The position numbers and the translations under genes are program-made. The notes below the pieces were generated by a model. It did no database searches. It was not told where the DNA came from and worked only from the letters and a program-made list of their open reading frames with translations. A stretch of DNA of 64,000 nt from Tribonema minus. Taxonomy: Eukaryota > Sar > Xanthophyceae > Tribonematales > Tribonemataceae. The DNA is taken from NCBI GenBank assembly GCA_017506865.1, contig JAFCMP010000016.1:372001-436000 (forward strand). Reading direction: 5' to 3'. This document shows positions 1-64,000 of the stretch, piece by piece (the first letter of the stretch is position 1; the number at the start of each line of letters is the position of its first letter).

Positions 1-2
1 AG

Positions 3-95
3 AAAGCCGTTGCGATTGCAGAGTTCAGGCTCAACAAGCAGCATCGTGAACACCTCGGCCAAGTGATGGGCGAATGCCAGTTCCATCATATCTGA
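3..95 (+). CDS. Possible C-terminal end of a gene cut by the left edge
   Basis: An open frame enters from the left edge and stops with TGA at 93-95. Its 30 residues are mixed and charged (it contains EFRLNKQHREHLGQVMGE), unlike the low-complexity junk frames nearby. It could be the last exon of a plus-strand gene. There is no second line of evidence, so this is tentative and no function is proposed. Confidence 0.25.
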   Translation, partial: KAVAIAEFRLNKQHREHLGQVMGECQFHHI

Positions 96-2137
96 TGACA
101 GCTGGCGGGGCACTGTCCACACCACGGGTGGCTGAACTTCCCTTCTCGGAGGCTCCAGGCGCAGATCGGTCCAGGAAACCCCCCATACCTACCCCCGTGC
201 GCTAGCTGAGAGGAAGCCGCAGGCCTAGCGAAGGAAGGGGACTGATAAATTACCACGCTGGGGTATCAGCAAGCAGCAGCTATGCATCGTGCCTGAGCCT
301 CGTCGCTGTCTCCTAACGTCTGCTCGCGCGGGCGCAAGAAAGCAGCGCTGGAGGAAAACCCTGAGGGCCGGGGGAGGCACAACCACAGGCGCACTGGCGA
401 AGGCACACCGTCAGACACCATTAGGCCGCCTTAGCGAGAGGCAGGGAGAGAGGTTCGGAGCCTCCGAGCCATACCTGGTGAGACTCGACACGTGCTGCTC
501 TCATTTTCCGATCGCAGTGGCCGTGTCAATTTTGCCTTCGTTGGGGCAGAGGGGCTCATAGGAGTGTTCGGCCTGCGGCGGTGCCTCTGCGTAGCCGAGG
601 CCCTGACTGCTTTCCTGTACCTTGGACATTGTTCCGGCTGCCCTGAAGGCCACTGTTATAGTGGTCGACAAGCTGTGTGGGAAGAGCAATTTCCTTTCGT
701 AGGCAGGTCCGTTTGTGTGGGGTTCACCTTTAGCACCGCCTCCTGATAGAGGCGTTTCTGTCGTCTGTTAGTACGTTCATCATCGTAGGCGTGCTGCAAG
801 ATGGTGTCAGGTAAGACATGGTTCGGGTCGATGGTTTTCAAGTGTGTGCCGATGTGGCGAGCAGAGGTCGTGATCGGAACTTTCGACCATTTGGTTTTTT
901 TTTCAGCTGTCTTCCATCCGCATCTCAAGTACACTGCATTCAGCTCGTGTCAAGCAGCGCTTGAGGTACTCTGGGTGCCACGTTTCTCCACCGTGTGCCA
1001 CGCCACAGAGCAGAAGAACCCTTACTTCAAGTCTGCCTGGAGTGAAGTGGTAGACCTGAAACCGATGCACGTTGTTGTGCTGCTGCCCTTGGCAACAGGC
1101 CAAGTTCACTACATTGAACAACATGCCGTTGCCTCAGTTTTGACACAGCACGATGTGTTCCTCACCAAGCCCCCCCGGTTTTAGCTCGGCAACGGCCCGG
1201 CCCGGTTACAATGGTCGGGCCAGGCTGCTTTGTCCTCTACTGTGTCTCACTCCAGTAGAATAGTGTATTAAGAAAAAAAGAACACGCTTGAAGGCCTGTG
1301 TGCAAATATTTAGAGGGCATTTAATTGCAACTCCAGGTGCACAGCCGGTCTCACGAAGCTGTCGACACGTCCTCTGGTGGTGAGGTCACTCAACTTCGCT
1401 GCGTGGGTGCACTTTTTGCGACACGCAAATGATGGTCGTGAGCTGTACAGCAAGCAGTGTGTTACGTGCCAGCGATGAACGCTGATGCACTTGCTCTGTC
1501 AAAGCTCATTGTTTGAGTAGTACTGCTGAAACACCCTCTTGTTGGACCTGATTCTAGTGCGTTGCTATTTGGCAGTGACTTTCCCACAACACTGGACAGA
1601 GGGCACTCATTTCCCAATTTTTCTTGAGCCCAAATACCCCTGTATTTGTGCCTATGAGCGCTTCAGTCTCGATCCAGTGCCTTGGCCTTGTTTTTATACA
1701 CTGCGCACGCTAGGTGACAGCAGTACCCACTTGAGAGCCGCCACGCGCGTCTGCCGACGCATTATGGTAGCGGAGCGTCTTCTTCCCTGCGGCACGTCAC
1801 TTCAACAACATAGGAAGTCTCTACTGCGCCCCCTATGCCCGTCCTCCCGCTCACTCGTCCTCCCGCTCACTCGTCATGTACCTTTCATGACATGCAAGCA
1901 TTCAACCCGCGCAGTCATTCTTCACGCCCTCCCTGGCTGTGACGCCATGTACATATAGCCGCTGAAGTACGAGCGTGTTTTGCTCCTGTTGTGTGTGTGC
2001 CCCCCCCCCCCCCCCCTGTGTGTGTGTCCCGGCTCCCGCCCCCCTCTCCCCCTGGCCCCGGAACACCCCCCCCCCCCCCCCCCCACTTCCCCCTTCCCCG
2101 ACTCTGGCACCCCCCCAACTCCTCCCTTGTAATCGAT
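96..2137. other. No convincing gene; upstream region of the armadillo-type gene
   Basis: Short overlapping frames on both strands (for example about 656-934 minus and 801-1184 plus) show no recognisable domain or consistent splice structure. The right end is C-rich, with pure C runs near 2000-2017 and 2069-2084 just before the start codon chosen at 2138. Promoter elements could not be identified. Confidence 0.4.
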
Positions 2138-2320
2138 ATGGGGGGCACAGCCGCCATGTCTGATGACCCACGCAAGCAACAGTCACAGCAGCAGCCGCGG
2201 CGGCAGACGCCGGGCCGCGGCAGCAGCGGTGACGGCGGCAGCGCCAGCACTGCCAGCAGCAGCGCTCAGTATCCGCTCAACGACGGCAGCGACGTGGCCA
2301 CCTTCACGCCCGTCAACCAG
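2138..2320 (+). CDS. Armadillo-type gene, exon 1
   Basis: Starts with ATG 2138, with an in-frame ATG at 2156. It encodes a Gln/Ser/Gly-rich segment ending TFTPVNQ and stops at the donor CAG|GTGCGC. Phase 0 out. Confidence 0.7.
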
Positions 2321-5300
2321 GTGCGCAGTGATAGTTGAAGTCATGGAGAAGTAGAAGTTATTCACCGCTCTGTCGGCATGTGCAAGTGCACGCTTTGTGA
2401 TACGCCGGGTCTTGTAGGTGACGGCGGCTGTTCCGATGATGAAATTTTGATGAAGCAGGGCGATGAGCGTGGTGGTGTTTTGCGTCCACCCCTCTAAGTA
2501 TCTCCTTGCCTGTGTTTGATGCCCTAGCTTGCAAGTGGCATTGCTGTTGCGCCGGCGCACTGCTGCACCTGCACCTGCAGAAACATGTGTGCTGCATCAG
2601 TGTGTTGCATTATCTCGTGTGCACGGTGCTCTTGTGCACTCTGCTGAGCTCTTGTCGTACGTCTCAGCTTGGCAGCCGCCAATCACAGCGCTTGCTGTCT
2701 TGCACACGCTGTCACCGCTCCCTCCCTGCTGTTGATGAGCACATCACAACGGTTGTCACGCGCTCGTTGCCCTCCAATCTGTACAGGGGGGCAGCGATCA
2801 TGAGTGCCCATGTTGCTGAGCACTGCCGTCGCACACACGACCCCCTGCCTCACACACAACACCGCTGTTCCCCAGGGCACTTGCAGCCCATTTTGTTGGG
2901 CATTGCTGCTTCGCCTACCACGCATCCCGCGCGCCGCCCCCCCAGGGCAATTGCCCCGCGGCCCTTCTGTTTGCTGAGCACTCCTGTCTAAACACACACA
3001 CATGATACACATACACGTGAGCCTGTTTCCAGGTCACTGACTCCAGCAGCAGCCATCCACCCCCGCACGTTGCTGAGCCCCACACCACCTTGCTGAGCAC
3101 TGGTCCCCCCCCCCCCCCCCCTTCTCCAGGTCACTTACCTCAGCATTGGCCCACGGTCAGTGGGCCCTAGCCTGCTGTCATCCGCGCCTGGCGGCATAGC
3201 CTCACACTTCGCCCCGAGCTCTTCAGGGGGATGCCTGCCACAGGGACTCGCGGCGGCAGCAGCAGCGTGCATGCCGCCGCCCGCCATGTCGCGACAGACC
3301 AGCGCGCCCACTGCCGCCGCGCCCAGCGCTGCCGCGGCGGCGGCGTCGTCGCTGCGCGGCGGCAGCAGCAGCGCGCCGCCCGCTGTCATGAAAGGTATGC
3401 ATGTATGCTGTCACAGTAGGTAGGTAGGTAGGTATGCATGCGCGCACGGCGGCGGCGGCGGCGCTGCGCGGCGGCAGCAGTAGGCGGCAGCAGCAGTGCT
3501 CCGCCCGCTGTTATGAAAAGTATGCCAACATGAAAGATTTGCGTGCAGGCGGCGGTCGCGTGGTTAGCGAATTGTGCATCTTTGGCAAGTGTGTGTGCGG
3601 GCGGCGGCAGCAGCAGCGTTCAACTGCATGAAGTTGTGTACGCATGTGTGCGGCGGTGTGCGACTGCATCTCCAGTGCCTGTGTCTTACCTGAAAGGTGC
3701 ATGTGCTCGTGAAAAGTCTGCGTGTGCGTGCTGTGCTGTGCTGTGCCTTGCATGCTATGTGTGTGTTGATGGTAACAATGACCCACTGTGTTCACAAATG
3801 ATTTTGGAGTCTATGTTCATGCATGGTCGTGCGCAGGCTCCTTCAGTGAGTGGCCTATGCCGATTCTGTTGCGCATGCACTTGCTTTCCCTCTTCCTTCT
3901 CCGTTGATGAATGATCATGAATGGTCATGACCGTTCATGTGCACTTGCTCTCTCTCTCAACCCCTCCCTCTCTCCTTCATCAATGCCCATGATTGGTCAC
4001 AGTTGGTTTCTCAAGCGCCCACTCTCTTATCCCACCCCCTTCAGGCATATCCACTTCCACGCATATTCACTTCCACCCCCCTTTAGGTATAATCACGAGA
4101 AAGGACGGGGACACGAGCTCCGTCACTCATCCTCCCCCACTCTCCTCCGCTAATCCTCACTCACCCCCCCCCACACACACTCTCCTCTTTGAACTTTCAC
4201 GCTCGCAGGCGCAGCCCACCCGGCACCGGCCGGCCACCACCACCACATGCCCCTCTTCCACCACGCAGCAGTGGGCCGCAGCGCAGCGCCGACTGTGGGC
4301 CGCAGCGCAGGCGTCGCAGACATGTTCCCCATGCACAGCGCGTCGGCGGCGGCGTTCCTTGCGCCGCCGTCGCTGCACCACTTTGTGGCGCCGTCGGAGG
4401 CGTTTGGCCCCTCCATTCCCTCGTTCTACGGTGAGATACGCCGATACGCTGCGAGTCAAGTCAGTATTGCTTTGGTGATCCCAGGATTTATGCTCTGACC
4501 AATAGCGGTGTCGGAACTAATTCTCTGAAAGTGGTGGTGCTGCGAGTGGTAGTGGAGGGTCGCTGCACCGCTTCGTCGCGCCTTCGGAGGCGTTTGGCCT
4601 CTCCATTCCCTCGCTCTACAGTGAGATACGCCAAGAGGCAAGCCAGTATTGCTTTGGTGATGTCAAAACTTAGGCCCAGATCATTGGTGTTGGTGGAACC
4701 TCATGCCTCGAAATGGTGGTGCTGCAAGTGGTCGTGGAAGGTCGCTGCACCGTTGGAGGCGTTTGGCCCCTCCATTCCCTCGCTCTACGGTGAGATACGC
4801 CGCCACGACTAAAGCCAGTATCGCTCTGGTGATTACATTGTGTTGCTTAGTAATGGGTTGTGCACAAATGCTGCTCTGATGATTACATTGCGTTGCTTAG
4901 CAATGGGCTTGTGCACAATTGCCCCTAACCTGTGGACACAAGTGCCCCCCCCCCAAGTTCATGCGTTACTGGCCATATACTCTGAAGTAATACATTTCTT
5001 GCTTGTACAAGTGGTGCCTCATCCGCCTCCTCCTTATTCCTAGGTATGCAGATGTGTGACGCATGGCTTGACAACGGTCTTGTGTCATGACCATTAGGTT
5101 CTGCACTCCACATTGCCTCCAGATGCGCCCAGCTATGCATGCTTAGGGTTAGGGTTACGGTTAGGATTAGGGTTAGATGTCCTATGCACGTGGCGATTGG
5201 CAGTGCCTTGAGCTACGCCTAGCTGATGCATGCCCTTGACATATGCGCAGCCCTTCTGAGCACTTTGGTTCAGCCCTCACTCTTGGTGCCTGTGCTCGAG

Positions 5301-8300
5301 AAGTCAGCATTCAGTTTTACTTTACTCAAGTCCAAGTCCACTGCAAGCAAGCCACCCTCTTATGTGCGTTGACATCTCTCAAATTCATGTCAGGCACTAC
5401 TTAGACCTGCAAAACTGCCAACATTTACCCTGTTTCCAACCTCTCTGGTCGGCACTCCCCCTCCCCCCCCCCACACACACACCAAGTATAAACCGAGGTT
5501 GTTCACTGCATGACTGCACAGTTCAGCCCCCTGTCTCTTAGTTGCCGCTACAGAACGTGCTCAATCTATCAACCTGACCCATCGCATCTACCTATCGCAC
5601 GGTATGTAGATGCTGCTCCACACGTTACTGCACCTATCTCATCTATCTCGCCGACCCCCCTCGCACAGCAGCTGAGCTGGCCACATGACGCTCTTCTTTC
5701 ACTCAACCCTCTTGTGTTGCCAACCAAATCCTCAACAACAACCCACTGCACCAATCCCCCTCCCCCCCCCTCCCCTACTGCGCCTCCCCCCCCCCACCCC
5801 CCCCTTGAACTGCGCCCAACTGACCCCCCCCTCCCACCCCCACCTCACCCCACCCCCCGCCAGGTGGTCCCGTTGGCCGCCTCAGCTCCGGCGGCCACAT
5901 GATGCTCCCCTCGGAGTACGACCCCGCCGAACTACCAGCCTGGGCCACCGTGAAACTGCAACCCGACCCCACCCCAGCGCTCAGTAAGGACCCCCAGGAA
6001 CTTTCCGCGCAGGTTCTGCAGGAGATCCGCACTCGCTGCGCCGCGGCGACCCCCACCCCCCTCCCCAAGTTCCCCTTCACGCTGGAGCGCACGGCGTGCG
6101 CGCTGCCCCCAGGGGCGAGCGCTGTCACCGCCGCCACCGCCGTCGAAGCGGCGCTCACGCGCCTCGGCTGCGACTGCGCGCTGACGGCGGAAGGCGCCAA
6201 GTGGCGCGCTGCCGCGCACGCGTGCGGCGCGCGTGTGGAGTTCGTCGTGACGATTTTCGAGGGAGAGGGCACGGCGCTGACGGTGGAGTTCCAGTACCGC
6301 CTCGGCTGCAAGTTTGTCTTCTGGGACGTGTACCGCAGGGTCATGGAGGTGGTCAAGGCGGCATGCGGCGGCGGCGGCGTCGCGGGAGATGACGCGGCCG
6401 TCCTTGCCGCTGCGCAGGGGCTGAGCGCTCTCGGCAGCGAAGCAGGTGCGCAAATGCAACAGGTTGAAGTTTGCCACACACAAGTTGGTTTTTTTTTTGG
6501 TTCAGCAGAGCTCAATCGCGGCGGCGGCGGAGATGACGCAGCCGTGCTGGCCGCTGCGCAGGGGCTGAGCGCTCTCGGCAGCGAAGCAGGTGCGTGGATG
6601 ACACAAGTTGAAGTTTGCCACTCAAAAGTTGAAGTCTGCCATTGCAGCTCTGCTTTGCTGCCCCTGGGGGGGCTGAGCGCGCTCAGCAGCAACGCAGGTG
6701 TGCTGATGAAGTTATGGCTTGAAGTTTTGGCTGCAGGCAGGCTCTTGTGATTGGTTTAGATGAGCTCAGGCGCGGTGGCGCGGGATATGACAATGCCTGT
6801 GTCTGCTGCTGCTCGGGACCGAACGCGCTCGCCAGCGAAGCAGGTGCGCATTATGACACAAGTTGGAAGTTTGGTGATTCAGAGGGTCCAAGTGCGTGTG
6901 AGTTGGCTGGTGGTTTGCAGGAGGCGGGCAGTGGAGGGTCACAGTGGTATGTATGTATGTAGTGGTGCGGGCAACAGTATGCATATGAACAGGCTGTGCT
7001 GATCAGTGGGTCATCCTGCTTGACAGAAGCTTGGTTGGGTCTGCCAGGGCCAAGGGCCTGTGCAGCGAGACTGCTGTGGGTTAGGGTTAGGCTAACCCTA
7101 AGCTTATAAGGCAATTGAACGAGCCGGCTGGCTTTACCCTTCGTATGTAGTGTCACTGGAGTCGTTCGCTGCAAATTCTGCCAGGTGAGGCTCAGGTTTG
7201 CTTGCAAACAACCACTTTTACATCAGAATTATCATGAAGTGCGCAATTTGCTACCTGTTGTCAATCCGCAGCACAGGGCAGGTATCCTACAAATACCTCC
7301 CCCCTCTCCCCCCCCCTCTACCTTGAATACAGGTGGTTTTTCGGGCATCCGCAAGATGCCACCCCCCCTGGGCCCTCTCCCCAAGCCTGCCCCCGAGCAA
7401 GCGGGCATGGAGGATGAGAAGCAGGGCTCAGAGGCTGACGCTGAGGCGAAGGACATGACGTTTCTGGTCAACATGCTGCGCGCTAAAGAGCTGGAGGCAC
7501 GGTTGGAGGGCGCGCTCATCGCCGCAGAGATTAGGTGGGTCATTGAGTGTTTGAGTCAAATTAGTTGATGAGTCATTGAGTGTCAACATGCTCGCGCCCA
7601 GGAGCTGAAAGCGCGGTTGGAGGGCGCACTCAACGCCGCAGAGATCAGGTGAGTCATTGAGTCATTGAGTGTCAGCATGCTTCGTGCAGAGGGCGCACTC
7701 ATCGCCGCAGAGAGCCAATCAGTCGCTGAGTTGTCGGGGATACGGCAAGACCTTCTAGATTAGTTGTGTCGTGCTATGTTTTTGTTTTGCGGCGTCACCA
7801 GGCAGAGGCCAGCAATATTCAATATGCATAACTCTGATGCCCCCCCCCCCCCCCCCCCCCCCCGCGCACTCAAGCACAGATCCCACTCACTTCTCACAAG
7901 TGTTGGCTGCACTGTTCTAACCCCGCTGAAGTCACGCTCGCACTGCATCTCATCGGACGTCTAGGAGGCATTGCTGCAGCAGCAGAAGGCGGTGGTAGCA
8001 GCCCTGTCAGCGGCGCTCAACATTACGTCCTTCGCCCGCCCTAGCTTTGTCCCCCATGCTCCATACATGCACTCACTGCACCGTGTTGTCAAACACTGTT
8101 AACATCACGCCTGAACTGCAGCTCGTCGGACGTCCAGGAGGCATTGCTGCTGCAGAACGAGGCAGTAGTGGCGGCCCTGTCAGCAGCGCTCAACATTGTG
8201 CTGCGCGCCACCCCAAATGCTTCATACAGCTATGTCTCACTTACTGACTGTTCTAGCCCCGCTGATGCTTGCGTGCGCCTCAACTGCAGCTCGTCGGACG

Positions 8301-11180
8301 TCCAGGAGGCATCGCTGCTGCAGAACGAGGCAGTAGTGGCGGCCTTGTCAGCAGCGCTCAACATTGCGCTGAGCGCGCCCGCGGTGTGCCACGCGTCGTG
8401 CCGCACGCGCGTCGCTATCGCATCTGCCCTCTCCAAGCTGCTGCAGTACGGCGGTTCCGAGGTGGGTAACTGTTTGTAACTGCCGCAACTGTCCAATGCG
8501 TGGCCATCGCGTCCGCGCTGATTAAGCTGCTGCAGTATGGCCGTTCTGAGGTGTGTAAATGCTTGTATCCGCCGTAACTGCTTCATATGTCCGCCTCACA
8601 TCTGTCTGGCCGGTCAAATCTAAGTGTCTAACCACAGAAACTACCCACCCAAGGTATGCACGTACAAGAAATGCATGTGCAGCAATGACAATACTGTGCT
8701 GTTTGCTGTCGTGTTTGTGCATACGCAGATGTGCGGTCTGATAGACGCGTGCGCGTGTGAGGAGACAGCTGCTCAGCACCTGCCCGAACGGTTGCTTGAA
8801 GTTGCCTGCTTGGGGCTACAGTGCCAGCAAGGACACTCAGGTGAGGCCATTCGCCCAGTTGTGTTGCTCATCATTTTGCTCAAAAACTTCACGCTTGAAG
8901 TTGCTTGCTTGGGGCTAGTAATCAAGACGGCTTGAATCGCTGACCCAGTCGCATTGGTCAGTTGTGACTATAACTCAGAGCCGGTCTGATTGCAGTTTTT
9001 GGGGATATTGCTATTATGAGCTGAAGTTGCCAGTAAAGCCAGTGTTGGTGAGCCAGTTTGAGTCCTGATGTAGTTGCTTTGGTTTGTGCGCATACATAGC
9101 CCATACAGTGAGCTGCACTTGACTTCACCGTCAGGACTTTTGCAAACTCGATTGTTTCCCCATGATGCCTGCATGGTCCTGTTCAGACTATGGTGTTTAC
9201 CTTATTGGTGCAGCTCTTTGCCAGCATAACCTTGTGTGCGCGTCTTGTTAGCGATCTTTTAGTCCAATTGTCATACTCTATGGCCTGCTTTCACTGTCAT
9301 TGGTGACTGTGTGCGCTCTGCCCGCCTCTGCACCTGAAGTGTCAAGGTTCGTTCGTTGTTATACATGCAGTAACTTGTGTGATGCTGTGCCCTGTGCGGC
9401 AGCCAATGTGCTGCTGGTCTCTCGTGGCTGTTGTCAGCATTACGGTGTTTGTGCAGTATATGAATCTTACCACATTAGTTCCTCTGATGCTGCTCTTTTA
9501 CAACAGCTTCGGGGTCGGGACGTGCGCCGTCATGGTTTGAAGGCTATCAGCAGGTACAGTGCATGAATTCACTCAATGAATTAATACTCTCAATGAACGA
9601 CTGATCAGATGAAACAGAGTGTATGGGGTCAGGACGTGCGCAATCATGGTTTGAAGGCTATCAGCAGGTACAGGGACACGCCACTGCATGAATTCACTCA
9701 ATGAATGAATACACTCAGTGAATGACTGATCAGCTTTGCATGCTGTTTTGGATGTTTATGAACGCCACCTTGTGACTCAGGTAACAACTCATCATGATCA
9801 AAAGTGTCCTTTGTGTCGTAGTTGAAGTGTTTCTTGCCAACTTCAACGCAAGACTGTTCAGTGTGCTAGCGAACGCTGCGTCGACACTGTGGGTGCTGCA
9901 ATTTATCCTCGTGTCTTGAGAGCGGTGTTTGCTTGTCACGCCGTCTCTGCAGTTTTTGTTGGGTATATTGATCACAGCAATGAACTCCACTCTGCTTGTG
10001 GCTGTTATAACAGCTTTTCGACGTGCCTGGTGCGCACATACACAGTCATTCAGTGTGTGCAGTGTGACAATTCTGTGAGCGTCCACTTCAACAGGCCTAA
10101 AAGCACATGTCTCGATGACACATTGCTGCATCAAGTGCTTGCACTGTATCAGTCGCCCCAGCCACCAGTTGCTTGCGCTCAATTGTTAGATGCGCTGAAA
10201 AAACAGTGTTTTCGTCAACATGGTTTATTACTTTCGTCAATTCACATCGTTAATCCATTCAGTTGATTTGTATCATGTGGCATCGCTCATCTTGATCACA
10301 CCGGAGGGAACTGGTTGTGACAGCATCGCGAGCTTGAATCACTCACCCTAACGCTCATCCCCATCTGCATCGAAGTGCTATCATCCAGGGTTTTTCATCA
10401 ATTCACATCAGTGAAAGTAAATCATCCGATTCGAACGATGTGGCATTGCTCGTCTTCATCACGCAGGAGGCAACTGGCTGGGATGGCGTTCGCGAGCTTG
10501 AATTGCGCAGGCAGTGCGCGTGCGCAGTTGCCAGCCTCTGCAACAACCAGGAGCTCAGCCAGAAGCTCGCTTCAGTGATCACGGACCCCAGCAACGCCAA
10601 CATCATGCGGGTGAGATTTTGCATATATGCTGCAGTTATTATGCGCGCTGTCCTGCATCTATGGACATGGTGTTGCAACCAGCAGCAGCACAATGAAAAA
10701 CGCTACCATCACTGCACGTGATGTGAGCATCATGTCATGTGAGCAATACTCGACTGTTTTTCTTCTCAGGTGTTGGGTTAGGGTGAGGTTCTTGTGAGTT
10801 GCTGCTTCCAGGGGATCCATTGTTCGTGAAACCGCGCAAGTGTCAGTGGTACAAAAGCAAAGATACACTCACACTGTAATTCTGCTTGTGATGCTCGGAG
10901 GAATGCTGCAGTTGAGGACCCGATGACTTCGTGTTGCATACCAATTCATCACTTTCTTGCGCGCCATTTTACCATGTCAACTACTATCGCCGCATCATAT
11001 CCAGCCCTAACCCTAGCCCTCGCTGCACACAATCCCCTGCCGCAGTGCCTTGCGGAGTGCGACAAGATCAAGGACGCAAGGCTGCGCCAGTACTCCCTCG
11101 AGACGCGTGCGCTTCTCGCCAAGGCCGGTGCCCCCATTCTCACTCTGCCCGGCGCTTACGGCCCCGTCGTGGCCTGCTAA
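2138..11180 (+). CDS. Armadillo-like repeat protein with N-terminal disordered region and KA1-like alpha/beta domain (11-exon gene)
   Basis: Exons: 2138-2320, 3130-3394, 4209-4430, 5864-6444, 7151-7184, 7333-7534, 8290-8461, 8729-8840, 9403-9553, 10412-10610, 11046-11180. Intron phases agree at every junction and the exons sum to 2256 nt (751 residues plus TAA at 11178). Residues 1-290 are Ser/Ala/Gly/Pro-rich and probably disordered. About 290-385 is a compact alpha/beta domain ending in VEFQYRLGCKFVFWDVYRRV; its pattern (helix, strands, an R/L-G-c-x-F strand, final helix) loosely recalls KA1-type domains, which is inference only. From about 420 on, the Leu/Ala-rich helices (VVAALSAALNIAL, LSKLLQYGGSE, CAVASLCNN, LETRALLAKAG) look like armadillo/HEAT repeats, suggesting a scaffold. 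The ATG at 2156 is an alternative start. The 34-nt exon 5 is the weakest link; it is needed for phase. Introns hold edge copies of exons 2-4 and 6-10. No known family was recognised. Confidence 0.7.
3022..3517 (+). repeat. Edge copies around armadillo-gene exon 2
   Basis: Upstream, about 3022-3050 repeats the acceptor and start of exon 2 (TTTCCAGGTCACTGACTCCA against TTCTCCAGGTCACTTACCTC). Downstream, about 3449-3517 repeats the exon end including CCGCCCGCTGTTATGAAAAG, and a weaker copy lies at about 3601-3650. Confidence 0.65.
3130..3394 (+). CDS. Armadillo-type gene, exon 2
   Basis: The acceptor TTCTCCAG|GTCACT follows a long C run and is in phase with exon 1. The exon encodes VTYLSIGPRSVGPSLLSS and then an Ala/Pro/Ser-rich stretch ending APPAVMK at donor AAAG|GTATGC. 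A 5' edge copy lies at about 3022-3050, and 3' edge copies at about 3449-3517 and 3601-3650. Confidence 0.7.
4209..4430 (+). CDS. Armadillo-type gene, exon 3
   Basis: Acceptor CGCTCGCAG|GCGC, phase 1 in and out. Encodes a His4 run followed by MPLFHHAAVGRS and a C-terminal FVAPSEAFGPSIPSFYG at donor TACG|GTGAGA. Two decaying copies of the last 45-57 nt plus donor follow in the intron. Confidence 0.75.
4564..4800 (+). repeat. Two 3' edge copies of armadillo-gene exon 3
   Basis: Copies at 4564-4632 and 4745-4800 reproduce the last 45-57 nt of exon 3 and the donor GTGAGATACGCC. The first has CTACA before GTGAGA, the second has CTACG. The second has lost about 12 nt internally. Confidence 0.85.
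5140..5176 (+). repeat. Interstitial telomere-like tract (TTAGGG)n
   Basis: Several TTAGGG units with one-base variants (TTACGG, TTAGGA) in the intron between exons 3 and 4 of the armadillo-type gene. Confidence 0.8.
5864..6444 (+). CDS. Armadillo-type gene, exon 4 (KA1-like domain exon)
   Basis: The largest exon. A C-rich tract about 100 nt long (near 5750-5863) precedes acceptor CCAG|GTGG. It encodes MMLPSEYDPAELPAWATVKL and then the alpha/beta domain with LGCKFVFWDVYRRVMEVV, ending in VLAAAQGLSALGSEA at donor GCAG-GTGCGC (exon ends GCA at 6444). Three edge copies follow. Confidence 0.8.
6517..6843 (+). repeat. Three 3' edge copies of armadillo-gene exon 4
   Basis: Copies end at about 6591, 6697 and 6843. 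The first still reads GDDAAVLAAAQGLSALGSEA before GGTGCG; the second retains GGGGCTGAGCGCGCTCAGCA; the third is more diverged but ends GCCAGCGAAGCAGGTGCGCA. Confidence 0.85.
7079..7103. repeat. Head-to-head telomere-like junction in the armadillo-type gene
   Basis: GGGTTAGGGTTAGG is followed directly by CTAACCCTAAGC, an inverted arrangement like that at 38243. Confidence 0.8.
7151..7184 (+). CDS. Armadillo-type gene, tentative 34-nt exon 5
   Basis: Between TATGTAG|TGTCAC and CCAG|GTGAGG a 34-nt open stretch converts phase 0 to phase 1, exactly as needed between exons 4 and 6. The sequence alone cannot prove it is used. Confidence 0.4.
7333..7534 (+). CDS. Armadillo-type gene, exon 6
   Basis: Acceptor AATACAG|GTGG. 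Encodes GFSGIRKMPPPLGPLPKP, an acidic stretch, and the helix FLVNMLRAKELEARLEGAL, ending phase 2 at donor TTAG|GTGGGT. Two 3' edge copies follow (7587-7648 and 7672-7716). Confidence 0.7.
7587..7716 (+). repeat. Two 3' edge copies of armadillo-gene exon 6
   Basis: Both repeat GAGGGCGCACTC-ATCGCCGCAGAG or a one-base variant. The first keeps the donor ATCAG|GTGAGT; the second has lost it. Short TCATTGAGT words repeat between them. Confidence 0.8.
7941..8461 (+). repeat. Three tandem units (period about 175 bp) covering intron end plus exon 7 start
   Basis: Each unit carries a polypyrimidine or intron segment, an AG or CA acceptor position, and the start of exon 7 (CTCGTCGGACGTCCAGGAGG or variants). 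Exon starts fall near 7941, 8116 and 8290. Only the third runs on into the complete exon; the first has CA instead of the AG. Confidence 0.85.
8290..8461 (+). CDS. Armadillo-type gene, exon 7 (helical repeat)
   Basis: This is the third and best-preserved of three near-identical tandem units. It is in phase 2 with exon 6. Encodes SSDVQEASLLQNEAVVAALS and ends KLLQYGGSE at donor GAG|GTGGGT. A further 3' edge copy lies at 8496-8551. Confidence 0.75.
8729..8840 (+). CDS. Armadillo-type gene, exon 8
   Basis: Acceptor ACGCAG|ATGTGC, phase 0 in, phase 1 out at CTCAG|GTGAGG. Encodes MCGLIDACACEETAAQHL, then ERLLEVACLGLQC. A partial 3' edge copy lies at about 8889-8922. Confidence 0.65.
9403..9553 (+). 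CDS. Armadillo-type gene, exon 9
   Basis: Acceptor GCGGCAG|CC, phase 1 in; donor CAG|GTACAG, phase 2 out. Encodes ANVLLVSRGCCQHY through LRGRDVRRHGLKAIS. It could instead be two exons (9403-9455 and 9507-9553), since an internal GT and an internal AG also keep phase. Its last 45 nt recur at 9629-9672. Confidence 0.55.
9507..9735 (+). repeat. Tandem duplication of exon 9 end plus following intron
   Basis: The block from GGGGTCGGGACGTGCGCCGT through CTCAATGAACGACTGATCAG recurs about 120-125 bp downstream, with the donor CAG|GTACAG intact and the intronic GCATGAATTCACTCAATGAA word conserved. Confidence 0.8.
10238..10345 (+). repeat. 5' edge copy of armadillo-gene exon 10
   Basis: Repeats the region around the exon 10 acceptor and its first 60 or so nt (CAATTCACATC, ATGTGGCATCGCTC, AACTGG, CGCGAGCTTGAAT), with several indels. 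The real exon lies about 150 bp downstream. Confidence 0.7.
10412..10610 (+). CDS. Armadillo-type gene, exon 10
   Basis: Acceptor ACATCAG|TGAAAG, phase 2 in. Encodes SNDVALLVFITQEATGWDG, then LRRQCACAVASLCNNQELSQ and ends NANIMR at donor CGG|GTGAGA. A 5' edge copy lies at about 10238-10345. Confidence 0.75.
11046..11180 (+). CDS. Armadillo-type gene, last exon
   Basis: Acceptor TGCCGCAG|TGCC lies just after telomere-like CCCTAACCCTAGCCCT. Encodes CLAECDKIKDARLRQYSLET, then LLAKAGAPILTLPGAYGPVVAC and TAA. Phase 0 matches exon 10. Confidence 0.75.
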   Translation, partial: CLAECDKIKDARLRQYSLETRALLAKAGAPILTLPGAYGPVVAC

Positions 11181-14000
11181 GACCCCCCTCGCAAATGCAA
11201 CGCGGGATAGGGGGTGTCACTCAAGGGGGGTGGTAGCGAACGCTGGCGGGCGCAGGGGGTCGAACAGGGGGGTCATTTGCTGGGAGAGGGGGACAGGGGG
11301 GTCATGTCTGAGTGTGCGCTCGGTGTTCATGTGCACGGTGTGATCTGTCGCCATGGAGAGCGAGAGGGGGGGCTGGCATGTGCACAGCCCCCCCTTTCGC
11401 CCCTGGTGGCAGCGCTCTCACATTGCTGTATTTGAGGCTTGGATTGGGGGGCAGCGGGCGCAGTGCGGGGGCCGTTAAGGTGCCATTGGCGCCGTCGATA
11501 TAGGGGCCCATCGCTTGCGCACGCGCTTGTCGAAAAAGGCGCCTCGGGCAACCACGGAACTCTTTGTTTTCGTCTCCTCCGTGACCTACTTCTACTACAT
11601 ACTTGATAGTGTTGGTAGCGGCGGCAGCTGCAGCAGCGGCAGAATCGGCGGCAGTGATTACTTTCGCCTTCGCTTACAGCCTTCGCAGCACTCGGTGTGT
11701 GGTGGAATGGGGCCGTGGGACGAGAGGGGGGAGTGAAAAGATGGCTAGGGGAAACTGGGTTGAAGCTTGGGTCTTGGGACGGTAGTAGCGAACTATAGGG
11801 GCATTGGGGCAGGCAATCAACATGTACATAAGGAGGGTCTGAGGCAGGGTCACTTGTTCGGATGGGGGACTATTACGGTCTGCGTTCGTGATTCGTCACC
11901 GGTGCGCGCTGTCGGAAGGAGTTTCACTGATGTGGCTGTGTAACTGCTGATGGGTGAGGGAGCTTGCGCGCAGCAGTGCTCAGCACTCAGGACGTCCCCG
12001 CCGCAGCGGCGCTTGGATACACGCTGTTCACGTCGCTTCCCTTTGCCGCCAAGTGTTCCGCGCGTGGCGCCGCTGCCGCCATCAGGGAGAGAGGTGTTGT
12101 TGCATTGCATGAAAATTGCTGAGTTGTGTAGAGCGGCGCAGTGCGTCAACTTGAAGTTCACTTGAAGTTGTCGCGCGCGCCGCGGAACGCAGCAAAACTG
12201 TTCCGCACAGCCCGTGTGGAGCATTGCTTGGCATGTGCTTTGAGTCTCCGCTTTTGTAGCGCGGCGACCCGTGTTGCTGCAATCGAAAGTGTGTGCAGAG
12301 TGCGCTACAGCAGGAGGCGGGAGCCGGCAGCGGCGGCGTTGCGCGCGGATATGTAATTCTACCTAGCTTCACATATCAAGTCGGTGGTGCTCGCTCATGT
12401 GCGTTTCTTTTGTCTGCACTCCCTATTCACAGCTGGTTTGTGTGGAAGGGGGGGGGGGGGGGGGGGGGGGCATGAGGTCATGACTTGGCAAACTGCTCAT
12501 ATTGTCCACTCCAGTGAGCGTATTTTGATGCGACCAGCTTGCTAGATGCCTGCTCATCATCTCATCATCGGTCTGTTGAACTAAAAATGTCAAAGTTGCG
12601 CTGCCCACCTGCGGCCACAGGTCTGAGGCACGTCGGACGTGGGCAGAGAAAACAGGTGAAGTCGAATTGAAGTTGCGTTCTGCTTGCTTTCTGTGCACAA
12701 GTGTGCTGTGATGCATACTCGCTGGCATTGCTGCCTCGCAATCTGCTTTTGATGGTTGCGCATGGTGCAGCATTGGCACGAAGCAACGCAACACTTGAAC
12801 GGTTCCTGAGCATGGATGTGACTGTGACATTGCCACCTTTTGTGAAATTGAGCACATGCGCGTAAACGTGATATATATTGGATGTTGTGATTGCAATGAT
12901 GTGTGACAGCTAGGAGTGATGAACACAGTTGCAATTTCCCCAAGAGAACTGGCGTGTGCATTTCAGAAGTGCAAGTGTATGGCCACAGATGATCTGCTGT
13001 TAGGGACCTCACGCCTTATGTTTCAACGACCTTTTCTTCAACAAGCTGCAAAAACGCGATGATCATTTCAAGATCAACATATGCTGCGCAGCATCACCAA
13101 TAGCACTGCAAGTAAACTGTCAGATGACGGCACTGCTTGACAGCGCTATGCCAGCCGCTTCTGCGATGGCTGCCAGGCTGTGCTATGCACATCGCAGCAG
13201 GCTCTGGTTGCCGCTGCAAGTGGCAAATGGTGGCACACTTTATGGACTGTGATGGTCTTGCAGGCAAAACACCAAGCAGCCAATGTCCAACCCTAACACC
13301 AACCCTGTTCATGAACGGTGCACATACTGAGCATGACCTGCAGAGCGCGAGCATAACCCTAACCATAACCCTAAATATCAGCCTACATGAGCCGTATACA
13401 TATGAGCTGGGTAGTAGACTATGTAGTTGCTAGAAAGTGACATGAGCCGCATACAGGTAACCAAACTGATTACAATCTACAAGGTGCATGACGCGCTCTC
13501 GCCCACCAAAGCAGTGGATGTCAGTGGCATGCGTTCTTGACATCACAAAGGGTTTTTTCCTACTTCAAAGTCCTTGACTCTGGGGACAAAACAAACTCAA
13601 AGTATCCTACGGCCTGCCAAATGTCACCGCTGGAGTATGCGCAAGGGAAATCGTGGACGTATACTTGTTGTTGCTTGCCGAGCCTCAAAAGGTGTGCTTA
13701 GCTCTGTCAATCAACCGCCTTGGCTGTGTGTGGCACCATATGTTGGGTGTCAGCGTGAGCACAACGTGTCTGCAAACATTGGCGCACGCACTGATCCCAC
13801 ATGTTCGTGTACGTAGGTAGCTATCGCCACATTGACGGCAGTGCTCAAGTGCACTGCACCAAGAACAGCGAGCGCGGGTCCGCCGAGGTCCATCATCATC
13901 GCAAGACATTGTGCTGCAGTGTGCATTACGTAACAAAATTGTGGCCCTGCAGATGCATCAGGATGCAGTTAGTGGCTCTGAAGCGTTGATCCCTGTGGAC

Positions 14001-14032
<32 letters not shown>

Positions 14033-14712
14033 TTTGCCAAATCCACCTGCGAGGGCACTATTGTGGGGCCTGATGGCGCTCCTGCACGTGCGGCACTGCC
14101 TCGTCTCGCACCAAAAACACAAAGTTGGGGCCTTATGGGTCCATCGGAAAAGGGGGCTGAAGCGCCGTCAAGCAAACCCTAATTCTAACCCTAACCCTAG
14201 CTGCAGGGGAATGTCTTGTCAAGTACTTGTGGACTTGCCTTGTACACTTGACTTGATGGGTGCTGCGGGCACGTGCAGTAGCAATGTTTGGCATCAAAAA
14301 TGGTCTTCTAAGCACTCCAACCACACACTGTGGTTGGGAATTGTGGGTGGCAGCACTCTGCAGATGCTGGTGGTGACAGCACCGTAAAACATGGTACGTC
14401 CTGAAGGATATCTTGAAGTATGATGAAGACAGCGCTCAACTGAGCCAACATGCCGACACGGGTCGTGATCACTTCAAGTTGCCTTCGGCCATTTGCCAAC
14501 GCGAATGCTGCCAGCCAAATAAACATGTGGAACCATGAGAGATGCAAACTTCCACAGAAACAAGTGTTCCAAGCACGGTGTTCTTGTTGTGTTAACGAAG
14601 CGATACTGAACAACGCCACGGTGTCCTCAATCGTAGGCACACGCAAGCGCAATCAAAATCCGTTGCTGTGCTTGTGATGATGACAGCAGCAACACAGTGC
14701 TCAGCTTCTGCA
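11181..14712. other. Intergenic region between convergent 3' ends
   Basis: No gene recognised. It contains G-rich stretches (11200-11480), a long pure G run (about 12450-12470), a (CAG)9-like run near 14008-14034, and telomere-like tracts near 13357-13375 and 14177-14204. No polyadenylation signal could be assigned for either flanking gene. Confidence 0.5.
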
Positions 14713-14891
14713 TCACCCATAGGGAGACACGAACGCTGCCAGAAACGCCTCTGCAAACTCATCGGCAGTTATGCTTGGCGTGCTGGGCGGCGCATGGTGG
14801 TTCCACATGTCAAAGCTCAGTCCTGGCGTCTTGAGGCTGTTAATAAGGCGCCGCACCATCTCTTTGGGCAGGGTACTCGAGCCATCGTCCC
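14713..14891 (-). CDS. Giant gene last exon: degenerate EF-hand and stop
   Basis: The acceptor GTGTGCAG|GGGA is in phase 1. Encodes DDGSSTLPKEMVRRLINSLK, a linker, then SITADEFAEAFLAAFVSPYG and TGA. The acidic loop lacks a full ligand set, so calcium binding is doubtful. A weak GT near 14716 could extend the gene, but no following exon was found. Confidence 0.65.
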
Positions 14892-17667
14892 CTGCACACC
14901 AGAATGCAAGGACCACGCAGGCAGCAAATTTGTTGAACTTCAATTTGACGACTTTGAAGTACTCGACTTTTACCATTCCCCACTTCAGGCCTTGCTCGCA
15001 CAACAAGTCCACCTATACCATAGTAGCATGTATGTTGCTAAAGGTGGGCACCGTGCATGCTGCGGCCACTATATCCCTGCAGCAGAGGCCCCGTCTGAGT
15101 TTCATCTGTACGTAGCTTTGTGAGTGTTTGTGCATGCCCGAGATATGATCTCAGAACTCCCAGCGGGGAAAGCATGCACAAGCTCAGTAGCAGCATACGT
15201 GTTGTATATGACGTGGTGCAGAGTAGCGCAAGGGTTGTTTCCGCCCCTCAAGTGGAGGTAAATAAAGTACGAGGAGCATACATGCAGGCAGGGTAGCCTC
15301 TATTTTCGCCAACTTCTCACTGAAGTTCATGGCATCAGAGTCAACCCTATAAATTTATGAAAGCCCTAGATCCTTGGGGCCATTGTGAATGCAAGTCCAC
15401 AACTACATTGACGTACGTCATTTATCACATTGCCGACTTCACGCTGTGCTTACACAGCAAGTCCACGTATACTTTAGTAGTGTGTGTGCTGCTACAACGT
15501 CGCACCCCTGCTGCAGCCACTTTCTCGCCTGCTTCAAAGCAGCGCGCTGTGTATGTGCTTTACGTTGCACATCTAGCGGAGGGGACACGGAGCTTCGGCT
15601 CAGTGCTCTGTGATGGTGCACATCAGTGATGCAGCAGTTCAGTGTTCGCTTCGTACCACTTCAAGTTCAAACTGGAACTTTGTGCTTGCCATACTTCAAG
15701 TGTAAAAAACTGCATACCTTCTCTAAGTGTGTGCATACGTCTGCAGGCGTTGACTTCGTACACTATCATGGATGACAGCGAGCAGGCACACATGCCTACG
15801 CTTTCAGAAAACGTTTCGATGCGATGTTTCAAGGCCAGTAGTACCGTGTTTGATCGGACTTACCAGCAAAGGCGGTATATAGCTTGAAGAGCTTCCGTAG
15901 GTCCTCTACCTGAGGCCTGTCGTGCTGACGTTCGCGCACCGCTGCTGCTGCCGCTGCAAGTGTTGACGCTCCGCTGTCGCTCAGAGAGGGTGTTCGCCTG
16001 CACGTTGAAGTAGAAATAGGGTGACGGTTGAGATTAGGGTTGGGGTCAGGGTTGGGTTGAGGTAAGGGTAAGGGTAAGGGCAGCGCAAAACGACAAACGA
16101 CATGATGCTTGCTGTGCAGACTCTGGCAATGATCTTTCATGGAAGCACTGCAGCGCATATAGCTTGCTGCATACACTCTGTGTACTCGTGACACTTCAAA
16201 AGCGCTGATCAACTCAGTATCGGCACTTCGGAACTTGGACGAGATCAATCACATGTCGCCAGCAATGTCACCTTTACCAATGATCTCAAGCCAAACACTC
16301 TCAAGGGAGTGTGCAAGGGGGGAGTAGGAAGTGTGTGTTTATACATATGGCACAGTCGTCATAATGGCTGCCGGTAGCTATATTCTCAGCGCGTGCGAAA
16401 CGACTGCCCAATCAACATTACCGTAACCCTAACCCTCACCTCAACTTTTAACCCCAGCCCTTATCCTAACCCAACGCCTCATTTAGAACCTGTTTTTCAG
16501 CGCCTTTCGCATCCATTGCTTGCCCTGTCAAAAACTTGAGCACCCCATGCTACACATGAGTTGAGCGCTCAGAGTGGTGAACTACTATTCTGCAGTGCAA
16601 TTCATGTACTGTAGCACTATGAAGAAGGCAGTAAGGAAGTATTACAGCAATGTCACCTTTACCAATGCTGTCAAGCCAAACACTGTCTAGAGAGTGTGCA
16701 AGGGAGCAGGGAGTGTGGGTTATACCTACGGCACAGTCGTCATAATCATGATGGCAGCAAGTAGCTGCTAACCCTCAATCTGAATGTTGCTGTCAGTGCA
16801 AGCACTGCCAGACGAACATCACCCTAACCCTCGATCTAATCCTACCCTCAAACCCTGACTCCACCCTAAGCCTCATCCCAACCCTAAACCCTAACTCCTT
16901 GTTCAGCGTCTTCGCATCTACTGTTTGCCCTATTGAAACTTGAGCACCGCATGCTACACTTGAGTTGAGCTTTCAGTGTGGTAAATTACTCATTTTGCTG
17001 TGCACCTCATGTAGCACTGTGAAGCAGGTGGTAGGGTATACTCCGAAGTATTCCCTCATTGGGCATGTATCTGTCGTTGGTAGCATAAGTGTGCGGCATT
17101 CGTCAGCATACCATCAACCACAGCTGCTTCCATACCATACATACATTCCTTGTCCGCTCAACCTGTGCACTTCTATTCACCAACTGCAAAGCAATTTTTG
17201 AGTGCATGCCCACAGCTCATAAACCCAGCATTCGCCTGAGTGCAAGGACATGAAAGTCGGCACTCACATACCTGCCATTGGCCATGGCTGCTGCACTGCC
17301 AGCACTTCTGCATGCCTCTTCCCCCGTGCTTTGAACCAGCGGGCAGGCGGAGTCACTCTGCGCAGCTACTGGCAACTGCTTTACGAGAGACCTCAGAACC
17401 TGGCAGCCAAGAGAGGCCGGACTTCAAGTTCAAGTTTTATGTCCAACTTCAAGTTCAGGTAATCCAAGCTCAGTCAATACCATCTCCGTTTACGCAGTAG
17501 GTAAAGTGCTTCAACACGCTACAAAGCGGCTAGGTATGTCCATGAAAGGGCATGAGATAGCTTGAACAGGTGGAGCAAAAACTAGATGTTGTGTTGTTAC
17601 CTTTTCTCTGTACGTACCCTTTCATGTGTGTCTTTGACATACATGCATAGGTGCATGCATGTGTGCA

Positions 17668-17703
<36 letters not shown>

Positions 17704-20700
17704 ATTTACAGTGCGTGCACTGTACCTGTGTTACCGTAGATCACAACAATTCATCACGCTTTTCTGCAAGTGCCTGCATACATACGTGCATGTGAGCATG
17801 TGCATGTGTGTATGTGTGTGGTTGTGTGTGTGCATGTGCATGTGTGTGTGTGTGTGTGTACTAATTACAATGCGTGCACTGTACCTGTGTTGGTAGTGTA
17901 TATGTACATGTGTGTGTGCGCGCGCGTGTGTGCGCATGATGCTAGTTGCAATGCATGCACTTCACCTGTGTTGGTAGATCGTTGCGCTCATGGTCATGCC
18001 ATTGGCCATGGCTGCTGCCAGTGGCTGTGCTCGCCGCTTCTCAGCAGCAGCTTCACTCTCCTGCACGAGCACATGGTTGCAGTGAAGAGTTGTGCTTGTG
18101 GTTAGAAGTTGACAATGCCAGCATTTAGGCAAGGGTCAGGGGCTGCTTGATTGCAGCAGGAATTACACTTCCGACAACAGCTCGTGACAACGTCAGTACT
18201 AGGGGCTGGCTTTGCTCGCCGCTTCTCGGCAGCAGCTTCACTCTCCTGCACGAGCACATGGTGGCAGTGAAGGGTTATGGTTGTGGTGAAAGATTACACT
18301 CCTGCTCACAGCTCTTGACACCGTCTGCGCTAAATTTGGGGCTAGGGTTTGATGGTTCACCTTCGGATTAGGGTTAGGGTCAGGGCCTGCCAGTGGCTGT
18401 GCTTCTCAGCAGCCGCCATCCTCCTACAACAAACACGTGATTATAGCGAGGAGTTGAAATTGCGGTAAAAGATCAAACTCCTGCTTACAGTTCTTGACAA
18501 CATCAGTATGTAACATTGCACTTATGATAACAGCTCACGCGAACGTCAGTGCTAGGGTTAGGGTTAAGAGCTGGTTAGAATTACACTAGGGTCAGGCAGG
18601 CCTCGCTCTGCTGCACAAGCATGCGGCGCCAGTCAAGGTTCACTCCCTGACATAGCTCACACCGACGTCAAGATGAATGGTATACCATCCCCAGACCTGG
18701 ACATTCATGCGCATGGCGACAGCCCTGACCCTAATCCTAACCTTACAACCAATCATAACCCTCAGTGATGAGCCGGAATTGCTGCTTCTTGGGGTTCCGT
18801 AAGTGTATCGGTGGACTGAACGACAAACACTTCAATAGAAGTTGAGATTTCTGGAATCAACAGTTGACGAGCAGCGGGACACTTTGTTTGTGCCCAGCTG
18901 AGTGGCCCGGCCATTGCTGTTTCTCAGCAGGCTCCTCGCCCTGCTTTGCACAGGTTGCTTACGGCTAGGGTTAAGGCAACAAATAACGAACACCTAGACC
19001 CTTGTACTACTTACTGTGTCCCTGACATGAGACTTGGAGAATGTCTGTGCGCTACAGCAGTCATTTCTACCATCATTATTCTGCTTCCAAGCATCAGACT
19101 TTCCATACGCACCAGCGTATGCATCGGTCATTGTCAATACCTCACCCAAAGCAGTGCACACATGATCATGACTACATTACGATTTCGCAGTTGTTGAAGT
19201 TCACTCACGAGGCATCGGAGGACATAAATACACTATTGACCATTGCACTTGAAGTTGACTCACCAGGGCGTCAGAGTACTCTATAATGCAGCGTATGACG
19301 TGCAAGCTATGTGAAATGCGTGTTTGAAGTTTTGCTTGAAGTTGACTCACCAGGGCATCAGAGTACTCGATGACGCAACGGATGACGTGCAGCTGCTTCT
19401 GCATGATGTGAAAATGCGCGTTTGAAGTTTCACTTGAAGTGACTCACCAGGGCGTCAGAGTACTCTATGACGCAGCGTATGACGTGCAGCTGCTTCTGCG
19501 TGGCCCTTGTGAACACCACAGGAATGAGCTCGGAGCACTCCAGAGTACCACTCATGTCGCGATCCAGGGACCTACAGAGGTGAAGTTGAAGCAAGGAGAG
19601 TTGAAGTGAGTTCGTCATGTATGAAACAGATAAGCTGGTGCCCATTCATTTTGCTGCTCGGGAATTAGCTGGGTACTAGGGCTGAAGGAATGGTGGAGGG
19701 CAACTGTTCACGAGAAACTGTTAGCGCAGCAATGACATTACGATGAAGGTCATGTCAGGAGGTTCACAGATGCACCTTCACAGGGGCCTGCTGTAGGCAG
19801 TGAGGTCAACAACGCTTTCAACAAGTGCTGCAGCCGTGACAGTCTTTCGATGCGGGAGACCTTTCCAAAAATAAATTCTGATCTTGCCATTGCGACACAC
19901 TTTTTTTTTCTGACCGCAAACCACTCACAGAACCAGGTTGCGCGCTTGCTTACGCTGCTGTTGACAACACGCCAAGCGCTGTATATACGGCTACAGGCAG
20001 CGTCAAAAGTGTGCCTGCACTTCACCAAACCACACGAACATGCTTCTTTAGTTGTAGCTGCTTGTGACCACGTCAGATCCCAAGTAGCCGACTCACGGCA
20101 ACACTTCAACATCAACCCTACCAACATCAACATGCACATGTCACCATCACGCCAGTTATAGCTTCATGTCACCACACTACACACAATATCGCTTCTATGT
20201 ACCACTCACAGGAACATGTTGCGCGCATTGAGGTCGCTGACGCTGCCGTCGTAGCGCGCCAGAAACCATATGACATCGAAACATAGACCACTCACAGGAA
20301 AATGACATTCACAGGAACGCCGGTTACAGCTAATTGTCGCCGCATAACATCAAACGATGACCACTTACAGGAACATGTTGCGTGCATTGAGGTCCGAGAC
20401 GCTGCTGTCGTAGTCATGAGAGTATGACAACGTTCGACCGCAGATCAGTGGACCTTGAACGTTTCTCCTAAAGTCTTGTAAAGCACTTGTTGTGACAAGT
20501 GTTTTGTTCTGAACACAGACCACTTACAGGAACATGTTGCGCGCGTTGAGGTCGCTGACGCTGCTGTCGTAACGCGCCAGGAACCGCTGCCACTCCCCCG
20601 CATCCAGCGAACCGCTCCTGTTCACGTCCACCGCATTGAACGCGGCCCGAAACTCCATCACACTGGATACGCTGTAGTGAGGGCCGAGCTGAGCAGGGCG

Positions 20701-21687
20701 CGCACCAAGCTTGGCCTTGGCTCCCACTTTTGCGGGCATGGCGGAGCGGGACTGCGGCCGTGCCTGCAGCACAGAGGGTATGTAGGTATAGTTAGTTGGG
20801 GGAAGGGGCCTAGGTGTGTGAGGTTCAAGCTGGTGAGAGGCAGGCGGTGTGCATCGCTTGTTACTGACACTAATAACTAATAAGTGGCAGGGTTAGGGCT
20901 TTTGCAGGCGTGCCGGAACGAGACTGCGGCTGTGCCTGCAGCATAGAGGGTACGTAGGTATGGTGGATTAGGTGGGTGGGACTGGGAGTGTGAGGGATGT
21001 GCAAGGGGTGGGCAAGAGGCAGGCAGGCTGTGTGTGCATCACTTTTTCGCTGGCGCTGACTGCTTATCAGTGGCAGGGTTAGGGTTAGCCCTGACCCCTA
21101 GTAGTAGTAAGTCAAAAGCACACAGCTACAGAGATCTGGATGGCAGGCCAGCGTAGCAAGTGAGCAGCATGCCGCATACTGCAGGAATGTTCACTTGGTC
21201 AAGAGGGGGGTGGCTAAATAGGCCTTGGCACCCGCCTTCGCGGTTGTGGAGGAGCGCAATGTGAGGGTGCGCAAGTATGGTCAACATCAGGGTATCGGTT
21301 GCTGCATCCATGCCTGTGCACAAGACAGTGTCAGGGTATGTAAGTATGGTCAACATGGGGCATGTAGGTAAGTTGCACAACTGCGGCCAAGCCTGCACGC
21401 AGCACGAGGTTTCAGTATTTACAAGTGCATGTCCGTATGGTCGAAAAACTGGGTATGTTAAGTATGATTAACATGCGATATGTAGGTATTGTCAACAGGG
21501 GAAATGTAGGTGGGATCAGGGCGATAGTGCGGAGTATGAGGGTGTGTATGTAGGCATGGTCAGCAGAGGACAAGTACCATACAGCCCAATTCACGGAGTT
21601 CTGAAGGTGCACCATTAAAACAGACACCGCGCATACATGCACAAATTCCAGTCACCTGCTTATCTGCTGTTGCAGGCCTCCCCGCTG

Positions 21688-21718
<31 letters not shown>

Positions 21719-24700
21719 TGCTGCCGCCGCCGCCGCCACTGCCGGCCCATGTGTGTCGCCGCCGCCGCCGCCGCCGCCGCCGCTATTGCGAGCACGGTGC
21801 TCTACGTGTGACCCACTCGACACCGGCGGTGACTGCATGGCCGCAGTAGAGTGGGCAGCAAGCGCCCCCCTGCTAGACGGCGAGTGGGGTGGCCCCCCCG
21901 ATTGAAGGCCCAGCTGTGGGGGCGCATGGGGGCCCGTATGGGGGGCCATATGGGGCCCATGCGGGCCGGAATGGGCCCCGGGGTGGGCCCCATGTGGGCC
22001 CGTTTTGCGGGTGGGGTATGTGCGTCGCTTGCCACCCCCCTCAGCCTCCCTGCGGGTTTCAAGGCAATGTGCAGGGGTTATATTTAGGTCCAGTGGCGCT
22101 GGTTTCTGGTGTACTTGATGTGCCGTGTTTTGGAATGCTGCTGTCATTGTTCCCCGATGTGGTGCACCGACTGCCTAAAACCCTCATCCTAACTCTAACC
22201 CTAGCCCTAACCTAACCCTATGGTGGTAGACTTGGAGACACGAAGGCGCCATACTTGACGTGGCAACTTCAACTTGACAGCTTTCAAAAGCACGCTTCAT
22301 GGCGCAGCTCCACATGGAATGGCTGTGGCTTGCCAGCAGAGCAGAGCTCTCACAATCTCCTGGGGTGGCAACTGATGCTGCTGCAGAGGCTGATAGCTGA
22401 GGTGCTGACTAGGTACATGACTAGGTCATGAACAGATATCCAGAGGTGCCATTGAAGTGCTGCCACGAACCTGCGGCATGAATTCGCGCCATGAATTCAC
22501 TTCTGTGAATGCACGCCTCCATATTGTCAACGCTACAAAACCTGCACATTCTGCAGCAGCAGCATGCAAAGTCGCCCTGCTTACACACAGGGCAACATGC
22601 ACCTCGAGAGCTAGAAGTGAGTGAGCACTGCCACTAGCTCCTCTGTACCTTCTATCAAGGCCTCCGTGGGGAGTGCCAACGCCGCACTCTCCTCGTGCAT
22701 AGGGTCAAATGTAGGGTTAGGGTTGAGCTGAGTAGTGCTATTGGCACCAGCAGTACGCCTTTATCGAGGCCTCCATGTGTGCAATGCAGCAATGTCGCGC
22801 GCTGCTGCTACCTGCTTTGAGCGCTGGCACTCTTGCCCTAATCCCAAGTGCCGAAGGGCTGCAGGAAGAGACACATGACACTTGTGCAGCAGCGGCACGC
22901 GGTGATGCCCTGCGAATACACAGGACCAGGGCTGATGATTTGTGTAGTGCGCATAGGATTAGTGCTGATAAGAGCACTGCCGCTAGCACCTCTGCAGTCC
23001 GCATGAAGGCCTTCATGTGGAACGCCAGCAATGCCACGCTGCGCCCTCCTTCTACGTAGCACTGGGGTTACATGTAGGGGTAGGGTTGAGTTCAGACTGA
23101 GCTGAGCACTGCTGCGGGCACCTGCGTATCGACGCCTCCGTGTGGAAACGCCAGCAGCGCGACGACGCGCGTCGCTCATACATAGGGTTATGTCATATAT
23201 GCAGGGTTAGGGTTTAGCTGAGCACTGTCATTGGCACCTGCGTATCGAAGCCTCCGTGTGGAACGCCAGCAGCGCCACGACGCGCGCCGCCGCGGTGCCG
23301 AGCGCTGCTGCCCTTGCTGCTGTCGCGCGCGCCTCCGCTGCGCTGGCCTTCTGCACGTCGAGATCGTCAATGTCGCCCAGCGTCTTGAAGTTGGTGTTGT
23401 TGAAGTTGGAGGCGCTTGTGCTGCGCAGGAGGCGGCTGGTGACGCCCCTCTTGAAGCTGGGCCTCGCCGCCCCTGCTCGCCAACAGTTGTCATGCGGGGG
23501 TACAGCAAGGCGGCAGGTACATGAGTGCAGCCGCAGGTCAGGGTCAGGGTCAGAATTAGTGTCAGGATCAGGGTTAGGTAGTTGACTGGCACAATCCCGC
23601 CTGAACTCTTGGGCCTCGCCACTTCTGCTCATTGATCAGTTGTGGGGGTACAGCGCGATTGATTGCGTGAGTGAAGTGTGATGTGGAGAGTGCTGGCGGC
23701 AATCAGGCTTCAGTACGTTAACTGCAGAGTAATCTGCTGATTTGGCATGCTTACTGGCCATGATGAAGGGAACGACAAACACACGAAATCTCATCTAGCC
23801 TCAGCATTTCTCACGCCAGATCTGCAGAGGCCTTATGTGAAATCACTAATGTGGGTAACTTCTTGCTCTGCTGATGTGCCCTCCTGAGTCACTCACTCCC
23901 TTGGTGGGCAAGTCGCTGCCATGCTTGAGTGTTTTGTTACAGGAAAAAACAAAATGGGCATGATGTGCTTCAAACGCACATGTCAAACGAAGGTCCCTTG
24001 TCGGCTAATCCTAACGCTCGCCCCAGCCCTAAGTGCCAGCGCTGTCTAACCCTGGCCCTAGCCCAAACACGATCTGAGCTTATTGCCGTGTGTGTTGTTT
24101 GAGCACTGCTGTCATTTGTCATTTATCATGATGATAAAGAGTAGTGCATGGTGAAGTGGCGAAGTGTTGTCATGAGATGGGTATGCGTTGACATTGTATC
24201 TTCACTGCTGGCGTTAAAGTCTACCTGTTGCGGCGGTGTGCCTATGCATGTCTGCATGCTGCCATTGTTGTCCAAAGTATCGCTTGCATACGAAGGTACT
24301 GCTGAAAATCACGCAGTTTGTACCCCGCTTTTGAAGTGTTCAGAGGTTGCCATAGTGTTCACGGCAATCCATTACATTATGAAATGGTTGGTTCACAGCA
24401 ACTATGCTCAGGGTTGAACCTAGCCTCAACCCTAATCCTAACCTTAACCCCAGCTCATTCTCAATCCTACCACTAACTCTAATAACTTAATCCCGTGGTT
24501 GCACAGCAGCATCCTTGTTCACAATCGAGTAACTGCTAGGACACTGCTGGGACACAAACAAGCTTACCTTCCGGCAGCGCCTCGTTCGCCTGAGCTCTGC
24601 TTTCATCCATCAGCAATGAGCCGTCATCACCTAACCCTGCTACTGTCACACGCCCCAACATGCTTGTTTACAATCAAGTGACTGCTAAGGACACAAGCAA

Positions 24701-27700
24701 GCACCTTCTGGCAGCGTCGTTCGTCTGAGCACTGCCGTCGTCCATCAGCGACTGAGCCCAACCCTGTGCTGAGGGTTACACCTGACCTACCTAACCTTGC
24801 TACAGTCAAACGTAGCAACATCCTTGTTCACAATCAAGCAATTGCTAGGGACACAAGCCAGCACACCTTCTGGCGGCGCCTCATTCGTGTGAGCAGTGCC
24901 GTCATCAATCAGCGACTGAGCCTGACCCTATGCTTAGGGTTACACCTAACCCTAATCCTAACCCTGCTGCAGTCACAATAAGCACCTTCTGGAGGCGACT
25001 CATTTGCCTGAGCGCTGCCATCATCAATCATCGGCTGAGCCGTCTTCACCCTATTTTTGCTTTTGCCACGCATTAACAACTTTGTTGACATATTATTTCG
25101 AGGTAGCTGCCGGGACAGAAATAGCACCTTCTGGCGGCGCCTCGTTTGGCTGAGCGCTGCCGTCGTCCATCAGCGACTGAGCCGTCTTCACCCTGCGACT
25201 TGCGCGCAGCAGCAGTGCTCCACGCTCTGCCTCCGTGAGCTGCAGGCAGCACGTCTCAGCGTCGCTGTATTCGCCCATGGGTAGGTATGGGTATGGTTGT
25301 ATGCCGTAGCTGGCCGTGCTGAAGCCCGTGAGCGATGGCGCCGTGCCTGCACGCGCGGGAGCAGAGAAGCATGGGAAGCAGTGTCACTGCTTGAAGTTTG
25401 CTTGTTCACTTCAACTCTGTTGATGCAGCAGCGCTCAACGGCGTGTCGGCAGGAGCGTCGCTTACTTGAAGCTTGTGCGAAACTCATCTACTGCATACAG
25501 CAGCTGTTGTGATGCAGCAGCGCTTGACACTGAGCAGCGGCGGGGGGGGGCGAGGAAAACTGTTTGCAGGGTATGCATGTATACTATTCTGACCAACGTC
25601 CAGCGATGAAGTCGTAGTGCCATACAAGCCATATCTCAGCGTCTGATGCAGCTTCAACTTCTAGGCCCCGACTCAAACTTTAACACTCGGTTGCAGGCGC
25701 ATTCGACATCTCCACCCTTGAACAACATGAGGCGGTTCCTGAGGCGGTTCCTGCAAGCGGGAGTGGGTTGCACTTTCATGTCTGCCGAGCACTTCTGCAA
25801 CAAAATGCTATGCAAAAATGCCCACCGCCACTCAGTTCAATTAACCAATGGTGCATGAACATTAGAAGTTTCCTAACTGTGCTGTGTTAACCTTCAACGT
25901 GCCAATATGGTGCCAAACTTCAACTCACCAATGGTGCTGATGACGGATGGCTCGACCGCTACCGCAGGGTGCCCCAGCCAGGCATCAGCAGTCGCTGTAC
26001 GCGCCTGCAGCCCTTTTGCAGCAACGCTTCGCACAGGTGAGACCTGACTTGAAGTTTGCCCACTGGCAGCAGTGCTCCTCCCCGAAGGTGAGCGCTGACT
26101 TGAAGATCGACCACCGGCAGCAGTGCTCCTCTTCGAGGGTGAGCGCTGGCTTGAAGTTTGTCCTCTGTCCTTGCCGTTGATGCTGGAGCTTGTCGCAGCA
26201 GACGCAGCCGGTGCTTTGGCAACTGAACCGAGCAATGTTGAAGTACCACCTTGAAGTTCTACAGCACTCGCCAGTCGCGGCGACAGCGCTTGTGCTGGCA
26301 CCTCAACGGTAGCATTGTCACCAGCACGGCTACGGGCAGAAGTTGAAGTTGAAGTTGAATGTGCCCCGAGCAGCGGGGCGGAGCTGGGCTGCGACCCTCC
26401 GCTGGGTGCTGCGGCTGTTTGAGAGCGCGCATGGCTCGAGGTCACAGCCTCCATCGGATGCGACAGCTGTTGCTGAGCGCTGCTGCTGCCGCTGCTGCTG
26501 CTGCCAGGGATGGTGGTGCAACCGATGGCAGGGGAAGTGAAGGGGCGTCGTGTAGCCAGCTGAGCACCACCCATCCTCACGGCGACAGTGCCATGCTGCA
26601 TCGCAGTGCCGCCCTGTCTGCTGCCACCCTCATCGCCGTTGCCGCCGCCGCTGCTGTCATTGCTGCTGCCGCCGCCGCAGCTGCTGCCGCCGCCGCTGCC
26701 GCAGCCACTGCCACCGCCATGCTCGGTGCTTGCCCGTTGCGACGTGACAGGTGACATCAGCGCAAGTGCCCCAGCACTTGTCTTCATTGTCGCCGCCGCT
26801 GCCGTTGTCACACTGGCAGCGTCGATAGCAGCGGCGGCGGCAGTGGCGGCGGCGGAACGGCAGCGCAGCAGCGCAATGTCCGCGCGGGAGCCGCCGCGGT
26901 GCACGCAGTGTCGCTGCCCGCGTGTGCTGCTGGTAATTTCGCGCGACGCGTGCATATAGATGGCCGCTACGCCGGACAGGGTGGCGGCGCCGGTGGCGGC
27001 GGCAGCGGTGCTGTGCAGGGGTGGGTGGGTAGTGGGGCGGCCCTTGCGCGGAAGGGGGGAGAGGGGGGTGGAGCGCTGCTGCTGCTCTTCATCGTTAGTA
27101 CTGAGTGGCGAGGGGAGAAGGGGAAGGGTGAGGGGAGGGGGGGGGGGCAATGGCGATAGTAAGCGCTTAGTGCTTGCATGCTCAATGCATCATTCGAAAG
27201 CGACTTAGTCAGTGGCGCATGTTGTGTTCAGCGGGTTCACGACCATTATGCACATGCTACACTACACGGCGCCGCACCTGTTGTCATGCATTGTACCTCT
27301 GCAGCACCTATCAATTGTGGCTTCGCACGCTGTCCTGACCACACGCTGTCCTAACCGGCGGCAACATTGAGCAGTGAATGCCGACCTGTTTCTGCTGCCA
27401 GAGCGTGAGGTTGAAGTTGCACAGCGCTGAATTGCCTCCACCGCCGCAACCAACTTCAACACACCGCGTGGGCAGCAGGTGCAGATGCTAACGCTGCAAC
27501 ATGTAATCAGTTCGCGCCGAGTGCTGCTGCAACAGTGTAGGCTACCTACCATCTACCCTGGCGTAAAATGTGCGAGGGTGAAGTTGTCATTGAAGTCACC
27601 GCGTCGGGTGCTGCTGCAGCGCACATCAGCTGAGGCTCAGCACGTAGTGCAGGCAGTCCACACGGATGTGCCCTCTGTCCTCATGGCATCCTTCACTGCC

Positions 27701-30700
27701 GCAACCAACTTCAGCATGTCGCGCCGGCAGCAGGCGTGGCTGCTCGCGCTTCAACATGTGCTCAGTCCGCATTTGAGCACTGCTTCAACCACAGCAAGTC
27801 GTGCGGGCGGACGCGAGTATAGCTTAGGTTGCGTCCTGCCTACCCTGGTGTAAATACTGTAAAGTGTGTGGGTCAACAATACTGCATCACTGGCATAGGT
27901 ACGGTCAGCGTCAGTGCTAGGGTCAGGGCTAGCCGCGACAGCTGGAGCCGCAAGTGTGAAGTTACACGTTCTGGTTGAAGTCACTGCGCTGAGCTGAGGG
28001 CTGCTGCAACCCACCTTAGCACGTCGCGCCGGCAGTATGCACACACGCGCTCTCTGTCGGCTGGAACTTCAAACATGAAATTAGACATTGTGGTCTTGTC
28101 GAGCACTACTGCAACGCACCTCAGCTGAGGCTCAGCACATCCCGCCGGCAGCAAGTACGCACGCGCTGTCTGTCGGCTGGAACCTCAAATGTGAAGTTGA
28201 ACATTGTCACCGCATCAAGCGCTGCTGCAACACACCTCAGCACATCGCGCCGGCAGTACGCGCGCACGCGCTCCCTGTCCAGGCACAGCCGCCTCAGTCT
28301 CTGCACCTCCTCCCAGCCAAAGCACCCCTGCCTCGTGCCCTCAGTAATGGACTGAGCGGAGAAAGGCGGGTACAGCTTGCGCCTGACAGTGCTGACGGGC
28401 ACGATGCTGCTCGTTGCTGTGGTGGCGGTGTGGGGCCGCGAGCCAGCAGGAACATTCTCAGGCACGTTCCCAGGAAAGTTCAAGAACGGTTCACAGAACA
28501 GTCCAGAGTCCGCCCACTGGACCGCAATGTGATCGGCCGTGTTGTTGCCGCCGCTGCACAAGTACGAGTGCAGCGATGGATGCACATACAGAGGGTATGG
28601 GACGGAATTAAGTGCTGTCAGCGACAGTCATGTTCAGGGGTCAGGTGAGGTTGAGAGCTACATAGGTGTTGGTGAGAACGCCCTGCGTGTAAGCCATCTG
28701 CTGGCGCACTGGGAGAAGGGGAGTTAGTGATGTAACAAATGCATGCACTGCGAGCCTCAAGCACTTTGGGTTAGGGCTAACTCTGACCCTAAGTAGTGTC
28801 GCAAGACGCACAGCGTGTGTGAGGCCGTGAAGCGGCCGTTAATGGAGCAATCATGTGCAGGCGTGTACTGATTCATTTATTGCTGACCTGATATGACAGG
28901 TAGTCTAATGATTGTAAGGAACGTCAGATGATGCGGCGCGCTCAATGTCCGTTGCACCCTCTGACAAAACGCTGTACCGGTCACAGTAGATGCATGATGT
29001 CAAGTATCATGTATGCATGTCATATTGCTAGGCACATGCCCGTTCTCAACAGCTGGCACTCACTTCCTTCGGTGTTGATGTACATGGCATGCCCAACGCT
29101 CTAGACCAGTAGTCACCTGGGTCATTGCCAATGCTACGTTCCCTGGCGAACCGGTAGCAGCAGGAGTCAGACAGCTTGCCTATCTGACCGCAAAAGATAT
29201 ACGCGAAGTAGTGCTTAAGTTCTTGAAGTATAGCACAAGTAACCTGCTTCACAGCGATTCAACTATTTCAATGTCTGGAGTGCCGCTTGAGCACATAGTT
29301 GAAGTGCACTTCTCAACCACTTGCGTGCAATGTGAATTTGCAGCCTTCTGAGAAGTGCTATAGCGCACACGTTGCTGTCCGTGCAGTTGCCACAGGCCCT
29401 TACCCCTCCCGACTCCTCCCTCTTCACAGCATACAGCCCGACAACCACTGTCCTACTTCAACCTCAAGTACATGACGCACATGTCAAAACCACCCTCCCC
29501 CCCGCCCCGTGGCGGGGAGCACACCAGACTGCTCGCGCTGTCTGCAGCCAGCAGCCTCCTTAGCAGCGCTGCCTACTTCAACTTGAAGTACAGCGCTGCC
29601 TACTTCAACTTGAAGTGAACGACTTGCATTTCGAAAGCCGCCTCCTTGAAGTACATCACTTACGTTTCAAAACCGCCCTCCCCGCTGCCCCGTGGCGGTG
29701 AGCACACCAGACTGCTCGCGCTATCCGCAGCGAGCAGTCGCCTAAGCAGCGCTGCCGTTCGTGACTCCCCCTTCACCGTCACCGGCGGCGGCAGCAGCAG
29801 CAGCGGCGCGCCGATCGTCGCCACCGGCGCTGCCGCTGCCCCCAGCCGCCCCTTCTTGATGCTGCTGCTCCTGGAGCTGCCTCCACAGCTGCTGCTGCCA
29901 ACGGAACCGGCGACGCTGCCGCCGCTGCTGCCGCCGCCGCCGCCGCCGCCGCCGCTGCGGCCGCCACGATTGACCACCAGGCTCTCGAGAATGGTGGAGC
30001 GGGGCTGAGCAATAAGGCTGTTGCGTGCGATGAGCGTGCGGCGCGCGGGGGCGGCGGCGATTTGTCTGAGCAGCGCTGCGGCGGTTGAGTGGTGCTGCGC
30101 GTGCACCACAATGCGGCTCAGGGGGAAGCGCCACTCCGGGGGGGGGTTGCCCCTGGGAATGGGGGGGGAGAGGGGGGGGGGGGGTAGAAGCAGGGGGGGA
30201 TACAGTGAGCAGCACGTCAATGGTACTGTAGGTATGAGGTTATGGCTAAAGGTTGCTTGGGGTGCAGCGTAACCGCCAGTACTACGTTAGTGCCAGTACC
30301 GCGCAGGGTGTGTCACTCAGACAAGGGGCTCATGAGACAGCACATCATCACGAGAGATATATCTGCCTTGAAGTGACGTTTGTCAACTTGTAGTCCACAC
30401 GCAGACAATATGCAGTGATCAATAAAGTTCTACAATTTGCTGTGATCAAGCAACAATGGCATATGATCAAAATTGCGATCAAAATTGCGATAACCTTATA
30501 ATTGTGGGGACTTGTGACAGACAGATGCTAACGCACCCTGACTGCCTTCACGAGCACTTCAAAGTTGAATTTTTCATAATAGCATGCTATCCTAGGCCTG
30601 CAGCTGTTAAGTTGCACTATGCAGGGTCTACAATTACCGAGCAGGGTCACTTCTGGGTCTCTCCATATTTTCCTGGCCTTTATTTCATTTCTCAATTCTC

Positions 30701-33700
30701 ATTCTCTATTCTCTTCTCCAAAGCACGTTTCCTTCTCAGGGCATGTTTCGCTTGCCCATCTATATCAATTCACTTCTTCTTACACAGTCCTACAGCCGGA
30801 GTCTCTCTTCCTCCTTTGTGCCTTGCTACGTTGGCTTGGCATCCTCTCATGGAGCTCCAGCTGCACATTAGTCATTCCGACAGAAGTGGCATCAAGAAAG
30901 TCTCACCTCTGGTCTATGTGCTCGTCAGTCGCATTGGGTAGAAGAATATCCCCCAGGAGGTCACCAGCAGCGCTCCAGATCTATACATACATACATAGGT
31001 ACAGGGGTAGTACAAAAGTGATGTCGTTTAGAAGTGATCGTCAACGCGCATTGAAACGCTTTTTTACAGGACCTATGCAGATCCTGGTAGCAAGCTGGAC
31101 GCCGGGCTGTTTCGCGCCCCAAAAAGAATCACTGAAGAGTTCAAGGGTAGTACAAGCCGGAACAATATAGCATATAGGCAGTGAGGTCGGAGTCGCACAG
31201 AAGCAGCGGTACGAGTCATGAACAAGAAGTATGTGCATGCAATGCATCCAGAAAGAAGGAAGGTTAGGAGCTGATTGTGGCCAGCCTTCGCAGGAAGGTG
31301 CAATGTGGCACCAAACCTTTGGCACTTCCACCAGTGAGTTCAACGTTGAAGTATATGTAAGACCGACCAGCACTCAGCCCTTCTGTACTCCTACCCCTGC
31401 CACCAACCTAATCCAACGGAGCCCAAACCCATGGCAGCATTAGCTTTCATGCTGGCGTTGAAACCTCCGGTCAAGCGCATGACTTCCAGTCGAAGTTTTA
31501 TCAAGTTGAAGTTGCATCGTCAGTGCTCAGCGCACGAGTGGTCATGTTCGGTATTGAATGCTGCGCACGCATACAGTAGTTAAGAGTGCTGGAGAGCACA
31601 GAGGCAGCTCCTTTTGCGCGCAGGCCTGCAATGTGGCTAGGGACCATAACCCAACGGCTGAGAGCTTTGCTGCCTGAGCATGCATATACCGTACCGCCTG
31701 TTGCCTAAACCCTAACCCTAACTCCAGATGACGCTCCAGTGGCATGTGCAGTTACAGAAGCCATGTGCACGTACACTCCCTAATCAAGTAGAATAGTCGC
31801 ACATAGGAGAGGCTTCGCATGAAAGCGGCGCACCTCTAGCTGGAGCCCCTTCTGGCGACGTCAACTGAAGTGCTCTTGGATTACTGAATGGAGCGCTTGC
31901 CAGCATTGCTGCTTGAGACACCGATGCTCTGCGCCTGAGCAGCGAACATATACCTCAAGTATACTGAATTCATAGTCAGGCCGACATGCCGCTGTCGCTT
32001 CCCATCAGGCACAGCGTGCCGCGGTTTGCAACTGCACCAGCATTGAAGTTTGTGATGTGCAACTGTAACTGTAACTTTAACTGCAAGTTCAAGTGCGCCT
32101 ACCTGTTGCACGCCATCGTCGCCTAGCGTGAACCAGCAGCGCGGTGCCGACGCCCCCACGCCCACCACCTGACAATGAGGTTCAAGTTGAGGTTGAAGTT
32201 CATGATGATGTTGATGTTGCTCAGGCAGTAGTGACAGCTCTCGCCGCCGACTACAGTTCAGGCTCTGGAGACAGTTCGCGCTGAGTTCAGAGGTTGCTTA
32301 CGATCATGTCAATGGTGACGGCTTCAGCCAGCCCTCCGTGTTGAGGTTCAGGGTCAGTGTCAATTCAGGTTGCAAACGGCCACGGCTGGTGCTCCCGGAG
32401 CAACAGCCGCCCGGCATGGGCTGACAAAAGAGTAGAACACTCCAAGTATCATTTCCTGTCTGTGTAATAAGCCGTCAAGGATCATGCGCATAGTTGTGGC
32501 TGGGGCACAAGATGGTCTGGAAATGAGCGCAAACGACAAAAGAATTTGCGGCGGCAGTGTGCAGCATGAGGACAAATCTATTGGGCAGCTCAGAGGCTCA
32601 AGCGCGCAATTGTTATGGCTGGTGGTGAGATGGCGTGAAGTGACCTCAGCTTCACAACGACTTGCCAACATATACTCGCCACTACCATGCTGCGTCCCAG
32701 AATGCTTGTGCATTGGCATACTTCAACTTCAACAATGACACGCCTACCTCTACTGCGGCAGGATGCATTTTTCAACAGAATGCCCGTTGCATTACTGACA
32801 TACCTACATGTCTACCTCTGCTGCACTACCCAGCCTTCAACGCAACATTTGTCCATGTACAGCTATTGCCGGCAAGGTCAAAGCCTTGCAGCATCTCAAG
32901 GTGCAAAGCGGGGGGAGTTGACGTGGTTGAAACCTCAACATTATAACTTCAACCGGTGACGCACCTGCACCATGCCGATGTGCGCCTGCCATTCCATGCT
33001 GTGCCCCACAATGGGGGGCGGAGGGGAGGAGGTCACCAGCTCACCGCAGCTCTTTGATCCTTCCACAATCCTGGGACAACAGCGGCGGTAGTTTCCTGGT
33101 TTACAATGCTTGTTTTGCAACTTCAACAAGTTGAGGTTACCAGTTTGCCAGAGCTTGCTTTTAAGGAATGCTTTATGATTTTGCAACTTCAGATTGACGT
33201 CACCAGCTCGCCGCAGCTTTTTTCTTTCTTTGATCCCTCCACTATCCTGCAACAACAGCAGCCATCTTTGTGTGCGACATTAGACAAGGCTGCAACTGGT
33301 TTGCAAGTTTATGTAAGCTGCACCGCCGCATGCACACACACGACTTGGCCAGCGACAATGTCCACAGGCATGGGCGACGTTCACACTCTCAACTTCAGCT
33401 ATCAACTTCACGTCATACCTCTGCCCGTCAGGCTAGACTCACAAGGCACGCCACGGGTCATGTAGGCATTGTTGACATCCAGCTACTGTACCGCATGCAA
33501 TGACCCAAGGCCCACGCCAGTACGTAGCACACCCACACATATACATACCTGCCCCCACACTGACCAGCCCTACGACCTACCCTTGACCAGTCATACATAC
33601 CTACCCCCATTGACTAGTCATACATACCTGCCCTCCTTGACCAGCGTCGCCAGGGGCGTGTAACTGCGGTGGTGCGCGGGGCACTCCTTATTGGGGATGA

Positions 33701-36700
33701 GACGCGCTAGCGCAAAGTGCGCGTCCGAGAGCGTTCCCAGAACCTCGGACAGTTCCCAGCGCAGAACGCGCCCCGACTCCGTCCCCGCCGCTATATACAC
33801 ATCCCCCTCTTCCCCCTCCCCCTCCCGCCCCCCCACCACCATCACATCCAGCGCAGAGAACGGATCCGCACTCGGCAGTTCCGAAGGATCCACCAGCTCA
33901 ATAATGTTCCGGGAATGTGCAGCGGGAACGGCGCCCGGCGCGTTCTGCGACTGCGCGTGGGGACCGTTCTTGGCGGCGTCGCCCGCGCCGCTGCGGCGCC
34001 GCACGGGCACGGGGGTTGGGGACAGTGCCGGCGGTGGGAGCTGAGCAATGCAGACGACGGCGTGCGTGGCGGAGTTGAAGTGCCACAGGCAGATCTTGGC
34101 CGTGTCTCCCACGACGATGATGGATCTGGCGCCGAGGATCGCGAGGCCGGTCGCGGGCTGCTGGCCGCCAATGCCCTGCGGTTACGGCAGTTGCACGAGG
34201 ACATGCGAGTGATGTTTGTGAGATCCCTAACCGTAATCCTAGCCCTAACCCTATCCCCAGCCCTGATGTTGCGGCATTCGCACAAGGGCGTGCGTTTTAA
34301 GGTTTCCTTACACGTACACTTGTAGAGGTATGTATCACGCACTCGTTACAACAATGCATGCTTGGTACAGTTACATCAGGCTGCTGGCCGCCGATGCCCT
34401 GCGGTTACGGCTGTTACACAAGGACGTATGTTTGATTCGCCGTACTAGGTACTCGCGGAACACGAACATGCGCATGCTCACAGACAGCCTTCTTCTCCCC
34501 TCCTGGTTACTAACCATCAAGTGGTCCAAGAGCGCTCGCAGATCAGACATATCAGGTCCTATGCATGCATGTAATGAACTTTGCTGATGGCATGCATTTC
34601 GGAGTGAGAATGGTTCCCGCGAGCACACCCAGTGTAATTTATGTGCAGTTGGCAAATGAAGTTACAGTCCCCCCCCCACTACCCACCTGTGAGATTGTGG
34701 CGAGAGGCTGCAGGTGCTCAAAGCCATACACCGTGACAAAAGCTGTTGCGGTAGCAGCAGCAATCAGGCCCAGGCGGTGGCTGTAGGCCGCAAATGCCAC
34801 ACCGGCTGCGTCGGTCTGCGGGGGCGCGCAAATAAGACATAAGTAGAAGCAACATGGTGGTGTTATGGAGCATCGAAACATTCATGAGCACACCTGACAT
34901 GACAGGTCAAGTAGATGTTAAGTGAACCATATTTAAGAAAGTGATGCGTCTCAGTGGTCCGGCTGCATAAGTCTGCGGGGACAAATACAGATGCAACATG
35001 ATATCCAAGTACTTAGATGTTTGCTAAGCTCCGTTCAAGAAGTATATGCGTCTGGATGATCCGGCTGCCGTAACTGCAGCAGCCAGCCCTAACCCTAACC
35101 CTAACCCTAACCCTAACCTCAACCGTAAACCCTAATCCCGACCCTTACCTTAAGAGCGCGTACAAGACAGCAACATAGAAGTGGCATATCAGCAATCAAA
35201 ATCACTTGGTGCAGGGGACAGCTGGACATCCCAGCTGTCGATGACACAACCCCCAGCTCTAACATTACCCTACCCTAACTCTAAGCTGCCCCTCACCTTA
35301 TCCCTACGCCTGGCCCTGACTGTAGCCCTATTGCACACTGCACACGAGTACTTCTAAGGAAGCGCACTTAAACCAAGTAAACCCGTCAAGTACATGGCAA
35401 ACTGATACAATACCTACCCCGATAAAAGATACATGAAATATGAGCACTGACTTATTGATACACTACCTACCCCGATAAAAGATTCTTCTACGTACATACC
35501 TTAGGTCGCCGTCGCACCCTGATGGGCCGGAACACGCACTGTGTCTCGAGGGTAACGGCGATGGTGCCGTGTGCGTCAAAACTGAGCACTGACACTCTGA
35601 TTCGATACCTACCCAAAAAGGATATACATACCTTGGGTCTCCGGCGCACCCTGATGGGCCGGAACACGCACTGCGTCTCCAGGGTTACGGCAATGGTGCC
35701 GTGTGCGTCGAAACTGAGCACTGTCTTGGTGGCAGGGCAGTGCACTAGCGCCGTCACCGCGACGCCCTTGTGCGGACGGCACATGTCAAGCGTCTGTGCG
35801 CACGCGAAGCGAGACATGAGAGCGAAGCGAGACATGAGACAGTGCTCAGTAGTGTGACACGAGTCAGTGCTCAGCAGCGTGGCGCCCCTGTGCGGTCGGC
35901 ACATGCCCAGGGTCTGCGCAACGCAACATGAGGCATGCGTGAGGCATGAGGCAGTGTTCAGCAGCATTTGAAGTGTGTGTGTAACGATTGTCATTTGAAT
36001 GATTCTTGATTTTTGATATTTTGTCGTATCAAAACATTAGTTTTCAGTAGTGTTACATGAGACAGTGCTCAGCAGCGTGGCGCCCTTGTGCGGACAGCAC
36101 ATGTCCAGCGTCTGTGCGTGCACACAGTGAGATGTGGGGCAGCGCTCAGCAGCATGAAGTGACACAGTCCTCAGCAGCGCTAAGCCTTGCGCAGCACGTG
36201 AGCAAGGCATGGTGCTCAGCAACACAAAGTGATGCAGTGCTCAGCAATGAAGTGATGCACTGCTCAGCATCGCCAAGCGTTGTGCGGCAAGGCGCGTGTC
36301 CAGCGTCTGCGCGCGCATGCGAAACGAGATGTGTGAAGCGAGACAGCGCTCATAAAGTGATGCAGTGCTCAGCAACGCGATGCCCTTAAGTGGCCAGCAC
36401 ATGTCCAGTGCCTATGCGCACGCGCGAAGCGAGGCATGGGTCAGTGCTCAGCATAAAGTGATGCAGTGCCAGCAGCGTGGCACATGTCCAGTGTCTGTGA
36501 GCACGCGAAGCGAGGCATGGGGCAGTGATCGGCAGCGCGTTACAAGGCAGTGAACCCTAATCTAAGCCCTAACCCTAGGTGGTTAGCATAAAGTGTTGCA
36601 GTGTGCAGCACCGCGACGCCCTTGCGCGGCCTTTTTGTTGTCCAGTGTCTGTGTGCACGCGCAGCAGGACGCACGGCAATGATTGGCAGCGCGACACAAG

Positions 36701-39700
36701 GCAGTGAACCCTAACCCTAGCCCTAACCCTAAGGGGTAAAGGGACGCAGTGCCTAGCACCAGGGTGTCCGGCACATGTCCAGCACACGCAACGTGAGGCA
36801 TGGGGCAGTGATTGGCAGCGCGGCACTAGGCAGTGTTCAGTAGTGTGACACGAGACTGCTCAGCGGGGCGAGGCAGAGCTCAGCAGCGTTGAGCAGCGTG
36901 CAACGCAGCGGTGACCAGCACAAGTGCACTGCAGCCGGGCACATGGCAGTGTTCGGCGGCACACCATGATGCAGCGCTCAGGAGCGTGACACGAGGCAGT
37001 GCTCAGCGGCATTGACATGTGACTGTGCTCAGCAGCATGAGGTGCCTTGCCGAAGAAAAAATCCACGCAAGGCTTGGGGCTCAGCCCAACCTCCTTGTTA
37101 CTATCATGATTACCCAAAATCTAAACTTAATCATAAATGCCACCTTCAACTTTACCCAGCCTATTCCCATGTGTATACGTAAGGTGCACTCATCCCCTGC
37201 TGCCATTCAAAGCTCACGAATCCTCGCCGGTCCAGATGCGTTCCATGAAATGCTTGACAGTGCACTGCATGCGTGTGTCACTATTCTTACTGGTAGGTAT
37301 GCCGATAGTAGTAGACGTATGGTGCAATGTCATGCAGCACTGATCAGATACCTGCCTAATCAATGCACATGTCGTTTTCAGTGTACGAAGTGCAACATGA
37401 AGTTCAAGTCCATGCACCAATGCTGATGTACCTGCCCTGTGATGCAGCTGAGCAGCGCCAGCTCGCCCCCCCTCACTCTACTTGACAATAAACTCTCAAC
37501 TTCAAACTTGCAAATCAACACCAGGCCCCATTTCTCAGTTACCTGTCCAATGATGTACCTGTCCCCACCCTAAATGAATCGTCAAACTTGAAGTTCCAGA
37601 CAACATGGCATTGCTCAGTAATGTGCCTGCCCCGTGATGTAGCTGAGCAGCGCCATCTCGCCCCTTCACTTTACGTTACGTCAATTCTCAAACTTGCTGT
37701 TGAACACCACCAGGTAACTTTACATATGAATTGAAACTTGAAGTCCCCATTGCTCCGTAGCAGACCTGTCCTGTGATGTAGCTGAGCAGCGCCAGCTCGC
37801 CCCCCTCTGTGGCCACCAGCAGGCGCCTCTCGTGCGGCAGCGCAAAGCACGCGCTGGTCACCATCTGCAGCAGCGCTCAACAAAGCACAACACAGCGCTC
37901 AGCACATGACCTAATAATTCTAACCGTAACCCTAAGCACACACAAAACAGCGTTCACCACAGCATACAGCGCGCAGCACACGTGCAGCACACACCCAAAA
38001 CATCGCACTCAGCAAGATTCAAAGTGAAGCAACTTTTGAAAAGATACATGGTGGAATACCCCAAGTTTGCTACTATTCAGTACGAGAGATTATTCTTTGT
38101 CGGGGGGAAGGAGAGCTAGATCTCAGCAGCCTGCGGCAGTGCTCAGCATCACACGCACACAGCGCTCAGCACATCATGTAGCACAGCACAGTGCTCAGCA
38201 AGTCACCATCCTGCAGCAGCCGCGCTGATGAGCTGGCACACTTAGGGTTAGGGCTAACCCTAACCCTAACCCTAACCCAAAGGCACACGCATTCACCACG
38301 ATTAATTTTGCAATCCACACAGCGCTTGGCACGTGAGCAACCGTTGTTGTTGCTTACAAGTACCCCAGGAGCTGGGAACGTACGCAGAGTTCAAGTGCAG
38401 AGACTTCAACTGCAGTGTCGTCAGCGCGCGATTTTCCAACTTCAAGACAACAGCACGTGCTGGTGCCTCACTATCGCATGGAGCATCAGCTTATTTTTCG
38501 ACTCATGGAAGCATGTACGCGAAGCGGCGTACGCGCAGTGGCGATGCTCAGCGCATTGCACACAGTGCTCAGCACGTGTCGCCATCTGCAGCAGCGCTCA
38601 ACGCATGTGGCAGTCCACACAGCGCTTTGCACACAGCACAGCACATGTGGCAATGCTCAGCGCATCACCATCTGCAGCAGCGCTCAACACGTGTGTGTGG
38701 CAGTCCACACAGCGCTCAGCACGCGAGCGTCCGCATCGCAGTCACGCATCACGGACGGAGAGTCACCTGCCTGAAGTAAAATAGGTGCAGGTTCAGGTCC
38801 AGAGTAAACAAAGTTGAACATGTTGTCTATGAATTCAGTGCCTCTGCCATTTTTGATGAAAAGTTCAAGTCAGTGAGTGCCTGAAGCGACTAGGGGCAGG
38901 GACAAGTTCAGAATAAACAACACTGAACATAGTCTCAATGCATTGCAGTGGAGCTCCCGGTTTTCGTTCAGAGCTCAAGCTCAGAGCCCAGATGTTCATG
39001 CATCACAAGTACAAAGATACCAGAGCTATACCAGCGATCATAGCTTCAATTACATGAGTGGTCAGGGTGAAGTTTTGAAAGTTAGCTCAAATCTCCATGT
39101 GTTGTACTGTATATATGTCGCCAACACTTCTCCTGCCATACTTCTATTGTACCTATCCATGGCTGACACTCAAACGTTGAGGCACGCAGTTTTGACGTTT
39201 GAGTTTTGAAGGTCAAATTCAGTTTCAAAGCCCCTTCATGATACACACGCATGCTGCATACATGACTACCGTACCACTTCGTTGAGGCCCGCAGTATTGA
39301 GATTTTGTCGTTTGACAGCTCAAATCATCTTGAAGTCACAATTCAACTTTTGAACTATGCAAATTTCCAGTTGGACTCACCGCAGTGCCCCCCTCATCGC
39401 CATCAAGCGACCTACGCCTGCTAGCAGCCCTCCACCCCTCCCCCTCCTGCCCCCCCCCGTCCCCCTCCCCCCCCTCCCCCTCGCCCCCCCCACCCCCCGC
39501 CGCAGCCGATTGGCTGTTGAGAACCAGTGTGAAGCGGCGTATGTGTGATCCTGTAGTGGCAGTCCACACATGGAAGTGACCACGCAGCGCGCACACAAAG
39601 TGGCCGCTGGCCGCATTGTAGGCCGCGTAGCACGGGACCTGCGTTACGTTGGTGAAAAAGGGGCAGCCTAAGTTCAGGTTCAAGTGCGTTTAAGTCGCTG

Positions 39701-42700
39701 TTCCCACATGGAAGAAGAAACAAGCCAGTGGACGATGTGTGATTTGCAGACGAAGTGGCCGCTGGCTGCGTTGTAGGCCGCATAGCATGGGACCTGCGCC
39801 GCGTTGGTGAAAAAAAGGGGGCAGCCTAAGTTCAGCTTGAAGTACGTGTACTTCGTTGTTATTAGTGGCCGCTGGCCGCGTTACAGGCCGCGTAGCACGG
39901 CATCTGCGTCGCGTATGCATGCTTAAAATGAGCAGCCCAACATGAACCTTTGTAAAAGTGCGTACGGGCTTAGGGTTCGATTGGGAAGGACCAAGAAAGC
40001 GGAATACAAGCGACCCCAATCTGTCACTCCAAACCCTAACCCCATTCTCACCCAAATCCTAATTGTATGCAACAGATGTAAGACCTGCCAGCTAACACCG
40101 CAGACGAACGACACTATGAAGTGACAGTACTTCACACTCTCCCTAGTAGGGTAAAGGAGTTGAAGTGCGAGATGTGCGCGCTCGTACTGCAATAATTGAG
40201 GTACATGAGTTGAAGTCCAGGAATACTAATGCGTGGATAAACCTGGTACGGGCGCCGCGTGCACCGCGGCACCAGCGCGCACTGCCAAGTTCACACTGCC
40301 ATGATTGAAGTACAGAGACTTCAATCTCAAACTAAAGTTGAAGTTGACATGCGTACCTACCTGGTACAGGCGCCGCGTGCGCCGCGGCACAAGCATAGAC
40401 CATCTGCTCACTTCAATACTGACACAACTACTGCACATTTCCCTACTTGAAGCACTTTACAGTGAATAAGTTCAAGTTTGAGTTCAAGTTGAAGTGTACT
40501 ATGCGCGCATACCTGGTATGGGCGGCGCGTGCGCCGCGGCACGAGCGCGCGCACCGCGGGCCCCCCGGCCCCCACCAGCACATTGCTGTACCCCGCCACG
40601 CTCGCCCCCGCGTGGCACGGCAGTATCGCATTCCAGTAGGGCCCCACCCCCCCCACGTGAAAGCACAGGATGCATGCAGACCCCCCCGCCCCCGCGCCCA
40701 CCCCACCCCCGCCCCCCAGATCCCAAACCCTAGCCCAGCCGCTCGCATCTAGGGTCAGCGCGCGCACGGGATCCCCCGCTGCTGCTGCCGCGGCGCCGCC
40801 GCAGCTGCTGCTCATATGGCGCGCTGCCACGACTGCTGCCGTGTGCCCCTGCAGCAGTGCTCTGCGTTCGAGACGGCCGACGTCCCAGGCGGCGGCGACC
40901 CAGTCGAAGGCGCCACTGAGCAGGAGGCCGCGCGCGTAGGACAGGGTCAGGACGCCCAGGCGGTGCGCGCGCCGCGCGCTGCTGCTGCTGCAGACATCGG
41001 CAAAACAGAGAGTGCAGGTTTTGGGTTGGAGCTCAGGGCCTGCTCAGGGCTTATGGTCAGGTTTAGGACCAGGGTTGGGAGGCCGCGCGAGTAGGAGAGG
41101 GTCGGGACGCCCAGCCGGTGCGCGCGCCACCGGTGCTGCTCAGCACTGCTGCTGCTGCCATTGTTGCCACCAGCAACATTCAACTTGTTGCTGTTGCTCA
41201 GCTCCCAGCGCAGCGTCCACGCGGGCACAGCGGAAACCTGGCCCAACACATGATCACACGCCCCTCACTCAACCGTTACCTCACCTCGGCGCTAGCGCAG
41301 ACGACGACGACGACGACGCAGTGGCAGGCCGGCTGCGCTGCTGCTGCACACTGCTGCCACCGCTCCCCCCCTCAGCAACGCTCAACTTGTTGCTGTTGCT
41401 CAGCTCCCCGCGCAGCGTCCACGCGGGCACCGCCCACACGCACACGCGCCCATCCATGGCGCACGTCGCAACGGACTCGCGATCGCCCAGTACGACGACG
41501 TCCGTCACGGTGTCGCTGTGCCAGGAGGCGGCGTCGGCGAGGTCGACCGCGCGCGCGCCCCCGGACAGATCCTCCGTGTCCCACCTGAGATGAGGTCAAA
41601 CTTGAAGTTTAGGGTGGAGGAGGGGTGATTGAGGAGGTGCTGCTGTGGCGTTGGAAAACAGGGGGCACATAGGGGGGCGCATCATAGATACTACAACAAT
41701 TGTTGTGTCGGTGTGCCAGAAGGCGGCGTCGGCGAGGTCGACCGCGCGTGCGCCGCCGGACAGGTCCTCCGTGTCCCACCTGAGGTGAGATTGAAGTTGA
41801 AGTTTGGGGGGGGAAGTTGAGTGAGGGGGCATATGAGCATCTGTTGACGACGCCCGTTATGGTATGCCAGGAGGCGGCGGCGGTGAGGTCGATCAGGTCA
41901 TCGGTGTCCCACCTGATTTGAAATTGAAGTTCGGGGGGGGGATGAAGAAGGAATTATGAAGTTGGGGGGCAAAGGGAGGGGGGCAGTGAGATGGCACTGT
42001 GGATACTGAGGCGCTTATGCCAAGGGTACGTATGTATGGAAGGATAATAAGAAACAATGCCGGCCACAGCAAACTGTGGTGCCTCAGCTCAGTCACATGC
42101 GCATCGATCATCTCAATTGACCCGCAGTGGAAGCAGCCTCGATGACGTGCCACTGCGACACAAGAGTTCACTGTACAACAAGGCACACAATGACATTGCA
42201 CACCAGCCGAGACACAAGAGCATGCAAATTTCAGAGCTCGCCAAAGATTGGAATGTGGTGACGCTCAGCCTGTTTGCCAACCCTGACTCCTACCCCAAGT
42301 CCAGCCCCTATGCAAACTTCATGAAGTTGATGTGCACTCTGACTCTGCTGCGGCCGCTGCCTGCCGCTGGGTACGTGACCCTAATCCTAACCCTAACCCT
42401 ACCTTAGCATCAACCCTTACCCTAATCACAACCTCGCAGCTAGATCGTGGCAATTCTACCACAGTATCCCTTGTGAAGCCATTACAGATCTCAATGCTGG
42501 GTTCAGCGCTGGCATTGTCTGTACCTTATAACTGTAAGCTCACTGTTGACCTTAACCCCAACCTAGCCCTCACTCTAAACCGAACCTACTAACCCTAAAT
42601 CATGCATGGCAAGGCTAGAGATTAAGCCCCTTTCACGCATCATGTAGAGCTACATGTCTCTAAGTGTAGGCTTGCCGGTAGAGCCTGCTGTCACTGCCAA

Positions 42701-45700
42701 TGGACACGAGGGCTCCTTCAAGCTACATATCTCTAGTTGTAGGTTTGCCTGTAGAGCCTGTTGTCACTGCCGATGGACACGAGGGCATGGCATGGCTAGA
42801 GTTTCAGAACCTGTCATGCATCACTTCAAGCTACATATCTCCAACTTGCCTGTCGAGCGTGTTGTCACTGTCAATGGACATGAGGGCTCCATCATTTCAA
42901 GCAATCTCTAGGTGTAGGCTTGCCTGTAGAGCCTGTTGTCACTGCCGATGGACATGAGGGCTCCTTCCGTGGGTTCCCAGAACAGGCGGCGGTGGAGCAG
43001 CTGATGGACCGCCTTCGCAGTTGCAGTGAACCCTGCTGCACGACCACGCCTGAGAGCAAGAAAACGAGCACCATGACGTATGTTGAGAAGGTTTGAAAAA
43101 AGTTGTCTTTGAAGTTGTATACTATTGTCTTTGAAGTTGAATGAACGTTGTATGTAGAGCATATTGAGGTTATTGACCCTGCTGCACACCCACGCCTGAC
43201 AGGAACAAGAGCAAGCAGAATATTGAAGTTTAACATATGTTGTATTGGGAGCATATTGAAGTTGTATGTTTGTGGTCTTTGTTGAGTAATTCCCGAAGTT
43301 CTTGCCGGCGCTTTTACGAGGCGCTAGTTTGAAGTCGTGGTGTGTTGCGAGGTATTGGTGTTTTTCCAGAGTAGTACTTCAAGTAGTACTTCAAGGAATG
43401 CATGCTACCCTATGCACCGCCTAACTTCAAGTATCGTTATGCATCAGCGTTCGTGTGCTTGGCGTGTCAAGTTAACACCACGGCTGCATTGCATGAAAAG
43501 CCTGCATGGCAGTTCCTGAATGCACTGTCCTGGTCGACTCCTTTTGAAGTATCATCAAGCTCTGTTGGATGTCACTGCCTTACTGCACCTCTCGCAACTC
43601 ACATTGTTCCAGCTTTGTTTCAACGCTACTCTTTTGCAGCTCATCATTGAAGGAGGCAAAATGACAGCCCCAAGTGCAACTCCCAATGAAATACAGGTAC
43701 TTCAAGTACAGAAGGCACCACAGGTCGTTTGCGATCGCGCACAAGTTGATGCTACAATTGCTGTGACACCCCCCCCACTACGTCTCTTGCAACTCAAAGT
43801 ATTCCAGCTGTGCTTCAACCCTACGCTACTCTGCACATGACTCATGCACACCCCAGAGGCACCCCAAGAAACACAGCGACTGCCTCTGCTGCAGCTCCAT
43901 TCCAACATGGGTACTTCAAGCACAGAGGGCCGCACCGTCGAGTGCTTCACGCTTGAAATTTGACGCTGTGATTGCTGACATCCCCAAGTACAACAATTTA
44001 CAACAGATGCTTCTAGTGTAGAGGTCGTGTGCTTCACGCATGAACTTTGACGCTGTGATTGCTGTGACCCCCCCCCCCCCAACTTCAACACCAGTTCCAA
44101 CACAGATGCGTACGTCAAGTACACAGGGTCTCACCGGTCGTGTGCTTTGCGCATGAAGTTGACGCTGTGGTCACTGTGACAGTGCTCAACTTTGACGCCA
44201 CTTCAACATGCAAAACTTTAAGTGCTTCGAAGCATAAAAGGGTCTCACCGGTCGTGTGCTTCGCGCATGAAGTTGACGCTGTGGTCGCTGCAGGCCACCG
44301 CCAGCACGTCACGGCTGGGCACGTAGGCAGCGGTGAGCACTGCCACGGGCATATCATCCGCAAACAGCTCATCCCTGCAGTTGTTCACGTGAAGACATGC
44401 ATGTATATTCATGTTTGTGAATTTCATGTGCCAGTGACACGTAGGCGCGTTGAGCACTGCCACGGGCATGTCATGCGCAAACAGCTCATCCCTGCAGATG
44501 CACACATGTGAAAACATAGCATTAATTCATTTGCATGGATTTATAAGCAACCATGCACGCACACGGGGGCATGAAATCTATACCGACGACTGGGTGTTCT
44601 CAGCTACCAAGAACACTTGCCACAGCTCATGATGTAGAGGCACTGTCATGATCGTACCATTCACATGCACTTCACAGCATGGACTTGTTGAGGAGATGAT
44701 AGTGTCTGTGAATGTATGAATGAATGGATAAATGAATGAGTGAATGAATAAATGCAAGTGCTGTCGTTGGAGTTACAATTACGATACCGTCGCCCTCCAG
44801 TGCTGCCAGCACACAGGCATCCCAACTTAACCCTTCACATATTTCCGCCGATGTATGCTCCAGAAGGAGCAGTCTATTGTACTTACAGTAAGTCTTTCAC
44901 TACTTGAACATGCGATTTACAGGCACTGAATGGATCAGTGTGGCATAAATAGTCACGTATGCATAGTCTACATGTAAGACAGTAAGTCTTACACTACTTG
45001 TACATGCAATTTACAGGCACTGGATGTATCAGTGTGGGCATCTATAGTCACATAAGCATAGTCTACATATATAGTGCCTCCTGTCGCCATCTATATGCGT
45101 GTCTATATGACTACACATGTTGTACCTGAATGTATGCATGTGTCGCCGCCGCCCATTGCCACCTATAGTCATGTATATGTAAATACATATACCACCTGTT
45201 GCATCCAGATGTGGAAATTCAACATATGTGTATACAAAGTAGTAGTACTTCAAGAAGTACCTGAATGCATGCATGTGTCGTCGCAGCCCGTCGCCATCGA
45301 GCGCCACCAGCATGGGCATTATACTTTGTTTTGAAGGTGTATTGTATGTAGCAGTATATAGACTGCTACCTATTATCTAAATTCGTTCATCTAAAAAATG
45401 TACTTCAAAAGAAGTATTTGTATATATAGTACCTGAATGTATGCATGTGGCGTCGCCGCCCGTCGCCGTCCAGCGCCACCAGCACCTGCATTATACTTTG
45501 TTAGGGTGTTTTGTATGTAGAAGTATATAGACTGCTACCTGTTCCCATCTATATTCATACATCTACATGTATACATATATACAATACCTGAATGTATGCA
45601 TGTGGCGTCGCCGCCCGTCGCCATCGAGCGCCACCAGCACCGGCACTTTGTGAGTGTATTTGTGAAGTTGAAGTTCTATGTATAGTACCTGTCACCATCT

Positions 45701-48700
45701 ATGTTCATATGTATATAGTACCTGTTACCATCTATATTCGTACATCTATATATATATATACATATAGAAGTATACAATACCTGAATGTATGCATGTGTCG
45801 TCGTCGCCCGTCGCCATCGAGCGCCACCAGCACGGGTGCCCCCCCAGTGCCCACAAACACGTGGCCAGTCTGAGGGACGTGTACCATGAAGGGCTCGCCA
45901 CTCACGACACTTGTGCCATCGCTTGCGCTGCGCTTGCTGCTCTTGACACGGTGGCGCCGCTGCTTGCACGCGCGATCGTCGCTCTGGAAGGAGCATATGC
46001 GGGGGGTGGTGGGGGGGGGGGGGGGTCGGCAAAGTATATATCCTAGATGCACATTGACGATTGCTGATAACAATGCTCTGTTGTCTTTGCAAGTGCATAC
46101 ATCACGCTGTGGAGAACAGTGCGGGCCAGAGGAGAGGCATTGAGCAGACCACTGTCTCATCAAGTAAAACAATGGCTGCACAGTGGTAAGCAAATGCGTT
46201 TCGGCAGGCACATTCCTCGACCTGCAGGGAGCAGTATGTGCGTGTTTGAGAAGACGGGGGGGGGGGGGTGTTGTAACAAACGATTGTCGAAAGCGGGGGA
46301 AGGTATCATAGCAAACGACTGTTGAAATAGATCAATGGCTGCTGGCAAACGACCGTTCCAGTGACCATGTACTTCGAAGTACACCATATATGACAGCTTA
46401 CTTGAAGTTGAATGACTTGAACTAATTTCACTTTTGAGGTACTTTGAAAGCAGCGGGAGGTACCATCAATGCTGTGAAATGCAGCAGGCTTGCCGCTTCT
46501 CTTTAGTGCTTGTTAAGCAGTCACAACTGCTCAGATGAAAGCAAAACAAAGGGTTGGTTGGTGCTTCTCACGACAGCAGCACTGTTGCCGCTGCAGGCTA
46601 ACCCTATCAACCCTAATCCCCACCCTATTCTAACTAAAATTCTAAACAGACGTACAACATATAGAAGCGGTGTGCCCAAACCTGTGAGTTTAGGTTGAGA
46701 TCCCTATGTAGCTGCAGACCTCATCCTGACTCTGACTCAAGCCATCACCTCCAATTGTCAGCCGATTCACTACAGACTCAACATGCTCTCCGCGCATAGT
46801 CAACAAGAATACCGGGCTTGCCATCAGGGGTGTGACGCTCTGTTGCGCTGTGACCCTAACGCTAAACCTGATCTTAACCCTAACCCTACACCTAACGGAG
46901 AAAAGCAAGGTTGAGCGGCACTCCGCTTGGGCATGGTGCTCAGGGTTAGGTTGGGTTTGAGGTTGGGGCTAATGTGTGTTTGCTGCCTAACCCTAACCCT
47001 AACCTAACCCTAACCCAAAGTCTCGGTGCCCGTCCTGATCGAATAGAAACGTTAAGCCGGGTATGAACCCTCGTCAGACACCTTAAGCCGGGTATGAACC
47101 CTGTTTTCAGCCCAGGCTTCATACCTTCAAGCACTTTATTTGATTCATACCTATGGTCATAGCAGCTCGCCTTTAGGGTTAGGGTTATTACCAAGGTGAG
47201 GGGTAGGGTTAGGTTAGCAGTCCGTCATGCTACAGTATCAATGGCGCAGTGCTGGCGTTTGGGGTATAAGCCCAGGCTGCATACCTTCCAGTAGTTGGTT
47301 TTAATGCAGACGTATGGTCACAGCAGCTTACCATTAGGGTTAGATTACGTCAAGTTTGAGGTGAGGGCTAACCCTAACCCTAACCCTAAGGACCAGCATT
47401 TCGTGATGCTACAGCGTCACGGGCAGCGGCAGGAGTCAATGGCGTAGTGTTGGGGTTCTCAGGTTTTGCACTTCCTCTGAGTCACTACTTGCAGGCACAT
47501 ATCGCAACTGCAACTCAAAACCTCAACGGCCAGCCATGACCCACCATGTACAGTCAGCAGACCGTGCATGTGGACCCATACATACACATACTTTTCTGAA
47601 GGCACACGACTGAAGTAGAAGTAGTGAACGTCACAAGGCGGTGACTCACCTTTGGCTCGTTGCCGTCCAAGCCGGCGCGCCACTGCGCGGCAATGTCGAG
47701 CGACGCCGCAGCGGGCGTCGAAGGCACACAATTGAAGTAGAAGCAGTGAACTTCAAAGAGGTGACTCACCTCTGGCTCGTTGCCATCCAGCCCAGCGCGC
47801 CACTGCGCGGCAATATCGAGCGCGACGCAGCAGCGGGCGCTGAAGTCACATAATTGAAGCAGAAGCAGTGAACTTCAAAGCGGTGACTCACCTCCGGCTC
47901 GTTGCCATCCAGCCCAGCGCGCCACTGCGCGGCAATGTCGAGCGACGCCGCAGCGGGCGGCGGCGACACCCCTCCATCTTCAACACTGCTGCTCGCTGCT
48001 GCCGCAGCCGCTGCGACGGCAGGGGTATGTATGTGCACGTGCGGCGCCTCCACGTACGACATGAAGAACTCGTCGAGGTCGTTGTTGGAGTGGCTCGTGC
48101 CGGCACTCGAGCGGCTGATATCCACGGCAAAGCTCAGGAACTCCTGCCAGTCCACCGACTCGTTGCCGTTCAAGTCGATTTGGTCGAACAGTTCCTCGAG
48201 CATCGCGACGGTGCGCGCGGCGTCCGTGGCGTCGTTCAGCCCCGGCACCTGGCGGTACAGCTGTTTGAAGAGTACGCTGATGAAGTCGGCGCGGCCCAGG
48301 CCGGAGCGCGCGCTGGAGCGCTGCACAATTGAAGTTGAAGAAAGCAGGTTTGAAGTTGAAGAGCGGTCAGCAGCGGGGGACGCCTGGTACGTGCTCTGCC
48401 GGTGCGCCTGCTGGACAAGTATTAGGGTGAAGTTGAAGTGGTGGCAAAAGTTCCACAATGTGTTGTTGGCGTTGCTCAGCCCTGGCACCTGGCAGTATAC
48501 GTCAGCTTGAAGAGTACACTGATGAACTCGGCGCGGAGCGCGCGCCAGAGTTGAATGTGCAGAAAAGCAGAATTGAAGTTCAAGAAAACAGAAGTGAGTT
48601 GAACAGAGGTCAGCGGCAGACGCCCAGTATTTAGGTATCTGCCGGTGCGCCTATGTTAAGGTGAAAATTGAAGTTTAAGGCGGCGCTATCACATGTAAGT

Positions 48701-51700
48701 TGGTGGCATCGCTCAGCCCCGGCATCTGGCGGTACGGCACAACTGCTTGAAGAGTACACTGATAAACTGGGGGCGACCCAGGCCGGAGCGCGCGCTGGAG
48801 CGCTGCACAGCTGAAGAAAGCAGAACTAAAGCTGAAATGCCTAGCAATAGGCTGCTGTAGAGGTAGTGTTCGGTGCCCTATGGCAAGCTGCGGCCAACCG
48901 CAGTTGCTACTGCAGCTGTTCCCTGCAGTAGGTGTAGGTGCTTTGGTGAGAGTTAGTGCATGCCCAGCCAACACAATCACACCAGCCTTTTTGTGCTTGC
49001 GAAGCATATCTTGGCGATTGTAACACAGAGGAGCTTGTCACAACTTCAACTTCAGCTTGCATCAGCTTCAGCTTGCATCACCTTCAAAGCTGTGGAGAGT
49101 CACCTTGAACTGGGCGTCATTGGTCTTGTGCGCTTGCAGACTACCTTGAAGTTTAGTTTGGATACGTAGCAACATAGCATAGCTATGAGATCATCGATTG
49201 GGGATATTATAGCAAAAGCTGTGGCAATCGTTTACAAAGCCTTGTGACAACTTCCACTTAAGCTTGTATCAAAACTGTGGAGAGTCACCTTGAAGTGGGC
49301 CTCCATCTCCGGCAGCGCAGCGGACGAGAGGGCGGAGCAGAGCGCTGCCACATTGGGCAGCATCTGCACGTACAGCAGAGCACAAGTAGGGTTCAGGGCT
49401 GTAGATGATGATGGCGGTGGTGATGATGATCACTACTACCAATATCAGACAGCATCTACATGTGCACAAGGCACATAAGAAGGGTTTAGTGCTGCGGTTA
49501 GTCATGACGATGATGACGATCACTGTTATCATCAGCAGGCAGCATCTGCATGCGCGCAAGGGCACAAGTAGGGTTTCAAAGTTAGAGCTTCCGTTGGTCA
49601 TGATGATGGCGGTGCTGATGATCGATCATAATCAAGTCATCAGGAGGCAGCATCTGCAGGTGCACAAGGGCACCCCAAGTACGGTTGAGCGCTGCGGTAA
49701 GTCATGACAATGATGATATCACCAACATGCGACAGGACATCAAGGTGTCAGTGCCAGTGTTTGTTGGGCACGAGAACTCGCTGTCAGTATTTTCATTGCT
49801 TCTCAGGCACCAAGACCTTGTCGTAGAGATAAAACTGATAGCGAGCACCCGTGCTGCACTTTGTTTGAGCCGTGTTGCTGTACTTCTCACAGAGCACTGC
49901 CATGCCGGACCCCTGTTTCAGATGAGACTACACAAAGTGAAACGCCAGCTGCCAAATTTGTCCTGGAGCCTGCAAACTTCATTGAGAAAATACAGGGGCT
50001 CCGATTACGGAATGCATCACTACTGTGGAACATCAACATCACTAATAAGACTGTAGAACATAAACATAACTAATAAGGACCAAACACGCCTCCAGCGGCA
50101 CCGACGGCGGTATGTGCTGGCACATGGGCGTGAGGTCTGCGGTGAGCTGAGCCGCGTCGCAATTGTAGAGCATGAAACATTACTAATAGAGAATTGAACT
50201 CGCCTGCAACGGCACTGACGGCGGGATGTGCTGACACATGGGCGTCAGATCTGCTGTGAGCTGAGCCGTGTCGCTGCACTTCAACTCGCGGAGCACTGCC
50301 ATGACGGACCAGGGGTCCCCCGCCTCGCGGCGCTCTATCTTGAGCACGGCCAGCGCGTTGGCGCCATCGACCGACATGTCGGTGCCCCTGCAGCAGTAGA
50401 ATGTGTGCGCAGCAACAGTGTTGTCAGTAATTATTGATGAGTGCTGTAGTGGCGGGAGGTTGTGGGGGCAGCGACTATACCATAAGTCATCAACGAGTGC
50501 TGTAATACGGTGGATGCATGCTATAGTATGGTTTATACATATGCGTTGATGAAGAAGTGGTCCTGGTACTGCAGCTCATTTGCTCTACAGATATATGCTC
50601 TATCTTGAGCACGGCTAGCGCGTTGGCGCCACCGACCGACATGTCCGTGCCGCTGCGGTAACAGAATGTGTGCGCAGCAACAGTCTCAGAGATTGTCATT
50701 GCAAGTGCTGTGACATTGTACTCATGATCGATGCTCGCGCAGGGCGCGGAAGAGCCCAGACGGTGGATGCTAAACTTGCTTCCAGAACCTACACGAATCT
50801 TGTTAAGGCTTGGGAGTGTATCAATGCACATTGACAATCACTTCTACATGATGCCATATGGCATCTCCCCCCTCACGACCTCCAAGTCCAGTTTGCCACC
50901 CCTTGGACTTCGCCATGTTGCGAAAGTACGCCATGTGGAGTGCTGCCGACACAGCTGAGCACATGCGCACCAGACTATGCATTTTGGAGCTAGATGGCTG
51001 GCTGCTGCAGGCACCGACATCCTGATTGCGTACTCCGCGGCGACAGCCTCCAGCAGCTTCTGCCCCTGCGCTCCGATGCTGCCAAATAACCCCATTGCCA
51101 CGGTGTCAATTTTGTAGCAGTTCTAATGAAAGTGCCAGTTGACCCATATGCCAAAGGGATACCTTTGAAGCAATTCTCATCAGTGTTCTGATCAATGTGA
51201 CCAGAACAGCGGTAATACTGTACTTGAGCACAAATCAGCACCAGACGTCATTCGTTCACAAGCAGCGCATGCATTGCTGAGTGGGCACGGCTAGTGCGCT
51301 GGCGCCCTGCATCGTGTTCCTGCAGCTTGCACAAATGTACTGCAAATGTACTGCGCAGGCACTCTGGTTCAGTGATGAAACCAGAGGCAGCGTTGGCATA
51401 CGCAGCGGCAGGGTCTGCCTGCCTGACCACGCACATGGCTGTGCCGCTGATGCTGCAAGTAGTTGATCACTCTTGGCAAAACAACGAAGTAATTTTCAGC
51501 AAGGCACGTTCTGCCCATGCAGCGCGCTGCAGAGCGGGTGGCTACTCTGTCGCGGCGCACACAATGACCCTAATACTAACCCTAACCCTACCCCTATCCC
51601 TAACCGTACCGCTACCCCTCACCCTGGGCCCGTGCCCCTAATCAACCCTGACCCTAACCCTACCCCTACCAGTAAATTAATCCTACACAATGTGTAAAGC

Positions 51701-54700
51701 ATGACTTGAACAGGAATAGTTGACAGCGAATACAGCACCATATCAAAACATCGTATCAAAACACCATTCAATGCTCCTCTGCATCTTTGCACGCACTACC
51801 TCTGTCCCGATCCCAAATCCCAGTCCGAATGTCGTGCCACAGCACGCTTTTCACATGCAATGCCTTTGGAGTTGGGGGCTAGGGTGACGCACCCACCTGC
51901 GCACGTGAGTCGGCACCAGAAAACTCTGGCCCTAACCCCAAAACTCACCCTATCCCTTACTGCAACACTAACCCTAAGGGCTAGGGTCACGCACCCACCT
52001 GCGCACATGCCATGCATGCTGGCGTCCGCGCCAGATACTCCTGACCCCAACCCTAAGCCTAAGCCTAAACCTAATCCTAATCGTAGCCCTAACCCTAAGG
52101 GCTAGGGTCAGGCACCCACTGCGCACATGCGTCGGCACCAGATAATTCTCACTCTTGCCCTGATCGCAACCCTTACCCTAACCCTAAGGCTAGGGTCACG
52201 CACCCACCCACCTGCGCACATGCGTCGGCACCAGATAGGCCCTAACCCTCAGCCTAACTGTAAATCTCACCGTAACCCTAAACCCTAACCTAACCCTAAC
52301 CTTAAGCGCTAGGATTACCCACCTGCGCACATGCGTCGGCACCAGATGCACCAGGCTGCACAAACGGCTGCTGTGTCGCAGCGCACTCCCCGCCCACCGC
52401 CCAACCTTTCCCCCCCCCCTCCCCCCTACGCTGTCCCCCTGGGGGGGGGGCTTGTGCTTGGGGTCCCCCCCTGCCTCCGATTCGTCGTCATCGTCATCGT
52501 CAGCGCCGCGTAGGCTGCTGCAGCGGATGGCGATGGCGGCGACGTTCTTGCGCGCAAAGTCGTGTGTCGCGGCGCGCACCACCAGTATGGCGGTCACGAT
52601 CTGCAACAAGTGAAGCGGGGTCGCGGAAAACAGTTGAAGCAGGGTCACGGCGGCGGTGTGGTAACTTCAACTGTGAAGCATTGAAGCGGGGTCATGGCGG
52701 TGGTGGTTCAAATGTGAAGTTAGTAGTGCGCCGCGGCGCGCACCACCAGTATGGCGGCTAAAGTCTGCAACAGTTGAAGCAGGGGGCGCGGCGACTTTAC
52801 ATGTGAAGTTGCGGGGCCCGCGTCGTTTGCAATGCACAGTCGTGCGCGGCGGCGCGCACCACATGGCCATTCCACAGGCATTTGTCGGTGAAGGGAAGGT
52901 ACTGCACAATAATATGTCAGAAGTGCTACATGCAGAATCCGGCACCGGGCGCGCGCTTGCGTGAAGGGATTTGGTGATATGGTACATTCCATTGGTACAA
53001 CAGTACAGTGTGCACTCGTACGTACAAGTCAAATTCATGCATACACATTGTAAACAAACCACGCACGTCACATGCTGCGGTGCTGTGCCTCTACTGTGGT
53101 CTTGTGGCACTTCAACTTAGTGCGGCAGCAAAGTTGAGGACCCAGCAACCTACATAGCAATGCTATGATAGCATGGCCTTATTGCAGTGTTATGAATGAC
53201 CGCGCACTTCGCGATACTGAACGCAAGGTAGTGCAGCCATGTGGTAAGTGGCAGTAGCCTCTAACCGCATGTACGTAGACTGTACGTATGCATACCCCAG
53301 GGTTAGGGTTAGGGGGTCAGGGCTGGTGCCACCAGTGGCCCACCGCACATGGTTTAGGGTTAGGGTTAGGGTTAGCCACCAGTGGCCGGTTATCGGATGC
53401 CAACTACGTGACGGTGCAGCTCTCCTTCAAGCTCTGTAGTCGTGAAGCCACACAGATGGCAGTTCCTGTACTTTTTATTAATTCTCGCTCAGGGCGCGAA
53501 AAAGCCCAGATGATTGGCATCTAGCTGTAAGGAATCTACATGTCGTATGACAGTCTGAAAGTGTCGCAACGACAACCACTCAAACGCCGCCGCCGCCAAA
53601 TGGCATCTCGGGGTCCTCCCCTACGTCCTCCAGTTCCTGTACTTATGTAATGATACCACACTTACCCCAGCCATGCAGATGACAGCGCTCAGTATCCTGT
53701 GCGTGCATGTATGTACTCATGTAGCGATAGCATACATCCCTGGCCATACGGACGCGACAGCGCTCAGCACCTCGGTCTGCATTGTAGCCTATGACACGAT
53801 AGCGCCAACGCTTCGGTGCATGGCGTGTTTGGAGCAGCGCTACTTGACATACAGCAGCATATGTCTGACGTACCAGCATAGACTATGCCTGATATACCAG
53901 CATATGAATGACAATCATATACTTCATGTGACGCAGGTCGTATGCGTGCAGCGCACACACGGCATGGGCCATCGCTGGTGTTGACCCTAACCCTAGCCCT
54001 AACCCTCATGCTCACTCCGACCCTTATTCAACGCCTACAATGTGCAGCCACTGTCTGACTATGTCGCGTATATACCCCTGTGGTAACGGCTGTGCAGCGC
54101 CCACAAAGCTCCAGACCTACATGGCGCTTTCGCTCAATGCACACTTCATGGTCACTGTTCATGTGACTTCATTTGATCTCCCTCTTCCTTTGGTGCTCGA
54201 CGCCAAGATCATCCAGCAGTGCATCAGCCCTCAACCCTGCTTGGGGTTAGGGTTAGGCCTGTACGCACCCATTACTGCTACGCAATAGCTTCTGTCACAT
54301 GACTTCACACCCCAAGCAACAGCAGCTACAAAAGGCATACTACAGTGACCTCTTCAAGCGTGCGAATAGTGGCACTTGAAAGTATATTATCTGACTCACA
54401 CATCAGCGCTCACCCTGTGTGGCATGGCCGCGAGATCCACAAAAATCCTCTCTGCATTGTCATTCGGTTCTTTTCCAAGTACAAATAACTCTGCATTGTC
54501 ATTCTTCAAGTACATATAGCGTACTCGCCGGATATCACACTCACCCTGTGGGGCATCGCTGCGAGGTCCACAAACATCCTCTCCGCGTCATCGTCCTGCT
54601 CTATCCCCTCCAGCAGAATGGCGTCGTTGCTGCGCTCCACCACCACGCCCGCATGCGTCACGAACATCCGCTGCAGCGTGTCCACAACCGCCACCACTCG

Positions 54701-55030
54701 CGCCTCCCCATTGAACAGCAGCAGCGCGCAGTCTAGGTCGCACACCAGGTTGTTGCTGTTGTCCTGCGCCGCAGTGCCCGTGTGCTGCGTCCAGTTGCAG
54801 CCCAGCATGAGGCACGGCGATCCCAGCAGGCGTATGGACTCGCCGGGAGTGAGAGACAGGCAGGGCTCGTCGGCGGTGGCGAGGCGCTTGCGCTGCTGCT
54901 GGTGCTGAGGGGGGGGGTCTTTCTTGTCATCGGAGTGCTGTTTGGGTAGCTTTACCTTTTTGCGCTTGTGCTCGTACGAGTTGCTCCTGCTGGGGCTGGA
55001 GGATCTGGCTGCACCGTTACTGTTCGACAT
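14713..55030 (-). CDS. Giant TerD / EF-hand / WD40 / EF-hand protein (29-exon gene, FAP337/WDR49-WDR64-like core)
   Basis: Reading the minus strand from ATG 55030, 29 exons join with consistent phase at all 28 introns, sum to 7719 nt (2572 residues) and end at TGA 14713-14715. Domains, by residue: about 60-310 TerD-like (split by an acidic, Gly/Pro/His loop); EF-hand loop near 388 (DLNGNESVDWQE); about 485-1375 WD40 blades enough for two propellers (SDNRLYRWDTED, MDGRVCVWAV, ASGWARVWDLGG, HFHVWTATTG, TAKICLWHF, SGRVLRWELSEV); 1375-2320 mostly low complexity; EF-hand loops near 2372 (DVNRSGSLDAGE) and 2400 (DRDMSGTLECSE); and a degenerate EF-like motif near 2514. EF-hand plus WD40 proteins of this type (human WDR49/WDR64, algal FAP337) are axonemal, so a calcium-responsive flagellar role is inferred. 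A TerD fusion is not a standard form of that family as far as I know. It could still be two genes or mis-joined; the unbroken phase chain argues otherwise. Confidence 0.7.
15864..15997 (-). CDS. Giant gene exon 28
   Basis: Encodes RTPSLSDSGASTLAAAAAAV, then DRPQVEDLRKLFKLYTAFA. The last helix leads into exon 29 and looks like the entering helix of an EF-hand. Acceptor CGTGCAG|GCGA, donor GCTG|GTAAGT, phase 1. Confidence 0.65.
16261..17030. repeat. Intronic tandem duplication, period about 385 bp
   Basis: AGCAATGTCACCTTTACCAA at 16261 recurs at 16646. GGCACAGTCGTCATAAT, AACCCTAACCCTC-type tracts and CATGCTACAC-TGAGTTGAGC recur at the same offset. Both units are within the intron between exons 27 and 28. 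Confidence 0.85.
17672..17935. repeat. GT microsatellites with 3' edge copies of giant-gene exon 27
   Basis: Pure or nearly pure (GT)n runs at about 17672-17700, 17816-17858 and 17908-17935, between copies of GCGTGCACTGTACCTGTGTT (exon 27 end plus donor) near 17710-17740 and 17870-17900. Confidence 0.8.
17966..18060 (-). CDS. Giant gene exon 27
   Basis: A 95-nt exon encoding ESEAAAEKRRAQPLAAAMAN and GMTMSATIYQH. It is the piece needed to turn phase 0 (exon 26) into phase 2 (exon 28). Acceptor CTCGTGCAG|GAGA, donor ACACAG|GTGAAG. Both edges have copies in the neighbouring introns. Confidence 0.6.
18190..18640 (-). repeat. 5' edge copies of giant-gene exon 27
   Basis: The nearest copy, about 18211-18260, repeats CTCGCCGCTTCTCGGCAGCA and the acceptor CTGCACGAGCACATGG. 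More diverged copies lie near 18396-18440 and 18596-18630, with a remnant near 18900-18960. Confidence 0.8.
19204..19403 (-). repeat. Three 3' edge copies of giant-gene exon 26
   Basis: Copies at about 19353-19403, 19263-19304 and 19204-19225. The first two keep TTGACTCACCAGGGC and the CVIEYSDAL-coding end. Spacing is about 90 bp, then shorter. Confidence 0.9.
19448..19571 (-). CDS. Giant gene exon 26: EF-hand
   Basis: Joined to exon 25 it gives MFLSLDRDMSGTLECSELIP with the full loop DRDMSGTLECSE, then VVFTRATQKQLHVIRCVIEY and SDAL. Acceptor CTGTAG|GTCC, donor CCCTG|GTGAGT, phase 0. Three edge copies follow. Confidence 0.85.
19922..20412 (-). repeat. 3' edge copies of giant-gene exon 25
   Basis: Copies at about 20366-20412 and 20208-20270, a short one near 20290-20315, and a weak one near 19922-19975. 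They keep CACTTACAGGAACATGTTGC or CACTCACAGGAACATGTTGC (donor plus exon end). Confidence 0.85.
20528..20763 (-). CDS. Giant gene exon 25: EF-hand
   Basis: Encodes a basic linker, then EFRAAFNAVDVNRSGSLDAG and EWQRFLARYDSSVSDLNARN. The loop DVNRSGSLDAGE has all EF ligand positions. Acceptor TGCTGCAG|GCAC, donor TTCCT|GTAAGT, phase 2. Confidence 0.85.
20897..20960 (-). repeat. 5' edge copy of giant-gene exon 25
   Basis: Repeats the exon start and acceptor (GACTGCGGCTGTGCCTGCAG) plus the intron words AGAGGGTACGTAGGTATGG and AGGGTTAGGG, about 180 bp upstream in the sense direction. Confidence 0.8.
21656..22049 (-). CDS. Giant gene exon 24: Gly-Pro-His and poly-Ala region
   Basis: After acceptor ACCCGCAG|GGAG it encodes EAEGGGKRRTYPTRK, then repeating G/A-P-H triplets (TGPHGAHPGAHSGPHGPHMA), a Gly8 run, a long Ala run and GRPATADKQ. 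Donor GCAG|GTGACT, phase 0. The Ala run is mostly GCG/GCC codons and may be unstable. Confidence 0.65.
22645..23175 (-). repeat. Four 3' edge copies of giant-gene exon 23
   Basis: Copies near 23121-23175, 22987-23043, 22745-22805 and 22645-22695. The word GAGGCCTCC(G/A)TGTG on the plus strand marks each, next to a GCACTG word and a TAGGGTTAGGG-like tract. Confidence 0.85.
23238..23472 (-). CDS. Giant gene exon 23
   Basis: Encodes SFKRGVTSRLLRSTSASNFN, FKTLGDIDDLDVQKASAAEA, then an Ala/Arg-rich helix ending VALLAFHTEASIR. Acceptor GAGCAG|GGGC, donor CGCAG|GTGCCA, phase 2 out. Four edge copies follow. Confidence 0.75.
24567..25051 (-). repeat. Four 3' edge copies of giant-gene exon 22
   Basis: Copies at about 24980-25051, 24863-24935, 24700-24765 and 24567-24640. 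All keep CACCTTCTGG or ACCTTCCGG (donor plus exon end) and TCATC-ATCAGCGACTGAGCC. One frame reads DDGSAQANESPPEG in the nearest. Confidence 0.9.
25128..25346 (-). CDS. Giant gene exon 22
   Basis: Encodes TAPSLTGFSTASYGIQPYPY, LPMGEYSDAETCCLQLTEAE, LLLRASRRVKTAQSLMDDGS and AQPNEAPPE. Acceptor CGTGCAG|GCAC, donor GAAG|GTGCTA, phase 1 in and out. Four edge copies follow. Confidence 0.75.
25929..27100 (-). CDS. Giant gene exon 21: long low-complexity linker
   Basis: The longest exon (1172 nt), Ala/Ser/Gly/Thr-rich. It starts TNDEEQQQRSTPLSPL and ends PSVISTIG. Near its end a Ser/Arg-rich unit recurs three times (SSQRSPSKRSTAAGG, SSQRSPSGRSTAASG, SSQVSPVRSVAAKG). Acceptor CACTCAG|TACT, donor ATTG|GTGAGT. 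A linker role is inferred from composition only. Confidence 0.7.
27460..28180 (-). repeat. Array of 3' edge copies of giant-gene exon 20
   Basis: Copies near 28118-28180, 28012-28065 and 27610-27690, and weaker ones near 27690-27770 and 27460-27540. They share CTGCTGCAAC(G)CACCT, CGCGCCGGCAG and CTGTCGGCTGG words on the plus strand. Confidence 0.8.
28236..28553 (-). CDS. Giant gene exon 20
   Basis: Encodes GGNNTADHIAVQWADSGLFC, a Pro/Thr/Val linker, then GCFGWEEVQRLRRLCLDRER and VRAYCRRDVL. No family recognised. Acceptor TTGTGCAG|CGGC, donor CTGAG|GTGTGT, phase 2 at both ends. At least four edge copies follow. Confidence 0.65.
29478..29572 (-). repeat. 3' edge copy of giant-gene exon 19
   Basis: About 94 nt repeat the exon end and still read LAADSASSLVCSPPRGGGEG in one frame. 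The donor position has decayed. The palindromic ACTTCAACTTGAAGT lies twice between copy and exon. Confidence 0.85.
29664..30152 (-). CDS. Giant gene exon 19: post-propeller region
   Basis: Encodes GNPPPEWRFPLSRIVVHAQH, a basic helix region, a long Gly/Ser tract and a C-terminal RRLLAADSASSLVCSPPRGS. Acceptor TTCCCAG|GGGC follows a long C tract in the sense. Donor GAAAC|GTAAGT, phase 2. A 94-nt edge copy sits at 29478-29572. Confidence 0.7.
30907..30980 (-). CDS. Giant gene exon 18
   Basis: A 74-nt exon after ATGTATAG|ATCT. Encodes IWSAAGDLLGDILLPNATDE and HIDQ, the usual last WD strand and exit in EF-hand WD40 proteins. Donor CAGAG|GTGAGA, phase 2. Confidence 0.65.
32103..32168 (-). CDS. Giant gene exon 17
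   Basis: A 66-nt exon encoding VVGVGASAPRCWFTLGDDGV and QQ, the middle strands of a WD repeat that ends in exon 18. Acceptor TTGTCAG|GTGG, donor ACAG|GTAGGC, phase 0. Confidence 0.7.
32965..33070 (-). CDS. Giant gene exon 16
   Basis: Encodes IVEGSKSCGELVTSSPPPPI, then GHSMEWQAHIGMVQ; the W-x-AH-x-G-x-V element starts a new WD repeat. Acceptor TCCCAG|GATT, donor TGCAG|GTGCGT. Confidence 0.75.
33628..34175 (-). CDS. Giant gene exon 15: two WD40 blades with loop
   Basis: Encodes GIGGQQPATGLAILGARSII, VVGDTAKICLWHFNSATHAV, a disordered insert, then YIAAGTESGRVLRWELSEVL and LATLVKEG. Acceptor ACCGCAG|GGCA, donor GGCAG|GTATGT, phase 2. Confidence 0.85.
34687..34815 (-). CDS. Giant gene exon 14: WD40 blade
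   Basis: Encodes TDAAGVAFAAYSHRLGLIAA, then TAFVTVYGFEHLQPLATISQ. Acceptor CCGCAG|ACCG, donor CACAG|GTGGGT, phase 0. Confidence 0.8.
35088..35152. repeat. Interstitial telomere-like tract (CCCTAA)n
   Basis: The longest perfect interstitial run in the window, five to six CCCTAA units followed by degenerate units, inside the intron between exons 13 and 14. Confidence 0.9.
35499..35592 (-). repeat. Well-preserved 3' edge copy of giant-gene exon 13
   Basis: About 92 nt duplicate the second half of exon 13, still reading LSFDAHGTIAVTLETQCVFR, with an intact donor AGG-TATGTA about 130 bp from the real one. Confidence 0.9.
35632..35793 (-). CDS. Giant gene exon 13: WD40 blade
   Basis: Encodes TLDMCRPHKGVAVTALVHCP, then TVLSFDAHGTIAVTLETQCV and FRPIRVRRRPK. 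Acceptor GCACAG|ACGC, donor CAAG|GTATGT, phase 0. It has the richest set of 5' edge copies in the window. Confidence 0.8.
35885..36790 (-). repeat. Array of about seven 5' edge copies of giant-gene exon 13
   Basis: Copies near 35885-35925, 36080-36120, 36275-36320, 36376-36420, 36475-36505, 36605-36660 and 36760-36790 share GGCACATGTCC(A)GCGTCTGTG-like exon starts on the plus strand, usually with CAGTGCTCAGCA on the exon-interior side. Confidence 0.85.
37428..37663 (-). repeat. 3' edge copies of giant-gene exon 12
   Basis: Copies at about 37428-37472 and 37627-37663 keep the exon end in the form CTGATGTA-CTGAGCAGCGCCA-CTCGCCCCC on the plus strand with small changes. A short third remnant lies near 37541-37560. 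Confidence 0.8.
37766..37864 (-). CDS. Giant gene exon 12: WD40 blade part
   Basis: A 99-nt exon, phase 0 at both ends. Encodes MVTSACFALPHERRLLVATE, then GGELALLSYITGQ. Acceptor CTGCTGCAG|ATGG, donor ACAG|GTCTGC. Copies of both edges lie nearby. Confidence 0.75.
38243..38280. repeat. Head-to-head telomere-like junction
   Basis: TTAGGGTTAGGG meets CTAACCCTAACCC at a GC centre, forming an inverted telomere-like palindrome within the intron between exons 11 and 12. Confidence 0.85.
39381..39638 (-). CDS. Giant gene exon 11: WD40 blade
   Basis: Encodes VPCYAAYNAASGHFVCALRG, then HFHVWTATTGSHIRRFTLVL, followed by a Gly/Glu run that probably forms a loop. Acceptor AACGCAG|GTCC, donor CTGCG|GTGAGT. 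Confidence 0.85.
39745..39915 (-). repeat. Two 5' edge copies of giant-gene exon 11
   Basis: Copies at about 39745-39805 and 39858-39915 repeat the acceptor (with a GGTGAAAAA-type or degraded context) and the VPCYAAYNAASGHF-coding start. Confidence 0.85.
40243..40400 (-). repeat. Two 3' edge copies of giant-gene exon 10
   Basis: Copies at about 40243-40285 and 40362-40400 keep ACCTGGTAC-GGCGCCGCGTG on the plus strand, that is, the donor plus the RRTRRPYQ-coding end. Confidence 0.85.
40513..40987 (-). CDS. Giant gene exon 10: two WD40 blades
   Basis: Encodes AHRLGVLTLSYARGLLLSGA, FDWVAAAWDVGRL, QGHTAAVVAARHM, then PVRALTLDASGWARVWDLGG and RRTRRPYQ. The acceptor is a CAG repeat (GTCTGCAGCAGCAGC), so small NAGNAG shifts are possible. 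Donor CCAG|GTATGC, phase 0. Confidence 0.8.
41285..41584 (-). CDS. Giant gene exon 9: WD40 blade
   Basis: Encodes WDTEDLSGGARAVDLADAAS, then VATCAMDGRVCVWAVPAWTL and a Ser-rich tail. Acceptor TCTCAG|GTGG, donor CCGAG|GTGAGG, phase 2 at both ends. Confidence 0.8.
41690..41925 (-). repeat. Two 5' edge copies of giant-gene exon 9
   Basis: Copies at about 41690-41790 and 41855-41925 repeat the acceptor and WDTEDL-coding start. The nearer one still reads GGARAVDLADAAFWHTDT. The intron part TTGAAGTTTGGGG or TTCGGGG is repeated as well. Confidence 0.85.
42676..42890 (-). repeat. Three 3' edge copies of giant-gene exon 8 with GC donor
   Basis: Copies at about 42676-42714, 42749-42786 and 42850-42888. 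In the sense strand each keeps GTGACA and an exon end followed by GCAAG or GCAAA, so the non-canonical GC donor is preserved. Confidence 0.85.
42924..43049 (-). CDS. Giant gene exon 8: WD40 blade (GC donor)
   Basis: Encodes RGRAAGFTATAKAVHQLLHR, then EGALMSIGSDNRLYR; spliced to exon 9 it gives SDNRLYRWDTED, a strong WD signature. The donor is CTACAG|GCAAGC, a GC donor supported by phase, by the WD signature across the junction and by three copies that keep GC. Confidence 0.8.
43721..44180 (-). repeat. Four 3' edge copies of giant-gene exon 7
   Basis: Copies near 44134-44180, 44030-44070, 43931-43980 and 43721-43770. Divergence grows with distance: GGTCGTGTGC is intact in the first two, changed in the third and fourth. 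Confidence 0.85.
44249..44374 (-). CDS. Giant gene exon 7: WD40 blade
   Basis: Encodes DELFADDMPVAVLTAAYVPS, then DVLAVACSDHSVNFMREAHD; the AVACSDHSVNF strand is typical of WD repeats. Acceptor ACTGCAG|GGAT, donor GACCG|GTGAGA, phase 2 in and out. Confidence 0.8.
44880..45070. repeat. Intronic tandem duplication, period about 104 bp
   Basis: ACAGTAAGTCTTTCACTACTTG and its downstream ATTTACAGGCACTG-ATG and GCATAGTCTACAT words occur twice in direct orientation, in the intron between exons 6 and 7. Confidence 0.8.
45126..45646 (-). repeat. Four 3' edge copies of giant-gene exon 6
   Basis: Copies start at 45588, 45433, 45261 and 45126 (spacing 193, 155, 172 and 135 bp counting from the exon at 45781). 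All keep ACCTGAATG-ATGCATGTG, that is, the exon end plus GGTA donor. The farthest copy is the shortest and most diverged. Confidence 0.9.
45781..45983 (-). CDS. Giant gene exon 6: first WD40 blade
   Basis: A G run on the plus strand (a C tract in the sense) precedes acceptor TTCCAG|AGCG. Encodes a basic segment, then PQTGHVFVGTGGAPVLVALD and GRRRHMHTFR, phase 2 at CATTCAG|GTATTG. Four degenerate edge copies follow. Confidence 0.8.
46975..47395. repeat. Cluster of telomere-like tracts in both orientations
   Basis: CCCTAACCCTAACC near 46985-47020, TAGGGTTAGGG near 47174-47210, and TTAGGGTTAGA and CTAACCCTAACCCTAACC near 47335-47390. The surrounding sequence (GTATGAACCC, CAGCCCAGGCT, CATACCTTC) is also duplicated. 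Confidence 0.75.
47651..47850 (-). repeat. Two 3' edge copies of giant-gene exon 5
   Basis: Copies end at 47771 and 47651, spaced about 120 bp. Each keeps GCGCGCCACTGCGCGGCAAT and the donor as GTGACTCACCT on the plus strand. They read QWRAGLDGNEPE or near-identical in one frame. Confidence 0.9.
47892..48320 (-). CDS. Giant gene exon 5: first EF-hand
   Basis: The acceptor ATTGTGCAG|CGCTCC gives RSSARSGLGRADFISVLFKQ, then LEELFDQIDLNGNESVDWQE with a canonical 12-residue EF loop (D1, N3, N5, S7, D9, E12), an Ala/Ser-rich linker and LDIAAQWRAGLDGNEPE. This resembles the N-terminus of EF-hand WD40 proteins. Donor GAG|GTGAGT. Confidence 0.85.
48460..48830 (-). repeat. Two 5' edge copies of giant-gene exon 5
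   Basis: Blocks near 48460-48560 and 48690-48830 repeat the exon 5 start and its upstream intron (GGCGGTACGGC, TTGAAGAGTACACTGAT, CCGGAGCGCGCGCTGGAGCG, CTGCACA). The reading frame is broken by indels. Confidence 0.85.
49289..49363 (-). CDS. Giant gene exon 4
   Basis: A 75-nt exon between GTGCAG|ATGCTG and AAG|GTGACT, phase 0 at both ends. Encodes MLPNVAALCSALSSAALPEM and EAHFK. The upstream intron repeats the acceptor neighbourhood about four times with a period of roughly 90-110 bp. Confidence 0.7.
49360..49680 (-). repeat. Array around the acceptor of giant-gene exon 4
   Basis: CAGCATCTGCA or a one-base variant, followed by a GCACAAG word and then a GATGATG-rich stretch, recurs near 49360, 49451, 49541 and 49650. 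Only the first is next to the coding exon. Confidence 0.75.
50204..50387 (-). CDS. Giant gene exon 3: TerD C-terminal strand pair (GC donor)
   Basis: The acceptor GCTGCAG|GGGC is in phase 2. Encodes GTDMSVDGANALAVLKIERR, then DPWSVMAVLREL, which matches the final NALAVL...W-x-VMAV pair of TerD folds. The only donor that keeps phase is CAG|GCGAGT, a GC donor, and its downstream copy also carries GC at that place. Confidence 0.75.
51560..51675. repeat. Degenerate CCCTAA-like tract
   Basis: About 110 bp of CCCTAA units drifting to CCCTAC, CCGTAC and CCCTGA, in the intron between exons 2 and 3. Confidence 0.8.
51893..52236 (-). repeat. Four 3' edge copies of giant-gene exon 2 interleaved with telomere-like tracts
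   Basis: On the plus strand the word CACCTGCGCACATGCGTCGG (donor plus exon end) recurs near 51893-51921, 51993-52033, 52112-52142 and 52204-52236. The copies alternate with CCCTAACCCTAA-type tracts, forming a composite unit of roughly 100 bp. Confidence 0.8.
52323..52600 (-). CDS. Giant gene exon 2: TerD continuation with acidic loop
   Basis: The acceptor TTGTTGCAG|ATCGTG joins exon 1 in phase 0, giving MPHR then IVTAILVVRAATHDFARKNV, the expected TerD strand after the calcium-binding segment. An insert with six consecutive Asp and Pro/Gly runs follows. Phase 2 out at GCGCAG|GTGGGT. Confidence 0.8.
52726..52870 (-). repeat. 5' edge copies of giant-gene exon 2
   Basis: The acceptor side of exon 2 is repeated at about 52726-52776, where the plus strand reads GCGCACCACCAGTATGGCGG followed by a CTGCAAC acceptor as in the exon, and more weakly at about 52839-52870. 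Confidence 0.75.
53300..53376. repeat. TTAGGG tracts in a short duplicated context
   Basis: GGGTTAGGGTTAGGG occurs twice, each followed by a GGTGCCACCAGTGGCC or GCCACCAGTGGCC word, in the intron between exons 1 and 2 of the giant gene. Confidence 0.8.
54413..54470 (-). repeat. 3' edge copy of giant-gene exon 1
   Basis: Repeats the last 50 or so nt of exon 1, including the TerD VDLAAMP codons in altered form, and the donor GGTGAG, about 130 bp away. The sequence between exon and copy is itself duplicated (CTCTGCATTGTCATTC occurs twice). Confidence 0.8.
54545..55030 (-). CDS. Giant gene exon 1: start and TerD N-terminal half
   Basis: Begins MSNSNGAARSSSPSRSNSYE, then a Lys/Gln-rich linker, then a TerD core: LLGSPCLMLGCNW, CDLDCALLLFNGEARVVAVV, GIEQDDDAERMFVDLAAMP. 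In TerD family members the DLD and (D)D-E-x-hydrophobic-V-DL positions bind calcium. Donor AGG|GTGAGT, phase 0. An edge copy lies at 54413-54470. Confidence 0.85.
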
Positions 55031-57323
55031 GTTGTATACTAGCGCTGCGTGTGTGTGCTTGCTACTGCTGCTGCAGCGCTGAACAGCCCTGTCGTAATTT
55101 TGCTGAAGCACCTCTTAGCACTTGACCGTCCCGCATAGCTGTTGTGCTTGTCTCATTCATCTTGCACCAAGGCTATCAGCCTCTGACCATGAAGCACCTG
55201 CGATGCTACTACGACAACTTCACGTCAGATCTTCCAGCTGGTTTGTGCAAGAGTTTGCTTCAAGCTGGCCATGTGCACATGTGCCGCCATGACCTTATAC
55301 CCAGATTTCAATGATGGTGGATAGCGGAAGCAACAGCCAGGCAGCCGCTGCCGCTTTATCGCCGTCGCAGCATCAATATTGCAACTGATTCGTTTTCACA
55401 GTTACACCTTCGGTGGAACACGTGGAAGGCCTCGCGCGGAACACGTGGAAGGCTTTTAGGCGAGCTGTGTTGACGTTGGCACCAGGGAGCTGGCAATAGC
55501 GTACACATGCGGACTGCAAATGCTGAGTTGCGTTGTAGCACCTGATGCCCAAGCTCGTAGGGCACAGTGCGGATTAGCAGGTCACTGCGCATGTTAAAGC
55601 CACTACAAACACCCTGGCCACCCTGGACACCTGGCCTCCCTCAAGGCTTGCGGCCTTTCCCAAATGCAAGTCCGTGATAATATATACCACTATACGGGCG
55701 AACTTTGCCGGCCTTTGTCACATTTCGGCGGCCTACTCTTTTTCAAGGGCAAAAGAGATGATGGCGCTCCACATTGTACTTTGAAATACAAGTCTGCACC
55801 GTAGTTGTCGCAAACAAACATGTGACTAACTTGAAGGTTGCCCACTGGCCCAAGTGTTTACGTCTGTACGCATGGACTGGTTTGTGTAGATGTTCACTTA
55901 TGTATACAGTTGTCATTGTCCACATGGATGCCGCATTGGCCCAGGTGTGCGTTCAGATATGCCATGCGGCAGCGCCCAACACAACGCTACACCACGCACG
56001 CACACATTTCGGAGAGCTATAATCAACATGCACCACGTACTCGATTGCCATGGCACAATGATTTCTAGCATGAGGCATGATCACTGGCGTCGCTTGTGAA
56101 CTGGTAGTGCGGGCTACTTCAACACCTCAGGCTTCAAGTCGAAAACCCACACGCCTGATGTCACTGATTGGACGCAGCGCGCAAGCCCATACACCACAAA
56201 ATGTTCTGCATGTCTTGAATTAAAGTCCACTTGGGGGGCGGTCATGATGGTTGGGAGAATAATTTAAGTTGAATGAGCAACCGAACTAACACTCGCAATA
56301 CACGGTTGCAACAACTGCCAGTGCTTACACAGCTGCTTAGCAAGCTCCTGATGACCGTTGCCTTGTCAACCCAAGGCTGCAGCTTGCATCAGTCACCTGA
56401 TACTCTATATCCAGGTCTCTCTCACACAGATGACTTCAAGCTGTAGTTCAATAATACGGCTGTGACTTCAGGATCAGGGGCACTGCAGCAGTGGCCAAAC
56501 TGGCGGTGTTTGCTTCGGCTGTCCATGAGTTTTTGCCAGGTCACTCGTCGTCGACCATCCCAGGAGCGCAAGAAATGTGCTGCAACTATTATTCACCGTC
56601 AAGCCCATCAGTAAGCCATGTGCCGCTGCACCATGATCGGCTACGCGCTGCGGCGCAGAGTAGAATCGCGCAGCTGACCAGGATGTTCAGCAATTGTGGA
56701 GGACAGCCAGCTGTTCTGGCGAGTAATGGCACAATCTTTGCCTCGAGGAGGGGGGGCACCTACCGTAGGTGTTCGAAGTTCGGAAGGGATGGGAGGTAGC
56801 TTATTGAAGCACTGGACGCCCTGCAGCAGCAGCCTGAGGGTCTTAAACTACTGTGGCGGCCTCAATGAGGTGCCAGCTTCTGCAAGAACACGTGAAAGTT
56901 GTAGTAGGACTGCTGCTCTCCTTGGCAGACAGCACAGGCTTTGGGGCTAGGGGATGGCAGAGCCTCAGCTGCAGCCCGTTGCAGGCTGTTTCGTGCGTAC
57001 CAGCGCCTGGAGTTGTAGCGCAGATTGCCAGCAGCGGCATGCAGCTCGAATGCGATGTGTCCAAACAAAAAAACTTCTTGACCGTTACGTCGGCAGTTGA
57101 AGTTTGATATTGATAAGCCACCAGGCTCTCCTTTGACCCATGCGCCGGAGTCGCAATCGCAGCAGCCCCAGTGGTTAGTCTCAGCAGCATCAGTGCAGGA
57201 TCCGACCCCAAGCGATGCCCAGCACCGTGGACGGTGAGGCACTCAAGCTTTTTCGCGAGCATTTGAAGTTGCCCATGTCCCTGGAATCCTGACATGGATT
57301 AATATATGCCTGGTGCTGTGCAG
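55031..57323. other. Divergent intergenic region and unresolved 5' part of the RING gene
   Basis: The giant gene (minus) and the RING gene (plus) point away from each other here, so a shared promoter region is likely. At least one upstream RING-gene exon ending in phase 1 is required but was not identified. Open frames such as 56491-56799 contain a charged segment (RLRAAAQSRIAQLTRMFSN) without convincing splice sites. Confidence 0.4.
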
Positions 57324-57433
57324 CCAGAGGAAGAGCTTTGTACCACTGGTCTCGACTCCGTAGTGGATTCAGGCTGGCAGCCATGAGGCTATTGAGGGAG
57401 CAGCAGGAAACGGCGCGCCTGCAGCTAGAACAG
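57324..57433 (+). CDS. RING gene, coiled-segment exon
   Basis: Acceptor CTGTGCAG|CCAG, phase 1 in; donor ACAG|GTGATT, phase 0 out. Rich in Arg, Leu, Gln and Glu, with a likely helical REQQETARLQLEQ end. It is the least certain of the three exons. Confidence 0.5.
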
Positions 57434-60400
57434 GTGATTTGTGCGACCTTCTGCTGCTTGCGATGGGTGTCAAGTAGCTGCAGGTACTTGAGAGTTCAGT
57501 CAATGCTGTGCATTTCCATGCAATAAGACTCCGTGGCACGTAATGCTCTACAGGTAACTTGCGAGCGAACTGCAAGCACTCCAGCTGCGAGGAAGACCCA
57601 ATCGGCGCTTTGAAAGATGGAGTGTTAAGGCATACATAAAGCAGACATGAGGCACAGCCATCTACGACATTGCAGTGGTAGACATGCGAGTATCTTCTGT
57701 TGTTTAACTCTACTGTGTGTGGGTGGCAGCGAAGGCACTTACACTTGCAACTCAGATCATGGAGCGAACCTCATGTACCCTGCAGCAGATATGATTACTG
57801 GTTTCGCTACGCATGCAATTCAAATGAGATTACGCAAATTTATTTATGCACATACATTCAGGCTGCCCGCACAGCTGTGGCGTGTCGATGGCAGAGGGTT
57901 CACTATGAACAGCAGCCTGCACATTGTACAGATTCTTCGAAGTACATGATCGTGTCGTAAAGTGCCGTACTGTAAATACAATGAATAACTACTGTTGCCA
58001 CGAGTATCGCAGAGCGCGTGAAGTGCTTTGCAGTATGCACATGTCACGCACATACCATAATCACGACTTGCAACTGTTGCCAAGTATGAGGGAAAATGAA
58101 GTGCTTCACTCATTTGCTACCTCAATCACGCACCGCCATCTGCCTTGTGATGGATGGTCTTTATACATATATACAAGAAGTATACATACATACATGCCAG
58201 TCACATTGGACAAGAAAAAGTCCTGCAGCTATTGCAGTCGCAGTCGCGACTTAGCAGTCCTTTATTCAACTTGCCCATGGCAAACGCGTGTGTTACTTTA
58301 ACCCTAGCTGCTACACTGCACAGCGCTACCGAACGCGATTGATGGCAGCAACCTTTCTCCGTCGTGAGCGTGCTTAACAGCTTCTGCAGGCTTCAGAGCA
58401 TCGTTATGGGAGTCTAAAGCTCTCGGGCTGCCATCCGTGGTCACTTCTGCCCAGATGATCACACAAAGACTTCGGCGTTGTGGTCAACGCAGCTTCGTTG
58501 GCTCTATCTAGGCCTGGGTGTAGGCCTATAGCACTTGGGCCGCACCATCAAAGAGGGCCTGTTGACATATACACTTCGAAGTACATGTGCAGCAGTGTGT
58601 GGCATCGTGCATTTGCTCTCTGGACACTTCTCAACTGCATCTGCAACTGCCACATCACCCACAACACGCACTAGCGGTGAAGCTGTTGCGATTCTCTTCA
58701 GTTGTTTCCGCTGTCCTAACTTAGAGCAATCCGGGCTCAGTCCGCTGCAGAGGCGCATCATGCATATGAGCTAGAATGTGTAGGTCGAGGTTGTGCGTTG
58801 TCTGCTGCATGCCCCCCTTCTCCAACGCCCTGTACCTTAACTTCAACTGCAACTTTTGCTGTGGGATGGTGAGCATGCAGGGTTACTGTGAAAAGCAAAA
58901 GCTGCGGACGATACCCTTGAACACCTGCTGCCATGGTCTACAGCACGGAGTCCGGTGTAGAAGCATACATGATATGTTGAACTTAACCTTATTGGTATGA
59001 CTTCAAGGCCGGCAAGGCATCAAGATCCAGGCCGCCCCCTTTGCGTGCGCACCCGATCCTGCTACGTAGCTTGACAAGTTGCTCGCTGCCACCGTAACTG
59101 CCACTGTAACTGTCACCGCAGCTGCACAGTGCTCAGAGCCGTGTGAGACGCGACCACCTGGACAGGGGCACCTGCAAGGTCTGCTGGGACAGGCCCAACG
59201 ACACTGTGTGCTTGGACTGCGGTCACCAGGTGAGCTAGGAGTACACGTATGCTCATACTACGATACATTCAAGTACATTTGGTACATTTGTTGGGGTATC
59301 TGTGTGCTTATGTAGACTGCGGCCATCAGGTGAGCTGGAAGTGCACGTGCGGGAACGGGATGCGCTTAAGCGCACCCTGTGTGCGCTGGGAGCCAGTCGC
59401 TGACGGTATGGTGTCTATGCTGCACATACTCTAAATGATGCAGGGTTTTCGCCGCCTCACGCGACAGTAAATGCAAGCACATGTATGCTCATATCTTGAA
59501 ATGTACGACTACATCAGGACACGTGAGGCATCTTTGTGCCTACACTGCGGCCACGAGGTCACATACCATGTATGTTCACATGCATGTATACATGTAGTAC
59601 TGCCATTAATTATCCAAGATTAACGAGATATGTGCACATACATGACTGCGGTCACCAGGCGAGCTACTGCGCTATCATCCTTGCCCCATTGACGTGCACC
59701 CAAAGTCTGCAGTAGGGTTGGCATGAGGATCCGCCTCACAACACCATGTGCCCAAGCTGCAGCTTTTAACCAACCACCTGGGCTAGGGTTTCATTTTTCC
59801 CAAAACGCAAGCTGAGGGTCAAGTCAGGATGAATGCTGCGGACCCCCCAAGCATGATGAGTGTATGAACGGTCGCTGCGCTAGAGGCGGTTGCAGATGTA
59901 TCAGTTAGGGTTAGGTTTACAGATGTGTCAGTTAGGGTTAGGATTAGGGTCAAAGTTGGAGGTCGGGCATGGCGCTTCTGTCTCACTCTTGTACATGACC
60001 TGCCTGAGCTGGTGTGGTGATCATCACTGGCACATTGCATATTGACCAAGAGTGTATGTGCACAGGCACAGGCATCTCTTGTGCCTCGTGCGGAGCTCCT
60101 CTTGTAACTGCCTTGTCTCCTCATTACGGGCTCCTGCTCTGTCAGTGTTCAAGGGCTGCCGCCCTACACATGATGCTCAAGCAGCAGAAAAGGCTTAGGG
60201 TTAGGGTAAGGGTTATGTAGGAATAAACTTTTTAAGTTAAAACGTTAGATTAGGGGCAACTCTAAGGCTTGATATTAGTGTTGGGGTTAGGATTAGGGTT
60301 AAGTCTGGCCTGCGATCGGCATGCACGGTGACCTGACTCACCACGTTGCTCGCTGCCTCTGTCTGCGCATCCACTCACTCACATCAGTCACTGCTGCTCT

Positions 60401-60509
60401 TGTGTGCCCCGTCCTCTCCGCGCAGTGCATGTGCCGTCAGTGCGGCGCCTTGCTGTCCGTCTGCCCGCTGTGCATGCGGCCCATTGTAAAGCTGGTGATG
60501 CTCGGCTAG
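57324..60509 (+). CDS. RING-finger protein, last three exons (5' end unresolved)
   Basis: Exons 57324-57433, 59122-59229 and 60426-60509 join in phase. They encode RGRALYHWSRLRSGFRLAAM, a coiled segment RLLREQQETARLQLEQ, a basic linker, and a complete C3HC4-type RING: TCKVCWDRPNDTVCLDCGHQ joined to CMCRQCGALLSVCPLCMRPI, ending VKLVMLG and TAG. Spacing C-x2-C, C-G-H, C-x-C-x2-C, C-P-x-C matches RING-HC fingers of E3 ubiquitin ligases, where the domain recruits the E2 enzyme; a C-terminal RING is common in that class. The second exon could instead start at 59137. The substrate and the N-terminal domains are unknown. The last intron contains copies of the DCGHQ-coding edge. Confidence 0.7.
59122..59229 (+). 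CDS. RING gene, first half of RING finger
   Basis: Acceptor CACCGCAG|CTGC (or CTCAG|AGCC at 59137). Encodes SRVRRDHLDRG, then TCKVCWDRPNDTVCLDCGHQ. Donor CCAG|GTGAGC, phase 0. Confidence 0.75.
59299..59657 (+). repeat. Three 3' edge copies of the RING exon
   Basis: GACTGCGGCCATCAGGTGAGC (shown to 20 nt elsewhere) near 59312-59334, CACTGCGGCCACGAGGTCAC near 59542-59562, and GACTGCGGTCACCAGGCGAG near 59643-59662. The first keeps the GT donor; the last has GC. Intron words ACGTATGCTCATA and CATGTATGCTCATA also recur. Confidence 0.85.
59900..60305. repeat. Telomere-like tracts in the RING-gene intron
   Basis: Tracts near 59905-59955 (duplicated GTCAGTTAGGGTTAGG), 60195-60215 and 60280-60302, all in TTAGGG orientation within the last intron of the RING gene. 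Confidence 0.8.
60426..60509 (+). CDS. RING gene, second half of RING finger and stop
   Basis: Acceptor TCCGCGCAG|TGCATG, phase 0. Encodes CMCRQCGALLSVCPLCMRPI and VKLVMLG, then TAG at 60507-60509. Confidence 0.8.
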   Translation, partial: CMCRQCGALLSVCPLCMRPIVKLVMLG

Positions 60510-62089
60510 GACAGGATCCCTCCCAGGAACTCTCCTCAAGACCCGGTGCACCCTGAGCAGACAGCTGTGCAGTTCGCTTCGCAGCCCCCATTCCACAGCT
60601 GATGGTAGTGGGCTGGGACCATTCCGAGTTTTTGAGCATGCTCGGTGACCCCAACCAGACAGGCGTGCAGCGAACTGCATGCGGTCGGTTGTGGAGCTGG
60701 TGATGATGCTGAGGCAAGAAATTTCTCAGGAAACTTCCCAAATGCCCTGACCGCATACCTCTTCATGAGCACAAGGTCTGCATCCAGGCGCTTCGGCTCC
60801 TGTGCGAGGCACGCTGATGTGCCGCTTCACGACAGAGTCACGGCGCTCATGATGCTGGACTGGGATTGTGCCTCTAGAGGCAAAGCAGCGCCACAACATG
60901 CATACATACTGCAGGGCCATGCTCTCCGAGTGGCAGGGCGCGATGAAGGATCATGCGTAGCAGAAGAGCCAGGTCGCTGGCCTGCAACGTGGGCACACCT
61001 GCGCCCTTCAAGTTGCTTCCCGAGTACGTGTTGTTGCGGAAATGGCTTGTGCAAATGACTTGCAAGTTCAGCAGTTGTATGTATGGCAAGCAGCCGCTAG
61101 TACTTTTGACGGTTTGATTTTGAGCCAGGTTGCCAAGAGACCACTGTGACTGTGTTCGGGCTTTGTAATGAGACAAACTGACATTCAGTTATATTTCACA
61201 ATCAAATTCAAATTGAATGCATTCCACTGCCTGTGATTTCACACTGCCTTGTCCCTTGTAGCTTTTGCAATGCATATGCCCCTTCTTTAAATATCACAGG
61301 CTGTGGTGGCTGCAGTCAAGGTTATGAGCTGCTTTCGTGCACGTCATTTGTACGTGTGTCGTTTTCCATGTATGTTTTCTGGTCGAACGCCCCGGCACCT
61401 TTCACTCACCTTGGACTTCAGCAGGTGTGTGCACATTGGAGAACGCTGCTGTCGAGCACAACATGGCAGTTGAAGTAGTAGAGGTTTTTTGTCTGCATGA
61501 AAGCTTGACTACTATAGTATTATCTATACACAAGAGCAAGTTGTGAGGGAACAGCGTGCTACAGTAATGTCCGCTGCAGCTGGGCTACAGTGAGGTCTAC
61601 TCATTGGCAAGCCGTGAACTCATGCACGCTTTCAGATCAATCAAAATTGCTGTTTGCTGCTATAGTTGCGAAGCAAGCATTCAGTCGGCCGCGTGTGAAA
61701 CAGTGCACAGCGTTGTTGTGGTTGGCAGTGAAGAGCAAGCTGTGCTGGCTTTAGCTTGGCAGCATCATCAAGACATTGCCAACACATGTGTGAGCTTGCC
61801 AGTGATCCACCAGCACCGCCATTGCAGAGGGCGTGCAGGCGCCACAGGGGCGTAACTTTTGCCTGTTGCGCCTTGGGCGGAAAAGCCCGCCTCTGTCGCT
61901 GAGAACTACGCACACACATTGTTAACAGGCGAACGAAGACGGAGCTGGCACGCAAGGCAAGGCATACCATACGCTGCCAAGAGCGTCAACACGACAACGC
62001 TTTGCGAACTCACAGGCTAGGTGAGCACGTGTGGGACAAGTGAGTGACTCTCCACTTTTTTTGGTGAGTGTGTTTCTGTTCACGTGCGC
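60510..62089. other. Intergenic stretch
   Basis: Apart from the copy at 60668-60720, nothing convincing. Several open frames of 60-140 codons overlap on both strands but show no domain or splice logic. Confidence 0.4.
60668..60720 (+). repeat. Copy of the RING gene 3' end beyond its stop codon
   Basis: CTGCATGCGG...GAGCTGGTGATGATGCT resembles the last coding nt of the final exon (GTGCATGCGGCCCATTG, AAGCTGGTGATGCTCGG) about 190 bp downstream of the stop. This is a copy outside any intron. Confidence 0.6.
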
Positions 62090-62171
62090 ATGAGTGAACA
62101 TGCAGCGTGCCTGGCTCTCGCAAGCCTCACACGCATCGCCGACGGGGCCTGGCCCACCAGCGCCACTCTGT
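62090..62171 (+). CDS. Possible first exon of a plus-strand gene
   Basis: ATG 62090 opens MSEHAACLALASLTRIADGA, then WPTSATL, and reaches a strong donor TGT|GTAAGT in phase 1. Alternatively the frame starting at 62099 is used. No downstream exon could be matched with confidence. Confidence 0.35.
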
Positions 62172-64000
62172 GTAAGTCAGTTTGCGTGTGTTGTGTGTGT
62201 TTCTCTCTCATCGATGTTGAACCTGTATTCCCATGCGAGCGAAGACCGCGCAGCAAGTGTTTGCCTGATGCATACAGCAGTGCTGAGCGACGGTATCATG
62301 TCGCGCATTGTATACGCTACCAGCTGCACGCCAACCAGATTCGTTGAGCCCACGCGTGTTTGGTGGCAGATTCCAGAAGTCCATCGCAGACAGACCAACA
62401 CCCACGAGCGTACGTTTCCACGAAGACGTAAATGCCTTGCTGAACGGTATTCGTTGTTGATCACAACGCGCACTCGAAGGCGATTCCTCGCGCTCTTATC
62501 AAAGCAGTACAGTAGATCTGTTGGCCGAATTCATAACATGCGAGCTCGCAAACAAAGCCTGGACACTGAGCCATCGGATCGCGAACATGGCTCAACTGAC
62601 AGGCAGCTGAGCTCCTACAGCAGCTCGCAGCTTGCTGTAGCATTACACGATACTGTAGCAGAACAGCTTCGCTGCTTCAGAAGCACTATATGGCGATTTG
62701 TGCTCCGATGTGTTGTTGAACGGCTGATCGCTCCTCATCACACAACTTCCACACAAATCTGCTGACCTGTACAGGATTCCATAGCAGGCGAGAGAGAAGG
62801 GCAATATCGTAGGTAGTGATGCGCCTTCGCAACCACGCTCAGCCTGCCCTCTTGGTAAGTGCTGCCATGTGGATTGCTTCAAAATACTAGCAATTCATGT
62901 AGAAGTATGCACGCCTCACCAACGTGAACAACTTACGAATTCCTGTTGCCACTGCACATGCTTGCAAGTGAGCGGCACAAACATATACTACTTCAAGTTG
63001 TACTGCACCACGCCAACAGTCAGACGCCATGTTGACTACACCCCAAGTATACAAATGTATGTGAGCGCCGTTCCTGCAGTATTGCGTGTAGGCATGCATG
63101 CCTCACCAAGCTGCGCAAGTTTCAGAACAAAGCATTCCTCTCGTTCCTTGCGCACCTGTGCAGCTCAGGCATACACTACTTCAACTGCGCCATTGCTAAG
63201 CGTGTCATACCTTTTTGCAGAGCATACATAAGGCTCAACATGAGGATTGCTACGGGAATAATAACGGATCTGATCCGAGTATCTGCTGCTGGTGCCTGCG
63301 TTGCAGGGGGGAGAGGGGACAGCAGACAACAGCAGACAACAAAGGGCACATACAAACCAGCAGGTGAGCTAGCCCTAACCCTAAGAAGGCTCAAAGCCGC
63401 GCATCCCATCCTTTCAATGACCCTCAGCACAACTCCAACCCTAATTCAACTCCAACTTTGCATCACACAGTTTAAGGGCGTTCAACGCATCCGTCATGCT
63501 CCGTGTGGCCTAGCACATAGGCAACTTCAATGGCAAAGTGCCCGTCATACTTTGTGAAAACCTAGGCAGGCCCTGTAGCCCCTTCTCATGCGCATATATT
63601 GACAAATATTGCACAACGTGTTCAGATTACGTCAGAACGCACTGTGATCAGCATGTTGGCGCTCGCGCTTGTCACTAATGGTAGATTTAGATTTCTAGAA
63701 CAATTTCACGACTATGTACACACACACACTTGGACCTCATGTCCCTTGGGGCCTTGTTCATCAATCAACAAGCAATGCAGTATCATTGCAACGCAGACAA
63801 AGCAGGGCCAAAATTGCGATCGGGATTGACCCTGGACCACAGCACACAGCAAAAACCTACTGAATCACTTCATAAAACCTAGGGAAACCTATATACTTCG
63901 TAGCATATGATCACCCGCGGCTGACGGTCCACCGGCCACTCTCTTCTGCTGACATGGCAGCAGATACAACCATGTAGAAGTATCATGTCGATGACTTGCA
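62172..64000. other. Unassigned region at right edge
   Basis: Contains a 223-codon open frame (62094-62765, plus) with no recognisable domain. Another open plus-strand stretch from about 63082 (after TCCTGCAG) contains HACLTKLRKFQNKAFLSFLA. The start of that stretch resembles 62906-62935, like the edge copies elsewhere. Telomere-like CCCTAACCCTAAG lies at 63374. Confidence 0.3.

Follow-up and report, generated by a model that had tools for sequence, protein, structure and literature searches.

A 64,000-nt stretch of the genome of the xanthophyte alga Tribonema minus (contig JAFCMP010000016.1, positions 372,001 to 436,000), analysed at its full length and called the window here, carries predicted genes on both strands. 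We predicted its exons with a small gene-structure hidden Markov model (HMM) whose training used chaperonin and HSP70 exons and made no use of repeats. The model was checked on four training genes only, where it called as short exons some of the degenerate intronic copies of exon edges that we term ghosts. Predicted exons that were shorter than 45 bp, scored below 5 or resembled a better neighbour were removed before repeat clusters were assigned to edges. The plus-strand gene (2156–11180) kept eight predicted exons, from 2156–2320 to 11046–11180; some of its exons were probably missed, and no Pfam match was found among the parts tried. The same model places one or more minus-strand genes at 18581–61436, with borders as predicted only. 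Two minus-strand exons at about 19.4–20.8 kb give an EF-hand match above the Pfam cut-off, and a WD40 match (41287–41583) and an EF-hand match (47892–48320) on that strand both fall under it. A preliminary description of this DNA counted three independent genes on both strands; both strands are indeed involved, the count being one plus-strand gene and the minus-strand gene or genes at about 18.6–61.4 kb. The alga's genome as a whole contains 92 exon-level light-harvesting matches, and its nucleus holds fragments of red-type Rubisco.

Introns of the window contain copies of exon edges. Self-BLAST returned 96 direct repeat pairs, 93 of them spaced less than 1 kb apart, and four inverted pairs, each within telomere-like tracts. 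Local dinucleotide shuffling gave no repeat pair in any of 30 shuffles of the window, which rules out chance as the source of the repeats; in this control, close to the one by which the preliminary description had proposed to judge itself, the claim of edge copies stands. An Rfam search of the window gave no matches.

In the plus-strand gene, both kinds of splice edge are copied (extent of each site in brackets). The 3′ end and donor of exon 4311–4430 recur at offsets of 190 and 359 (4311–4833), those of exon 6013–6445 in three downstream copies at offsets of 144, 254 and 398 (6374–6873), and those of exon 7333–7534 in a copy at 7582–7670 (7467–7731). Exon 8290–8461 has two upstream copies of its 5′ start and acceptor (7911–8376) and, at 8498–8580, a copy of its 3′ end and donor (8409–8580). 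The 5′ start and acceptor of exon 10467–10610 are copied at 10232–10339 (10232–10503).

Minus-strand sites are of the same two kinds. Donor edges are copied at exons 20528–20763 (offsets 159, 318 and 599; 19890–20585), 25128–25346 (four copies; 24505–25194), 47892–48320 (two tandem copies of a 122-bp unit; 47596–47962) and 54545–54904 (one copy; 54409–54586). Acceptor edges are copied at exons 35632–35793 (four copies, counted within a longer cluster; 35755–36864), 41285–41584 (a copy at 41705–41812, 88.9% identical; 41494–41940) and 50297–50387 (a copy 265 bp off, 90.9% identical; 50297–50684). A further minus-strand array at 45067–45836 resembles, by eye, decayed copies of an exon end and donor. 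No exon is predicted beside it, so it was scored as intronic, against the edge tally. By eye, this array and the clusters at 9511–9733 and 42604–42967 look like edges of missed exons, and all three were kept as misses (intron-only).

Repeat clusters concentrate at predicted splice edges. Thirty of the 47 window clusters lie at such edges, against 10.0 ± 2.3 in a shifted null (maximum 18 in 500). The number of edges hit was likewise raised (null mean 13.3, maximum 26), at 31 of 56, comprising 18 of 28 donors and 13 of 28 acceptors. The preliminary description, in crediting most exons with copies, was only partly right, the share being about half of the edges. The reach of the clusters was measured on 65 of them, 40 from the window and 25 from chaperonin genes, using window introns of up to 4.5 kb and clusters that fit within a single intron plus its two exons. 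Outer ends fell inside exons in 51 of the 65; 49 clusters extended 8 bp or more into exonic sequence and so represent tandem duplication across an intron–exon border. The exonic reach of the duplicated unit had a median of 53 bp; its intronic reach, with spacing taken as unit length, had a median of 86 bp.

Edge copies of this kind also occur, though more weakly, in the chaperonin genes of this genome. The sample comprised nine loci out of ten gene groups (C51 was truncated and C544 not included); three of the nine had already shown ghost-like matches when they were selected, and four HMM matches (two in L037, one each in L031 and L032) were judged to be ghosts and excluded manually. Exons were placed using distances along the Pfam profile together with GT-AG phase, giving 30 introns, 26 of them with zero length discrepancy. 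One low-scoring intron of L034 was omitted from HMM training and from the strict coverage, masked chaperonin, cluster-reach, chaperonin simulation, exonic-length and whole-exon/AGGT tests; it was included in the codon-position, deletion, splice-dinucleotide, identity-profile and decay-rate analyses and in the counts of copies per edge and spacing. By a strict criterion, copies covered only 14 of 60 chaperonin edges. At one exon the successive tandem units can be read, 186 and then 104. Repeat-poor loci were L034 (no pairs), L035 (one) and L029 (two). The window had been chosen for the pattern, and the chaperonin edge preference is much weaker than the window's.

Two HSP70 genes, taken from those found, form the only recent paralogue pair in our material, and neither contains repeats. 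We also examined 20 other 10-kb stretches, placed at round coordinates and so not strictly random, in which gene prediction is unverified. There, 30 of 63 clusters lay at predicted edges, a raised figure (null 17.5 ± 3.2, maximum 29); the count of edges hit was not raised (32 of 204; null mean 26.7).

Edges carry from one to eight copies, with 110 copies on 54 edges in the window and chaperonin genes together. The nearest copy lies 79–323 bp from the edge at 52 of the 54, and 710 and 721 bp away at the remaining two; the spacing is local, as first described, but the range of 90–190 bp then given as usual was too strict. Divergence, said to rise with distance from the exon, does so slightly: of 107 within-edge pairs without a tie, 73 had the farther copy as the more diverged one (p = 2 × 10−4, the pairs not being independent), but the farthest copy exceeded the nearest at just 17 of the 29 edges compared (p = 0.25).

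The copies decay about neutrally. Mismatch is 9.5–12.0% between exon and copy against 17–18% between intronic sequences, matching one-sided versus two-sided decay. In their exonic parts, copies diverge from the exon by 0–29% and contain indels; of the 15 ghost deletions in chaperonin genes, 14 have lengths not divisible by three. Mismatches fall on the three codon positions at 7.4, 5.4 and 15.8%, a third-position ratio of about 2.5 against the roughly 1.7–2 reckoned for neutral ghosts, and gap openings in ghosts run at about 0.4–0.6 of half the intron–intron rate. This third-position excess and the low gap openings suggest that constraint may have acted on some ghosts for a time. The frame-shifting deletions, the identity profile and the one-sided mismatch levels lead us to reject coding constraint as the chief cause of ghost similarity.

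Several known systems resemble parts of this pattern. A single tandem duplication across an intron–exon border is reported for potato RdRp (PMC4974935), so the preliminary remark that no system of this kind had been described was too strong. In the account given there, part of the duplicated sequence turns intronic, as here; that one event made a new intron, whereas our edges are copied serially and we detected no intron birth. The same paper cites the AGGT tandem-duplication model of intron birth (Rogers 1989; Hellsten 2011), in which, as summarized there, tandem-duplicated exonic sequence also ends up in the intron. We reject this type of birth here: its trace, a donor edge similar to the acceptor edge of the same intron, occurred in 0 of 57 introns, a search that would miss very old births. 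Internal gene duplication, which PMC4974935 cites as commonly observed (Gao and Lynch 2009), is alike in placing short duplications within genes over exons and introns. Direct repeats at intron–exon borders were also reported by Rogers and Bendich 2025 (PMC11782384), who describe repeats of 4–30 bp and read them as insertion footprints; here the nearest-copy spacing is mostly 79–323 bp, with serial copies in the intron. Introners likewise expand intron content through sequence copying, but they are described as dispersed families (PMC3443670, PMC12730881). Two of the many ghost-bearing stretches (1.5–1.6 kb) matched only themselves, apart from two hits of 43–58 bp to a simple-repeat part of one of them, so for the two stretches tested dispersed elements are rejected and the proposed distinction from introners holds. 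Whole-exon tandem duplication is rejected as well: none of 77 exons has a copy covering at least 85% of it, and the coding exon stays single, as first described. Among the papers listed in literature searches, none describes pervasive exon-edge duplication, as judged by titles and abstract openings. The work of Gao and Lynch is not known to place internal gene duplications preferentially at exon edges or to report series of edge copies within introns. What is unusual here is the frequency and edge bias of border duplications.

Recurrent short, partly nested tandem duplications across splice edges are probably what lengthens these introns. After a duplication straddling a splice edge, the outermost splice site would keep yielding the old protein, so that the extra exon-edge copy would end up inside the intron, presumably be spliced out and then decay at a near-neutral rate. 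Repeated events at one edge, in an order we reconstruct from the copies, would produce decaying arrays with as many as eight copies. The duplications may start at exons or exon borders, with staggered breaks or repair synthesis as possible causes, and those lying wholly within exons would be removed by selection; we infer that the edge preference combines such a mutational bias with the loss of duplications inside exons. Because spare edge copies would stay in the intron, introns seem to grow mainly at their ends by repeated edge copying. The ongoing growth by local duplication of splice boundaries that was first proposed is supported in part: local boundary-straddling duplications are present, the divergence gradient is weak, and the recent HSP70 pair shows no fresh copies. 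A broader version is possible but on the doubtful side: splice borders would be duplication hotspots, where a mechanism linked to splicing, to the chromatin of exons or to repair primed from them repeatedly copies about 50 exonic and 90 intronic bases in tandem, serving as the main engine of intron growth in the lineage.

The ratio of edge-straddling to intron-only duplications exceeds what uniform duplication would give under equal decay and detection; the excess is strong in the window and modest in chaperonin genes. We simulated uniform duplication with the same decay, taking the list of unit lengths from earlier results of the analysis. In window introns 17–18% of simulated clusters spanned an edge, against 31 of 40 seen (p = 4 × 10−16), and a 20-fold edge boost brought the simulated share to 79%. 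In chaperonin introns one-sided decay already gives 41–52%, against 18 of 25 seen (p = 0.002–0.03), an excess of about 2- to 4-fold in odds. These results leave already strained, and in our judgement unlikely, the explanation that short tandem duplications arise uniformly everywhere, with exon-internal ones purged and edge or intron ones tolerated, and that edge copies are seen more often because one side is held by selection. The contrast between one-sided and two-sided decay on which it draws is real, and clusters occur in predicted intergenic DNA too (four in 12.1 kb of the window, seven in 53.5 kb of the other stretches). However, the edge bias persists once exons are masked, a step that takes away the detection advantage: among 37 clusters in the masked window, the 31 in an enclosing intron shorter than 6 kb were used (six dropped), and 9, 14 and 22 of these lay within 20, 60 and 120 bp of an edge, where 1.4, 3.9 and 7.8 were expected. 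In masked chaperonin introns, 8 of 20 clusters lay at most 20 bp from an edge (1.9 expected, p = 2 × 10−4). Moreover, only 5 of the 65 clusters in the reach set have their outer end within the intron's first 100 bp.

A splice-edge-specific process, in which breaks, nicks or RNA-templated synthesis linked to splicing or chromatin would copy the splice border and not exons generally, is quite unlikely. Donor and acceptor edges are both affected, and the exonic part of the duplications (48 lengths, one of 8 bp omitted) peaks at 40–60 bp (18 of 48, 8.7 expected) and is depleted above 95 bp (4 of 48, 27% expected); the same size peak, however, is expected from selection against long exonic ghosts. 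None of seven chaperonin 3′ gene ends has copies, but these flanks spanned just 193–311 bp past the end of the profile match, with the stop codon not located, and 3 of 17 predicted start or stop edges were touched in the other stretches. Nor did 57 duplications share a junction motif (six 7-mers tried), showing only a weak poly-C/poly-G excess.

That the copies are functional, kept by selection as alternative or decoy splice sites, is very improbable. Of 30 aligned ghosts, 27 retain their splice dinucleotides, where local identity predicts 20.7, and mismatches favour third positions. In the identity profile, however, splice sites are preserved no better than the exonic bases next to them; nearly all ghost deletions shift the frame, and mismatch levels fit one-sided neutral decay. 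An assembly artefact, with alleles or read errors stitched in tandem, is hardly credible for diverged, indel-bearing copies in successive units across independent genes on contigs of 0.38–1.97 Mb.

Intron lengthening without transposons is poorly documented, and edge-anchored duplication looks like an under-described way for it to occur. If edge-anchored tandem duplication is a main route, introns of this alga would hold a readable record of their growth, in which the exon edge is the reference and the ghost a roughly neutral copy. The rate of intron growth, neutral decay and tolerance of decoy splice sites would then be measurable within one genome, and genes rich in intact decoy donor and acceptor sites would offer a natural test of how the spliceosome chooses its sites.

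Local direct duplication is common across the Tribonema minus genome (158.18 Mb, 554 contigs), yet its density is higher in the window (C16:372001-436000). Self-comparison of the window returned 96 direct repeat pairs, 93 of them spaced <1 kb, and four inverted pairs, all within telomere-like tracts. Shuffling the window, a control close to the refutation test set beforehand for the preliminary description, left its claim standing: 30 local dinucleotide shuffles yielded no pairs. Twenty other 10-kb stretches held 126 direct pairs <1 kb and 6 inverted pairs, revealing duplication to be widespread, though denser in the window.

The survey also recorded other repeated and transferred sequence. 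Local duplications lie at window positions 16260-17036 and 18022-18287, where the gene finder predicts intergenic DNA, with 18022-18102 sharing 92.6% identity with its own copy. In the window and the other 20 stretches combined, TTGAAGTT/AACTTCAA occurs far more often than chance predicts (142 observed, 4.9 expected), and TTAGGG-like tracts and poly-C runs are likewise over-represented. Identical-score matches are repeated on contigs C312, C455 and C544 of this genome (G000), which suggests that they were duplicated recently or that the contigs are redundant. Plastid-to-nucleus DNA transfer probably explains two short pieces of the plastid gene for the Rubisco large subunit in the nuclear genome (C334:714136-714324, whose closest PDB matches are red-type enzymes, and C112:516888-517037).

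To avoid circularity, we chose an exon set independent of the repeats: chaperonin genes (PF00118) of the same genome, comprising nine loci (L029-L037) out of ten gene groups detected. Exon borders fixed from profile distance, phase and GT-AG defined 30 introns totalling 22.6 kb, with zero discrepancy in 26. A gene-structure HMM trained on chaperonin and HSP70 exons was run on the window as well as on the other 20 stretches. It re-finds its training exons and also labels some ghosts, the decayed exon-edge copies within adjoining introns, as short exons; predicted exons similar to a better-scoring neighbour were discarded before edges were counted.

Repeats tend to lie at splice edges, most clearly in the window. 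Against HMM-predicted exons, 30 of 47 window clusters were splice-edge clusters (null 10.0±2.3) and 31 of 56 splice edges had a match (null 13.3). The other stretches gave 30 edge clusters among 63 (null 17.5±3.2) and no excess of edges with a match (32/204, 26.7 expected). Chaperonin repeats were again inclined to contact exon edges, though under a strict criterion they cover only 7/30 donors and 7/30 acceptors. The outer cluster end lay at least 8 bp within the exon in 18 of 25 chaperonin and 31 of 40 window clusters.

Edge preference could be a detection artefact, because selection holds the exon member of each pair and so keeps edge copies recognisable for longer. We applied two controls: exon masking, which scores intron-intron similarity alone, and a forward simulation in which tandem duplications arise uniformly and their copies undergo one-sided or two-sided decay. 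With exons masked, 22 of 31 window clusters lay ≤120 bp from an edge (7.8 expected), as did 8 of 20 chaperonin-intron clusters at ≤20 bp (1.9 expected). Simulated clusters spanned an edge in 17–18% of cases for window introns, against the 31/40 observed (p 4e-16), and in 41–52% for chaperonin introns, against 18/25 (p 0.002–0.03 depending on the assumed null). Boosting edges 20-fold brought the simulated window share to 79%, and 8-fold to 67%. Because the window was selected for showing the pattern, the chaperonin excess, modest in size, is the fairer estimate.

The copies decay at close to the neutral rate. We counted 110 over 54 edges, one to eight per edge; the layout at one chaperonin exon looks like that of two successive tandem duplications, of unit 186 and then 104. 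The exonic part of duplications peaks at 40–60 bp and exceeds 95 bp in 4/48 (27% expected). In 10-bp bins, exon-side identity is 86–100% for donor and 89–96% for acceptor ghosts, dropping to 48–83% on the intron side. Mismatch is 9.5–12.0% between exon and copy and 17–18% between intron and intron, levels that fit decay of the copy alone on the exon side and of both copies on the intron side. Among ghost deletions, 14/15 shift the frame. Splice dinucleotides are unbroken in 27/30 ghosts, retained no better than neighbouring exonic bases. Mismatch reaches 15.8% at third codon positions (7.4 and 5.4% at the others), much of it accounted for by synonymous change in the exon; since the excess somewhat surpasses our own reckoning, some ghosts may have been briefly constrained.

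Several known kinds of sequence gain do not match. The expected donor-to-acceptor similarity of AGGT-type duplication appeared in 0/57 introns. The pattern had been described as distinct from whole-exon duplication and from introner elements, and both distinctions were borne out: 0/77 exons had a whole copy, and the two ghost-bearing stretches tested had no dispersed relatives. Chaperonin 3' gene ends had no copies (0/7) within searched flanks of 193–311 bp. The nearest published case found is the potato RdRp gene, where one duplication over an intron-exon border created a new intron (PMC4974935); novel introns through tandem duplication in Drosophila (PMC2891723) and 4–30 bp direct repeats at splice sites (PMC11782384) are less close. 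An intron-rich chlorarachniophyte genome is reported to have longer introns, and the parts of that report examined do not mention edge copies (PMC12730881). Titles and abstract beginnings listed, in some cases the first entries of a longer list, contained no description of pervasive exon-edge duplication; most subscription literature lies outside that scope, so one may already have been published.

Genes differ in repeat content. Both HSP70 paralogues (C522:954450-957950 and C522:981500-984950, in inverted arrangement with 84–90% identity) lack local repeats, chaperonin locus L034 has none and L035 has a single pair. Stronger selection under high expression could explain these repeat-poor genes.

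A tandem duplication across a splice border would be harmless provided the outer splice site is still used, because the spare copy would end up intronic; the equivalent duplication wholly within an exon would in most cases disrupt the encoded protein. This would account for tolerance at edges, not for the scarcity of intron-only duplications. Three junctions (two in chaperonin locus L033, one in L036), read by eye and not systematically counted, share ~0–3 bases, an overlap that would be in keeping with staggered breaks repaired by end joining. The scarcity of intron-only duplications implies that duplications originate in exons or at exon borders, or are favoured at these sites by some factor; of these alternatives, we favour an origin in exons or at their borders as probably the better one.
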